Below are positions 1 to 64,000 of a stretch of 64,000 bases of DNA, piece after piece (the stretch's first letter is position 1; every line of letters begins with the position of its first letter). This stretch comes from Liolophura sinensis. Its lineage: Eukaryota; Mollusca; Polyplacophora; Chitonida; Chitonidae. The stretch covers positions 75,693,005-75,757,004 of the forward strand of contig NC_088300.1 of NCBI RefSeq assembly GCF_032854445.1, written 5' to 3'. The translations under genes were made by a program, and so were the position numbers. The notes under the pieces are model-generated. The model was given only the letters and a program-made list of their open reading frames with translations. It did no database searches and had not been told where the DNA came from.

Positions 1-109
1 GGTTAGAATACATTGGTATTTCCTTCCTGCATGGAAACGTTGTCATTTAAAATATATAAAGGACCTGGGGAATCGGCCCAGAGAGGTACGATAGGAAAGT
101 GCAAATTTC

Positions 110-285
110 AAAATCCCAGCACACTTCTGTAAATTTCCAAACCAGGAGTATAAACATGGTCGAATCACCCTTAAAAGTTATATGGCCATAAAAGAGACGG
201 TTGCTTAGTAATAACCTTCCAAAAATGCACTCTCGATCAAAAAACGCCACCTTTTCAAATGAGGCACTGTATCTTTAATTTAGAG
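110..285 (-). repeat. Dispersed repeat, copy 1 (window start)
   Basis: On the minus strand this segment matches 51170-51312 (also minus) with shared blocks such as GAGAGTGCAT, GTTATTACTA and GCCTCATTTG in the same order and spacing. The homology may continue beyond the window start. No element type was recognised; the 67-residue frame through it is not shared by the second copy. Confidence 0.55.
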
Positions 286-1845
286 CATTGAAGACTAACG
301 TTAACCACAAAAATATATTTACTGAAACTTTCATATGTGTATTTTTACGTGCTGTAAAAGTTTCGTTTTGGTTAACGTTTGTATTCATATGTAAAAAATA
401 AACTTTATAATGTGATCAGTTTTGTTATATTTTGGCAAGTTTGAAATTCGCATTTCTGCCATAGTGTTTGCGGTGAACTAACGCAGTTACTATGTAGAAC
501 TGGTTTCGCCTTTACGAAAAGTTCGAATCTTTGTGATTCTTGTTTTTTCTTTGGCAACATAGTTTTTGTGCGTGTAAAGATATAGGCTATTCTCGCTATC
601 ACTAACATTAACACAAGGCTGAACAGTTGTTATATTTGTATTGAACTGATTGATGCATTACTGCGTACTCGAGAATTTTCCAGAAAGTTACATATGTGGT
701 ACTGTGAATTTCCTCTCTCTATAGTGTCTAATGCAAAAAAAAAAGATATTTCAGTGTGACTGAAGCAGGCTACCATTTTTCGATTTTAAGACCTATACAT
801 TGCTTCAGTGCATGTTAGAAACTTTACAAGTCGCATGACTGCCATATAACAGGAAAGGAAGAGTAAAACAGAACTGAAAAAGGAAGTAGCCTTACGAGTG
901 TGTCAGTAGCTGTCACTCACAGCTATAGTCAGTTTCGATTCTTGAGGGGCACAGTTTCTTGTGCTGGGGCCGATTCTCCGCCTTACCATACCAGATCCTT
1001 TGTGGAAAGCGGATTGTGTGTGGAAAAGTACAGCAACAAAAAGGCTAACATATAATAGCCAGTATTCTGGATAGTCGATTCAGACGTTTAAGCTTCAGTG
1101 CAACCAGAATTTGTCATGTTACTGTATTGCAATTTCAATTAAGTGACCGCACGCTAAACTAATAAAGTACCGGTGTAAGAGAGGCCAACTGACCTGTCTG
1201 CGTACTGCTTTTAGCTCGCTGAAGCTGGAAGTCTTCATAGCGTTACAGCATACCTTGCACACACTACTTGTAAGTTGCTGGAATACTCCAGTTCCCGGTG
1301 GCCATTGGCTGTGTGCGCCTCTTGGTGGGCAGCTATTAGCGGAATGACAAATTAATACGACAAACTCGCCATCAGTAATGGGTGGTCCCAGATTCAGGAA
1401 TAGCGATGACAGAGTGTTCTCAAGTTAGTGCTGGCACAGCACGCTCGTCATTCCTCTATAGGGAGTTCCTGGGAGAACACTTAACCTCTGCCTATGTGAA
1501 GATATCAGCTCTGTGCTTAACACTTGGCGTATGGTACGGTATTTGGTAGTTTTCAACATACGCAAACGATTGCTTTCATCTGTGCTTTTCTGTGAAATAT
1601 GGAAAAGACCACAGCGTTTATTTCCACAGTCAATAGAGACCTGTTTATTGATAGCAGATGTGGGTGAAGAGTGTTTGGCCGGCAAATCTACTAGTTTTAT
1701 TAATTCCCAACGTTCCAAATTCACGAAATGCATTGGCTGATATACAGAAGATATTAGAACAAACTGTGGAATAAAACAAAAGGCGGATTATTGTGATAAA
1801 CTTGGTGAAGGGTAAAGATGATAAAATGTATAGACGTAGAGCATT
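286..1845. other. No recognisable gene
   Basis: AT-rich sequence with only short open frames (for example 1425-1740, open on both strands). No coding-like motif, splice pattern or repeat was seen. An A-run at about 733-743 is the only simple sequence of note. Confidence 0.5.
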
Positions 1846-2475
1846 TGAATTTGGCAACATGAACAACCCATTTGGGGACATGAACAAACCGCCACTAACA
1901 GTGAATTTGGCAACATGAACAACCCGTCACTAACAATGAATTCGGGGACATGAATAGCCCGTCACTAACAGTGAATTTGGAGACATGAACAACCCGTCAC
2001 TAACAGTGAATTTGGCTACATGAACAACCCTCACTAACAGTGAATTTGGCTACATGAACAACCCTCACTAACAGTGAATTTGGCTACATGAACAACCCGT
2101 CACTAACAGTAAATTTGGGGACATGAACAACCCGCCACTAACAGTAAATTTGGGGACATGAACAACCCGCCACTAACTGTGAATTTGGCTACATGAACAA
2201 CCCTCACTAACAGTGAATTTGGCTACATGAACAAACCGCCACTAACAGTGAATTTGGAGACATGAACAACCCGCAACGAACAGTGAATTTGGGGACATGA
2301 ACAACCCGTCACTAACAGTGAATTTGGCTACATGAACAACCCGTCACTAACAGTGAATTTGGAGACATGAACAACCCGCCACTAACAGTGAATTTGGAGA
2401 CATGAACAACTCGTCACTAACAGTGAATTTGGGGACATGAACAACCCGTCATTAACAGTGAATTTGGAGACATGA
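1846..2475. repeat. 35-bp minisatellite, about 18 copies
   Basis: Unit TGAACAACCCGTCACTAACA + GTGAATTTGGAGACA, repeated head to tail with point variants (GGAGACA, GGCTACA, GGGGACA) and a few one-base indels. The first units are the most diverged. Confidence 0.93.
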
Positions 2476-4835
2476 TATGTTTGAGTTTGGGGGATTTGCT
2501 TAACAGTGATTATGGTTATTACCAAAATTTCTGGGTTGGTGGAAGCCACACACTCATTGGTAGCAGAACATTCTGACAAAAATAAAATAATCTGACATAT
2601 TCTGACTGTATTGCACCAAAGATCAATAGAAACGGAAGATTTACTGGAGTTTAATTCTGTTTTAGTACATACTGATGCAGTATTGGCATCATCTCAACGC
2701 CTGAATCTGTTTTGTAGTTCCTTGTGTTCTCAGCAGAGTGTTGCTCTGCTGCTCTTATAGCTAATGAAATGTTGCGATGTTGATAAAAAAAATGACAATT
2801 CATTTCTTGAGTGAGATGGACAGTGAGTTTACCAGATTTAACTCTTGAAAGGTGAACTGTTTAAATCTACTGCAGTGTGTGCTTTGGTGTTACGTTGGGT
2901 TAGTACAGTCAGGGCTTTGTGATCAAACATTCATCGTCGCGTGAAGTGCTGATGACTGTAGTCCAATTGGGCGCCGAAGGTCATGGCATGCTGCATGCTA
3001 TTACAGTCATGTGATTGTGCAATTTCTGCACCCACTTCGAATACTTTCGCCAAACTCGCTTTCCTTTCGACTTGTTTCCGTCCTGAGACATAGCCGATCA
3101 CGCCCCCAATGTCCGCCCTCGAATTAGTTCCCTTTACAAGTCAAACTGTCCTCTGGGAAACCTCCGTCAGGTGACACTAGTTTCAAAGTGGAACTCTTTC
3201 GGAGATAAATATCACGCACTGTCACATAGCCTTTCCAGGGTCAAGAGACACCCTGTAAAGAAATGTGTTCCCAATAAGAACAGCCAGTTAACAGAGGGGG
3301 CTTGCTAACACACACAGATGGGTGACACTTGCAGCCCTAGAGTGAATAAAAGAATAAAAGCGTAATCCATTGGCTTATCCTTTGACTACAGTTAAGATCA
3401 AACGTCTGTGTGAATCCTGCCAAAGGTCAGGGACAGGTAACGATGACGACCAGATGGGGGTACATTCACAGTAATTCATGTAGCTTGATGCAACACTTGT
3501 CAAACATGACAGCGTCGGACATGCTGGCAAACAAAGAGTGAAAATTCTCAGGCAACCGAGAAGATAAAACACCATTTGTAAAATTGCATTTATGTGTTAC
3601 AGGCACATATGATGTGCACAATATTCAGTGTTATATTTGCACGTGTAATCCCGCCTTAACTGGCTTCGACGTTTGGAAATCTGGTCTTTCTAAATGAATT
3701 ACAGGTATTTCTCCAGACGTCTTGACAAATGATGTACTTGAAAAATAACCCGTACAGCAACGTAAACAGGAAGCATTCACGGTTCAGTGGTGTTATCTGT
3801 TCACCATTCTTCTGGAAAAAATGTGTATTTAAGTGGCGCGCCTTATAAATTCAGAATCACGATGATTGCTATAATGCCTTAATAAATTCTCTAGATATGA
3901 CAGTTCGTTGTAAATTGCCCAAAAAAATTTGCAGCTGTAATCATGCAGTTTACCTATGTTTTAAGTTTTCAGCGCATTTACACATTTCTGTTAGCCTGTT
4001 TTAGAGGAATCATCGCCCATTCTATCTAACACTCAGCTGCTTAATGTCTCTGTAAAGTTGGTTAACTCTCTCTGCCCACATCTATTCCTTTTACGTGTTA
4101 CAATAGTAGAGGTTTCACAAGTTGGGGTCATAGGGAACTCCTGATATACCCAATATAATTCTGAGATATATATCATCTTGTTTGACATCAGAGATGAGGA
4201 CCAGTACTACGCCAGCAGTGCAGAGTATAACCGTCCAGTTATCCCTTATTTTGTAATTGCTGCCTTTGGAGCCCTTGGCGAGGTCATCCAATAAGCTTTC
4301 CTGCGAACGCATCCCGATCACCTGATAACATTTCACTCAGTGTCATGACGTCATGTAATGGCCCTGTGGTAGAGGTGGGATGAATGAGTTATGATTCCAT
4401 TGATAACAACCGGGCATAAGGCGTCAGTATGGCCTCCTCAAACAGTAATCTCTTAGGCAAGGACTAATTCGAGGATTAAGCTGAACATGGACAAGCAAAC
4501 TGAAACTGAAGTAATCATTAAGATTTGGTTATCGTTTTGTGCTTACTGTTATTGCCATTTCGTCCCTCGACTGATGCCCACATCAGTATGCCATCCATGC
4601 CTTCTTTCTGGGGAATGAAGCATTTGGTTCAAGTCATAATGATCATTACGTTACCAAAATCTATTGTTATTGTCTAAAATCTGTTGAAATTTAAAATGTC
4701 TTTATCTGTTTTGTAATGTCGGCCCAGCGGTTTCATTTTGAACTTTCAGAACATTAAGGTATCATGTGACAGGGGTTGAGAGGACATTAATGGGCAGTTT
4801 GGGGCTTTTTGTCGTTTTTGAAAAGGCAATTTTAG
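2476..4835. other. No recognisable gene
   Basis: Only short unconnected open frames (for example 3375-3575 and 4115-4336, minus). Neither shows a known domain or neighbouring exons. No repeat was detected by eye. Confidence 0.45.
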
Positions 4836-5390
4836 GATTGGTGTTACCGCTTTTCTTTGTAACACGGCTGGTTTAGGGTTGGCGTTAGTGTTTGTCGATT
4901 TTAACATGACAGGTTTAGGGTTGGTGTTACCGCTTTTCTTTGTAACACGGCTGGTTTAGGGTTGGCGTTAGTGTTTGTCGATTTTAACATGACAGGTTTA
5001 GGGTTGGTGTTACTGTTTGTCGATTTTACTATGACAGGTTTAGGGTTAATGTTACTGTTTGTCGATTCTAACATGACAGGTTTAGGGTTGGTGGTATTGA
5101 TTGTCGTTTATAACATGACTGGTGTAGGGTTGATATTGTTTATTTAGGCTTCTGGTGTAATTGTAGCTGAGAGTATTACCTTAATATCTACTGTTTACGC
5201 CTTCAGTGATTCAAATTTGGTGTTACTCTTTGTCGATTTTACCATGACAGGTTTAGGGTTACTGTTACTATTTGTCGATTTTAACATGACAGGTGTAGGG
5301 TTGATATTGCTTATTTAGGCTTCTGGTGTAATTGTAACTGAGAGTATTGTGTTTATGCCTACAGTTTACGCCTTCGGTGCTTCGAATTTT
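4836..5390 (+). repeat. 42-bp minisatellite with TTTAGGGTTGG core
   Basis: Unit GACAGGTTTAGGGTTGGTGT + TACTGTTTGTCGATTTTAACAT. The first part has an 84-bp higher-order form (two alternating 42-bp types) and the tail a duplicated block of about 80 bp (5136-5215 and 5301-5385). Because 42 is a multiple of three, it leaves an open frame at 4962-5147 with 14-residue units; coding is not supported by context. Confidence 0.88.
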
Positions 5391-8300
5391 GTCTTTTTAC
5401 ACACATTTTCATGTCTTGATTATGGCTTTAAAGCAGTGAAATAAACAGATGTTTCCATTTCTCTCAAATCATGACCGTTTATTGATACTGACTGATCTTT
5501 TCAGATTATGAAAGCGCCAACTCCGTCGTTCCACTCCACTGTTTTTAATGAAAGGGCACAAGTGTAAAACTAAAGTTGTCACATAAGTACATAAAGATGT
5601 GGAGATTTGACTAGAACACAAGGATATCGTCTCTCCCAAATAACTTTCCAATGTATCAAGTTGGACCCACAGAAAAAATACTGTTCACAAAAGTCATTCG
5701 TTTAGCGAAATTGGGTGTTTCTTTACAAAATATTCGACAAATGAAATTGTCAGCATTCTTTTGGACGACCACAATAGGCTTTGTGGAAAGGGCGGCCGGG
5801 TTAGGCTGGGTTCTTATTCCACCACAACATCATGCCTCCTGGGCATATTGACTGCAGATGGGGTCACCAAGGTGTTTATGTGGAGATGGTTGTACTTTTG
5901 GTGAAACGGGTAATAATAGCTCAGCCGGCGACCAGTCAACATTGTCAGGAGATGCAAGCTTCCGTGAAGAGGCACGATAAGGGGAAGTCATTCAGTGTCA
6001 CGGGCCGATACCATCTGATAGCATAAGAAATATTCACAAATATAGACAAGAGCCATTTGAATGTTTCACTTCCGAACAGCATTTGTACTTGAGCACAGAA
6101 ACACAAATAAATTGGCACTAATTTTTACAGAACTAAATATGATCTACATGTTTCTTTCACGTTAAATCAACAATGACTAAAGTATGTGCACCAATTTGCT
6201 ACAAATGATGAATATAATGTTGGCCTAACCTGTAATAATAAAGAAGCTGTAAGGTCCATGAGCCGCTTCGACGAAGCCATCTGTGTTAGAAGTCAATATT
6301 TAAAATATGATTTTAGAACTTTTTTTACCGCAGAAATTAAAGTCTTGGCCACCTCAACAGTGTTTTTTTTTAAGACAAAGACGTCAAAATGTCAACTTCG
6401 AGCCTAAGTCTGAAACGTTTTTGTGGAGTTATTCCCAGAAATTAGAAAGTTGAAAGGTGAAAGGTACTTCAAATTGAAAGGACTGTATGAAAGGGCATAT
6501 TTCTCAGAGCAAGCCTGTGTATCCAATGCCCTTTTCACACATGGTCACTGGGCCATCTGATGTCCAAACATTGCAGTCATGTTATCTTTAAGTACGACAT
6601 TTTTGCTTCATTTCGAGAAAGGGGAATAGGGCATTTGGGAACATGATACCTCAGCCTCACATCGGCAATATTTCAGCCATGTTGTGGCGAGCGTGAAGCA
6701 GAACATGGTCATGTGAAAATAATGCGACTGCCCATCTTTTGAGAGGGTCCATGGACGAGATGACAATCAGCGTTTAACTTGAGACAGTGATGACTCTGAA
6801 CATCGCGATTCAACTTGACCTAGCGATGCTACTGAATCTTGTCATGAGTCTGGACCAGCTATTGATGAGACTGCAGTTTGAAGCGTAGCATGATAAGACT
6901 ACATGGTGTTATGAGATATTCAGGAGTGCTGTGTACAAGAGTAATATCCTGAACAAATGTACTGGACACATGTACTAGGCAAATACCTATAACCGGGAAC
7001 TGACAGCTTTTTAAAAGGTTGTTTGTTATAGCTTGAGAATATCGTCACAGATTGAAAGCGGCGCTGGGGAAGCCGTGAAAAATGATGTAGACTCTGTAAA
7101 CTGTCTAACCTTCAGGGTGCAAATGGGGGTCATTTTTGCTCTGAGGGAGCGAATGCGGACTGACGGAGACATGATAGTGGTACGTCAAACAAAGAGTACG
7201 TGCTAGACTACATTAGACTGGATAGCCGTTTTAGACCAAACTGTTGGAAAAAGGTATTTATTTCACCTCAACACCTCACAGTCATACGTCAACGGTAAAT
7301 AAATACCATAGGTCAACGAGCAAGAGCGTCGTAAAACTTGTGACGCTTGGTCCTGAACTGACGTATACACGGTATTACAAAGACAGATTAAGCGATTTTC
7401 ATAACACGGTCTGTACAAGACCTACTTGGAAAGGTCAGAAGAAGAGCTCGAAAGGTGCAAACCAGAAAACTAAGTAAAAAAACAGAGTGATTTGTTGTTT
7501 TAAGAATAAACATTTGCACAGCTGTCGACCACGGCGTCTCGAAAACCTCTCCATTGTGTAAGAGAAGCTAACGCCTCAGCGGGTTTTCCGTGTTCCGGGG
7601 TGACCCTGTTTGGCAGTTTCAAGTTGGAGACTGGTAAAGGCCATTGCCTTTCTGGAGGAGACGTCCCGGATCATCTAACATACAATCCTGTTATACGATG
7701 ACCAAACATGAAGGCAAACATAGTGTAAATGTTGAGGGAGGATAATGGCAAAGACCATTTCCCGGGCAGTTCGCACATAAAAGTTGCAGTATAAGTCCTG
7801 ACTTTGTTACTAGAATATATTGACAAAGAAGAAATGGAGGGTTTTGTTTTTCCATCAAAACAACAAAATTACTCCAGATTTTGGATACTGGATTACGTTT
7901 ATATTAATATTGTAAAGCCCACATACACCGCCACGCTGTGTCGTGACAGAACAGAGCATGGCCCTCCATGGCTGCAGCGAATTGTGTAGTGCTTAACCGT
8001 GTGGTACTGCTCAGAAAGGTCCAACATTGAGCGGAACTGTGTGGCTGCTGTTTTGTACTGTGTGGCAACTTTAAGTCCGTACCGCACAGTCAAAGGCGAC
8101 AAGGTGCACCGCAGTTGGCGGTACCGCATGTCTGCAAGGTTTTAAACACAGTGCGAGAACTTTTCAACTTAGTACCGTATGGTGAAAGTTTTACTGTTTA
8201 ATGCTAAACAAAACTGTGACTGAACTCTTCGTAAATGTTGCTGTTTTACTCATTTCAAAGTCCTTTCAGTACAACATTTTTCCTTTTTTACTGGGAAAAT

Positions 8301-8678
8301 TTATTAAGATATGAACAAAGAACATTGAAGAAGCTCTAAGTAAACACTGCGTCTTTTGCAGCTTCTAATAGTATAAATTTACCCATTGTACAATCAGGTT
8401 AAGTTAGTCTTTACCTCCCACGATGGTGTATGTAGTATAGATCAAAGAGACGTAAGAATAGGCAAGGTGAAGGTCAGGTTAGACTTTGTTCCGGTACAGG
8501 TCCGATCAAACATATAGACGTGCTGGAAACCCGGCCCATGGTGCTCCCGGGTTAATTTCTGTGCCTGGTCACAGCTACACAGTAATGCCCATCAACAGAG
8601 TCCATTTCTGCTTGCAACAATGGCTTTTTCTCTTTGCAAAACCTCGAAAAATCCAAATGTTTTCATAGCTGTTTTCGC
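5391..8678. other. No recognisable gene
   Basis: Scattered short frames on both strands (up to 77 codons) with no family motif and no consistent splice junctions. Nothing further identified. Confidence 0.45.
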
Positions 8679-8990
8679 ATGCACTTTACATCCATTACAT
8701 GGTGATTCCTATAGCTGGTGAGATGTACTTTACATCCATTACATGGTGATTCCTATAGCTGGTGAGATGTACTTTACATCCATTACATGGTGATTCCTAT
8801 AGCTGGTGAGATGTACTTTACATCCATTACATGGTGATTCCTATAGCTGGTGAGATGTACTTTACATCCATTACATGGCGATTCCTATAGCTGGTGAGAT
8901 GTACTTTACATCCATTACATGGCGATTCCTATAGCTGGTGAGATGTACTTTACATCCATTACATGGTGATTCCTATAGCTGGTGAGATGT
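8679..8990. repeat. 44-bp minisatellite, seven nearly identical copies
   Basis: Unit ATGTACTTTACATCCATTAC + ATGGTGATTCCTATAGCTGGTGAG. Five copies are identical or nearly so and two share one change (GGTGAT to GGCGAT), which implies very recent amplification. Confidence 0.95.
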
Positions 8991-11914
8991 GCTAGTGTAT
9001 TATCTGATGATACAACTCGGTCAGTTGAGTAAAGAAAACTGGTTAGATTTAGGGACCAGAAGGGAGATAATGTGTTAACGATGCCTTATGCTACACAGGT
9101 ATACACCGGGTTATATGCCACCTGTGCACCGGCAAGTGCTAGCTAAAGTAGGCTGTGTCAATAAACAGTCGAATGTACAGAAATTCTGTTGTCTAGCACC
9201 AGAATAGCTCCGTCAGAAAGTAAAAGCTGTCTAGTAAGTAAAGTAAAGACCGGATAGGCTGTATACACAGGCTGACCCTCATGTATGGGGTACATAACCA
9301 CTTACATAACCAGCCGATCGGCCTCTATCAAAGCTCGGGTCAAGTTGGTAAACCAGTCATTATCACGATATTTTTTTCGGGTGTGAAACACTTCGGTGGG
9401 TGGGCTTAATTAGGTCACGTTCCGGAATTAACCTGCAGCAGAAGGAACCCAAAGGCTATCAAGGCTGGATTAATCACCTAAGGCTGGAAATGATATCCCA
9501 TTGTATGTAAATTACATGTGTATGTGTTATTACTGCATATAGTAGTATGAACAGTATACACAGAAAGCTTTAGAATTGCATGTTAGCGTGTCAGTTGCAG
9601 TTCATTACAACAAAGCAGGAGTTTCTGTTCAAACTAAAAGGATGACGGGAGGACATTGGTCATTGGCAAGGTCCGTGAATCGCGGCAAATAACATACTGG
9701 GTGTGGATTCAATCCCCGCCTTGGTCAAGAAATTTCCGAATTCCCCCGATTCGTTTTGTTCGATAAACGGCGCTCATCTTTCTTTTCGTTGACTTTGTGT
9801 CACATGACTAAAGTTCGTCATTCACTGGTCAAAAGTCGGTAGTTTATCCCGAGCACTTCGGTTTTCTCTACCCTTAAAACCAACCGTCATCGTATAAGTG
9901 AAAAATTCGATAATAATGGCTGTAAAATGCAGGTACACACTTTACCGGGGCGAATTCAACATCCCAGCTAAAGGGATGAGGGGTATTCAGCGTGCAAACT
10001 GATTAAGGAACCATTGAAATAAAGCATGAAGTTTTCAACCGTTGTTCAGATTCCTCTAAGGCGTATTGGTCCTATATATTGTACAATTCCTGTTGTCATT
10101 AGTGTAAGCCGTAAAGGATAGTTTTACATCTCCTGCAGGCTTATAAATCAAATCCTGACATCACCTTTTACATCCATATCTCATAAGACTAGAACTTTCA
10201 GTGAAGAGCTTCGGGTATCCGATGGCTTGTGTCTCACTTTTCAACAAGGCATGGGCCGTGTTGGTTTGCGTTCTACCTTCGTTGCCCAGTACACACATAA
10301 CATATCCAGAGCTAAATATATTCCTTAGAACCATCATTCTGTTCCATTTCCAGCCATAATGACACATTTCCCTTGTTACACAAAGGTCTATTTTTATCCA
10401 CTTTTAATAAAATGTTACTAACATTAGCTTGTGCCCACGGTTAAATATTTGAAGAAGAGCCTGAAAGTCGCACTAACGAGCCTTATTAACTGAGGGTATG
10501 GTTTAAAACTAGGACTTCAAACACTCACCGGCGGTAATGCCGTAAGTAAGGTGATGGAATATTGTCAAGAAGACACGTCCGCTCTAGCAGCAGGGCGAGA
10601 AAGGAACATGGGCAAGGGAACATAGACTAACCCTGATTGAGAAATGGGGCCTGCTTTAGGAAATAGTACATTTTGCAAAAGGATCGCAAAAGCATTGCAA
10701 AAGACAATTCCTTCCGAAATGTATATAGTTTTGATATGAAAGAAGTTGAATAAATAAAGTTCTTCATATGGTGTACTTGCGTCTTTTGAGGTCGGAGTAA
10801 GCATTCACAAGAATAAGAACAGTGAAATGTGACAGTTATCAACGGCATACTTATCAGATATATTAATCTAGCCATCCATATCATCTCAGATTATTTGACG
10901 GTATCACACGCCGAAATTAACTATTTTTATATACAGTCTGCACGTGACTAGGAAAATTCAGTTAGGCATTGTGCCTTAGGGTAAAGCTACAGAGTGACAA
11001 ATCATATGAACTTTTGCATCCGGTATGATCAGAGCACCATATTAATGCTCTCTTTGTTGACGAATTCGGTTAGACCCACAGCGATAACCGGAGTTCCATA
11101 GTGTGTCATCAACCTGGTGACACCACAATGCAACTACAATTTTAGACATAATTCGAAAAGGAACCTGGCCACTTTCCGGATCTGCACTTTCTTGAACCCT
11201 GGCCAAATTTTGCCCTTGCTGTCTGGATTGTAAGGAACATTTAGACAACTTGGAGAGATTAAAATCACCAGTTAGTCATGCAACTGAGGAAAGCCGCCAC
11301 AGATCACACCAAGAAAAACAAATCGTTAAGTGGAAACTTGTCTATATATTGATTGGCTCCCTGATCAGACCACTCACGAGTCACACCGTCAACGGAGATC
11401 AACAAATCATTTGAACAATATTTATTTATTTGACTGAATCACATGTTTATCTCTACGTATTCAGCAAATGTTCACTTATATGACACCAGTCAGATTTATC
11501 GTGACAGGAAAGGATTGGTGTTTTTACGCCGGGCACAGGTTTGTAGGTACAGGAATCCCAAAGGGCACCCCTCCCCCCGCTTCCCCCCTCGTCAAATATG
11601 GCAAATCTTCTGAATTATATAGACGCACCCACAACATGGAAGTTGTATTAGAAGATAATACCTCGTTGTGCAAGAACTAAAGTAGACCGACCAGAAGTCA
11701 ATAAATCATTCGGTCAGTGTGGACCCGATTTGCAGGTGTACCGTACGAAGAAATGACCGAAAAATGCGGAATGTACCATTTAGAATCTATCCAAAATTAT
11801 GAATTAAATTATATATATATATCCTGTAAATTCTTGACGTACTTACCTTGTATGAATTAATGTGTAAATAAATGGTTGAATGAATGTGTGACTAAATGAA
11901 TCAATGAATCAATG

Positions 11915-11951
<37 letters not shown>

Positions 11952-12410
11952 GCCAATCAATCTATGAAAGTATGCAAACCCGGAGGGTAGTATTTAGGTG
12001 ATGCAAGCTTGCCCGAAATATATCATCACTCAATCAGTCAAAGGCTTTACAAACATGTACTATTGTAATAGCACCGTTGGTTTGTTAATTCACCAAGCTG
12101 TACTGATCCTGGTATATAAATACATAACTGGTACTAGTATAGCTTAGGCTAGAATGCTGAGTTGTAAGATCCCCCAGCTCTCTACTTATCCAGGGTAAAC
12201 AAATACAGGGATGTTTTGTGGCAAATCCCTTAACGATAACCAAATGGCTAGGGTAATGATGTGATCGTGCACGGCTGAAGGGCGCTGGATTTGGGCTAAG
12301 TACTCGGGTCGAGGCGACATCAGAATGCATGACTATCGATGTGTTTGTTTTGTGGAGGCTGCATCCTGATTTCACACGATTTAAAAGGGTTATGATATTA
12401 ATGACGAAGA
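8991..12410. other. No recognisable gene; one possible SINE head
   Basis: A tRNA-like stretch at about 9657-9740 (GGATTCAATCC as a B-box-like element) may be a SINE head; the rest is unassigned. A (TCAA)n/(AATC)n microsatellite sits at 11890-11965 and a short (TA)n at 11810-11822. Confidence 0.4.
11890..11965. repeat. AATC microsatellite
   Basis: TGAATCAATGAATCAA passes into pure (TCAA)n with one interruption (CAGCCAATC). Simple sequence. Confidence 0.95.
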
Positions 12411-12545
12411 CCTGGCCGAGCGTCGTGACGGTCCCACTCGATTCTTGTGACAGGCGGGTCCGGCTTACCTTCCGACGCTGGCTGTCCGCGGAAGCCTGTC
12501 GTCAGTGGACCAATCAGGCAGCTCGAGACGGCGGGACCCGATCAG

Positions 12546-12553
12546 TATAAAAG
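12546..12553 (+). promoter_or_regulatory. TATA box of the mindin-like gene
   Basis: TATAAAAG lies 160 bases before the chosen start codon at 12714, just after a short GC-richer stretch (about 12410-12545) in an AT-rich background. Transcription would be expected to start about 30 bases downstream, near 12575, leaving a 5' leader of about 140 bases. The placement is by motif only. Confidence 0.5.
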
Positions 12554-12713
12554 TTTAGCTCCCTCGATAACGTCCAACAGTTACTGCGCATGTTGCAAGA
12601 CATACGCATCGGTAAAACCAGCAACCAGCTGAGAATACCATAGACTAGACAACTGTGGAGTGCATTTGATTTGTAGCCGCTTTTGTCTACAAACAAGTAC
12701 TGAAACCGCCCAA

Positions 12714-12918
12714 ATGATGTCTATTTGTCTCTTCGTAGTGGTCGTGGCTCTGGCCTGCCAAACTTTGTCGACTTTGTCGGAAAAGCTGGAATCGAGTGGC
12801 TGTGAATACGGGGAAATTGTTCGCTACAATATCACTTTTGTCGCGGAATGGTCACCCCGGAAATTCCCGAAGATGTTTCCCCGGTACCGTCCGCCAGCCC
12901 AGTGGTCCAAGCTAATAG
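12714..12918 (+). CDS. Mindin-like gene, exon 1: signal peptide and start of spondin_N
   Basis: Encodes residues 1-68. The hydrophobic leader ends near the ACQTLS region, and the first domain strand carries RYNITFVAEWS and RPPAQWSKLIG. The exon ends in phase 1 at the donor AG|GTGAGT. The intron that follows (12919-16354, about 3.4 kb) is the longest of the gene and holds a decayed SINE at 13621-13857. Confidence 0.92.
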
Positions 12919-15900
12919 GTGAGTATACACCGTAAGAATATCACAGCAGATGCTTTTACGAGCGACAGTCAAATTTGCAAACCATTTCGTCGGCAACTGA
13001 AAACAAATTCTGAGCTGAAGGAAATCCTGAAACGAGTAGTAAGTACATAACTTGACTTCTAGTTGACCCGTTGGTGCGGGAAAGCGGGGTCTCGCTGTTG
13101 TGAGAGTTGGCGCGCGAGTGTGCTCGCCACAAACACATGTTTATCATTATTTCACATATTTTAGTCGTTACAATTAAGGTCGTAGCATTTAGTAACAGAA
13201 TTATTCCTGGACTCTGTGTTAAGCCGAAGCGTTGAGCAATCTTCTCTCCTCAGTTATGCACAAGAAACATTTGTTTCAATCGATAACCCGTGAGGACGTT
13301 TCTTTCTAAAGGTTACCCGAAAGTAAGTTCTAAATACACAAGTGATATTTATGTATACCGTAAACATCAGTGATTTTTCCATCTTGTCCGCTTTTCTTAT
13401 CCATTTAAAAAGAGGGGAGTGATGACCCAAAGCTACGGTATTTTAGGCTTGTCCTGATTCAGCTTGGCGTTCAGCTAACTTTCGAGCTAATGTAGCCGTT
13501 GATGCAAGTTAAAAGCGGGAAATCAGACTTACGTCGTGCCTACGACAATGAAAAGATTGTTGGAGTCCTTAAACATTAAAATTAGATTAATCTACAAATT
13601 AGATTTGTATCAATGAATTTATTTATTTGATTTTTGTTTTACGCCGTACTGAGGAATATTTCACTTGTGCGACGACGGCCATGGCGGTAGGAGGAAACCG
13701 GGCGGAGCCCGGGAGAAACCCACGACTATCCAAGGCTGCTGGCAGACCTTCCTCGTACGGCCGGCAGGGAAGCCAACATGAACTGGACTTGAACTCACAG
13801 TGACCGCATTGATGGGAGGCTCTCGGGTCATTGCACTCCCTCTGCCACGGAGGCCCCCTTACAGTTAATTGATGAATCAGTGTCCGCCTGTGCCAACGTT
13901 AATCGTATGATAACATGTAACAGCACCACTGCGGCCCGGTCACCTTTCACCTTATATATTGGCAATTTAAAAGCCTTGATAATTAATTATGCGTGACTTT
14001 CATTTCGAGAACAAGTTACAAGGGAAACATGTTGTTATCATGTTATCTAGTGTATAAGAGAGAAAACCCTGCTTAGCACGTAGAGCTACACCCGGGAACA
14101 AACCACAAACATCATTAATCTCCCGTCCCACGTGCTGTCAATAAATCCGCGCTCTGCGGTTGCGCCCTCTACCGGCAGGTGATCAGGCGACCAGCCAACG
14201 AATGAAAAACACTTGCTGGGGAGCTAATGGACACAGTTGTAGTTACTTGAGATGTTTGTGTAACAAATAAGGAGTAATGAGAAAAGTTCTGCACAAAATT
14301 TAGCAGATTTTTCCTGGAAAAAATTTCACACTAATGCATTGATGTAAAAACGGAAAAAAGTTAGTTTTGTTCTGAAATATTGTAAGGGTGTTAGGTTTGT
14401 GTAGCAATTAAGCCATACTGCCATACTTCAGAGTATACTCTGAATAAACCCTTATCATACAAAGATATCGCCTTAAAGTTTATAAATTTAGAAGCGTTAT
14501 TTACTATTGGTTTTAAGGCAGCCAATTGGGTAAGCGGAGGACAAATTTGGTTGGTTAAAGAATAACCGTTTGTGTGTGTGTTTTCCGTCTGACCGGGCTG
14601 TAAAGAACCAGACCGCGCAACAACCTTCTCCCTAGCCCATACCTGCAGGTTTGAATATTGCTAAAAAAATTAGAGCAGCAGTGTTCGTTGAGAAACCAGT
14701 TTTTAAATTAGTAAAATTAAAGTGAATTAACGGTTTATCTATTGCCGGATGAATTTATGGAAGGAGAGATAATATTAAAGCATTTCCTTCACAACTCGGC
14801 ATATGTGTAAAAGACCGGTTAGATTACATGCTTCAGTATGCGCCATATTACACACAAAACACACGTGCGAATGGCTCCCAAATCTCACATGACATTTCTA
14901 TTTCAAACAGATTAGATCTTGCTAAACAACCGTAGAGTGTGTGCACCATATGTTAAGTATAAATAACAGTTTGAGAGAAAGGTTGGACATGTACTTTGCT
15001 TATAGCAACGACATGTACTCCTCTAGCCTTATCCACGTAAATATTGTAAACTTACTTCGGGCGTTTTGCTAGGTCTTTAGTGTAAATCAAAGGCGATTGT
15101 TCCTCCTTCCAAGAAGTAAAAAGATCATAACTCAGCAGACCGAGCATATTCGGAGAATTGGAATAGCGTGAGGTTGCGGAGTTTGATTCATGTGTGTTTT
15201 CCAAGCATATTAAGTTACTATTGCTGGACGTAACACGGATTTTGTCGTTAATGTAATTTGGATCGCTTTCAAATCGGTTTTAAGGTTTAAATGGAAGACC
15301 TTAAAATTTTGTTGAATATGTGCTATGAGTTATTTTATAAACGAAATTCTAGGCTAAAAAGAATGGAGGTTGAATGCTATAACTGTATTTGGGGCAAGGT
15401 CGTATGCCCAGGTTTGATCTGCCGGTTAACTGCAGAAATCTGTTGATATGCTGAACATTTCAGATTTTTATTGGGCATGACTAGTTCATTTAGTTGAAAA
15501 GTTAAAACGTCAACTATGTTTATTGGAGATGGGTGCTAACCTCAGTACAATGAGTAAATAGTTACTGACAACTTATTTCAATAAAGTAATCATTGAACGT
15601 AACTTAACGGCTGTTAATTACACTTGTTCAGAACATAGATTTCCACCAACAGCGCAGGTGTTGCGTGCCTATGTGGCATTTAGATGAGTTCTAGTCCTCT
15701 AGCCCACTCTGCATTAAATCCCCTTTTTATGATAGCGTCGACCCAAAGGACTGTAAACCCTATACGTAAAAAAGCACAATAGTTAGAGGCGAGACAGACA
15801 GTGTCGTGTAACAAGAAGCAGATGGCCGTATTAAGTCTGGTGCGTTTGTACCAACAAAAGCTTTCCTGTCTACCTCTGATCCCCACAGCACATGAGGACA

Positions 15901-17963
15901 GTCTGGGTCGTGGGCTCTGCGGGCATGAACTCGTGCGGTCTCCTGCCCCAGACAACGCTTCACTCTGCGAGGACAAACCCTGGGGCCCCTAGGCGAATTA
16001 ACAAACACTGTTGTGCGCGCGGGTCAAAAACCAACCTATCACGTCATATGTGAAACATTAAACATAGGGTGGAGGTGATTATGTGGGGAATACCCAGCTT
16101 TACCAGTAACAAAGGTCATTAATGTGGGACGAAAGAATTGCCGGCTAGGTTTACCTCTTGATAGCCAACATCGATTGAGATATACTTTATCATACTTTGA
16201 TATCTACAGATCTCTTGTAATCTACAGACATTTATTTGTATTAAGGACTATGCAACTCAGCAGAAAATACATGCTTTGTTGGCACCCCAGCAATACAAAC
16301 CCTCCAATCTGAATAAAAAGGCGTCGATTTCTCAAAGTTTCACATTCGTTCCAGGTCGGACCCACAGCCCTAAGTATACGATGTGGGAGATGGGAGAGCT
16401 CGCTTCTCCAGCCCTAAAGATGTTGGCGGAGGAAGGAGATGCCGCGGTGTTTGATCGACAATCACAGGGACATAACGGGATCTTCGACGCTTTTACGGCA
16501 GCTCCTCTCCCCAGAGGGATGGGCCAGGCGTCCAGCAAGATCTTTCTAGATGGTTTACATTCTAAGGTACATGTGTTAGAACAAATGTAAAACATTATTA
16601 ATCGTCAACAAAACAATTCCTGTACAAGCGTAAACAATGTACCCTAACGTTTCGTTGAACTTAATCAGTCAGTGGCAGTTGAATTCGTCTTGCAACATAT
16701 CGGTAATTTGCATAATGCCCCACTTTCAATGGTAGATTATCGTTGCTTTCTATGTACAACTTTGCTTTGGAAGACAACAATCGCCAAAGTGATCAGTTGT
16801 GGCTGTGCAATGTTTGTTTTACCATTTACAGGTCTTTTTTTTCCTCGCATAAAACACACATCCCTAAGCAATTTTGCTGCGTGTAAAGAAACAGAAGGAC
16901 ATTGTTGACCCATTCGTTTCTGATCAGTTTTCTTTTATTTACCACCAGGTGTCGCTAGTGGTGAAGATGATCCCGAGTCCTGATTGGTTTGTTGGGATCA
17001 GTGACTTCGATCTTTGTCAGAATGGTCAGTGGAGAGACTTGGTGAGGTTAAGGTTGGACCCGATCGACGCGGGCACAGATAAAGGGCTGACCTTCACATC
17101 GCCCAACTGGCCGAGCCTGCCCCAGGAACCTGTCCATCATATCACATCACAAAGGCCCAATCATATTGCCAGCGCCTTCTACTATCCGAAACTGAAGAAG
17201 CTTCGACGGATTGGGTACCTTATCTTCCAGAAGCTGTTATCTTACGAGCGGGAGAACAAGCCAACACACACCGTCAGTCACAACCAGAGACAACGTCAGG
17301 AAGTGGTCGACCAGCCGGAGACTCGTCCAGAGACTACAGGACCAGGCGTTAAAGCTGGACCTTTCAAAGACCCCATTAAGGAGTTACCTGTCGCTGATGG
17401 GATAGTACTGAGTGATGCACCCTCTGACACAAGAGATGACGACCGCGAGGCCATCGAGCAGAAATCCCAGGGCAATCCGCCAGTGGGACAGCCCCATTTG
17501 GAAACATCGCGAGACGATGAGGATGAAGAAGGTCTAGAAGGTAATACCAATAACTTACACATATTGCCTATCAGTAGCATAACTCTCTGATGAAAAATGC
17601 TGCAATGCTGCACTCGTGGTGATTCATTTTTACTTTAAAAAGTCAGCTTCAAGTTTATTTGTCAAATTCATTGAAAAAATGTTTTGTGGAGAGCGATATG
17701 CAAATATCGATGCATGATGGATTGTGGTTTCTGTTTTGTCAGGTGTAGCCACTCCGCTCCATTGTATCGTGTCCGATTGGAGCGCCTGGAGTCCGTGCAG
17801 TAAAACCTGCGGCTTTGGACAGAAGGAAAGGACCCGACTCATCATCCAGAAGCCACAAAATGGCGGCACAGCCTGCCCCACACTGGTACAGACTAGTCTC
17901 TGCGGCAGCATGAGGAACTGCAGATGGAAACACTTCCGGTTCCAAAAATGGCGATCTGGTTAG
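12714..17963 (+). CDS. Spondin-2 (mindin)-like secreted matrix protein, whole gene
   Basis: Four coding exons, 12714-12918, 16355-16566, 16949-17540 and 17743-17963, join in frame (intron phases 1, 0, 1) into a protein of 409 residues with no internal stop. Order: signal peptide (about residues 1-22, hydrophobic LFVVVVALA core); spondin_N domain (about 35-230) with the family signatures RYNITF, RPPAQWS and SPDWFVG; an acidic, polar linker (about 235-340); and one thrombospondin type-1 repeat (344 to about 397) with six cysteines and the WSAW C-mannosylation motif. This is the spondin-2/mindin layout (one TSR) rather than that of F-spondin (reelin domain plus several TSRs). Known family roles are extracellular matrix adhesion and, for vertebrate mindin, binding of microbial surfaces; the role here is inferred. 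The linker seems longer than in vertebrate spondin-2. Of the two adjacent ATGs (12714, 12717), the first was taken. Confidence 0.92.
13621..13857 (-). mobile_element. tRNA-derived SINE, decayed, in intron 1 of the mindin-like gene
   Basis: On the minus strand it reads from a head GGCCTCCGTGGCAGAGGG through TTCAAGTCCAG (B-box-like), GGTTTCTCCCGGGCTCCGCC and a TTCCTCAGTACGGCGTAAAAC end with an AAATAAAT tail. About 235 bp, full length but with many changes from the 40.5 kb copy. No clear target-site duplication. Confidence 0.85.
16355..16566 (+). CDS. Mindin-like gene, exon 2: spondin_N middle
   Basis: Residues 69-139. The acceptor TTCGTTCCAG precedes a phase 1 start. The peptide continues the spondin_N domain (THSPKYTMWEMGELAS, then GMGQASSKIFLDGLHSK) in the order seen in animal F-spondin and mindin. 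The donor is AAG|GTACAT, phase 0. The intron to exon 3 is only 382 bases. Confidence 0.92.
16949..17540 (+). CDS. Mindin-like gene, exon 3: end of spondin_N plus acidic linker
   Basis: Residues 140-336. The acceptor TTTACCACCAG is followed by VSLVVKMIPSPDWFVGISD, the most conserved stretch of the spondin_N domain. The domain ends near PKLKKLRRIGYL. The rest is a linker rich in E, D, R, Q and P with no recognised domain and a strongly acidic end (DDEDEEGLEG) before the phase 1 donor. Confidence 0.92.
17743..17963 (+). CDS. Mindin-like gene, exon 4: thrombospondin type-1 repeat and stop
   Basis: Residues 337-409. The acceptor CTGTTTTGTCAG opens in phase 1. The TSR reads C-x4-WSAWSPC, SKTCGFGQKERTR, GGTACP, then two further cysteines (SLC, RNC): six in all, as expected for one group 1 TSR. 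A short basic tail (RWKHFRFQKWRSG) follows, then TAG. No AATAAA was found close downstream; the nearest on this strand is near 18848 and may not belong to this gene. Confidence 0.92.
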
Positions 17964-18424
17964 AAGAATGGATATTTATTGGACTTTTCTGTTGAATGTG
18001 AAGTACATATACTATAAATGTTATTTGCAAGACCTGATTTTCGATATACTGGGTTCACCTCTGTACATTGTTGATACATACCTCCAATGGTTGGTAAATT
18101 CAGCGCTTACCGTAGTAAGATGATTATACGTTATGGTCTTGTCTGGGGAGCCTTGGGGCTCGGGCCTAGGCCACATTCGCCAGTGGCAAAGGAGCAGTGG
18201 GAGCTGGGTCTGACTACCCCTGTGTGTAATGATGCAAGCTTTGGTGATCATCGGATATTGTAAATAGCTTATTTATTGCTTAATATTTTAAGGAAGCATT
18301 CCGTCTTTTTCTTGGACGCTTTGTATAGTTTTATGTCCTTTGATAAACCATCATGGGTTGTACAGATTTCCTAGTTTGGTAGTTGTGCCACTGTGCTGTA
18401 AATATCGCAATAGTTTGAACATTG
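17964..18424. other. No recognisable gene; expected 3' UTR of the mindin-like gene
   Basis: Non-coding sequence directly after the TAG at 17961-17963. No close AATAAA on the + strand was found, so the transcript end is not placed. Confidence 0.4.
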
Positions 18425-18745
18425 TTTGTGGCTGTACAACAGCATCTTAGGGCGCCTTGGGTTTGTGAAGGAATACCGTATCTGGACACTGTTTGTTTCT
18501 GTATAATAGCGTCTTACTGTGGGGTGGGTTGGCACTGTGTTGCTGTACAATCGCATCTTACTGCCGGCTGGGTTTGTGACGGGACACCATATTCGGACAC
18601 TGTGTGTTGCTGTACAATCGCATCTTGCAGCGAGATGGTTTATGGACGGGACACCGTATTTGGACAATCGCATCTTACAGCGGGCTGGGTTAGGGACGGC
18701 CGCTGGGTTAGGGCCGCCATATTCGGACACTGTGTGTTGCTGCAC
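18425..18745. repeat. Irregular minisatellite of about 66 bp
   Basis: Recurring blocks GTTGCTGTACAATCGCATCT, GGGCTGGGTT, GACGGGACACCGTAT and TCGGACACTGTGTG in the same order, with length variation between units. Four to five units. Open frames on both strands here come from the repeat. Confidence 0.75.
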
Positions 18746-19312
18746 AATAACAGTCTTGTCTTAAGCGAGAGAACGTTGTACAGAAAATTATGTGTGTAAC
18801 ACTGCCATACATGGGCTGTATTCAGCACAATCTCACCATTACAGCAAATAAAGGCATTTGCCATAACCTTATGTTAATTTCCTCTGCATTACATCAGGTA
18901 GTATTCCCGTCAGCATCATAATTACGCCAATTGCATGTGTCGCGAATGTGTGCACAGGGAGTTGTCAGTTGTTATTCACCAGGACAAGCCTAATTATCAT
19001 TCAACATGGGAGAGGTGTAAATATTACATTTAAATCTTCCCAATGCATTATATAGGACATATCCCATATACTACTGCAGGAGTTTTTCTTCATACGTTTT
19101 GTTTTCTATCATTTCCCATATCCCATAATAGCTGAGTGCTAATTACCGTTTACTACACAAGACGAGTATCAAGTGATGTGTCATCGTCATGGTATTCTGA
19201 AGGGTTAAAAGTAGGGAGCCGTAATATGGCAATGTATTATCAATAATCCCGATAATACCGAGAATTAACTTAATTTCCTCGATGAGGTCAACTATGCTTT
19301 GTATGTAAATAA

Positions 19313-19648
19313 TGCCGGCCCCGATGGCACAATTTGTAGAGAGTCAGCTTCGGCAGATTCAGGCAGATTCAGGGTCAGTAGTGGTCGGGTCACACCTAAG
19401 ACCTTAAAAAAGGGAAGCTGTAGCTTCTTCGCTTGGCGTTGAGCATTAAGGGCATAGTGCAATGACAGTACAATAATGGCTCGGGTGGGGCAGCTTACAT
19501 GCCTTCGATAAGTCGTCTCAGTAAAGCAGCACTAGGTAAAAGAGTGGTGGAAATCCGTCCTGTAACATTACACGTAAATGCACTCTAAGGAATCCTTCAT
19601 CGTCATATGAATTGCACGACGTTAAACCCTAAGCACTCACTCACTCTT
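19313..19648 (+). mobile_element. SINE with CACTCACTCACTC tail
   Basis: A tRNA-like head (GATGGCACAATTTGTAGAGAG, then GGTCGGGTCACACCTAAGAC) is followed by a conserved central block (TGCCTTCGATAAGTCGTCTC, AGTAAAGCAGCAC) and the ending CGTCATATGAATTGCACGACGTTAAACCC + CACTCACTCAC. The same ending occurs at 42560-42706, and a version of it at about 39930. Confidence 0.7.
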
Positions 19649-19989
19649 AGTAAACAAGCCCCGTAGCCATGACAAACGTAACGTCTTCGAACCAGAGCTG
19701 TTACCTTACTCGCATCAAGTAGCATGCTACACCGTTCAAGTAAATCTTAGAGTTTAAAATCAGAATCCTTGTCATTTTTTCACCTGGCACTAAGTGTATG
19801 GGAATATGCAAAATACGGATCGGCCCAGCCAAGGGCTACATGTCTGGTGTCTTGGGAATTGTGTTCCAGTGATACAGCACAATGTGGATATCGGCTTAGG
19901 TACACCTTGGCGACGATGGTGAGAACACCAAAATAATAATCAGGGACGTGAAACCGCAAGCAAACAAACACGGACAAGGCTAATCTATT

Positions 19990-20240
19990 TATTTTTTTCA
20001 CTCTGACTTCATGTTATACTCAAGAATATTTCACAAAGGTGTTTATATGACCGATGTCTTGTTTGAGGGTCGAAACAATCTGACAAGGGTCGAGGAACAG
20101 CACTGCATCTCGTTAACTACCTGACAAGCCCAGTGACGCAGGCGCGAAAACAACGAGGGCTGGATTCGAACCCGTGATACCCAGCATTAGAGAAGGCCTA
20201 GTCCTCTCGTATATTTAGGGGCACCTAGCCTTCAACCCGT
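19990..20240 (-). mobile_element. Possible SINE, decayed
   Basis: On the minus strand: a tRNA-like head with ACGGGTTCGAATCCAGC (B box), a middle region, then GTGAAATATTCTTGAGTATAAC and an A-rich tail. The tail matches the 40.5 kb SINE family while the head differs, so it may be a related subfamily sharing the 3' end. Confidence 0.55.
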
Positions 20241-20370
20241 CAGGAGCAGTTAGATTAAGGAAACAACTCAAGAAAGAAAAACTATTGAACTGAATGTACT
20301 TAGCAAAACTTACTAATGATAATGTACAAATTGTCTCATTGATTCACGTAATAAATTGTGTCCATACAAT

Positions 20371-20983
20371 ACCCGGAGTAAACCACAGACCGTCGTGTAC
20401 CCAGAGTAAACCACCCACCGTCATATACCCAGAGTAAACCACCGACCGTCGCACACCCAGAGTAAACCACAGACCGTCGTGTACCCAGAGTAAACCACTG
20501 ACCGTCATGTACCCAGAGTAAACCATCGACCGTCGTGTACCCAGAGTAAACCACCGACCGGGATGTACCCAGAGTAAATCATGGACCGTCGTGTACTCAG
20601 AGTAAACCACCGACCATCATGTACCCAGAGTAAACCACAGACCGTCGTGTACCCAGAGTAAACCACCGACCGTCATGTACCCAGAGTAAACCACCGACCG
20701 TCGCGTACCCAGAGTAAACCACCGACCGCCGCACACCCAGAGTAAACCACCGACCGTGATGTACCCAGAATAAATCATGGACCGTCGTGTACCCAGATTA
20801 AACCACAGACCATCGCGTACCTAGAGTAAACCCCCGACAGCCGTCTACCCAGAGTAAACCACCGACTGTCGTCTACCCAAAGTAACCCACCGACCGTCAT
20901 ATACCCAGAGTAAACCAACGACCGTCGTGTACCCAGAGTAAACCAACGACCGTCATGTGCCCAGAGTAAATCAGCGACCTTCG
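20371..20983. repeat. 28-bp minisatellite, about 22 copies
   Basis: Unit GTAAACCACCGACCGTCATG + TACCCAGA, with substitutions such as CACAGACC and GTCGTG. On the minus strand all three frames stay open for long stretches, which explains the open frames at 20336-20610 and 20775-21020; they are not genes. Confidence 0.95.
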
Positions 20984-21014
20984 CCAGTCCAAAGTTGTTT
21001 TCGAGCCTGATTTC

Positions 21015-21075
21015 ATTCAATCAATCAGTCAATCAGTCAATCCGCCTATCAATCAATCAATCAACCAATCAATCA
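21015..21075. repeat. TCAA microsatellite
   Basis: Interrupted (TCAA)n directly after the 28-bp array. Confidence 0.9.
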
Positions 21076-22211
21076 AATTACAGGTCTACTCTTCAACGTC
21101 ATGCCCTGGCTTCACAGAATTAAACTGTGACTGGTCGAAGAGCTACAAGATGGGATTCAAGTTTTATATCCCAACAGCAATTTCTTTCAAATTTTGCCAC
21201 TTAAAAGAGCACATCAGTTAAAACTAAAAGATATTTAACTGCCGGCTCGGAGCAGTATTTCTTTCCGAACTGCTGCACTCAGTTGGCTCCACACCAACTA
21301 CTCCAGTGTAATGAATTATATGCTTGGGAGGCCGTGCAGATTTGAGCCAGCCATGTGCTACTGCCGCCATATGCTGAGATTACCGATCGTTTGTAGGTCT
21401 CACATCTCCTCTGCAATGCTGGATTTGTGAATTGTACATATACACAGTCAGTGAATAACACAGGGCTGTATACGATTCACAAGGGTGTTTAAAATAAATG
21501 AACACTTTCAAGTTACCTGTGCTCTTTTCTCCAGATGCCGTCGGTCCTTCATTTGCAGCTGCCCATACAAACTGAGTTATTGCATGTAATGCACAGATTG
21601 CTCTCGGCTACCCTGGGTGGTCTGGCAGTAACAGTGGCCTCAGTCAGTTGCTCATAGAAATGAAACAGGACCAAAATTTTAAAGGCCTAATTCAGTGGGT
21701 GTAAATGCCTAAATTTTTAATACTTATTTCTTATAAACAACCCCCACTGAGGTAAACGCAAAACGATTTTAAGTAAACAAACTGAACCAGGAACAAATGA
21801 TTAATCTTTGACAGAAGTAAAATGTATTTTGTCGCATGTCAAAATACTCTGTTTTACCGCCACAATGCAATCCGGTATACGTGTACCATGGTGTACGATA
21901 TTGCCATTATGGTTATTTTCGTGATCCTTACGGAAACACTTTTCTCTTGTACGTTTGTAGATACATGTGAATAAGATGAGCTACATCACAAAGAAGCCAG
22001 TACAGCTCAGTCACATAGAATGAAGCGAATATCCCCGGAAACGAAGTCAGCGGAGTTCTGTTACTCCAAATGAATGAGTGTATAAATGAATGAATGATGA
22101 TGGCCTAAAGCTACTTCGGCACAAATACAGCTATATCGTTTTGAGATCCATTACGTACAAATCAATGCAATTGTACAGCCTGTAAAGATCAGTATTACAT
22201 ACATGTAGTTA

Positions 22212-23217
22212 AGTCAGAACAGTTCCACTGCACTTGGCCTACGTCAGTACTGTTCCATGACAGACAGGTTAGTACAATTGCATTGTAAATGCGTCAATAT
22301 AGTTCTGTTGCAGATACTTCCATACAGTTCTGTTACAGATACGTCAGTACAGTTCCATGACAGACAGGTCAGTACAATTGCATTGTAGATGCATCAATAT
22401 AGTTCTATTGCATATACTTCAATACAGTTCTGTTGCAGATACGTCAGAACAATTCTATTGCAAATACGTCAGTACAGTTCTATAGCCGATATATCAGTAC
22501 AGTTCTAATGCAGATACCTCAGTACAGTTCTGTTGCAGATACGTCAGTACAGTTCTATTGTAGATACGTCAGTACACTTCTATTGCAGATACGCCAGTAT
22601 AGTTCTGTTGCAGATACGTCAGTACAGTTCTATTGCAGATACGTCAGTACAGTTCTATTGTAGATACGTCAGTACAGATCTGTTGCAGATACGTCAGTAC
22701 AGTTCTATTGCAGATACGCCAGTACAATTCTGTTGCAGATTCGTCAGTACACTTCTATTGGAGATACGTCAGTACAGTTCTTTTGCAGGTGCGTCAGTAC
22801 AGTTCTGTTGCAGATACGTCAGTACAGTTCTATTGTAGATAAGTCAGTACAGTTCTATTGTAGATACGTCAGTACACCTCTATTGCAGATACACCAGTAC
22901 AGTTCTGTTGCAGATACGTCAGTACACTTCTATTGGTCAGTACAGTTCTATTGCAGATACGCCAGTACAGTTCTATTGCAGGTACGTCAGTACAGTTCTA
23001 TTGGAGATACGTCAGTACAGTTTTATCGCAGACATTTCAGTACACTTCTGTTGCAGATACCGGTACGTCAGTACAGTTCTATTAGTCAGTGCTCTTTCTT
23101 TGAATAGAAGTCAGTACAGTTCTGTTGAAGAGATGAAGGAGCTGTTCTGTTGAACATAAGTCAGCGGTGGACTGTTGAAGAGAAATCAGTGGTGCTCTGT
23201 TGAAGAGAAGTCCGTTC
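22212..23217. repeat. 25-bp minisatellite, about 35 copies
   Basis: Unit GTCAGTACAGTTCTATTGCA + GATAC. The core (about 22415-23100) is well conserved; the flanks (22212-22410 and 23100-23217) are more diverged, with longer or altered units. A few units are truncated (for example TTCTATTGGTCAGTACAG at 22929). The serial + strand frames of QIRQYSS type come from the repeat. Confidence 0.95.
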
Positions 23218-23397
23218 ATTTCATTCCTGAGACGTTGTGTTAGGAGACAAAAGAATTACGTTGACAACTGTTGGGATAATTTATAAACAGATATGGACAG
23301 TGAGCAGCGTTGTCGGGGCATTATAAGACTTGTCTGTGTATATATACGTGGGTTTTTACGTCATTAGGTGTGTGTACATATGCTGTGTCTTTTTGTG

Positions 23398-23605
23398 ACT
23401 GAAGTAAAATGCTTACGAAGCAGACGTGACACCCATCCGGTCACATTACATTGACACCAGGCCAACGAGTCCCGTTTCTTTGCTATAACCTGCTAGTGCT
23501 GAGCGCCACGCGAGGCAACAACAAATCCAATTTTTAAAGTCTTCGGCATGACTCGATCCAAGTCTGCTGCCTTCGAGACGTGCGCTCTAACCAATAGGCC
23601 ACGAT
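23398..23605 (-). mobile_element. tRNA-derived SINE head
   Basis: On the minus strand: CGTGGCCTATTGGTTAGAGC (A box) and GGATCGAGTCATG (B-box region), followed by GAAGACTTTAAAAATTGGAT, TTGTTGCCTCGCGTGGCGCTCAGCAC and CCTGGTGTCAATGTAATGTGACC. The same middle block is present at 39655-39930, so these are one family. Confidence 0.7.
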
Positions 23606-26600
23606 GTTTGAATTAAGGCCTTTTGACACTGGCTTAATTGAGGAGAATCTACATCTTAAAGCATGGAGCCGGATTTTGTCGAAGAAATCAAGTTAAGGAA
23701 GAAATGTAAGGACACTTTTACTTATAGAAGTCGTCTGGAAAAATTGCTTAAATTGTCTAAAGCACAATGCTTTGGTGAATGTGGTGCTTTTCACCTTGAT
23801 CTTGTCTATCTGCAGGCTGTTTTGAGGTGCACTTGGTAACATCGAAAAAGATAATTTAGATTCTTCGTCTGCCTAGGACTGCTCGAAATAGGCAATGTCT
23901 GGAAAACATCACCTCTCCGTAAGGTAAATATTGTTATCCGTGCGACCAAACTGTGGAAATGACAGGCAGCTGTGTTTGGCTGCTACGCCGTCAGTACCAC
24001 ACGTGGCCAACCTGACAAGTGTGTACTGCGGACGGATTACATGTTTCTTCACAAAGGAAACATGTTTTTTCTTCTGTCGATTGAATTAGTCGTGCAAAAA
24101 TTCAAAGTTAATGGAGGCGATTCAAGATAACAAAAAGAGCAAAGGATGACAAGCTGTCATCAAGTGTTCCAGTTGCTCCTATCACTCCTGGCTACGACCT
24201 GATTTAGTCTGGTGCTCTGGTCCTCTCAGAGCGGGTCTTTATGTAGAGCGGACTTTTTAATATATTTATGCATTTGATGCAGGTTTAAACCCGTAAGTTA
24301 GTGGGTAGATATACAGGGTGCAAAAGCCGAAGGGAGTCTATAGGAAAGCACTGCACCTCATCAGGCCCTGAGATGCCTGCTGACACGAAACCGCATCTAG
24401 GCCAGCGATATAGTCGACTGGTTAAGGTCTTTTGGTGTCCATCAAGAGCGCCTTACTTCATTGGGCCAGCAAAGAGGCCTCAAGAAGTTCTCCCTGCATA
24501 GAATATGTTGCTAGAACACCTGCTTGGTAATTACAGAAAATTTGTCGCAATTTTAGTGTCAAAACTACAACAGTGAAAGAAAGGTATGCAGAAACAGCCA
24601 GATTGCAAAAAGCCCTTACAAAATAAAAGTGAAATTTGAAATCCAGAACAAGATGATCTCCTTCCCGGAGTTTCCTTTGATATTAGACTTATTTATTTTT
24701 CTAGGAACTATACTATTATTTATCTTATGTTCGTACAGATGTTCGAGGTCTGTTCCCCAGGCACAGGGACACTGACGCTCTTGGTGCTGTTGAGTTGGAA
24801 ACGTAAGTGTTTCTCAGTGTTTGTTCAGCAAAACACAATATGGGCAGCATCTAAGAGGCGCTGACAATATCAGAACTTTAGATTGTAGCTGAGCGAGTAT
24901 TAGTCTAAAGTGAAGTAGCAGAACACTGTAAGCTACATTTGTATAAGTAGCCATCATATCATGGTACATCTTAAACACACATACCATTTTCAGACCATTT
25001 TCACAAATTTTTGTCAATATCCCACTTTCAGGTAAAGCCTTCCAGTCATGTACGCACATAACGTGGTCTCCACTGAAGATGTTGTGATATTTATTTTTAA
25101 AAAGTCTAGTAATTACACAGTTATATGCAGACTACATTCAGTGAGAAAAAATTTGTAGCGATGGAGATCTTAAATCGCAGATGAGTCTCACGCCAGTGTG
25201 GTCATCATCATTTACAGGTGTTGGAATTTGGTAAAAAGACAATGGTGCATTCAGCAAGAACTGTTGTTTGTTTTCCTCACTCTGATCATCGGCTCCTCTT
25301 AGGAACATTTGTTAAGCATGAACACTGAGCTACGTCTTTTGGGTTAAAGCCGTTAGGCACATGACGGCCAATTACAGACTTGGTAGGACGCCAACTGGGC
25401 CAGTCTGTCTAGCATCTTACGAACTTCTGCCAAAACACACAAAACCATGTGCAAAAGCTCAAGGTAAATATAGAATTCAGAGGACTCGTACTGATCAAAA
25501 CGTGTTCGCAGTATCACGACCTGACATTTAAATGAGTTCACAACATTACAACCTGACTGACTCTTATAATAAACTCATGTTTGACGTGTTACAATTTTAC
25601 TTAAAAGGCCTCATTTAGTTCAGCTAAATGGGCCTACTTAACGTTGAATAAAACAGTTCACAAAAAGCGCCACAATTTAATCAGCTTTATTACGTATCCA
25701 TTCATTAGCTATATCGAGTTTCTCCTCTACTTTGTAATAATCTTAAAATCACAGAAACTCAAGCTCCAACTCTTTGGAAAGTGAAAGTAATTCCGGCTTA
25801 CAAGGCTATCATGCACTTTGAACACAAGTGAAATGAAGTTCAAGGTGACAATGACAGCGACAATGTCACGGAGAATCTCGCACAGAGCGGATATCATCTG
25901 CAGAGAAGACTGAATGAGTTTGCAACCTCGACTAACACCCAAGCTAAGATCTGGCAATTCAAACCGTCATTGGTAGGTTTGCTCCTATTGCAGTTTTATG
26001 ACATATGGGAAGGGGATATGACTTATATTCATGAAGAGGATTATATCCTTCTCAAAGGACAAGCTCAAAAAATGGAGTCACCTTGGAAAGTATAAATCTT
26101 ATTGAATAATATGAGATTTCAAACCTTTTATATATTTTATAAAAGACTCCTTAAACGTAAATGGAAACGATGACGGTAAATATTCAGTTTGAAGGCTAAT
26201 AACACAAAATATGGATCAAAAAAGTTGAAAAGTTATTTTCATTTTATTTTATGGGGAAATACTTGCTATCTTGTCATTAAGGTGAGCCTTTATCAATATC
26301 TTCTGTCTACACTCGTTAACTTTGGAGTGACGTCAGCTGCAAATCGCTTCCATGCGCCGAAACACACGCTTAGCCCTTCAACTGTTACCCCCCTTGCTGC
26401 TGTTTTTTTTTATGTGTGATCACACTCTACGTCACTGACAAATACACACTCCCAACAGCTATCTTTTAAATCAGTATTACATTTTAAAAACAGTGCTTAT
26501 ACACTAAACAAGCAAAGCTTATGTACCGAAAACGCTGGTTTTCGAACTTGACCTGAAGGGATCACTGTCAATCTGCACTCAATATTTTATCAAAACTGGA

Positions 26601-28825
26601 CAATATTTAGATCAGTTATTGCACAAAAACCAAAGACTAACCATGATTACTAAACAAATGCACGGATCAGGTTGGTTTTTACCACACATATGCAATGTAA
26701 CCTGTGATGTTTATGCTTCTCCTCGCATTAGGTTCAAGAGTTTTGAAATCTCATTGTATCCAATAAGATTTGCACTTTCCAAGGTAGCTCAGTTTTTAGA
26801 AAAGAGCGAAACCTACCAGACGGACCAATCAGAATCAAGGAAATCATAATTTATGCGAAACGCGGATCCAGCTTGTTTTTAACCTTAGAATCGGACAGCT
26901 GCTTTTAAAACAAACTAACGATTACTGAGAATCCGGGAATATCCAAAGTGTGTGCTTGAATCTGGTTAGTTCACGGGCAGAAAAGTTTGGGCCAACTAAC
27001 AAATCCGAGTTATACGAATGAACTAATTCAACTCAGAAAACTTAGTCATTCAACTCATCTGATTATATTGTTCACTCCACTGGTTAGTCGAAAAATTCAC
27101 AGGAGTCTTTCATGACTCAGGTGATTTAGTCGTATGAGTTCCTGGGCCGAATTGCTCGATTGTGTAACTCACATTTTTTAGTCAGTTAACCAAGACTGTT
27201 CTCTCAGTGCTTCCTGGCTGAGCTGAGCGCTCACATATCCATTGTAACCTGTGAATTTCATGATTCTCATCTGAGCAATATCTTCACAGTACCCACAGAA
27301 AAAGCAATCATAATAAAGCTTTGTCTCCTCAAGTTCTCCCGGAAGAAAGGGTGTGGCATAATTTGCACATAAATGCTATCTGCAAATGCAACAGAACATT
27401 TCGCAGAAGTAATACTTGAAGTGGCATTTTTAAAACTAGCTTAAGTTTTTAACTAATAGCAAAACTCGTTGGTCTTCTGTCGAACACAACAATATTCCGC
27501 AGTTAAGTTGTTATGTGTATGTCAGCTTTGCATCTGTAGGTCTAAGCGTGTGGATGTCCGCAGACGGAGCTTGAAATGCTGAAACCCGTCCTGACTTGCT
27601 CATTCGAGAAATAAAACAACACAAATATACTACTGAATGTTATATTTATATATTACTCTCAACATTCATAAAGTAACAATTCTGAATGAGAACTTGAAAA
27701 GGACATAGATATGCTTAATGACTTATTTCAACCTCTCATTCACAACAACACATCTCATGAACTACACTTTCCGCAATGACATTCACATGGCACAGTTCAT
27801 ATTTACATCTTCCACAATAAAAGAAATAACGATTAACTATTATATAGGTTCAACACTGTCAGGTGAATTCCATAATTTATATTTCATTTATCTTCCACAA
27901 AATATCATGATTTATCTTTTAAAAACACATTTTTGAAGGGTTTTTTTTCTCTTCGTGAAACTTTCACTCTAACACACTGCACTCTAGACACGTCATAATT
28001 TGTATAATATCCTTTACGTCAACAGAAATCATAATACCCCGATGTCACATAAGTTTTGCTTGTAATTTCTCCTTGGTCATCTTTCACACTAATCGACAGA
28101 ATGGCAACTTATCTCCACCAACCCCCACAGTGATACATAGCTGACATGCTTTATTTTAACAGCGTACCATATTCACAGAGATTGTCGCTTATCTTTTCCA
28201 ACCTTCCAAAATGACAGACAGCAGGCATAAGATGATTTATCTACCACATCGACAAAGAGCATAATTCATCTTTACAAAACATACGTACCTGTCCAAAGAT
28301 TACAAGATAAAATAACGTATGGTAACCAGTTTTACACGTTCACAAATCTGATAATCTCAACATCAAGCCAAACGTTCACAGTGAAAGACAGATACCTTAT
28401 GCCAATCAATATTTATCAACTTCAACTTCCACTATCACGCTCACAGAGGTCATACTTTACCACTCACTCTCATTCACAGAAATTCCAATTTATCTTTGTC
28501 TATCTGTCACAATCACATTCCATAACTTTCGCCTGCCAATCATCACTCTCAATCACAGAAATCATAATTTATCTTAGTCGATCTTTCGCAGTGACACTTA
28601 TGATGGAAGTACACCGTCCAAAATTAAAATAATAGTTTTACAAATAAATACAGGCTTACTGTAATAAACGCATTGTGTAAGTACCAACGCACTAACTGTG
28701 ATGACGCAGCCCTGTGACGTATGACAATGGCATACGTTAACGTCACGCTTTGTTCCTATTCGTGATCGTAGCAAGACGACACACCACACGTTGTTCACCA
28801 TTTTGGTCCCTACATTTCGGCTACG
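23606..28825. other. No recognisable gene
   Basis: Three minus-strand frames (24814-25059, 25353-25541, 25727-25957) lie near one another and one is preceded by a splice-acceptor-like sequence, but they show no family motif. From about 27700 to 28610 the sequence holds loosely repeated TCACAGAAATCATAATTTATC-like words, probably an old, decayed satellite. Confidence 0.35.
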
Positions 28826-29422
28826 TCACAAGCATGGCATGAAGTGAGTTAAACTGTTGCACAAATGACTCGCAAGCCCCATCATAATCTGATTGCGTGG
28901 TTGGATTTCTTGAGGTTCGAAATGATTTACTACTCTGTGTACGAGTCTGTGTACTAGTCTAGACGAGTTCAGCAAGCTAGATTCTAGCCTTCCCCAGGAT
29001 CTCTTGTCATCTTGCAGACGACTGTGAGTGGAAAATATGATATGGGTTTGATCGTCTAAGTAGTCTGGTCGAGCTGCCATGGCGGATTCACGTGTGGGGA
29101 ACCCAACAAACACGACGACGAGATCATGCTCTCTTTCGCAGAACAAGAAATTGGAAAAAGTAGTTCTGAGACAGAAATGTGTCCAACGAGTAGAATATGG
29201 TGTTATAACGCAGAGTACTTTTGAAGCTTCCCGTAGGGAACTGAAGTGGTTCTGAATACGAGTCGGACCTGCCAGAAAGTGCTTGCTGGGAACGTTCACA
29301 CAAAATCTGTGTTGAAGCCACGCTTCCACTTCCGCTATCACTTTATGCAGTAGTTCGTCATCAGAATACTCATCCTCGATAGCATAGATCACTCCACGCC
29401 CACCTGCCCCGCCTGTGGCCAT
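28826..29422 (-). CDS. TIR-like domain protein, minus-strand paralogue
   Basis: Open frame of 198 residues from ATG at 29422. The reading frame is open 21 codons further upstream (to 29485), but the sequence directly before this ATG (TTCATTCTGTCTAG) is a good 3' splice site, so the gene probably has an upstream non-coding exon. Residues about 10-145 match the two plus-strand paralogues: VIYAIEDE (box 1 position), FLAGP (box 2/BB loop), VLCVITPYSTRWTHFC (central strand), VVVFVGF, DDQTHIIF and SWGRLESSL (box 3 position). The usual TIR glutamate after the WC-like motif is absent, so NADase activity is not expected. The last about 45 residues resemble nothing in the paralogues. A second frame over the same DNA gives a T/S-rich peptide, so a late frameshift or missing 3' exons is possible. 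Confidence 0.6.
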   Translation of the reverse strand: MATGGAGGRGVIYAIEDEYSDDELLHKVIAEVEAWLQHRFCVNVPSKHFLAGPTRIQNHFSSLREASKVLCVITPYSTRWTHFCLRTTFSNFLFCEREHDLVVVFVGFPTRESAMAARPDYLDDQTHIIFSTHSRLQDDKRSWGRLESSLLNSSRLVHRLVHRVVNHFEPQEIQPRNQIMMGLASHLCNSLTHFMPCL

Positions 29423-30029
29423 ACTAGACAGAATGAAACAATGCACCAATGAATGATACAATTCCTCTCGTCGGTTGTCCGTCACTAAATGATGTACATG
29501 TGTAGTGTCACATTTTACATTATAGAAAATCTTACAATTTGAGAGGAGTGGTCAGTTTTATTTTTAATTTAGGTCATCAGATCAGAATAAAAGAAACGAC
29601 GTGTTATCCCTGGATCAAGAGGTATTAGACATGAGCAATGAAACAAAACATCAAAGAGGTAAAATTCGACCAAGGAACATAGTACTCGAGATGACATCAA
29701 TAATACCGAATTTTTGGGCTGACTTTTAAGGAGTATGATACTGGAGGTGGGAGCATGGTTTTGGTGTTAGCAAAATTTGTCACAGACTCCATAGCTTAAT
29801 AGTCGGTTGCCCATAAATGAAGTTTTATGTAATAAAGTCTCTGTTTTGTTTACCAGCCTTCACCTCTACAATGTTTCAGTTCTTTATGCTGGCACGGAAG
29901 CCTTAGGCCTACCGAGTTTATAAGTAGAGAACAGACTATTTTCCGACAAGAGAGATTGGTCAATGGGAGATAACCGCATGTTGCAAACAGGGAAAACATG
30001 GGAGGAGCAACAAAACTGGATAAAAACAT

Positions 30030-30092
30030 TTGCCGCCGTCGTGTAAGTGAAATATTCTTGAGTATGTACATTAACAATCAAATAAATCAACA
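30030..30092 (+). mobile_element. SINE 3' end fragment
   Basis: GCCGCCGTCGTGTAAGTGAAA + TATTCTTGAGTA and an ACAATCAAATAAAT tail match the 3' end of the 40.5 kb SINE family. Confidence 0.75.
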
Positions 30093-30677
30093 GATATTGT
30101 GCATGTGGAGAAACACTGCGTCACCATCCAGATCTCGCGCAAATAGAATTTAAGAAACATGATACTGTGTTGTAGCCTATTCCACATACTTTCCGTAGGA
30201 TATGTGGGTCACTAACGCTCTTTACCTATGGCTCTATACTGCCCGAGATCATGTCTACCGATACGAACCTTGCTACCTGTGCACTGACACGAGCAGTGCA
30301 GCTAGTGGGCTGTTGTAAAGATAAGGTTGACGCTTTGTTGGTAGCTGATCCGCTCCCCAGATGTTCATTGTGAAAAGCAGATTTACTCTTCAACCTGACA
30401 GAAACCACCCCTTTACAAATGCCAGTTAAGGCGTGCCGCTACGCTGTATTGTCGAGCGGTGGAGCACTATCCACTAAATATCCCACATGCTATACTGCTG
30501 TGTTTTTGGCAAATTGGGTTATAACTCGGATGTTTGATCGACCGGTTGTATGTATACCCAAATATATACCTCTGCTTTAGTCTGCTGACTTCAGAAGAAG
30601 TCAGTGGTATATTTCAACATGATAGCTTACGTCACATGTAGTCGCAACCAGGTATCCACCTAAATCAATGTTCCACA

Positions 30678-30938
30678 TTTATTTATTTATTTATTTAGTT
30701 GATAGGTCATTTACGTCGTACTCAAGAATACCTCACTTATACAACGGCGACCAGCATTATGGAACGATGAAACCCGGAGGAAACCCACGACCACCCGTAG
30801 GTTGTTGCAAGTCCTTCCCATGAACGGTCAGTGAGGACTGAACACACTTGAACTTGAACACACAGCGACCGCATTGGTGAGATGCTCCTGGGTCATTGGG
30901 CCACGCTGGCACGCTAATTGCTTTGAGCACGGAGCCTC
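30678..30938 (-). mobile_element. tRNA-derived SINE, decayed
   Basis: On the minus strand: head with GTGTGTTCAAGTTCAAGTG, AGGTTGTGGGTTTCCTCCGGG type middle, and GAGGTATTCTTGAGTACGAC end with an (AAAT)n tail. Same family as the 40.5 kb copy, clearly older. Confidence 0.75.
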
Positions 30939-33559
30939 AACCGCCCCGCAATCCCCTCAATTATAATACACGGAAGTATGGCCACACCAACGTTCATAAT
31001 TGCAACCTAGCTCCATTATTTCTTCATCGATACTCGTTAAAAGAAGATATTTACTTACATGGGTGCGTATGTTTAGCTGTATGACGTCATTCTTGTAAAG
31101 TCCCATGCACATGTTAATCCGCGCATAATTTAGAAAAGAAATGGCGCCTTCAGCATACTCCAGCGCATGCTACCTTTCTCGCTACCTTTCGCTTTACATC
31201 ACTGCCACCAATAGCAATTTGTTTTACAGAAATCTTGAACAAGGCCGAGGTCACTGGGGTCACGGTGAAGAGGCAGGAAGTTATGTCAGAAAAGACAAAC
31301 AATCCGTGTCATCCTTTGTCTGTAATAATACTTTATACACATGCATTTTCTTCATCTGGAGAATGTAGAACATGAATTGTAACCCACGCCAAAACAATTT
31401 GATTGATGAATCCTGATTAAATAGTTCCGCGGGAGGACACAAGTCATGAGGCTAATCCACAACAAGTCTACGTGCGTCTCACATGCTCCAAAGATCAAGC
31501 TTGTCTATTGGTGGCAGAGATGTAAAGCTAAATGTAGAGAGTGACGCATGCGCTGTAAGGAATATGCGTGTTCAGTCCGAGTGCAGGAAATTCCCTCAAA
31601 TGTGGAAATCCCCGATGTAAGCGATCCCATAATTACCGCCAAGTGCTCGACAACACATAGCCGGTTCCTTTCATTACGCTTGATTATCACTGCCGTATTA
31701 AACTGGTTTGCCATTTTGACGTCAAACATTCGTGAGTCGGTAATTCACCGTAATGCTGCAGCAGATATATTCCCAAAGCTAATATAAAGCAGGCCTACAG
31801 ACAAAAACCAATATGCGGTTGAATATTAAGTGTGTTTCTGCTCCCTGACATCACTTCCTGTCTAACCACTTGAACTAGGCGCAATGATACTGGTATACAT
31901 CGTACTATTCGTTCAGTTTTCAGTTTGCCCGTCTATCGCTGGGTTGATAATAGTAGCCTATAAGTCACGTGTATCGAGTTGTCCACACTGTCGGCAACTT
32001 GCAGTGTAGGAATTCATGGACGTGACGGAGCAGCTAGATCCTCACTCCTGGACAGGTTACCCGCGAAGGTGGTCGCTGTACATACTATACAGGATACTTC
32101 ACGTATGCATATATAGATGGTTGTATATGAATATTACATATACATACCTTACCCTACTTCATATGAACCTCTCCATAACAATATCCATAGGATCAGGTAA
32201 GCGCCATAGCTACCATGTTTAAATCGCACGTGTCCTTAATCTGATTAATGGGCATCTTGAACCAGTTTGGTTGTTTAGATGCTGTATCAGAAAATCGTCT
32301 TCGTAGAATCCAGCAGGAACTGGGGACTGCACATGTCTCTTACGCATGCGTAGGCTTTCCCAAAGTGAAAACTGGCACATACACACTGAAGGAATGGGAG
32401 CCCTGATCTACGATGTATGATGCTTGAGGGGAAGTTTGACGTCCATGTGGATTATTGTTAGGTATAGGCCTAATTTCTGTTCGGTTAAAATCGTCCAATG
32501 TTATATATGGTATGTGCTGTTAATGCTGTTAATGTGAACCACCGTTGTTACTGATTTACCACACCTTGGAATATAAATTTGTGAAAGTTTTATTCCTCAA
32601 GTCAGGCTTCATCCCTTTACTTTGCCTTCTCAATCATTCATCACATAATTCATTGTAAAATACGAAGATGTATTACCCGTACAAACGTTTCATCTCTTCA
32701 GAAGAGGGACACTCGGCCTGTTTTGTCCAGAGGTTATATACCATAATTCGAAGAGGGTAAGATTATGAAGCTGAGAGAATTCATCTGGTAAAATGTCGAA
32801 TTCTTGGGGTATAAGACATTTTATGAGAGATGTACGTTACGAATAAACTACTGCATTTGTTCATTTACAAAAGGAGTTTGTTAGAAAATATGGAAGTGGC
32901 TACCTAAAAAGTGATATGAGTAGTGTACATAAAACTTGGTGAAGCCTGCTTATACAGTAAGTACAGGTATACAGTAAGGGAAAGCATTTCGCTCTTTTGA
33001 GTGAAAGTATTTATAGAGAGCTGTCTGCACTAATGCGATCTCACTTATGTCAAATTAATCCCGTCAAGAAATAAGAAAAGAACTAGTAGAAACAGTCCCA
33101 AGCAAATGTATCATAACCTGCAAGCGGAAGTGTGAGAACAAAATAATGCTATAACTCCTCCCTCTAACCATACAGACCTACACTTTCACACATAAACTGA
33201 CAATGGCTCAGCTGCACTTTTGCTTAGTACATAAAGTTACAGCAGTCGCATGTTGACGGAAACAATACGATAGATATTAACTTAGCCACTGAGTGAAATT
33301 TGAAAATAAGAAGAAAAAATATGAGTAATTCTGCACTGTAATTAAAGACATTTAACCCTCTCATATTAATATGCTTTTTTCTAACTCTCTTTATAGCTTA
33401 ATTTGTTGTCTTGTTTCTCTCTCCAGGGATTTTTCACTGGTGGACCATCTATGCAAAGAACATGAAGACACTAGTTCGTCCTGTAGAATATTGCTTCTGA
33501 TGAACATTGTTTACCAATAGTTTTAAATGTAACTTTTTGACAGTATAAAAGGACTCAGA

Positions 33560-34381
33560 ATGGATTACCAGTACCATGTGTACATTCTGGAGGACCCAGA
33601 TGACCCGCCCACTGAAATCCAAGACTTCATCACCGCTTTCTTTCAAAGATTCAATTGCCATCCACACAACCGAGGACAGGCGACTTAACGTGTATTTACC
33701 ACGGAACGATGACATAGCAGGAATGACGAAGTTTGATAACGTCCCATAACGCTATAAATAATTCCAATATGATTCTGTGCATTATCTCCCCCTGGAATAC
33801 TCATTGGATTAACTACTGTCGACATGCTAGTTTTTATCAGAAAATCGTGAACAACAAGCGGGATATGTTCATACCAGTATTCCTGGGCTATTCTTCAGCT
33901 GCAGACGCTAACATTGCGTGTCCAGAAGAAATCAGGTGTCAGACGGGGTGATGTTTAAGGCGTCTTGGAGGGACGATGATGACGCGTGGGGAAAGTTAGA
34001 TAGGTCCTTACAGGTACCGATAGAAGCAACAGCGACAGGATCTGGAGGCCCCGCCACACGGGTTGCGATACAATGTACAGATGGTTTTGACCACAGTAAC
34101 GTGAATAGTTTTGTCCTCCGGATGGACCTCCTTTCTCGACCCCAATATCATCACAATCTCATGAATGAAACAGGGCCTGTTCATGAATGGGAGAGTGGAA
34201 ACATCTCCTTCCAGTGGGAGAGAGACATACACTATGCCCGCACCCAGACGTGATCACGTATCCCAAGATCAGATTCTCGAGGTACTTGGTGGCCCCAGTC
34301 TGCTGTCAGCGTCCAGATCCGGTGGTCTGTTCCAAGACAACCCCGACTCTTCCATCAGACATAAAGCCCCTGTTAATATCA
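33560..34381 (+). pseudogene. Exon 1 of the 33 kb TIR-like gene, frame broken
   Basis: The ATG at 33560 starts YHVYILEDPDD, nearly identical to the 58 kb copy, but this frame stops after 42 codons at TAA. The next family block (VYLPRNDDIAG) is in another frame, and MILCIISPWNTHWINYC ... FIPVFLGYSS in a third (33733-33951). After a GGGG run at 33948-33951, where one more G would restore the frame, FKASWRDDDDAWGKLDRSL continues at about 33960. The exon ends with PDSS ... PVNI at a phase 1 donor (A|GTAAGT), the counterpart of PDSSSGRPNAVNA at 58867. Confidence 0.62.
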
Positions 34382-34880
34382 GTAAGTACTAAAAATCTGA
34401 TCGTTGGCTAAGCTACTTATCCTGCGATGGCAGGTCAACCAGAGCATTTTTAGAATTCTCGTGTTCCCAAGCCTTGTTGGGAATTAGCGGTCAACGACGG
34501 TATGTTTCGTGAAACTCGCCGATGACCACTTTACTTCCCCCAATATGTGGGGAAAGTTCATGTTAAAAAGTTTACACCTGGCACACAAGATTTCTCTGCG
34601 CATAAAGCTTTCCTCCATCCTACAAGTGAAAAATTCTAACGTATGGTATTAAGCAACAATCCAGTTAAAGAATTAAATAAATAAATCAAATGTGCTCGGC
34701 AAGTGAAATTTTTGGGCACACTCTCAACATATTTTCATGATTGCTATTTAAGTTTTCTTGCAAAACTGTTTGATTGATCTTTAAAAAGCTGTACATTCCC
34801 TGATCGATTCAGGATACACAGGCACGTACACCATTGAGAAAAAAGAATAAAAAATGTATGCATATTTATCCTACTTGAAG

Positions 34881-35057
34881 TTGGTTCCTCAGATGAAAGG
34901 GCTGATGAAGAAAATGATGTTGGTTCCTCAGATGAAAGTGCTGATGAAGAAAATGATGACAGAAATCTCCCTAGTGAGGTAACAGTCGACATTGACCGTG
35001 CTGGACAAAGTCATCACGCCGAATTTACAGATAGCACGAACCCAAAATTATTGTTCG
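34881..35057 (+). CDS. Exon 2 of the 33 kb TIR-like gene, acidic duplicated block
   Basis: 59 codons, phase 1 at both ends, acceptor CTACTTGAAG and donor TTCG|GTATGT. It opens with a 15-residue acidic unit (VGSSDE-R/S-ADEEND type) repeated twice at the DNA level as a 45-bp duplication. It then carries LPSEVTVDIDRAG ... EFTDS, which resembles the end of the next exon (LPSNVTDDNEDE ... EFTSG). Exons 2 and 3 therefore look like duplicates. No known domain. Confidence 0.6.
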
Positions 35058-35610
35058 GTATGTTTCCCTTTGTTGTAAATATTAAATATTCAAAGTAAAG
35101 CAGGTTGATAATAGGACATAGAACAAAAGAAAAGCACAAGTTTGTGCGCATGCCATATGGTGTCATTGGCATTAGTAGTCTGGAGAACACGACATTGACT
35201 ATCAACCCCAACATTGCCATTACTAGTAGTATTGTGGAAATATGGAAACAATATGGAAACTTTATTTACAGTTTTTATTTGTCTTTGTGTTCAGTTTATT
35301 TATTTATCTTTTTACATGATTGTTACCCAATACTCAATAATTGTTCAGTTTATATATAGTAGAAACCAATATTTCTCTGCATTAAATGTATCATTCCGCA
35401 GTTGTATATGTCTAATATTAAATATGAAAATGTCCAATCATGAATTTATTGACTTCTTATATTTTCAACAAATTGTAATGTGACTGAATATTTTACTACT
35501 CTCACCTAGGTAGAAATATAAGCACTGTGTGCAGATGAAATTTTTGGGGCTCACATCTAGAGGTTCTTTCTTGTCTCTTGGTTGCAAAATATGATTTGTA
35601 AATGTTGAAG

Positions 35611-35760
35611 GTGACTCCCTGGGGTCTGATAGTTGTTCTGGCAGAGAGACCCTCTTAGGACGACTCCCTAGTAACGTAACTGATGACAATGAAGACGAGA
35701 TTAGCGTTGATCATGACAGCAGAGAATTCACCTCGGGAGAACAATCGGATCACAATTATG
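35611..35760 (+). CDS. Exon 3 of the 33 kb TIR-like gene, acidic polar segment
   Basis: Exactly 50 codons, phase 1 at both ends, acceptor GTTGAAG, donor TATG|GTATGT. The peptide is rich in S, D, E and G and shares an ordered set of short motifs (LPS-x-VT, EFT) with exon 2. A minus-strand open frame over the same bases (35465-35689) is judged a shadow. Confidence 0.55.
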
Positions 35761-35984
35761 GTATGTAAAAGCCCACAGCCAGAACCGTGGGCGTCTCTCG
35801 TTGAACAAACTCTGTAGGGTTCTATCTGTGGTATCTTCCTACTCGTCTGCCTTTAAAGTAATGTATGTTGTAATGCAAATTGCTCATTACCTTGGATTTT
35901 TATCAAAGCCAACAATATGTCACTACTTGGGGACATTCCTCTGGACGCATTCCTTAAATCAGTTAATGCTTTTTTTTTTTTGAG

Positions 35985-36044
35985 GTATGTCACATTTGAT
36001 TGATTCTGCATATTCCTCTGGCGATGGTGGACAGTCAAGAAATG
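35985..36044 (+). CDS. Exon 4 of the 33 kb TIR-like gene, small
   Basis: Twenty codons between a poly-T tract ending in TGAG and the donor AATG|GTAATA, phase 1 at both ends. The peptide is Ser/Gly rich. The size is a multiple of three, so skipping it would keep the frame. The pyrimidine tract supports the acceptor; nothing else does. Confidence 0.45.
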
Positions 36045-36336
36045 GTAATAAGTTTTATTGCCTGAACATTTAAGAATTCTTGTACCTCACTGTTTTTTCT
36101 TCGTTCAATAAAATCCATTTGTTATACCATCTTTTATTTGCATTTAACGTAAAGAAGACATATTTTTCTTATATACCAAATTAATTTTCTGCAAGTTTAA
36201 TATTGGTATGATTTTTGACAAAGCTTGCCCAAGTAATTGACCCAGGTAAGGCATAGTAAAGGTCGTTCCATTGTCCGAATAGTTAAGAACCAAACGTACA
36301 ATAAGATGGAAGATTTTTGCCGGCTCATTCGTATGA

Positions 36337-36760
36337 GTCGCTCTCACTACAGGTGACAAGACCTTTCCAAGTGCTCCCAATATATGTGTTAAGTCTTTTC
36401 CCACTGCTCTGACTACAGGTGACAAGACCTTCCCAGTTGCTCTCAGTATAGATGACAAGTCTTTTCCCACTGCTCTGACTGCAAGTGACAATTATTTTGC
36501 CAGTGCTCTGACTACATGTGAGAAACGCTTTCTCGGTGCCCTGTGTACTAGTGACAAAACCTCCAGTGCTCTGGCTACAGGCGACAAGACTTTTTCCAGT
36601 GCTCTAGTTACAGGCGACAAGCCTTTTTCAAGGACTTTAACTGTAGGTGACAAGCCCTTTTAAAGTGCTCTGACTGCAGATTACAAGCCTTTATCCAATG
36701 CTCTCATTGTGGTTGACAAGTTTTTCATGTGTTCTCACTGCAGGCGACCAGCATTTTTCC
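36337..36760 (+). repeat. 33-bp tandem repeat with an open 11-residue peptide frame
   Basis: About twelve diverged 33-bp units containing CTGACTACAGGTGACAAGAC lie between exons 4 and 5 of the 33 kb gene. On the + strand one frame is open from 36337 to the stop at 36661-36663 (108 codons, no ATG) and reads as 11-residue units of GDKTFPSALTT type. One unit has lost exactly one codon. Most units contain ACAG|GTGACA, which can look like a 3' or a 5' splice site. It may be a cassette exon region or simply a minisatellite. Confidence 0.6.
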
Positions 36761-36897
36761 TTGTGACTTTGCGTGTTTAACTGTACTGCATTTTTTTAGT
36801 CAGTAATCCACTCATAAGCCTCATTCATGACTAGTATTCTTGAGTGAGTGCAGCATAAAACAGATTGGATTAATCACAGTGTTGTCGTTGTGGGCAG

Positions 36898-37268
36898 GTG
36901 AGCAGCGAACTGGGACAGATGAGCTGCAGACTGGGGCAGGTGAGCTGCAGACTGGGGCAGGTGAGCTGCAGACTGGTCCTGATATGCAGCAGAAGGGGAC
37001 AGATTTACAGCAGGATGTGGAAGGTGCGCAGAATGTGCTTGGGGATTCCAGTACAACCTCTGAGAGGTGCGGCAAGACGGTGGCGTCTCATGACGTGGAG
37101 GATCATCATCCGCATGGCCCTTTGCGGGACGGGGAGGCCAGTGGAGGGGAAGAGAGTGGTACATCAGTTCTGAATCCAGCCCAGAACGCGGGCGGGTGCG
37201 CAGGCATTGCTCTAGGAAGGTGGGCGGCGCGGGCATTTGCTATGTGGGAGTTAATACAGTATTATTGA
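36898..37268 (+). CDS. Last exon of the 33 kb TIR-like gene, repeats and YY tail
   Basis: Acceptor TTGTGGGCAG, phase 1, open to TGA at 37266-37268. It begins with three 7-residue units (GELQTGA type, 21-bp repeats), followed by a Q/E/D/G-rich stretch, NPAQN, and the ending GRWAARAFAMWELIQYY. The 58 kb gene ends in GRVFSSVWNLLKYY and also has an NPAQN motif, so the two last exons are homologous. The ending could form a short amphipathic helix. The open minus-strand frame (36874-37236) over the same repeats is judged a shadow. Confidence 0.6.
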
Positions 37269-38743
37269 TGTTCCCAAGAAGGCAGTAGCAAAAATAATTG
37301 CGTTTTGTGTAGGTCGGAATCAATGGGCAACTTCCCTTTGTATGTCAACATTGTTACTTAGTACGTTTGTTGTACTAATCCTCACTATTACTCCAGTCTT
37401 CACACTCACGTGAAGGACTGAACCCAGAACATTATAAGGTTGCATAAATTCTGTGAGGTTCCTGTTTTCTTCTTAATGACAATGTGCTCTTATTTGTCTA
37501 TGGCAGAGTATGCCTACACATACCGGTACTTTCAACTTTAGAAGGCAGTAAAGGTTTCATACATCAGGAAATGTTTAAATTCCGATGAATTATCCGTGAA
37601 TGTCATGAATAAATACAATTTCTACATCAATCGTATCATTTGGCCAAAATCTACAAAATAGTTGTGACAGTAAGTTATACGAGAGTCAACAGGCCAGGTT
37701 GACGCGTACAGAAAACCTTGTTGAGAAGAGCAAAACTTATTTCACGGTTAAAGGGAGAGAACCCGGATTTAGAATCATACAAAATTTGTGAAACGCTGGT
37801 GTAAGGAAAATAAATGCCCCCCCTGTCTATTGTCCAGGGCTTCATAAATAAACAAACAAACAAATAAATAAAGGAAGAGTTCGGAGTTTGCTTACTAAGC
37901 AAATGTATAATGTAGCCCGCCTCATAGGCCAAAACCACATGTTACTGCCAATTGGTACGACGAGACTGTGACTGTTTACGGTGACCAAGTGTAGAGTGAG
38001 TTGTCCAGGGATGAAGAAATATAGTAGGTTCAAATTTATGTTATTGTTGTTTTAACGCCATACACTTATGGCAATGTACAAAATTTCCGGTCAAAGTCCG
38101 GGTTTGAACTTGCATCTGGTTTGTCCTAGCTACTGAATGCCAAGTTTCTCTAACCTCTATTCCACTCACCTACTAGGCTGAAGTGGAGTAGTATGTTATC
38201 ATATGTATTTCTGGCGAATAAATCTGTCTTTATGTAAATTTCGAAATTCGTGAGCCAATAGCTAATAATTAACGGTCATTCTAAGTTGCTTAACTTAAGC
38301 TGACGCTTTTTAAAAAACAACCCCCACATAAAACAGAACTTAAGCGTCACTATGTTACCGTTAAAAAGTCCATACCACAAATTTGTGGTAGAAAAATCTA
38401 TCAACGGAAACCCAATCAAATTTTTGCATTTATTTTAACATAACGCTAATTTTAAGGGTATTTTCATTTTAACGGTAACGACGTTCCTGAAATTTATAAT
38501 ACGAGTAGCATTACAACTTTTTCAAACTTTTGAATAATTTTAACACTTTATATAAATAGTCCAGGTACGAGTCTGATATTTACTGAAAGGCAATACATTT
38601 GAGACATTCTTATTAACTACAAAATATTTGATTTTATTAATATGGATGACGAATGCGGCCACTGGCTTCTACTGGCTTGTATGTAGCCGCCACCTTCAAT
38701 ACCCGCTGGTCGACATTAACAAAAATAAATCATCACAAACTTG
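37269..38743. other. No recognisable gene
   Basis: Downstream of the 33 kb gene. Contains the putative polyadenylation signal at 37606; otherwise unassigned AT-rich sequence with no repeat seen by eye. Confidence 0.4.
37606..37611 (+). terminator. Possible polyadenylation signal
   Basis: AATAAA 338 bases after the stop of the 33 kb gene, on the same strand. It is the first good match downstream, but AATAAA is common in this AT-rich DNA, so the assignment is weak. Confidence 0.3.
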
Positions 38744-39450
38744 ACCCGCAGGTTTTATGACAGGACGCGAGATTAGTAAACTGCGCGATTTTATTGCTAC
38801 TCTAGTGCAGTTTGTCAAAATCGTTTTCACCCCGCTGGTTTTATGACAGGACACGAGATTAGTAAACTGCGCGATTTTATTGCTATTCTCGTGCAGTTTG
38901 TCAAAAACGTTTTCACCCCGCTGTTTTTATGACAGGACACGAGATTAGTAAACTGCGCGATTTTATTGCTATTCTCGTGCAGTTTGTCAAAACGTTTTCA
39001 CCCCGCAGGTTTATGACAGGACACGAGATTAGTAAACTGCACGATTTTATTGCTATTCTCGTGCAGTTTGTCAAAAACGTTTTCACCCCGCTGGTTTTAT
39101 GACAGGACACGAGATTAGTAAACTGCGCGATTTTATTGCTATTCTCGTGCAGTTTGTCAAAACGTTTTCACCCCGCTGGTTTTATGACAGGACACGAGAT
39201 TAGTAAACTGCGCGATTTTTTTATTGCTATTCTCGTGCAGTTTGTCAAAACGTTTTCACCCCGCAGGTTTATGACAGGACACGAGATTAGTAAACTGCAC
39301 GATTTTATTGCCATTCTCGTGCAGTTTGTCAAAAACGTTTTCACCCCGCTGGTTTTATGACAGGACACGAGATTAGTAAACTGCGCGATTTTATTGCTAT
39401 TCTCGTGCAGTTTGTCAAAAACGTTTTCACCCCGCTGGTTTTATGACAGG
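38744..39450. repeat. 87-bp satellite-like array, eight copies
   Basis: Unit GCTGGTTTTATGACAGGACA + CGAGATTAGTAAACTGCGCG + ATTTTATTGCTATTCTCGTG + CAGTTTGTCAAAAACGTTTT + CACCCCG. Copies are nearly identical apart from A-run and T-run length. Pairs of copies share variants (AACGTTTT with CCCGCAGGTTTATG), which suggests a two-unit higher-order pattern. Confidence 0.95.
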
Positions 39451-39654
39451 GCGAGAACTTCAGAAGTTCGCGGCTTCAGAAGGCGAATGGCCACATCCAT
39501 CTTCCTGGGATGAGACAATATGACTATTTTGCCAACAAGTTACGGTATACAACCTCTTTAATAACCCAATGACATTCCTCTCTGATCTGATGTGAGAGCT
39601 TCTCAATCAACAATTGACATAAAACAACAATTCTAATAAGAATCGAAGTCCGGA

Positions 39655-39932
39655 GACCCGGGATCAAACCCGGGTCGGGTCACACCAAAGACTTTAAAAA
39701 TTGCACTACTTGTTGCTGCCTCGCTTGACGCTCAGCACTTAGAGGTCAGAACAACGAAACAGGACTGGTTGGCCTGGTGTCAGTATAATGTGACTGGGAG
39801 GGGTGTCACGCCTGTGAGGTCGGCATGGTACTTGCCACAGAAAAACACAGTATGTATACACACACTTAATGACTCCTCGTCGTCATATGACTGAAAAACT
39901 GTTTTAAGTGCGACGTTGAACACCAAGAATAA
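39655..39932 (+). mobile_element. tRNA-derived SINE
   Basis: GGGATCAAACCCGGGTCGGG (B-box region), then CAAAGACTTTAAAAATTGCA, TTGCTGCCTCGCTTGACGCTCAGCAC, and an end CGTCATATGACTG ... GCGACGTTGAACACCAAG. Shares the middle with 23398-23605 and a form of the end with 19313-19648. Confidence 0.7.
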
Positions 39933-40521
39933 TAATTTATAGTATGGACTACACACAGATGCAGTCGTGAATGTGTATATTATCGAAGATACTACTTGCC
40001 ATTACTGTAATGATACAAATGAAGATACCTTTCATTATTTTTTTTATTTGCTCTCAATTTGCCACCCATAGGAAGCACAAAAACGCTACATACTCTCACA
40101 CAAATTATTTCAGCCGGTGTAAATTATTCTGTTTTTATTCCACAATGTTCACGATATATATGTAATATACTTTTGTTTGGCTCTAAAGATTTAAATTTCG
40201 AAAATAATAAACTTGTTTTTCAATGTGTGCATAAATTTATCAATGATACAGAAAGATTTTATGACAATGGTAATGGTACTAACGATGTTAACATTGTAAA
40301 TAATAATTAATTTCTTTCAACTTATATCTGAAATATGTATTTTCATATTTATATGTATGTACTTCGTTAGTTATTATGTTGTTAACTGTTGCTTTGAGGT
40401 GATCTCCGTAGTAGCCATTAGGCTGAGATATCCTCGTTAAATAAATAAAGAATTAAATTAAATATGTATGGCAATGACAAAAATATTACACCCATGTACG
40501 GGAAGAGGAATTAAATAACGT

Positions 40522-40793
40522 TATTTATTTATTTATTTATTTGATTGGTGTTTTACGCCGTACTCAAGAATATTTCACTTATTCGACGGCGGCCAGCATT
40601 ATGGTGGGTGGAAAACGGGCACAGCCCGGGGGAAACCCACGACCATCCGCAGGTTACTGGAGGAAGACCTTCCCACGTGCGGCCGGAGAGAACCCAGCAT
40701 GAGCTGGTCTTGAACTCACAGCGACCGCATTGGTGAGAGGCTTCTGGGTCACTACGCCGCGCTAGCGCGCTAACCGTAGCCACGGAGGCCCCG
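40522..40793 (-). mobile_element. Full-length tRNA-derived SINE with target-site duplication
   Basis: On the minus strand: GGGGCCTCCGTGGCTACGGTTAGCGCGCTAG head (A box), GAGTTCAAGACC (B box), GGGTTTCCCCCGGGC middle, GTGAAATATTCTTGAGTACGGCG end and an (AAAT)n tail. GAATTAAATAACG flanks it on both sides, a 13-bp target-site duplication as expected for LINE-driven insertion. This is the best reference copy in the window. Confidence 0.93.
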
Positions 40794-41430
40794 AATTAAA
40801 TAACGAATTGTATGTGTTAAAAGTAGGCAAGGTGAACACTGAGGCACATAGCATCACAGACATGACATTTCTATCCTTGCGTTGGTATTTCGCTACGAGG
40901 GAACTACAGGCAAGGTGAACTCTGAGGAACACAGCATCATAGACATGACTTTTCTATCGTTCCGTTGGTATTTCACACTGAAAGCATAGGTTTCCATGTT
41001 GATGCGCCGTTTGCATTGAAAGTTTTTTTTTAGTCGTTTTAAAAGGTTTGTCAGCACGTATGCTTATGTTTGGAGAGTTATCGCCCATGTTATGTCACGT
41101 TAGGGTCCCAATGAGTCTTTATTTGGTTGTTTAGATCAACGAAATGAACTTTCTTCTTTTGGTCTTATACGTGTCTTTTTTCATACAGCATGCTAATATA
41201 AAGTGCTTATATACCTACTGTTCAAAATATTTCTTCTTGAATGGGTTTATGGATTTAGAAGCTCACTACAACCAAAGACGGCTAGTCTCACCAAGATGGC
41301 GACCAAACCAGAGCAAATGGCCACAGACTCCCATTAATTTTTCATAAGTGACAATGTTAACGTTTAGTGTTGTAGCTCAGTCCCAAACATTCCGTGGCCA
41401 ATAGGCTTTGGTGCATACCTGGTCCAGTCT

Positions 41431-42342
41431 GTGAGAAAGAAGCCATAAAAATCTTGACATAGGTTGACTGTCAAAATCTGGACCTTTCTATGCCGGCAGC
41501 TGAGAGGCAGTGCCTAGCAACGTCAAGGTGACGTCACCCGTAGCCTCATCACCACCTGCCTCCTTGTGTCCTCTCGCCCACAATTTCAAACTTTCATCAT
41601 TGAAACTCATACCTGCCCAAAGCTTAGACAATTTCCATCATTTTTTTACCAAGCATGCACCTGTGCACCAAAAACGGCAGGCTGGCAGCGAAAAAAAGAC
41701 TTTACACCCTAAAATTCACAGAATTACATTCCCGAAAAACGGAAGCTGTAATGAGAATCTGTGTCCTAAATACGCGTGGAAATCCCCTGTAGGTCAACCG
41801 GAAATCCCCTTTTAACTTCCTGCTTTACAGATCAAGTGGCTAGCCAGTTTTCATTCACAATGCAGGCCAAGCTGAGAAATGATTTGATCTCGCACGTAAA
41901 CTTGTTTCTGATGAGCGGTAGAGGTAAGGTAATTTTTCGCTAGTTTTTCTTTGGAAGACAATATTTCACTGGAGACAAGTTGTCTACCATCGTTTCTCTC
42001 GTAAACCGTCACCGGACAAAATTCATGTTGTGTGACCTGTGGTCACGCACGTTATTATAGGAATTAGTATATCTTATTAGCCTCGAATGCAATTCTCTGT
42101 GTATTTGATGGGTAAAGTCTTGTTTCGCTACCAGCCTACCATTTTCGGTGTAGAGGTGCATATTTCGTAAATGATAGAATTTGTCCAAACTTCGGGTGCG
42201 TATGAGTTTTAATGATGAAAGTTGAAAATTCTTGGCGAGAGGACACAAGGAGACAGGTGGTGATGTGACGTCTTCTTTTGGCGTTGCTATGGAAAGGTCC
42301 AGATGGTTAACCTATGTCAAGATTTTTATGGCTGCTTTCGAG
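41431..42342. mobile_element. Foldback element with 250-300 bp inverted arms
   Basis: The left arm (41431-41727) and right arm (42089-42342) are reverse complements with moderate divergence: GCCATAAAAATCTTGACATA against TATGTCAAGATTTTTATGGC, and the block around CTCCTTGTGTCCTCTCGCC. The two 80-100-residue frames (41510-41815 +, 42009-42248 -) are the same arm read twice and encode similar peptides for that reason only. No transposase seen; a non-autonomous DNA element or foldback is likely. Confidence 0.85.
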
Positions 42343-42559
42343 AACGAGGCGTAATAACGAGGTCGAGAGTAGGCCACACCTCGATCTGGTTACACACCAG
42401 GATTAATGCTTCTGGGTCGAATGGAGTCCCTGCTATCTGCTATTTTGTTTTGATCCTTTAGGCTGCCTTTTTCGTTTTTTTTTTATTTTTTTATTTTTTT
42501 TTTATTATCATTATTATTATTAGAGAATAGTGCAACGACTGATTGACGCATGATTGGCG

Positions 42560-42706
42560 GGTTAGCTTACTTGCCTTCGGTAAATCGCCTCAGTGAAGCA
42601 GCACAATTTAAGAGCGGTGAAAATTCATCCTGCAACAAGGATGCACTCGTGAAATTACTGAAAAATTGTTGAGCACGACGTTAAACCCAAAGCACTCACT
42701 CACTCA
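42560..42706 (+). mobile_element. SINE 3' part with CACTCACTCACTC tail
   Basis: TTGCCTTCGGTAAATCGCCTCAGTGAAGCAGCAC, then CACGACGTTAAACCCAAAGCACTCACTCACTC. It matches the 3' half of 19313-19648; the head is missing or replaced by the T-rich run at about 42475-42520. Confidence 0.75.
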
Positions 42707-43229
42707 TTTTGGGTATAAATTTACGTGTTTTTCATGCGGATGCACACTGGACAAAAGTAGGGAAAAGTTCTCTTCATTGGCCTCTGACTGCGTGGGTTGG
42801 GCCCTTATTAGCTGTTTGTCAATTTTGTGAAAAATTTCATGCGTTAACCCCTATCAAGAATTGGACTGGAGTTGTCTCAGGGGAAAAAAAATTATCAGGC
42901 CCAGAACTGTCGGGATTTAGAGACAGTTTTGTGAGGCCAAAACCGCATAAACAAATAAGTATATCGAAAATTAATTGTGGACTGCCGTCTCCCGTAGGGC
43001 TGCCACACACAGTCGCGTCTACCTAGTTATGCAGCCTCCTTTCGAAAATGCGTAAAAAAACCATCTCGGCCTATCTTTTAACACTAGAAAAACTACACAG
43101 GCGCAGGTTTTTAACTGGTTTTAGCATTATTTACTCCATTTTGAGCGTTTATCCTGGACATATGTTTAGCATAGCTGATAAAGAGCAGTAGAAGACCCCA
43201 AATGTACACTCAAAATGTGTACAAACGTG

Positions 43230-44790
43230 AACGTTCAGTTTGAAGCCCAACTTAACTGCACTACTATCCAGGACAGAATTGATCTTATCGAGTGACTTTA
43301 ATGTTGACCTGTTGAAAGACCCTCTTTCTAAATAGTTTTCCTGTATTAGAAATAGCAATTTGACCCAGATGGTAGATAAGCCAACTCGAAAAGCTCAACT
43401 TTAATGAATCACATCTACAGGACTCATCCTGAAAAGGTTTACCATGTAAGTGTCACCCAAATTCAAATTAGAGATCACTTTCCCATTTTCATGGCACGAA
43501 AATGTAACTTTAATCTAACGACCAAAAAAACACACACGTCATAAAACAATGCGCTATAGTGCAGGCTACCGTGAGTAGGGTTTACATGTACTATAGCTGC
43601 ATTGGCTGGACGGTAAGTTGAGTTAATTAATCACGCAGTTGAGGTAATTCCCTGGCTTCGTCTGCTTACAAAATGTCTTGATCTCAAAACATCCAGACTG
43701 GCTGAACGAAGATATTATTCTTGCTATATGAAAAGAAAAACACAGCAATCAAGCAAAGAGAAAAAGGAAGCTAAATAATAACGTAAATAGGAAAATTTAT
43801 CAGGCAAAAGCTAACTTTTTGCAAAGACACTATTGAAAATGGAGCTGGTAAACACTTCTTGGGATATTATCAAAACCTCTGTCCACCGAAACAAACAGGC
43901 CCACTACTTACTCTTAAAGCTGAAAATGAATCGGATATCAAATTACATGAACATCTCTTTCACAAGTATAGCACAAGAGAAATGATGATATTTGAGAACT
44001 TGATCTTAAAACGATAAGAAACCATGTTTCATCAAAACTACCCCCAGAAAAGAAGTTTCAGATTTCCCCTGTTTCTGATTACTTTGTTAGGAACTACCTG
44101 TCATTGTCAACTTGGCAAAGACAAAAGTGCTGAGGACGCTTGCACAAAGTAATCGTTGGCTGTGTTGAATGTAACTACCATGGCGACACATGTTGAAAGC
44201 ATATGTTGCCATGGTAGTTACCGTCAACTTAGGCTATGATCGCTTTGGGCAAGAGACCATGGACTAGATAAGACTGACAGGTAGTTACTTACGAAGTAAA
44301 CAGAAACAGGAGGAGTCAGACCTTGTTTTTTTGGAGGTAGGTTAGATTAGACATAGTCTCCTAGCGTTTTAAGATCAGGCTCGCTTAATACTCCCCGTTA
44401 AAAGTCAACACAGGAGTTCCTCAGGGATCCATACTTGGGAAAATGGTTTTTATAATTTATGTTAATGACATGGTGCCCGCAATGAATGTTTGTGTTATAG
44501 ATATGTATGCAAAAGACACTACTATTCACTCCTCTGCCAAAAATCTAAGTAAAGTGGAAACTACACTGAATGCAGATCTTCGTTTAGGAAAATGGTGTAG
44601 AAATAATAAGATTTCACAACATCCTGGAAAAACAAAATGTATGATGATTGAAAACAGTAAAACATTGAAGCCTCAGTCTGGAAAACGCAACGTACAAGTC
44701 AACTTGAATGCAGTTGAGGCTGTCAGCTGTCAAAAATCCTTGGCCTACAAATTGATAATACACCGTCTTGGTCTAAACTGATAGATGTCA
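43230..44790 (+). mobile_element. LINE fragment (endonuclease end and reverse transcriptase), interrupted
   Basis: At about 43270-43500 the translated + strand shows a decayed apurinic-type endonuclease end (S-DFN-x-DLL, then SDHFPIF). From 44400 it gives reverse transcriptase motifs: TGVPQGS-like, FIIYVNDM, and YAKD where YADD is expected, followed by LGKWCRNNKISQHPGKTKCM. The catalytic motif change and frame breaks mean it is inactive. The 5' part and 3' end are missing or unrecognised, and a foldback sits inside at 43995-44385. Confidence 0.8.
43995..44385. mobile_element. Long palindromic (foldback) element inside the LINE fragment
   Basis: The left arm starts TTGATCTTAAAACG, the right ends CGTTTTAAGATCAGG. 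They pair across the whole length, including CCTGTTTCTGATTACTT with its partner AAGTAAACAGAAACAGG and AACTACCTGTCA with TGACAGGTAGTT. The centre is the tight hairpin GTAACTACCATGG ... CCATGGTAGTTAC around 44171-44221. Arms are about 190 bp with almost no spacer. No coding capacity. Confidence 0.88.
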
Positions 44791-44941
44791 GAGTATATCT
44801 AGGCTGTTGAGTGTTCTCAGAATAACTTAAGCACCTCCTCACTGCTGTCGCGAATTACATTTTAGCATGGCCATGTTCTTCCGCACTTATATAAGTGCAT
44901 TAGCATAAGGGGAAACTTCTCACAACTACAACATATCGCAT

Positions 44942-45487
44942 GGGCATAAAAAAAATGGGCTGTACTTTGACACTCAGTATCTCCAAAACCCTCTGACGTC
45001 AGCTTCTAAAACTTTACACACTCAAAGGCCATTATGTCCTTAGTGTACAGACCAAATTTCAGTTTCATCCTTTAAGATTTCTGTTCATGGGACCAATATC
45101 AAAAACGCATGTTCCGGACATTTCAAAATGATCAATTCCTTGTCTGTCGCAGAGAAAACCATCTTGATTCAGCAAAAGCTGTGCCTATCTGGCAGAAGGG
45201 TTTCACTGACACTAGAGCCAGACAATTTTTCCAGACTACACTTGATTGACGCGTGTCACACAGGTGCAGCGCGCCCTTTACTCATGACACCTGACAGGTG
45301 ATGCAATGTGGGTCACCGGAACGTGCGTTTTTGAGGCTATGTTTTCATTGTAACCCTGTGTACAGACTGTTATGACCTTCAAAATTTGGTCAGTATATTA
45401 ACAAAATCATGCCATTTGAATGTCTAAATTTTGAACAAAGAATAATGGAGCAATGCAGCATCAAAGTACGGCCCATTTTTTATGTCC
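44942..45487. mobile_element. MITE-like element, about 545 bp
   Basis: Ends are inverted: TGGGCATAAAAAAAATGGGC + TGTACTTTGA on the left, and TCAAAGTACGGCCCATTTTTTATGTCCA on the right. The interior has no open frame of note. A target-site duplication was not clear. Confidence 0.7.
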
Positions 45488-46372
45488 ACCCGACATACCT
45501 CCATGATTGTACATAAACCTATAGCCTACATGCCTGTGTATATCAACGCTAGTTTATTATACTTTGAGGCAAAATAATTAGTTTCCAAATTATGGTAGTG
45601 CAATCTTAGACACGAGTGAAGATTTTCCCTGAGGCCCTCAGGGTGATAAATCTGAGCTACACTAGTCACAAAACAAAGGAATCAAAGTAATACTATATAG
45701 TTCTGACATATTCACATACTCATGAAAACATTTCTCAAAAGGACCAAAAGTAAAATGAATTATATCTATAAATGTATAAATAACATAGAATTTGACAGGC
45801 ATGACTGATCCCGTACCATTGTTCCCACACTTCCTGTGGATAGGGTATTGGTGGGAGGCCCACTACCCGCCCCTTCCTGCCCCCACTGCGTATAGGGCAG
45901 AAAGGCGTTGCTCCGAGTATAAAAATCAGGCTTTAAACATTTTAGTCCTTGAAAAAGGAATTGCCAGCAAAGGACCTGGTATGGTAAGGCGGGGATACGC
46001 CCCCAGAGAAGTAAGACAAGACAGTCTAAATTTTATAATTGAAGTGAATTGAATGTTTATTCACCCTATGCAAATATATGTGTAATGACATGTCGTAAAT
46101 GGCGGGAATAAAATCCGAGGGACTTCTTCTATCCCTGACTCGTTATTGTCGAATAATAATAATACATTCTTGGTGAGGAGCGATAATTGGTGAACAACTG
46201 TATTAACAAAAAAACAAAAAAAAAACAAAAAACAAATTCAACTGGAAAAAAACTCACATAGAAATGTAACACCATAAACACCTAAGTTAACTATACAATA
46301 GTGTGAATAATATTTTGTGTGACACCTTCTGTCTCGTAGATTGTGTGACTAATGTGGATCAAATATTGTTAA

Positions 46373-46693
46373 TTAAAAATCTTTTAACCTGGATTTGAAT
46401 AAAGACGTGATAGTGATTACTTTGAGGTTTGGAGGCAGTCTGTTCCATTCCCTTGGGGCTGATGATCTGATGAAATGTGTTGATAGATTCGAAGTTAGAA
46501 AAGGCACATGGAGATTGAAAGAATAGGATCTGGTTGGGTAATTGTGAACGTCAGATTGTCTTTTGAACATCTGTACAAATTTGTGAGGAAGAGAGAGTGA
46601 TTGGTGAATGAATTTATGTGCGGGTAGCAAGGAGGAGTATGTGCATTTGTGCAATTGGGAGGATTTTGAGGTTCTTAAATATTGGAGCCGCAT
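46373..46693 (-). pseudogene. LINE ORF2, C-terminal segment
   Basis: 106-codon open piece ending FKSRLKDF-stop. The motifs HNYPTR, APREWNRLP and FKSRLK are standard for the end of Jockey/CR1-type LINE polyproteins. Separated from the reverse transcriptase by the SINE insertion and frame breaks. Confidence 0.85.
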
Positions 46694-46861
46694 GATCTAA
46701 TCTTTCCGAGAAAGTGATCAGGCGGATGATGTGTTTCTGAAGAAAGCAGCGGGTTTTTTTGACATTTGATCGAGTGTGTTTGATATTTCTTACTAATAAA
46801 GTTGATGTGAGATGTCCAAGGCAGCCTTGAATTAAAGTAAACTCCCAAGAACTTGTGTTCT

Positions 46862-47035
46862 TTTTTTTTTTTTTTTTTTTTTTTTGATTGGTGTTTTACG
46901 CCGTACTCAAGAATATTTCACTTATACGACGGCGGCCAGCATTATGGTGGGTGAAAACCGGGCAAAGCCCGGGGGAAACCCACGACCATCCGCAGGTTGC
47001 TGACAAACCTTCCCACGTACGGCCGGAGAGGAAGG
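46862..47035 (-). mobile_element. SINE inserted in the LINE, with target-site duplication
   Basis: A 5'-truncated copy of the 40.5 kb family with its poly-A tail (a T run at 46861-46885 on this strand). GAACTTGTGTTCTT flanks both sides (46850-46863 and 47034-47047), so the insertion is younger than the LINE. Confidence 0.92.
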
Positions 47036-47625
47036 AACTTGTGTTCTTGCAGGCTGGCTATTTCAACGCCATGCAAATATAACGGTGGCGGAAGTGTCTT
47101 ATTTTTGAATACATTTATATGCATGCATTTTGTTATACTAATATTAAGGGACAGGCGGTTAGCTGTAAGCCAGTCGAATATTTTATGCAACCCTACAGAC
47201 ACAGTGGATGCAGCCTCGGTGCTTGTGGGCGCATAAGTGCAGACACTGGTATCATCAGCAAATAATGTAAAATCCAGAGTATCTGATGATGCTGTGATGT
47301 CATCAATGTACACTAAAAATAATACAGGACCGAGAATGTAGTCATGGGGAACACCACAATCTACCTTACGGTCTTTTGACATATTTCCGTCAGAGAGAAC
47401 TGATTGGGATCGATAGATAGTTCTCAAACCATTGAGCGCTGTGAGCTTGAAACCCATAGTATTCGAGTTTTTGTAGAAAGTTTTTGACAGGTCAAGGAAA
47501 GTCACGACAGAATGTTGTCTGGCGTGGGTAGTAGAGTGACCAGTTCTAAAACCACATTGGTTGGGCGAAATGATGTCATTGGCTGTCAGAAAATTATTCA
47601 TCATGTTTACAACTATTTTTTTCAT
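46942..47625 (-). pseudogene. LINE reverse transcriptase core
   Basis: Contains NQCGFRTGHST, VTFLDLSKTF (where DLSKAFD is usual), CGVPHDYILGPVLFLVYIDD and FADDT, then WLTANRLSLN. The D/FADD catalytic pair is present, but the palm between DLSKTF and the next helix is shortened, and the frame runs into the SINE at 47035. Confidence 0.88.
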
Positions 47626-48290
47626 TTTTGCTCAGACTAGGTAATATCGAGACAGGACGGTAGTTTGTGATGTCATTGGCGTCACCACATTTAAAGATGG
47701 GGGTAATTTTTGCACATTTAAACGAAGACAGCATATATCCCGACATAAGGGACAAATTAAGTATATGTGCAAGGGGTGATGAAATATCTTTTGCAAGAAG
47801 TTTGAGCTCAGACATGAAAATGTCATCTAAGCCTGGAGCTGATGACTTTAGACTGTCTATAGTGGTTTCAACAAGACTAGGCGAGACAGGAGAAAATTTC
47901 TTTTACAGGTTCACCTAGAAAATCTGAAAAATGTTTAGGGCTTGGGGGTATCTTAGCATTAAGACTGAGACTAATAGTCGAAAAAAGTCTTTTGCAAATG
48001 ACACTTTTATCTGAAACAGATAACCCATCAATATTAAAACATTTAGGCATGCTCTTGCATTTACCACGTCCCATTAGATCATTCAATACTTTCCAAGTTC
48101 CTTTAATCTTGTGATTTTGGTCGTTTAGTTTTTTTTTCTCGAAGTAAGCCTTTCGCCAGAAACGAATCAAGTTCAGTTTATTCCTGTACGTCCTATATTT
48201 GACGCAAGTCGGTATATCAGAAGATTTCAAATACTTCGACGAAGTTTGTTCTTCTTGAATACAGACTGTAGAATACCTCGTATGACCCAA
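47594..48290 (-). pseudogene. LINE ORF2 linker and fingers
   Basis: Two overlapping frames (48290-47877 and 47815-47594) carry YRNKLNLIRFWRKAYFE, TWKVLNDLMGR and the fingers motif KITPIFKCGD ... NYRPVSILP, in the expected order before the reverse transcriptase. A frame change near 47870 separates them. Confidence 0.85.
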
Positions 48291-48899
48291 GGTGTGCGAG
48301 TATGTTTTGATGGGCTGCCCACGGTCACGACAGGAAAGTATGTGTCGTAAGCTATTGATAATTCCCCAGTAAAACAGGATAAAGCCTCATTAACACTATC
48401 CGATGATAGAACGTCATGCCAGTCTATATTTTGAACATTTTCTTTAAACAGATTGACTTGTTCCTTTTTCGAAAAGGGTTAGTTGATGTTTCTTTCGAAA
48501 AGAAAGGTCGAGAGGATTTTGAATACAGGGAAGTGGTCAGATATATCTGTTAAAATATACGGGAGGAATTGCGTTGAGCATGCAAGTTTGTGAAAATATT
48601 ATCTATAAGGGTAGCAGAGCGAGAACATATTCGAGTAGGTTTTGTAATGGAAGGGAAAAGGTAGTGACAATTCATTAGTTAAAAATCGTTTGATTTTAAA
48701 TGGCTATCACACTTGAATAAGTCTATACAGAAGTCACCTAAGGTGATACATTTTTTGTTTGCGGGTATATTACGAAGGGCTGTGCTCAGTTTTTCATTAA
48801 AAAGACACGTTTTTGTCTGGAGGGCATCAACGGAGCAGCAATCTCCACAAATAAAGACTTATATCCACAGTCTTCATCGAAAAACGATCATTGCATATT

Positions 48900-49260
48900 T
48901 TTCAAGACTCAAAAGAGGTATTAACATAAAGTGCAACACCTCCTCCCTTCCGTTTATCTCTGGAGGCAGAATATAAAGTGTATCCTGGCATAGAATATAA
49001 GCATTCGGTTAATGGGCTAAGCCAACTTTCCGAAAATCCAGGGGCTGAAAAGTTAACTATGAGTATGGATAAAGCATGTAATTTCGTCAAAATTTTTGGC
49101 TAAACCACTCGCATTTAAATGAATCGTTGAAAACTGATTTTGATTGTCATATTCGAGGTTTTCTAGGTGTTGAGTGAAACTTTCACGGCGGTACTAGTTG
49201 GACAGGTGAGAGTCTACTTTACCCCAATAGGCAATTTCATGTTCGTTGTCATCAATATGT
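48900..49260 (-). pseudogene. LINE endonuclease, N-terminal part
   Basis: Pieces in two frames: HLNASGLAKNFDEI at about 49120, then FSESWLSP ... GYTLYSASRDKRKGGGVALYV (49050-48910). These are the first strands and the R-x-GGGVA-Y motif of the AP-type endonuclease of LINE ORF2. The later part (to about 48300) is too decayed to read. Confidence 0.75.
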
Positions 49261-50040
49261 GTTTTAGATGTATCATAGATATTCAGTTGGATTGAAGCAC
49301 ATCTGGTCAATAATATCAAGATTATATGTTGGGACGGTAGACGAGGCAGTTGATGATGAAGTAGGTGTTATCACAGCATGGAATGGCAGGTTGGAGAAGG
49401 TATTGGGAGGTGGAACAAACATAGAAGAGTCTGTGTCAATATTCATATTTAGTTGAGTAATATGTGAATCATTCTGTACAATTATTCCACATAAAAAAAA
49501 ACAGGATGAGTGTTAATTATGGTTGTAAGGTACACATCGAGAAGTGATACATTTGAAAAAATACATAACGAATACAAAGAAAGTGAAAAGCCGATTTGTG
49601 AAAGAGCAACAATATTTACACAAAAAACTAAAATTAACCATACTGTTCTGTAGGATTTTCTACAAGTCAAACGACAAGGTAAGTGGATGTAATTAACATG
49701 AGATGTCGACATAGGCACATACTCCGTGCAGTGTGAGTGGATATAATGATAAGCTGTTGTGAGTTGAAAAGCGTGCACGCGTTGTGGCTACGACACGAGC
49801 AGTGTCATGACACAATTCATAAAGGGTCAGACCGCTTTTCACTGAGTCTTTCAGTAAGAACTTGTGGAAGAAGCACGAAAGCAGCGTGCATGCAAACTAG
49901 TGTTAGGAAAGTGTGTCGCGCTATATTGAGGAAGCTACCGACAGCTACCCTATACCACCAGGTAATGCAACAGACTTTATGGGTACACGTACACTTGCTT
50001 ACATCAAAGTAGTTCTGCATGTATATACCTCTATTACATA

Positions 50041-50042
<2 letters not shown>

Positions 50043-50085
<43 letters not shown>
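50043..50085. repeat. TA microsatellite
   Basis: About twenty uninterrupted TA units. Confidence 0.97.
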
Positions 50086-50089
<4 letters not shown>

Positions 50090-50205
50090 TTAAGATAAAA
50101 TATACAGAGAAAATATAGCGTTCAAGAAAAGTGGTAAAATGAGAATATGGTATATACATGTAAGATGCAACGGCGCATTGTCATGCAGCTGCACATTGTC
50201 CAAAC

Positions 50206-51150
50206 TTACCAGTTGGGAAACGAAGGGAGGGGACAATCCCTGGCATTGTTCTTCCGACGCCTGTCTTCGGGGGCCAGATCTTTCAGGAGTTCCTTGGCCT
50301 TAAATAAAACTTTTCTACGCTGGGGACAGTACAAGAATTTAGCCAAAATATGGCGATTTTGACCACCGCTTTGTTTTCCCACCCGGTGGGCGTTTTCAAT
50401 ATTGATGTCCTTCGGTTTCAGACTGTCTTCAATAACAGACTTTACAATCTGGAAAGCATTTTCATCAGACTTTTCATCAATTCCTCTGAAACGTAAATTA
50501 TATCCCAGACTATACCGTTCCTGGTCAACGATTTTTTTCCTGAAGGTCACGGTTTACCACAGGAAGTGCTTGCATATTGGATTTAAGTTTTTTGATTTCC
50601 TCGGCGAGACACTTCTGAACTGTGTCCATAATTTGAACGATAGAGTCAGTATGAAATGAGAGACTGTTACGTTCTTTCAAGTTGAGAGAGGCGCTCTAGT
50701 GAACTTTGCTGAGTTGCATGTACCTTGTACAGAGTTTTTTGATTGTCACTCACCCAATTCATTATAAAATCACGGAACTTTTTGTCTTCGTCGGGTTGCC
50801 CAACGACCTCTTCAGTCTCAACTATCAACTTCTCCCTCATCGCCAGGATCACTGCAGTTTAGACCTTTGGATTGGCTTCTTGTTGTAGACCTAAGACTTT
50901 TGTTGGGGTTGTCCGATTTCTGAGACTGGGGTGGCATAGTGGTGGTTCTTGTTGTAGCTCTAAGGCTTTTATCAAAGTTGTCCGATTTCTGAGGCTTTGG
51001 TGGCACGGTGGTATGAAGCAGATCCCAATATTTATGGCTAGGATAACTTCTGTTCACTGAACATTGCTGGGCGCAGCTGGGCACTGACGGAGCTCCACAA
51101 CAAAGCACGTCCTCATCCAAGCATACTTCGGTCAGATAATACCGGCACAA
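50206..51150 (-). pseudogene. LINE ORF1-like RNA-binding protein, broken
   Basis: Three frames in order: a P/S/T-rich N-part with an internal tandem duplication (51150-50818, QKSDN ... SLR-x-TTR twice), a helical segment (50852-50667) and an L1 ORF1-like RNA-binding part (50550-50206) with YNLRFRGIDE, ENAHRVGK and ILAKF motifs. At least two frame breaks separate them. This type of ORF1 chaperones element RNA. Confidence 0.78.
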
Positions 51151-51169
51151 TTCTCTACATTTCCCAGTC

Positions 51170-51312
51170 AGAGGTATAAAAGTTGTTTGAATGCATCCCC
51201 AAAACGTTGCGTTGTCATAGAATAGATGGTTGGATAGTAATAACGGTCAGATATGCACTCTCTATCCAAAACTCCAATGTTTCGTGCAAATGAGGCTCCG
51301 TGTTTTAAATTT
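51170..51312 (-). repeat. Dispersed repeat, copy 2
   Basis: Partner of 110-285, in the same orientation, lying just upstream of the LINE ORF1 region. It may be the 5' untranslated part of that LINE or an unrelated repeat next to it. Confidence 0.55.
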
Positions 51313-53380
51313 ACTGTATGAAGGTCGACATGTATACAATGTGCTACAAACGGTGTCACAACAATATTCTGCTGTGTTTGCTGAGCGTTTCCACATATAG
51401 TATTTAGTGGAAGAATTTGTTCTCCAAAAAATAAAAAAAACATTATAAAATTAATATAAAGTAGCAATTAAAAAATAATAAGTGCAAAATATTACATTTT
51501 TAACCATTCGTCTTGCGTACTGTCCCTTATGAAGACACAGAAAACACCGATGATTAGACTTTAAAAATTCAGCACTAGGTTTTACATAAGAGCAGAATTA
51601 TATACACATTTAACCATCCATGACCATGTTTTTGGCTTGTTTTATCTCATTGTCCGGCATGTCAAGCCGTTGCGTCGTTAGCAAAATGCCAGCCGCAGCA
51701 ATTATTGTGTACAGGATAGCCTCTTCTCGTTACAGCTTCTTTTGGACATATCAGCGGCTTAATATGCATGGGATCAATGCTGTTCAGTTAACTCCATGGT
51801 ATTTATCGAAACTGCAGTCATTTTATTTCTGACAATAAGTATTTTCTGTATACTTTCTTACAGGCTCTAGTATGTTATATTATATAGGTGTATGTATACA
51901 GTTTGAATTAACTCGAAAAACAGCAAAATTCGAAAATTGTTGAAAGGTAGGTCGAGCTGGTGTTTTTATATGCCTTTTCGAAAGCGATACTCTGCATCTC
52001 CGTAGACGTGCACGCGCATGACCGCTTTACTCGAGATCGTGTGATGGCTTATAGGTTATACGTGCACAGTCCGGGAAAAGATTTGCCACCTAGCTGAAGA
52101 GTAAGGGTGCATTGATTGGATACTGCTACAGGCATTTTAGATTGTTGATACATTGTAAATATCTCCACAGCTATTTTCCACCTTGTTAAAATATATCAGA
52201 ATTGTGTCTGTTTTGGAACCTGAAAACCTAGTGTTAATACCTATCTCCCTGGAGGTTACCAAGGTAACAAAATGTTACGACTACACTTCCACCTCTAAAA
52301 AATGATGGTCATGCTAGGTTGATTTTTTTATATGTTGTACAGAAACATTCAAGCTACATGTGGTGGTAGACAAATTTACTACATAAATAGTGAGGAAAAT
52401 CATTGCGCTCGTGTAATCTATAGGCCATACGACATCAACTCTATAGGATCAGACATGGTAATTTACAGTGTAATTATGTAACGAAGGACAAGGCCGGAAA
52501 CACTATTCACTGATTTTAGAAATAAATCATTCCTCCCTTAATTTTACCGTCTTAGGATAGATTGATCCAGCCTCTTACGAAAGGAATGGGAAATGATTCG
52601 TGGTCTACAAAAGTGATATCTCTGTAAGCTGGCAACTGAAAACAATACAGAATTTGTAAACATCAGGCAACACTTTGTTCATTTCACCTCGACTGGATCA
52701 GCTTAGCCGCACCTGTCATTTCAGTGTTTCTTTTTCTTATAAATGTTACTTCTGTTTATTTCATCCAAATTGGATCCACTTATCCCACATTTCACTTACA
52801 CGAAATGCACATATGCATACATAAAGTATCCCACAAAAAATGTACCTTTTTATATTTGTGATGTTGCATAACTGAGATATCTCCTTTCGAAGGATTCTAA
52901 ACTGCGCTCATTGATAGGGTCAAATTCGCCCCCAAGTTATTAGTTTTAACCAATCAGGCTATGACTACTCATTCCTATGACGCCACTTTTAGTTTAGCCA
53001 TACTTGGTACTGGTTTTTCTAACATGACATATCATATGACCACACAAAAGTTGTTCCACAAAATGTTGATTTATGAAGATATCAAGCACGTCAGAAAAAA
53101 TAGTTGTGGCCGTTTCTACACCTCTTCCAAAATAACTTGGGCTATATTACCTGTTGTCATTTCCTTTAAATATTTTATTTCATGACCTGTGAAACCATAA
53201 AACCATAAGACCATACTAGCTGAGAAAAAAAACGCAAACAGAATGTTCATGCGTAAGATGGAAAAAAGTGTATCGTGTTTCTTTCGCAAATCTCATCCTG
53301 ACCAGATCTACGCACAGTACACCTACACTTCCCAAACCAATGTTTCTGTTCTAGACTATCTAAGATCTAAAACCGATCTT
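51313..53380. other. No recognisable gene
   Basis: AT-rich. A word of the CTG(A)AAGCTGGCAA type at about 52627 belongs to the family described at 53380-53640. Otherwise nothing assigned. Confidence 0.4.
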
Positions 53381-53640
53381 TCTGAAAGCTGACAATTTAA
53401 AACAAAAGAAAATTATTAGTGCTATTTTTGTTCATTTCAATCCAAACTGAATAAACTTTCAGTCTACTGATTCTTTTTATGACTTGTAAAACTGAAACTA
53501 TCTTAAAGCTGGCAATTTTTAACAAAATAAAATATATCAGTATAAAATGTTACTTTCACTCCAATAATTCCTTTAATGGCCTGTAAGCTTTTCTATCTGA
53601 AAGCTGGCAACTTAAAACAAAGCAAAATGTCTTAAGTATA
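53380..53640 (+). repeat. Degenerate tandem repeat of about 100-120 bp
   Basis: The block CTGAAAGCTGGCAATTTAAAAC recurs near 53383, 53502 and 53598, each followed by an A-rich stretch and a TTACTTTC-like block. Related single copies are seen at about 52627 and 57217. Confidence 0.55.
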
Positions 53641-53832
53641 AGCTGCTACCTTTGCTTATGTCCATACGACTGGAACAACTCACATTTACATTTTTCTCCG
53701 GTATTTCTTGTCATAATACAGGTATATATAAATCCAAACGTCAGATCTGACATTCGTGTACCATTCAAACTCGCTCTTAGATCGGTTAGCCATGATCAAG
53801 CCTAGTTTCCACATTAACCGCTCTGAACCGTT

Positions 53833-54498
53833 ACATTCACTACCCTGGAACTCGGTCCTGTCATCTGCGCTGTCTCCAAAGTGCCAACGCTGTACGTCAC
53901 AAAGAGTTGTCCCGTGATCTTAAAGTCATTCTGAATTCATATCACCTCATTATGTGGGAATAATAAAGACCATAACATCGCATATAACACACATGTAACC
54001 GACCCACTAGGACGGCATCAAAACTTCGTAAGCCGCCATTTTCAATTCACGTGACTCGGTTGCTAGGGTGGACACTGCTGCTCTTCCCAAAATTAAGACC
54101 ATCTTTTTTTTACAATATAATTGATTACAAATCATTCCTGTTCATTATTAACGCACAAATTAAAGTTAAGACTCCCAAACAATTTGTCAATCGTCCTTTA
54201 GATGGTCTACATCTTATTGGTTTCAATCAAATAGTTCCACGAGTTTACCTTTTTCCAGACGATGCTCAGTGGGGCCGACTCAAATTGCAAAATTTCGGTT
54301 AGCGAAGTTTGGCTTGCCGCCGATGTAACAGATACATTTGTGTTAGTTGTGACGTTGTGGTCTTTATTATTCAAGAATAACTAGGTGATATGAAGTAAGA
54401 ATTACTGAATGGTTACAGGAATCATGTTTTTGTAGCGTACAGCTTTGGAATGTTGAGGACAGCACACGCGGAAGAACAGAGTTCCAGGTTAGTGAATG
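53833..54498. mobile_element. Foldback element with about 200-bp arms
   Basis: The left arm (53833-54040) and right arm (54297-54498) are diverged reverse complements: CATTCACTACCCTGGAACTC against GAGTTCCAGGTTAGTGAATG, ATATCACCT against AGGTGATAT, GAATAATAAAGACCA against TGGTCTTTATTATTC. The 250-bp centre includes most of an 83-codon frame (54051-54302) with no known domain. Confidence 0.78.
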
Positions 54499-55969
54499 GA
54501 AGAGTACAGATCTGTATTTCTGAAAGCTAAGCTGTGAAGAATGAAACAGATCTCAGATCTACATTCGAACTGTAAATGGACGTTCGGAGTCGATTTTCGC
54601 AAGATTCATTTCCAAAACAACCTAAAACAACAATTTCCAAATGAATATGTAAGAAATGATATATAAGCAGTAAATAAAGATGGTAAAAAGACTGACGTAG
54701 TAATTAGTTTTCCATGATACAGGAAGGACAGCCGTTTTGGATGGATCAGCTTATCGGATGTCTCGCCACCACTTCTCGTTACTTTTCATTCCAAGCAATT
54801 GTAACGTCATAAGGTCACAGAAAGTTCGAACATTTGTGACCATTTGTAACGGATGACCTGTTTGCACCAATACTGCTTATGATTGGTCAATAGCGTGTTT
54901 TTGATTGACAGTTTGGAAAGGTCTGTTTTAAGCATGGTATCCCATTCTAATTTCAAACTCGTATTATATAGGCCTAGTATTGTTAATACTTCAAGGTGGT
55001 TTTAAGTGCTGTGTTGGTATCTCAGTCGCGCATTCCGAATAGCCTACAATACATGTAGGCTATGTATAGTCGCGTACAATAAAAAATGTGGACGTCAGCG
55101 TCATCTATCAGTTTGAAGTTCAAATTAAACTGCGGCCCCCATATTACCCAAATCTTTCAAGTCTAGCTACTCGTATTCCTCTCTTACCTCTCAGATAAAA
55201 AAAATGGTAACAGCAGATGCGGCTATCTTTTGCAGGTAAAAAACTCTTTTTGTCCTGTAAATGTGTTTCAAGCTGTTTCCTGAGGGTCAAACTGCTTGAA
55301 AATTTGAGAAAAAGAGCTCGTCAACGAGCTGTTTTCATAACCGTAGGCAAAGCAGCAAACCATTTCGGAACAAATGCGATATGCTTGTTGTCATTCTTGT
55401 AACTTTTTTAACACTGAACTAAATGGCAAAGCTCTGACAGCTCGTAACGGTTGAACTTGTATGACGTAATTCGACGGAGACTACAGAGTTTTGGCGGGAA
55501 AATGCATAAAACCAATCTCATTATCTAGGAATTTTAAGTGCCATATTACACCGATTAATGTACAATTTTTCAATAATTTCGTAAACGCAATGTAACAATA
55601 AATACAGGGGTAAATTAATTATGAGTAAATTATGAATCTGAACACTAATCTTTTAATTGCTTATTTGGTCTTTAGTCCCGAATTAAGCTGACATAGGTGT
55701 AATTATAACAACTAAACTGACGGCCAAAAGAATCTTTACAAAGAGTTCAAATCAATTTTTTTGCCAACGCAAAAAAACATGATGACTAAAGTTTAATATA
55801 CTGAAAAGACCAATGACTTTAGATATTGAAAGTCTTCAGTAAGAGCGGACAAAGCAGCCCTCAAAATCATTATACAAGTGAACAAGCAGAGCTGGGGTAC
55901 AAAAATAGCCATTCCATCTTGGTTAACAATGGGTAGAATATACAAAAAGTTGATTATTTTTAAAATCAG

Positions 55970-56890
55970 TCAATAACAAAACAAATCAATATCGCGTGTG
56001 GCCACAACTTTCCGACGCATAGAAAAAGTTAGTCGTCTGATGAGATGACGTGGGATTTGTTGACATTTATCTTGGAGAGCGAACGCCAGTTCTTGTCGGT
56101 TGGCTGCAAGGTGTGGCCTTTGTCTTACTCGACGACCCATGATATCCCAAGGGTGTTCTATGGGGACATATCTGGGGACATATCTGGGGAACGTGAAGGC
56201 CACGGCAAGACGATGACGTCCGCACAGGACACCACGTGGCTGCTATTGAAGGAATTGCAGGACAACAGGGCGTATAATTTCATCGACGTAACGTTGAGCT
56301 GTTAGGTTCCCGTAGATGATGACCAGTGGTGTCCGTTCCTCTCCACAAATCCCACCCCACACCATAACGCTGCCGCCACCAACCACCTACTGGACGCAGG
56401 ATGCAGCCGTTCGTTCGCCTCTTCGACGATAAACTCGCTGTCTGCCATCGTCTCGGAACAGGCAGAAGCGACTTTCATCCGTGAAAACAACACGTTGCCA
56501 ATCACGTCGCTGCCAACGGCGAACAATTCGAGCCCATTCGAGGTGTTCGGCTGTCAAGAACTGCCCTCTGAATGGTCGATAGGCCTAATTCCGTGAGCCA
56601 GGAGTCTCCTGGACACAGTCGGCCGACTGACTCGGTGACCTAAGGCATTGATTGACGATGGGGTCACTGTCAGGAAGCGGTTCCTCAGGTGTAAGATGCA
56701 CAGGTACCGTAGTTACTCTAGGCCTGACTGTTTTTTGGCCTGTCCGATGTCTGCCCTGCCTGTCTGTAACGTTGCATCAAGTTTGACACAGTCACACGAG
56801 AGCAGAAGGTCCTTGCAATGTGGGCATGGGTGGCTCCCTAGATACCATACCAAGGGTCCTCTCGCGTTGTTCTTGAGTCAATCGAAGCAT
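55970..56890 (-). pseudogene. Tc1/mariner-like transposase, dead copy
   Basis: On the minus strand from ATG 56890: LRLTQEQRERTLGM, then in other frames LMQRYRQAGQTSDRP (the helix-turn-helix end), SRWLVAAA-type core pieces, and finally IEHPWDIMGRRVRQRPHLAANRQEL (55970-56203), the conserved end of the DDE domain. At least four frame changes; no single frame spans the catalytic core. No clear terminal inverted repeats were found at either side. Confidence 0.88.
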
Positions 56891-57299
56891 TACTTTGGTG
56901 GTTTTTAGTCAGTGTGCAAGTCCAGCACATTGTGTGTAAGGTTTTTATACATTGTGCGTTGCGGCCATCCATGGGTCACGTGATTTTTCAACTTTCTTCG
57001 TTGTCCCAAAACAAATTCGTGTGGGCGTATATGACGCTTGTCGCACATGGGAATATGCTTCATACAATGGTTTCCTACAAGGTATTATTATTAATTTGCT
57101 GAAAATGCTGGTTAAATTTAACTCACGGAGTCGTAAAATTTCTTTTGGCCGTCAGATATTTGAACATATCACCAGAGGTTTTGAACGCTCTGTCCATAAA
57201 AACTATAAAACTGATCTAACTGAAAGCTGGAAATTTAAAACGAACAAAAATGCCTCAAATGTTACTTCTGCTCATGTCAAGGTGAAAGGGTCGAAAGTT

Positions 57300-57956
57300 A
57301 CACCTTCTATTTAGACCTATGAATGCTACACGATACACCTATGTAAATATTGTGTTTGATGGATACGTTTGATATACACGAGTAAAAGATAGCTTTGATG
57401 TCTGTAGAGAATAGAATATTGTTGAATATTTAATTTCAGTACTTGATTGTCGGCATGACAGCAGGCTTCCACACTACAGCGAGCATATAAGAAAGGCACA
57501 TAGTAGCACATTAAACCCGAAAGTTGCAGGTAGTGTGTCGTGTTGAGTTAATCCCCATAGGCAAGATAGTCCAAAATATCACGCATCTCACAAGTGGTAT
57601 TTAGACACTACTGTAACTGTAAAGTGAACGAGTTAGAAATGAAAGGTAAAACTGGAACATGGCCTGGAGATAGGTGACATATCACTCACTACCTCTAGCT
57701 GATTAACCATAGCTGGATAATTTATGTTGACTGTAGAGTTGTCCTAAAGAAAGACTAACATTTACGCCTTATAGCCCAGGCTAACAAACTTCAGCATACA
57801 TACGACTCGGTCATGATCTGATCTTTGTGCTATTTGAAATTACCAGTATGTGACCTTGGTGATGATTTGCCTTTACTAAATGTACATGTTTACAATGAGT
57901 TAAAATTCAGTTTTCATTTTTATTGTTTTCTGGACGATCGCTATGTTTTGTTTCAG
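57300..57956. other. Upstream region of the 58 kb TIR-like gene
   Basis: No open frame with known motifs. It must contain the end of an intron (acceptor at 57955-57956); an upstream non-coding exon and promoter are expected but could not be placed. Confidence 0.35.
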
Positions 57957-60408
57957 GTACTATGTAGACACGTGAATTTAGTGCCTTCACGCCATCGTTT
58001 ATTTTCAAATGTCGTGAACTATAAAGGAAACCATGAGTAGTGGGACGGACGACAGATATCACGTGTACCTGATAGAGGATCCAGAAAACCAGTCAGATGA
58101 AATCCGAGACTTCATCAACGTTCTCTCTCAAAAGTTCGATTGCCTTGGTAGCCATCCACAGTGTAAAATATATTTACCGAGGAAATGTGACATCGCCGGA
58201 AAGTGCAAATTTTATAATGTTTTTCAAGCCATAAGACAATGTGAGATGATTCTTTGTATAATCTCACCATGGAATACCAACTGGATCAAGTACTGTCAAT
58301 CGTCTAGTCTGTACAAGTCAGTAATCAACGGCAACAGGGATAAGTTTATACCGGTGTTTCTGGGGTATTCGTCTGTAGAAGAAGCTCTCCGAGCTTGTCC
58401 CAGAAGAGATTGAAGATCAAACCAAAGTGATATTTAATAGGCAGTGGAGAGAAGATGCTGATTCATGGCACAGTTGCGCAGGTCTTTGAACCTTCCAGAG
58501 GTACCATTAACAACGCCTTCTGATGAGATTTACGGAGCAGTACAATGCTCTGAAGATTCTACTAGGCAAATGGAAATGAACATGCGTGCAGCACTGGAGG
58601 AGAGTTCAGACGAGTTGTTCACGGATGAGCCTCCGTTCTCCGTGGATGACGATGCTATCAGTGTGCCTGATAGTGCCGACGAGAACGTCTCCTGTCATAG
58701 AGCAAGATCACTGGCAAGCACTTCAAACCAGAGAATCTCGGACCAAGGTTCTAACCCCGTCAGGTTCAGCAACAAAAAGCCAACTCGTCTGCCTGACTGC
58801 AGAAGCAGCCATTTAGTCACTAGCAGCCCGGATTCCTCATCTGGACGTCCAAATGCGGTCAATGCAAGTATGTCCCAATGGAGAATTGTTTCCAATTTTC
58901 AGAAGTTGGTCTGTATATGTTTAATTCAGTAACACTTTAGAAACCCGATTTAGTCCCGCATATGTATAGTATGGCCCTAAACTTGTGTTGTAATCTTAGA
59001 CCAAAAAACAGAATAACTTTTCCCTCTTCTCTGCCCGGTTTCCTCCCACCATAATGCTGGCCGCACTCGTATAAATGGAATATTCTTGAGTATGGCGTAA
59101 AACATCAATCAAATAAATAAATAAATAATTAAATAAATAAATAAACGTTTATGTCGGCAGACTGTTAACGTTTTACTCGTGCATTGCAGGAGAACAATGG
59201 TTAGGTGAGTTTGGAGTCGCGTTGCCCATGCGCGTTTCTGTACGTGTAAGGTTGGAGACACCGTACCCAAAACTAGTGATGCGCTACCAGAGGCTATGCC
59301 TGGATACTTACTAACAACGTCTGATAATGAATTAATATTTGAATTATATTAAGGGTCTATTACCCAGAATTTGCCCTGAACTGGGCCCATTTTTAAACAT
59401 CACCGCATTACGTGTACAAGTTTAACATCTTGGAAATTAAAATATCTCATTTTAAGAAGTAATGTACTTGTACAGAAGAGAAAATGGGTGGAAAAATTGG
59501 TCTTAAAATTGACCTTTTAACGAACAAAAAACATAGACAAAAACGATGAACTTTCTTGAATATTTAAGAATTGCACTTTGCTTAATCCGAGTTAAGGAAT
59601 TAGGGGTACAGAATAAACCCAAACAGTCTCGCGAGTTAAGGTAGTTTTAGGCGAGATATGGTTGGTGCTTTGGCAAACTAACGCGGCTAAAAAACATGAT
59701 GTTACGACAGCTAACAACCGCGCCTTTGAGCCAGGTAATGCAAGATTTATATTCATTCAATCACCTCTGTAATTCAGTTCAGCAACTACCGTAAAATTAC
59801 GCCTTTTACCTGCGTTAGTTTGCGAGAGCCCCCACCTTGTTTCGCCTAAACTTGCGTGAACTCGCGAGATACATCCAATTTCTCTATAACTATAAGGTCA
59901 TTCGTATTCAGCTTTCGCTAGTTCGGCGGTGACTTTAAATCAGGTCATATGTCAGGTACACATTCGCCGTCGTATTGGTGAAAATTCTTGAGTAAGGCGG
60001 TAAACATCTAACATATAAATAAATATATTTAAAATGGCTTTATTCTTTTCAGATGCCTCCGTTGAATCACACTGTGTTGACGCGCAGAATGAGACTCAAG
60101 TCAAGCAGATAGATCATGTCAACAGTAACTATGAGAATAACCCCGCCCAGAACAACTGTACCAGTGGAGAAGATGAGAGTATCGTCGCGGAGAACAACTG
60201 TACCAGTGAACAAAACGAGGGTATCGCCGCAGAGGACAATTCTACCGGTGGCCAAGACGAGAGTATCCCCCGGGATGGCAACTATAACAGCGGGCAAGAA
60301 CAGGGTATCCCCGAGGGGGACAACGGTATCAGTGGACAAGAAAATCAAAGACATTGGTTTTTGGGAAGGGTATTTTCTTCTGTATGGAATCTTTTGAAAT
60401 ATTACTGA
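57957..60408 (+). CDS. TIR-like domain protein with repeat-rich tail, whole gene
   Basis: The transcript segment starts at the splice acceptor ATGTTTTGTTTCAG|57957; ATG at 58033. Main coding exons are 58033-58867 and 60053-60408, joined in phase 1, with a possible 15-base microexon at 59190-59204. Residues about 8-150 are TIR-like: YHVYLIEDPEN (box 1 position), YLPRKCDIAGK (box 2/BB loop position), MILCIISPWNTNWIKYC (central strand and WC-like motif), FIPVFLGYSS, and a W-x-L-x-x-SL box 3 position. No glutamate follows the WC-like motif, so an adaptor-type rather than NADase-type TIR is more likely. Two one-base shifts interrupt exon 1 (near 58400 and 58469); both look like single missing or extra bases and together restore the family reading. 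The rest is a S/D/E-rich spacer and a last exon of 14-residue repeats ending in WNLLKYY. Confidence 0.62.
58033..58867 (+). CDS. Exon 1 of the 58 kb TIR-like gene, two frame breaks
   Basis: Frame A (58033-58413) gives 126 residues including most of the TIR-like domain. At ACPRRD the paralogue reads ACPEEI, and one C fewer in the CCC at 58399-58401 restores that reading. The next stretch (EDQTKVIF ... REDADSW) is in a second frame, matching DDQTHIIF in the minus-strand paralogue. At TCATGGCACAG (58465) one more G would carry W-AQLRRSLNLPE into the frame open from 58465 to the donor at 58868. The end of the exon (PDSSSGRPNAVNA) matches the end of exon 1 at 34381, with the same phase 1 donor position. 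Confidence 0.62.
59033..59145 (+). mobile_element. SINE 3' end in the intron of the 58 kb gene
   Basis: GCCCGGTTTCCTCCCACCAT + AATGCTGGCCGC, TGGAATATTCTTGAGTATGGCG, ATCAATC and (AAAT)n: 3' half of the 40.5 kb SINE family on the plus strand. Confidence 0.88.
59190..59204 (+). CDS. Possible 15-base microexon
   Basis: GCATTGCAG|15 bases|GTGAGT has a good acceptor and a near-consensus donor, and 15 bases keep the phase 1 to phase 1 frame, adding about five residues (REQWL). No paralogous exon was found, and a match this short can occur by chance. Confidence 0.22.
   Translation, partial: ENNG
59625..59871. mobile_element. MITE-like element in the intron of the 58 kb gene
   Basis: Inverted ends GTCTCGCGAGTTAAGGTAGT ... 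and ... ACTTGCGTGAACTCGCGAGAT, with further inner pairing (GGCAAACTAACGC with GCGTTAGTTTGC, TTTAGGCGA with TCGCCTAAA). About 247 bp, no coding capacity, terminal repeat of about 60 bp. Confidence 0.75.
59964..60027 (+). mobile_element. Short SINE 3' end fragment
   Basis: GCCGTCGTATTGGTGAAAATTC + TTGAGTAAGGCGGTAAACATC and an A/T-rich tail: the last 60 bases of the same SINE family, directly before the last exon of the 58 kb gene. Confidence 0.65.
60053..60408 (+). CDS. Last exon of the 58 kb TIR-like gene, 14-residue repeats and YY tail
   Basis: Acceptor TATTCTTTTCAG, phase 1, open to the TGA at 60406-60408. Five imperfect 14-residue (42-bp) units of the form N-x-[TS]-[SG]-x-Q/E-[DN]-E-[SG]-I-x-x-[ED]-[DN] fill about residues 30-100 of the exon, and NCTS, NSTG and YNSG recur in them. 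They follow a short NPAQN motif. The end, GRVFSSVWNLLKYY, aligns with the end of the 33 kb gene. The minus-strand frame (60067-60423) is judged a shadow of the repeats. Confidence 0.62.
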
Positions 60409-63400
60409 AGCATCGCTCAACACATATTTGTATAACCCTGAAAAAAAAGTTATTGAAAGCTATGTAAACTTATTTTTTAACAGAACTATGGTATTTAATG
60501 TTGACAAAGTTTCTTTATGAGAATGACTAGTTAAAATGAGCAGTTTACAACTGGCTCTACAGAACTAACGAGCAATCTGGACCTGATTGCACCCTCATAT
60601 AGGTTGATCGCTGCTCTAGCACGGAGGTGGCGGTTGCAAAGTGAGAGGAGTTAAATGGTAAAGCCATATGCTAAGGGACAAAACTAAAGGAAATCGGGCT
60701 TACGGACAAAATATTCCAGGCTTATGAGAAAATTTTAATCGTGTCAGAATTCTAATGGAGAGTTCTGGTCATGTGGCCTTTTACAGGTATGTTTATTCCA
60801 TTATTATTAGTGCTTATATAAGTCTCAGTCTTATGCTTTACTCACTGGAACATTTTATATCTTATACCGCTTAATATGTGCTAAAGATTTGAAATTTATT
60901 TTTTGTAAATTTTAACTTTGGGAGATAATTCTATTTCTCTCTATTTTTTGTAATTGTCCATTCATTGTATGTCCTTTCTTTCCCAAGGTTTGTAAGCTTA
61001 TATACAGCTTTACTAAACAAAGTCTTCTTTTGTAGCTTTAATTTCCGTTGTATTTTGCGTTTGTAGACATTTCTTCTTCACTGGGATTCACTGACGAGGA
61101 TACGTTGTAGACCTTTATGGAGGATGGATCCTTTATGGAGTTTTCTCTCTGATAAGTTTTCTCAAACAACTTATTTCCCCGGGACAGAATTAGATTTCTT
61201 AGGAGTCATCAGTTAAGGGGCATGCTCAAGTTGCTATGTAAAATGTCATCACTTTGCACTTGTGAGCATTTGTGTATTTTACAATAAATATTTGAGCCCA
61301 TTGCATTATTCCTGTAAATTTGTCCGGCCTATTTTTTTTTTCTTTTTTGTATTACTAAACTTACGCCTGAACATTCTTTATTCGTACTGAACCTATATTG
61401 CTGCGAAATGTTCTGAGTTCGGGATAAAACTCCAAATAAATAAATAAATTGCTGCCAAGAAGATTTTAATATTATCTACAATAAATGTCTTGGAACTGTA
61501 TTCGTGAGAAGATCGGGCTCTTTCGTCTGAAATTGAAGGAAAAGGACCCAGTAAGATTAGCCGAATACAGCTGTAACCGTACAACAGACTAACCATATGA
61601 TAAGATCCGCCAAGGACAATTCTGTGGAGACAAAATTTAATTAGAAATAATCCAAATATATGTTCATAAAACCATCTATACGATGATGCAAATAAAAAAA
61701 TTTCCAGAGCCAACTAGTAATAGCAACCTATCGAACAAGTGGAGAAACTTAAATTTTTAACTGTTTTCTTGAGTAATCGGTTAACTAGAAGGCTTACACC
61801 CGATGTAATGTCCAAAAAGATTAGTCAAAATATTGGTATATCATGTTAAAGAATGCTTGAATAATACTACAGCTACTCACAACTTATAATTACATCTTCG
61901 TGTATTTCAGAAATAAATACATATAGTTAGTAATTGAAACAAGGGGACTTAGGCCATACATATATATTCGCTTATTACAATACAAAAGCCCTCGTCTTCC
62001 TACGAACAGTAAAAATGTTATCTCTGCCTTCCAACTCTAGGCAGGGTTAAAGGAAAAAGTCGACAAGGAAATTAAATCAGGGCAGGTTTGTGACCTTTTT
62101 TCGGAGAGACCAATATCAAATTTGATAGTTTCTTTAACAGTCCCTGGTGACTGATTTATTGCGCATGAAGGTTGTGCATCAATACTGTGTAGATAAATGT
62201 AGTTCTACAAGATGAAATTGACACAACTGACATGGTTGTTCGAATTACTCGTGAGAAGTCTAACGATTTGGCCAAAACTCTCGTGGGTTTTATTGGTCGC
62301 AAAAAGTTACTTTGAGAAATTTAAACTTTTCTGTAGGGTCATTCAACCTAGTAGGGCGTTTATTCGTAAAGTCTATGATGCGTGTGTCAGGCAAGACAAT
62401 CCCATCACCTAATCCACATTGTCCCTGAATTACGCCGTGATATGAGAATGTTGCTTGAATTCTTGGACAAGGTTAATGGTAGTGTGTCATTCATTGTTTA
62501 TGACTGGTTTTCCAGCTCTGTGCTTGATTTATACAGTAATAGTGTATATATCCAGATGTGATATGTGGGGTAATTGTGCAGGGTGAATGGTGTTTTTTAC
62601 CTGGTTTAAGATGTGCTGTAACCTTAAGGCGATGACGGCTATCACATCACTTGAGCTTGTACCAGCAGTGTTAGCTGTTATGACATGGGGGGTAGAAGTT
62701 GGCTAATGAGGAAATATCACTACATCATGATAATTAAGTACTAGTGGCCGTATGAAATAAGCAAACCTCCAAAAATTTGGACTATCCAAGCCGACTATGG
62801 ATTTAATAAAGGCCTTTTTTCTGTCCTGTATGATGCACAATGTACCATTTAGAGCCGCACATAATGCTGGCCGTATTAATACAGTTGGAGAAATTCCGAA
62901 TGGTGTGTTCCCAAGCTAGAGACCAATCGGTTCCCAAAGCAGGTTCGTGCCTTTGATCTCCAGCCTAAGGTATAAGGACTTCACCATGCAGTGGTGTCAG
63001 ACAACTCACACCCGACTCATTAAACAGGGCTAAGTTTTAGGTTTTGCAAAGAATTTAGCAAAGACGAACACTCGCCATCGCAGCGTCAGTTTATTATTTT
63101 CTATCTTGCCCATTTATCAAGCAGTGGTTTGACATATTCAACAGCCAAGTCCTATTTGTCAGTCATTTCATATAAATATAAGCTCACATATCAAATTGAT
63201 TACCCTTCTGACTTTCTGGTTAACAAACTATGTCAAGGTCTGAAGCTTACCCACCAAACACCAGACAATAGGTAATCCATAACACGAGGTATTTTGGAGA
63301 AAATTATAGCGATATTTCCAAGTGTATACTCTAATAATTATGAACCTGCCTTATTTTCAGTAGCCTTCTCGGTAGCATATCTTGTATTCCTCAGAGTTGT

Positions 63401-64000
63401 TGAATTCACCCTGTCAAAAGGAAACTTAGTAACAAACATAATTAGTAAAGATGGGTACATAATTAGTAAATATATGTGCATTCTGTGAATTAAATGTTAG
63501 CTCTAACCATCCGCCACTCAAAACTTATCGAACGGGGGAAGGGGTACAGCTGGCCATACAAAGCCACGGGGATAATCTGGCTATATATCAACTAGCAGTG
63601 ATAACTGGACACTCCAGTGTTTTGCCGCTTCAGTGCCGTTGCATTAACTAGTTATCAGTTTGTTGCAGTGTTGAACAAGCTATTGAAGGTATTGAGACCG
63701 GACAAATGAGATATACAAATTAAGCATAGGAGGCAACGCGACTGAAGAAAATAACAATATTAATTGTGAATCTTGTATTAATTATAATAAAACAAACAAA
63801 ACAAAGCATTAAGTTCAAATGTGTGCATTTGTTTTACTGAAATTTGGGGGAAAATATAACCAAAGCCCGACATGCATGCGTGTGTCACTACAGAGTTGAC
63901 CAAAACCTCTCCTGCAGGTCCGTCTAGAGTCAGAGGCTAATATAATTCTGAAAATGTGGATGATCTTCGGATAACAACAAGAAAATACACATACATAAAT
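60409..64000. other. No recognisable gene
   Basis: The first part should include the 3' UTR of the 58 kb gene; an AATAAA at about 61283 is one candidate end. A 106-codon minus-strand frame (61393-61713) is hydrophobic, F/I/L/Y-rich and without family motifs. A short SINE-like word (CATAATGCTGGCCG) occurs near 62860. Confidence 0.4.

Follow-up and report, generated by a model that had tools for sequence, protein, structure and literature searches.

Does a 30-kb stretch of a chiton genome hold a fast-evolving family of immune sensors? A sequence-only reading of the 64,000 nucleotides of Liolophura sinensis DNA analysed here (the window) had proposed three loci with a common TIR-like domain, two of them sharing also a splice plan and a C-terminal tail, with unlike, repeat-built middle exons as expected under diversifying pressure. 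Our searches of the literature for chiton TIR domains together with Toll-like receptors, and for Polyplacophora immune genes together with TIR, returned no report. Our analysis indicates that a small diverged TIR group is real and consists of two copies with a common gene plan and one open TIR-only frame. On balance, we favour the reading that all three form one orphan TIR family, in which loci 1 and 3 would have been constrained adaptors or decoys that are now pseudogenes, while locus 2 would be the likely survivor. Three related TIR-like domains were found in the window, all within 30 kb. Together with the candidate exons that belong to them, they are located as follows:

28826..29422, minus strand: TIR-like frame of locus 2, open, 198 aa with stop, its ATG just past an acceptor-like TCTAG site
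33560..34019, plus strand: TIR-like domain of locus 1, with three frame changes within the domain
34020..34381, plus strand: rest of the first coding exon of locus 1, with a putative further frame change, ending in phase 1 before donor GT 34382
34881..35057, plus strand: candidate middle exon of locus 1, an acidic tandem repeat of 13 aa, both boundaries in phase 1 by eye
36898..37268, plus strand: candidate last exon of locus 1, 7-aa repeats, terminus GRWAARAFAMWELIQYY-stop
58033..58413, plus strand: TIR-like domain of locus 3, 126 codons open, with an early stop just past the first frame change
58462..58867, plus strand: rest of the first coding exon of locus 3, original frame open again, phase-1 donor GT 58868
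60053..60408, plus strand: candidate last exon of locus 3, 14-aa (42-nt) repeats, terminus GRVFSSVWNLLKYY-stop

The relationship of the three domains rests on direct homology. The domain of locus 3, whose homology spans 58033-58497 (+), matched locus 1 at 33563-33930 (+) in three pieces and frames (E 5e-28) and locus 2 at 29416-29066 (−; E 1.2e-12) in tblastn searches of the window, where all other matches had E ≥ 3.9. Against the genome, the locus 3 query gave four matches in the same three places, two of them being pieces of locus 1, and the locus 2 query gave three matches at E ≤ 10, again in these places; further copies were found with neither query, in searches that weak matches may escape. 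The domain common to three loci was thus confirmed by homology, but locus 2 lies outside the interval 33427-60408 originally assigned to the family and lacks several of the motifs quoted for it: it reads ITPYSTRWTHFC and FVGFPT where ISPWNTxWIxYC and F[IL]GYSS had been given. Box 3 (W-x-x-L) reads WGKL (locus 1) and WGRL (locus 2), and straddles a frame change in locus 3. We found nothing in the window that explains a start at 33427. A search of a viral collection with locus 3 yielded four pattern matches, none of them a relative, and the three domain stretches had no match in NCBIfam or PADLOC.

We employed profile searches and structure models to assess whether the domain is a TIR. In Pfam, TIR_2 was the best match for each of the three loci, for locus 1 in a scan that covered the piece 33748-33936 only. 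An HMM search against TIR profiles, suggested earlier as a check, ranks TIR_2 on top in all cases, but with 14.4, 12.9 and 14.8 bits (E 0.16 for locus 2) it stays under the curated cut-off of 28 bits. A joint profile of the three loci aligned to a profile of 22 chiton TIR domains (drawn from the best 24 of this genome's TIR_2 matches, which number at least 117) with E 1.4e-5 and a probability of 79.9% (hhalign, each E-value referring to one comparison), while the controls, the reversed profile and a two-sequence profile of chiton SEFIR domains, gave E 0.16 and E 0.14, respectively. Single loci scored lower against the chiton TIR profile (locus 3, E 2.5e-4, 43%; locus 2, E 4e-4, 35%). Against PDB, a profile built from the window sequences retrieved six sequences at E ≤ 5, of which the top five are Toll-like receptor chains (E 0.069-0.32). 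Another profile, with locus 2 as its lead sequence, had two hits, Toll-like receptors as well (E 0.14 and 0.87); the only hit of locus 2 alone against PDB sequences was a non-TIR protein (E 0.45).

AlphaFold models of loci 3 and 2 were weak (pLDDT 51.3 and 50.6), with the beta-alpha elements in the right order. In Foldseek, the weak locus 3 model had chains of SEFIR or TIR type at ranks 1-6, with a best E of 2.3e-3, ranks 1 and 2 being prokaryotic SEFIR chains. For the weak locus 2 model, BtTir occupied ranks 1-2 (9.2e-3), and below it came a mixture of flavodoxin-like folds and more TIRs; neither model had a Foldseek hit under E 0.001. VIA-align pointed to a flavodoxin-like fold, but with non-TIR chains on top (a glutamate-receptor domain with Z 6.8, FMN-binding flavodoxin-like proteins with Z 10.7), so its lists do not tell TIR from other flavodoxin-like folds. 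Structure prediction, the other check proposed for the domain, yields a Foldseek list for locus 3 with SEFIR and TIR chains in the lead, but at a pLDDT of 51 and with VIA-align being non-specific, the models at most weakly support a TIR fold for the loci. Homology to the TIR superfamily is supported at the profile level. The original TIR assignment is upheld by the profile-profile comparison with its reversed control, the sub-threshold TIR_2 top hit in Pfam and the Toll-like receptors that head the results of the PDB profile search.

Loci 1 and 3 have more in common than this domain. With splice sites judged by eye, the donors of locus 1 (34382) and locus 3 (58868) read GTAAGT or GTATGT in phase 1, and the acceptors before 34881 and 36898 (locus 1) and before 60053 (locus 3) accept phase 1. 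The splice plan ascribed to the two loci therefore fits, and splicing of the candidate exons appears plausible on this basis. The middle (linker) sequences of the two loci do not align. Tandem repeats in the candidate exons have units of 39, 21 and 42 nt, all multiples of three. A 33-nt repeat array with 11-aa ALTTGDKTFPS-like units (36340-36704), just upstream of the last exon of locus 1, contains an in-frame stop and could be placed in no exon. In Pfam, the last exon of locus 1 had no match up to E 5, and matches of the last exon (E 0.051 and 0.2) and linker (E 0.55) of locus 3 were weak and unrelated. Against the genome, the last-exon protein of locus 1 matched itself only, and that of locus 3 matched itself and, weakly, four other places (E 0.09-0.93).

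The tail W-x-L-[IL]-[QK]-Y-Y-stop, claimed as common to both last exons, is indeed present at 37245-37268 and 60385-60408, its only two occurrences in the six frames of the window. Its strict form had no match in 300 simulated windows and a loose form 0.017 matches per window. Genome-wide, four matches were found, and the two outside the window are the ends of stop-to-stop frames (32 and 18 codons) that show no resemblance to our loci; the reversed pattern, as control, matched 32 times, a rate at which well under 0.01 matches are expected per 64 kb. Two YY tails within 23 kb, on one strand and each behind a related domain, are at such a low expected rate not due to chance. Downstream of locus 2, a search of the minus strand (14.0-28.8 kb) for a W-x-L-type YY tail found none.

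But, are these genes intact? Within the domain, the homology of locus 1 shifts frame three times; it passes through three frames, then resumes an earlier one before the linker, and one more frame change is needed to reach the donor. Locus 3 has two frame changes in the domain: it is open over 58033-58410, the homology then leaves the frame for about 65-70 nt and returns, and the original frame contains four stops in the off-frame interval. A DNA alignment of the two loci has one gap of 7 nt and four of 1 nt in its first ~451 columns. By eye, the lesions are not common to both loci, and about six frame changes fall within 1.7 kb, none of them in a long homopolymer. Locus 2 alone among the three copies is open throughout. 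The earlier description of the loci as genes had left out these breaks, which disrupt the domain frame in both plan-sharing loci. The candidate linkers and last exons of loci 1 and 3 have no stops in their own frames, and a loss of the two loci, if real, would thus be recent. Both are probably recent duplicated, non-processed pseudogenes.

Two other accounts of the broken frames have to be weighed. Locus 3 might be alive, encoding either a truncated TIR-only protein that ends at 58413 or a longer one from which an unrecognised intron removes the broken stretch. Most of the domain lies in its first 126 codons, which are open, and 94 GT-AG pairs formally restore the frame, six among the pairs listed matching the proposed donor in score (7). 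However, protein conservation in loci 1 and 2 extends over the stretch that rescuing introns would skip. Each of the six introns with the best scores (165-351 nt in length) would delete the conserved strand D or more, and the gaps between the homologous pieces of locus 1 (about 22, 4 and 17 nt) are too narrow for introns; we hence regard a live locus 3 as rather unlikely. Alternatively, the frame changes might be assembly errors, or stem from one bad haplotype, in a family that is intact. The assembly has a HiFi coverage of only 14x and a heterozygosity of 1.24% (PMC11068029), which together with the open candidate linkers and last exons favours such an explanation, whereas some six changes within 1.7 kb outside long homopolymers oppose it. 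So does the state of other TIR genes in the same assembly: among the 117 TIR_2 matches, 70 fall within open frames of at least 600 aa, amounting to 61,178 codons when summed per match, or ~60,000 as two of the matches (on C6, 0.5 kb apart and with 1148 codons each) probably represent a single frame, although this control is biased because broken genes would sit among the 47 shorter frames. Stops within the TIR_2 matches were found in four of 117. Taken together, we consider an artefact quite improbable and continue to favour decay of loci 1 and 3.

The mode of divergence bears on the proposed immune role. Across 132 aligned codons of loci 1 and 3, substitutions were counted at 36 first, 26 second and 66 third positions. 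Domain dN and dS were 0.29 and 1.60 (NG86) or 0.26 and 1.07 (LWL85), corresponding to a dN/dS of about 0.18-0.25, with dS near saturation and the compared pieces chosen as alignable; YN00, one of three methods, gave nothing. The divergence of the domain in the two loci is constraint, not diversification. The initial proposal, a functional family of immune sensors whose ends are conserved while the middle exons diversify, would account for a domain and tail that are conserved around unlike, repeat-built middles. Against it stand the constraint in the alignable part at this dN/dS, a family of three copies found in genome searches that may miss weak matches, and the broken frames of both copies that share the plan, and we thus abandon the notion of a diversifying immune family as highly unlikely.

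How might the present state of these probably decaying orphan TIR genes have arisen? We suggest that loci 1 and 3 derive from one gene by an old duplication, a gene that would have encoded a TIR domain, a low-complexity acidic linker and a short aromatic C-terminal tail. While both were alive, purifying selection would have kept the domain. Their product may have worked in the cytosol as a TIR adaptor or decoy without enzymatic activity, through TIR-TIR contact and a flexible linker, and the hydrophobic aromatic tail might have docked to a membrane or a partner. Frameshifts in the domain would then have arisen in both loci, apparently independently, leaving locus 2 with its open TIR-only frame as the likely surviving member. 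The splicing, the adaptor or decoy role, the function of the tail and the loss of function are what we infer. A more far-reaching scenario would make the family chiton-lineage pseudo-TIR adaptors (helix-C Glu to Cys) with an acidic repeat tether and a W-x-L-L-x-Y-Y docking motif that some chitons still express, with a dominant modulating effect on Toll signalling, and that are being lost here; we regard this as a doubtful speculation.

Between loci 1 and 3 lie reverse transcriptase fragments at 46942-47631 (−; RVT_1, E 6.9e-14) and at 44389-44778 (+; RVT_1, E 1.1e-6, 29.0 bits, just below the cut-off of 29.6), a satellite array at 38745-39450 (86-bp unit, 8.2 copies, 95% matches) and a 69-bp tandem repeat of two copies at 50877-51012, inside a 142-codon minus-strand frame without Pfam match at E 0.01. 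Tandem repeats at 20338-21020 (−) have several frames open, with units like VVYSGYMTVGGLLWVHDGRWFTLGTRRS. Genome-wide, at least 117 TIR_2 matches, many of them belonging to long open frames that cluster on C13, C11, C12 and C4, were found along with three SEFIR matches. To a chiton genome with this TIR repertoire, our results add an orphan group that lies under the threshold of the standard TIR model. The loci may show how TIR accessory genes can duplicate, retain their ends and then decay, and the idea of diversifying immunity gives way to constraint followed by probable loss.

The helix-C residue sets this group apart from the TIRs compared. All three copies read W-[IT]-x-[YF]-C in helix C, compared to W-C-x-x-E in the chiton TIRs and Toll-like receptors examined. 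The cysteine faces the helix-C glutamate in TLR2/15 and chiton-profile alignments of all three copies, while it is paired otherwise in a weaker TLR5 alignment; within nine residues after it, no copy has a glutamate. In TIR NADases the helix-C glutamate is catalytic, and as it is missing in all three copies, NADase activity appears unlikely. Likeness to the TIR NADases (SARM1, BtTir) lies in the fold-level match of the weak models to BtTir, while their helix-C glutamate is absent here. With TIRs of the Toll-like receptor/MyD88 type, the loci share the strand and helix order (in the weak models), the position of the BB loop with its Gly, an S/T-P after strand C and a Trp in helix C. They differ in an Ala before the BB-loop Gly, where the usual TIR consensus has Pro and the residue varies among chiton TIRs, in Cys for the helix-C Glu and in a score below the curated cut-off; no receptor or Death domain was among the Pfam hits of the five stretches scanned. 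Orphan TIR proteins are described as occurring widely among invertebrates, and roles as adaptors or regulators are put forward for them as hypotheses only (PMC6321704; PMC6836662). While a repeat linker and a YY tail, both present here, are not mentioned for the ecTIR-DC orphan families in those passages, our loci resemble them, by description only, in a TIR that stands without leucine-rich repeats in the frames seen (PMC6321704; PMC6836662).
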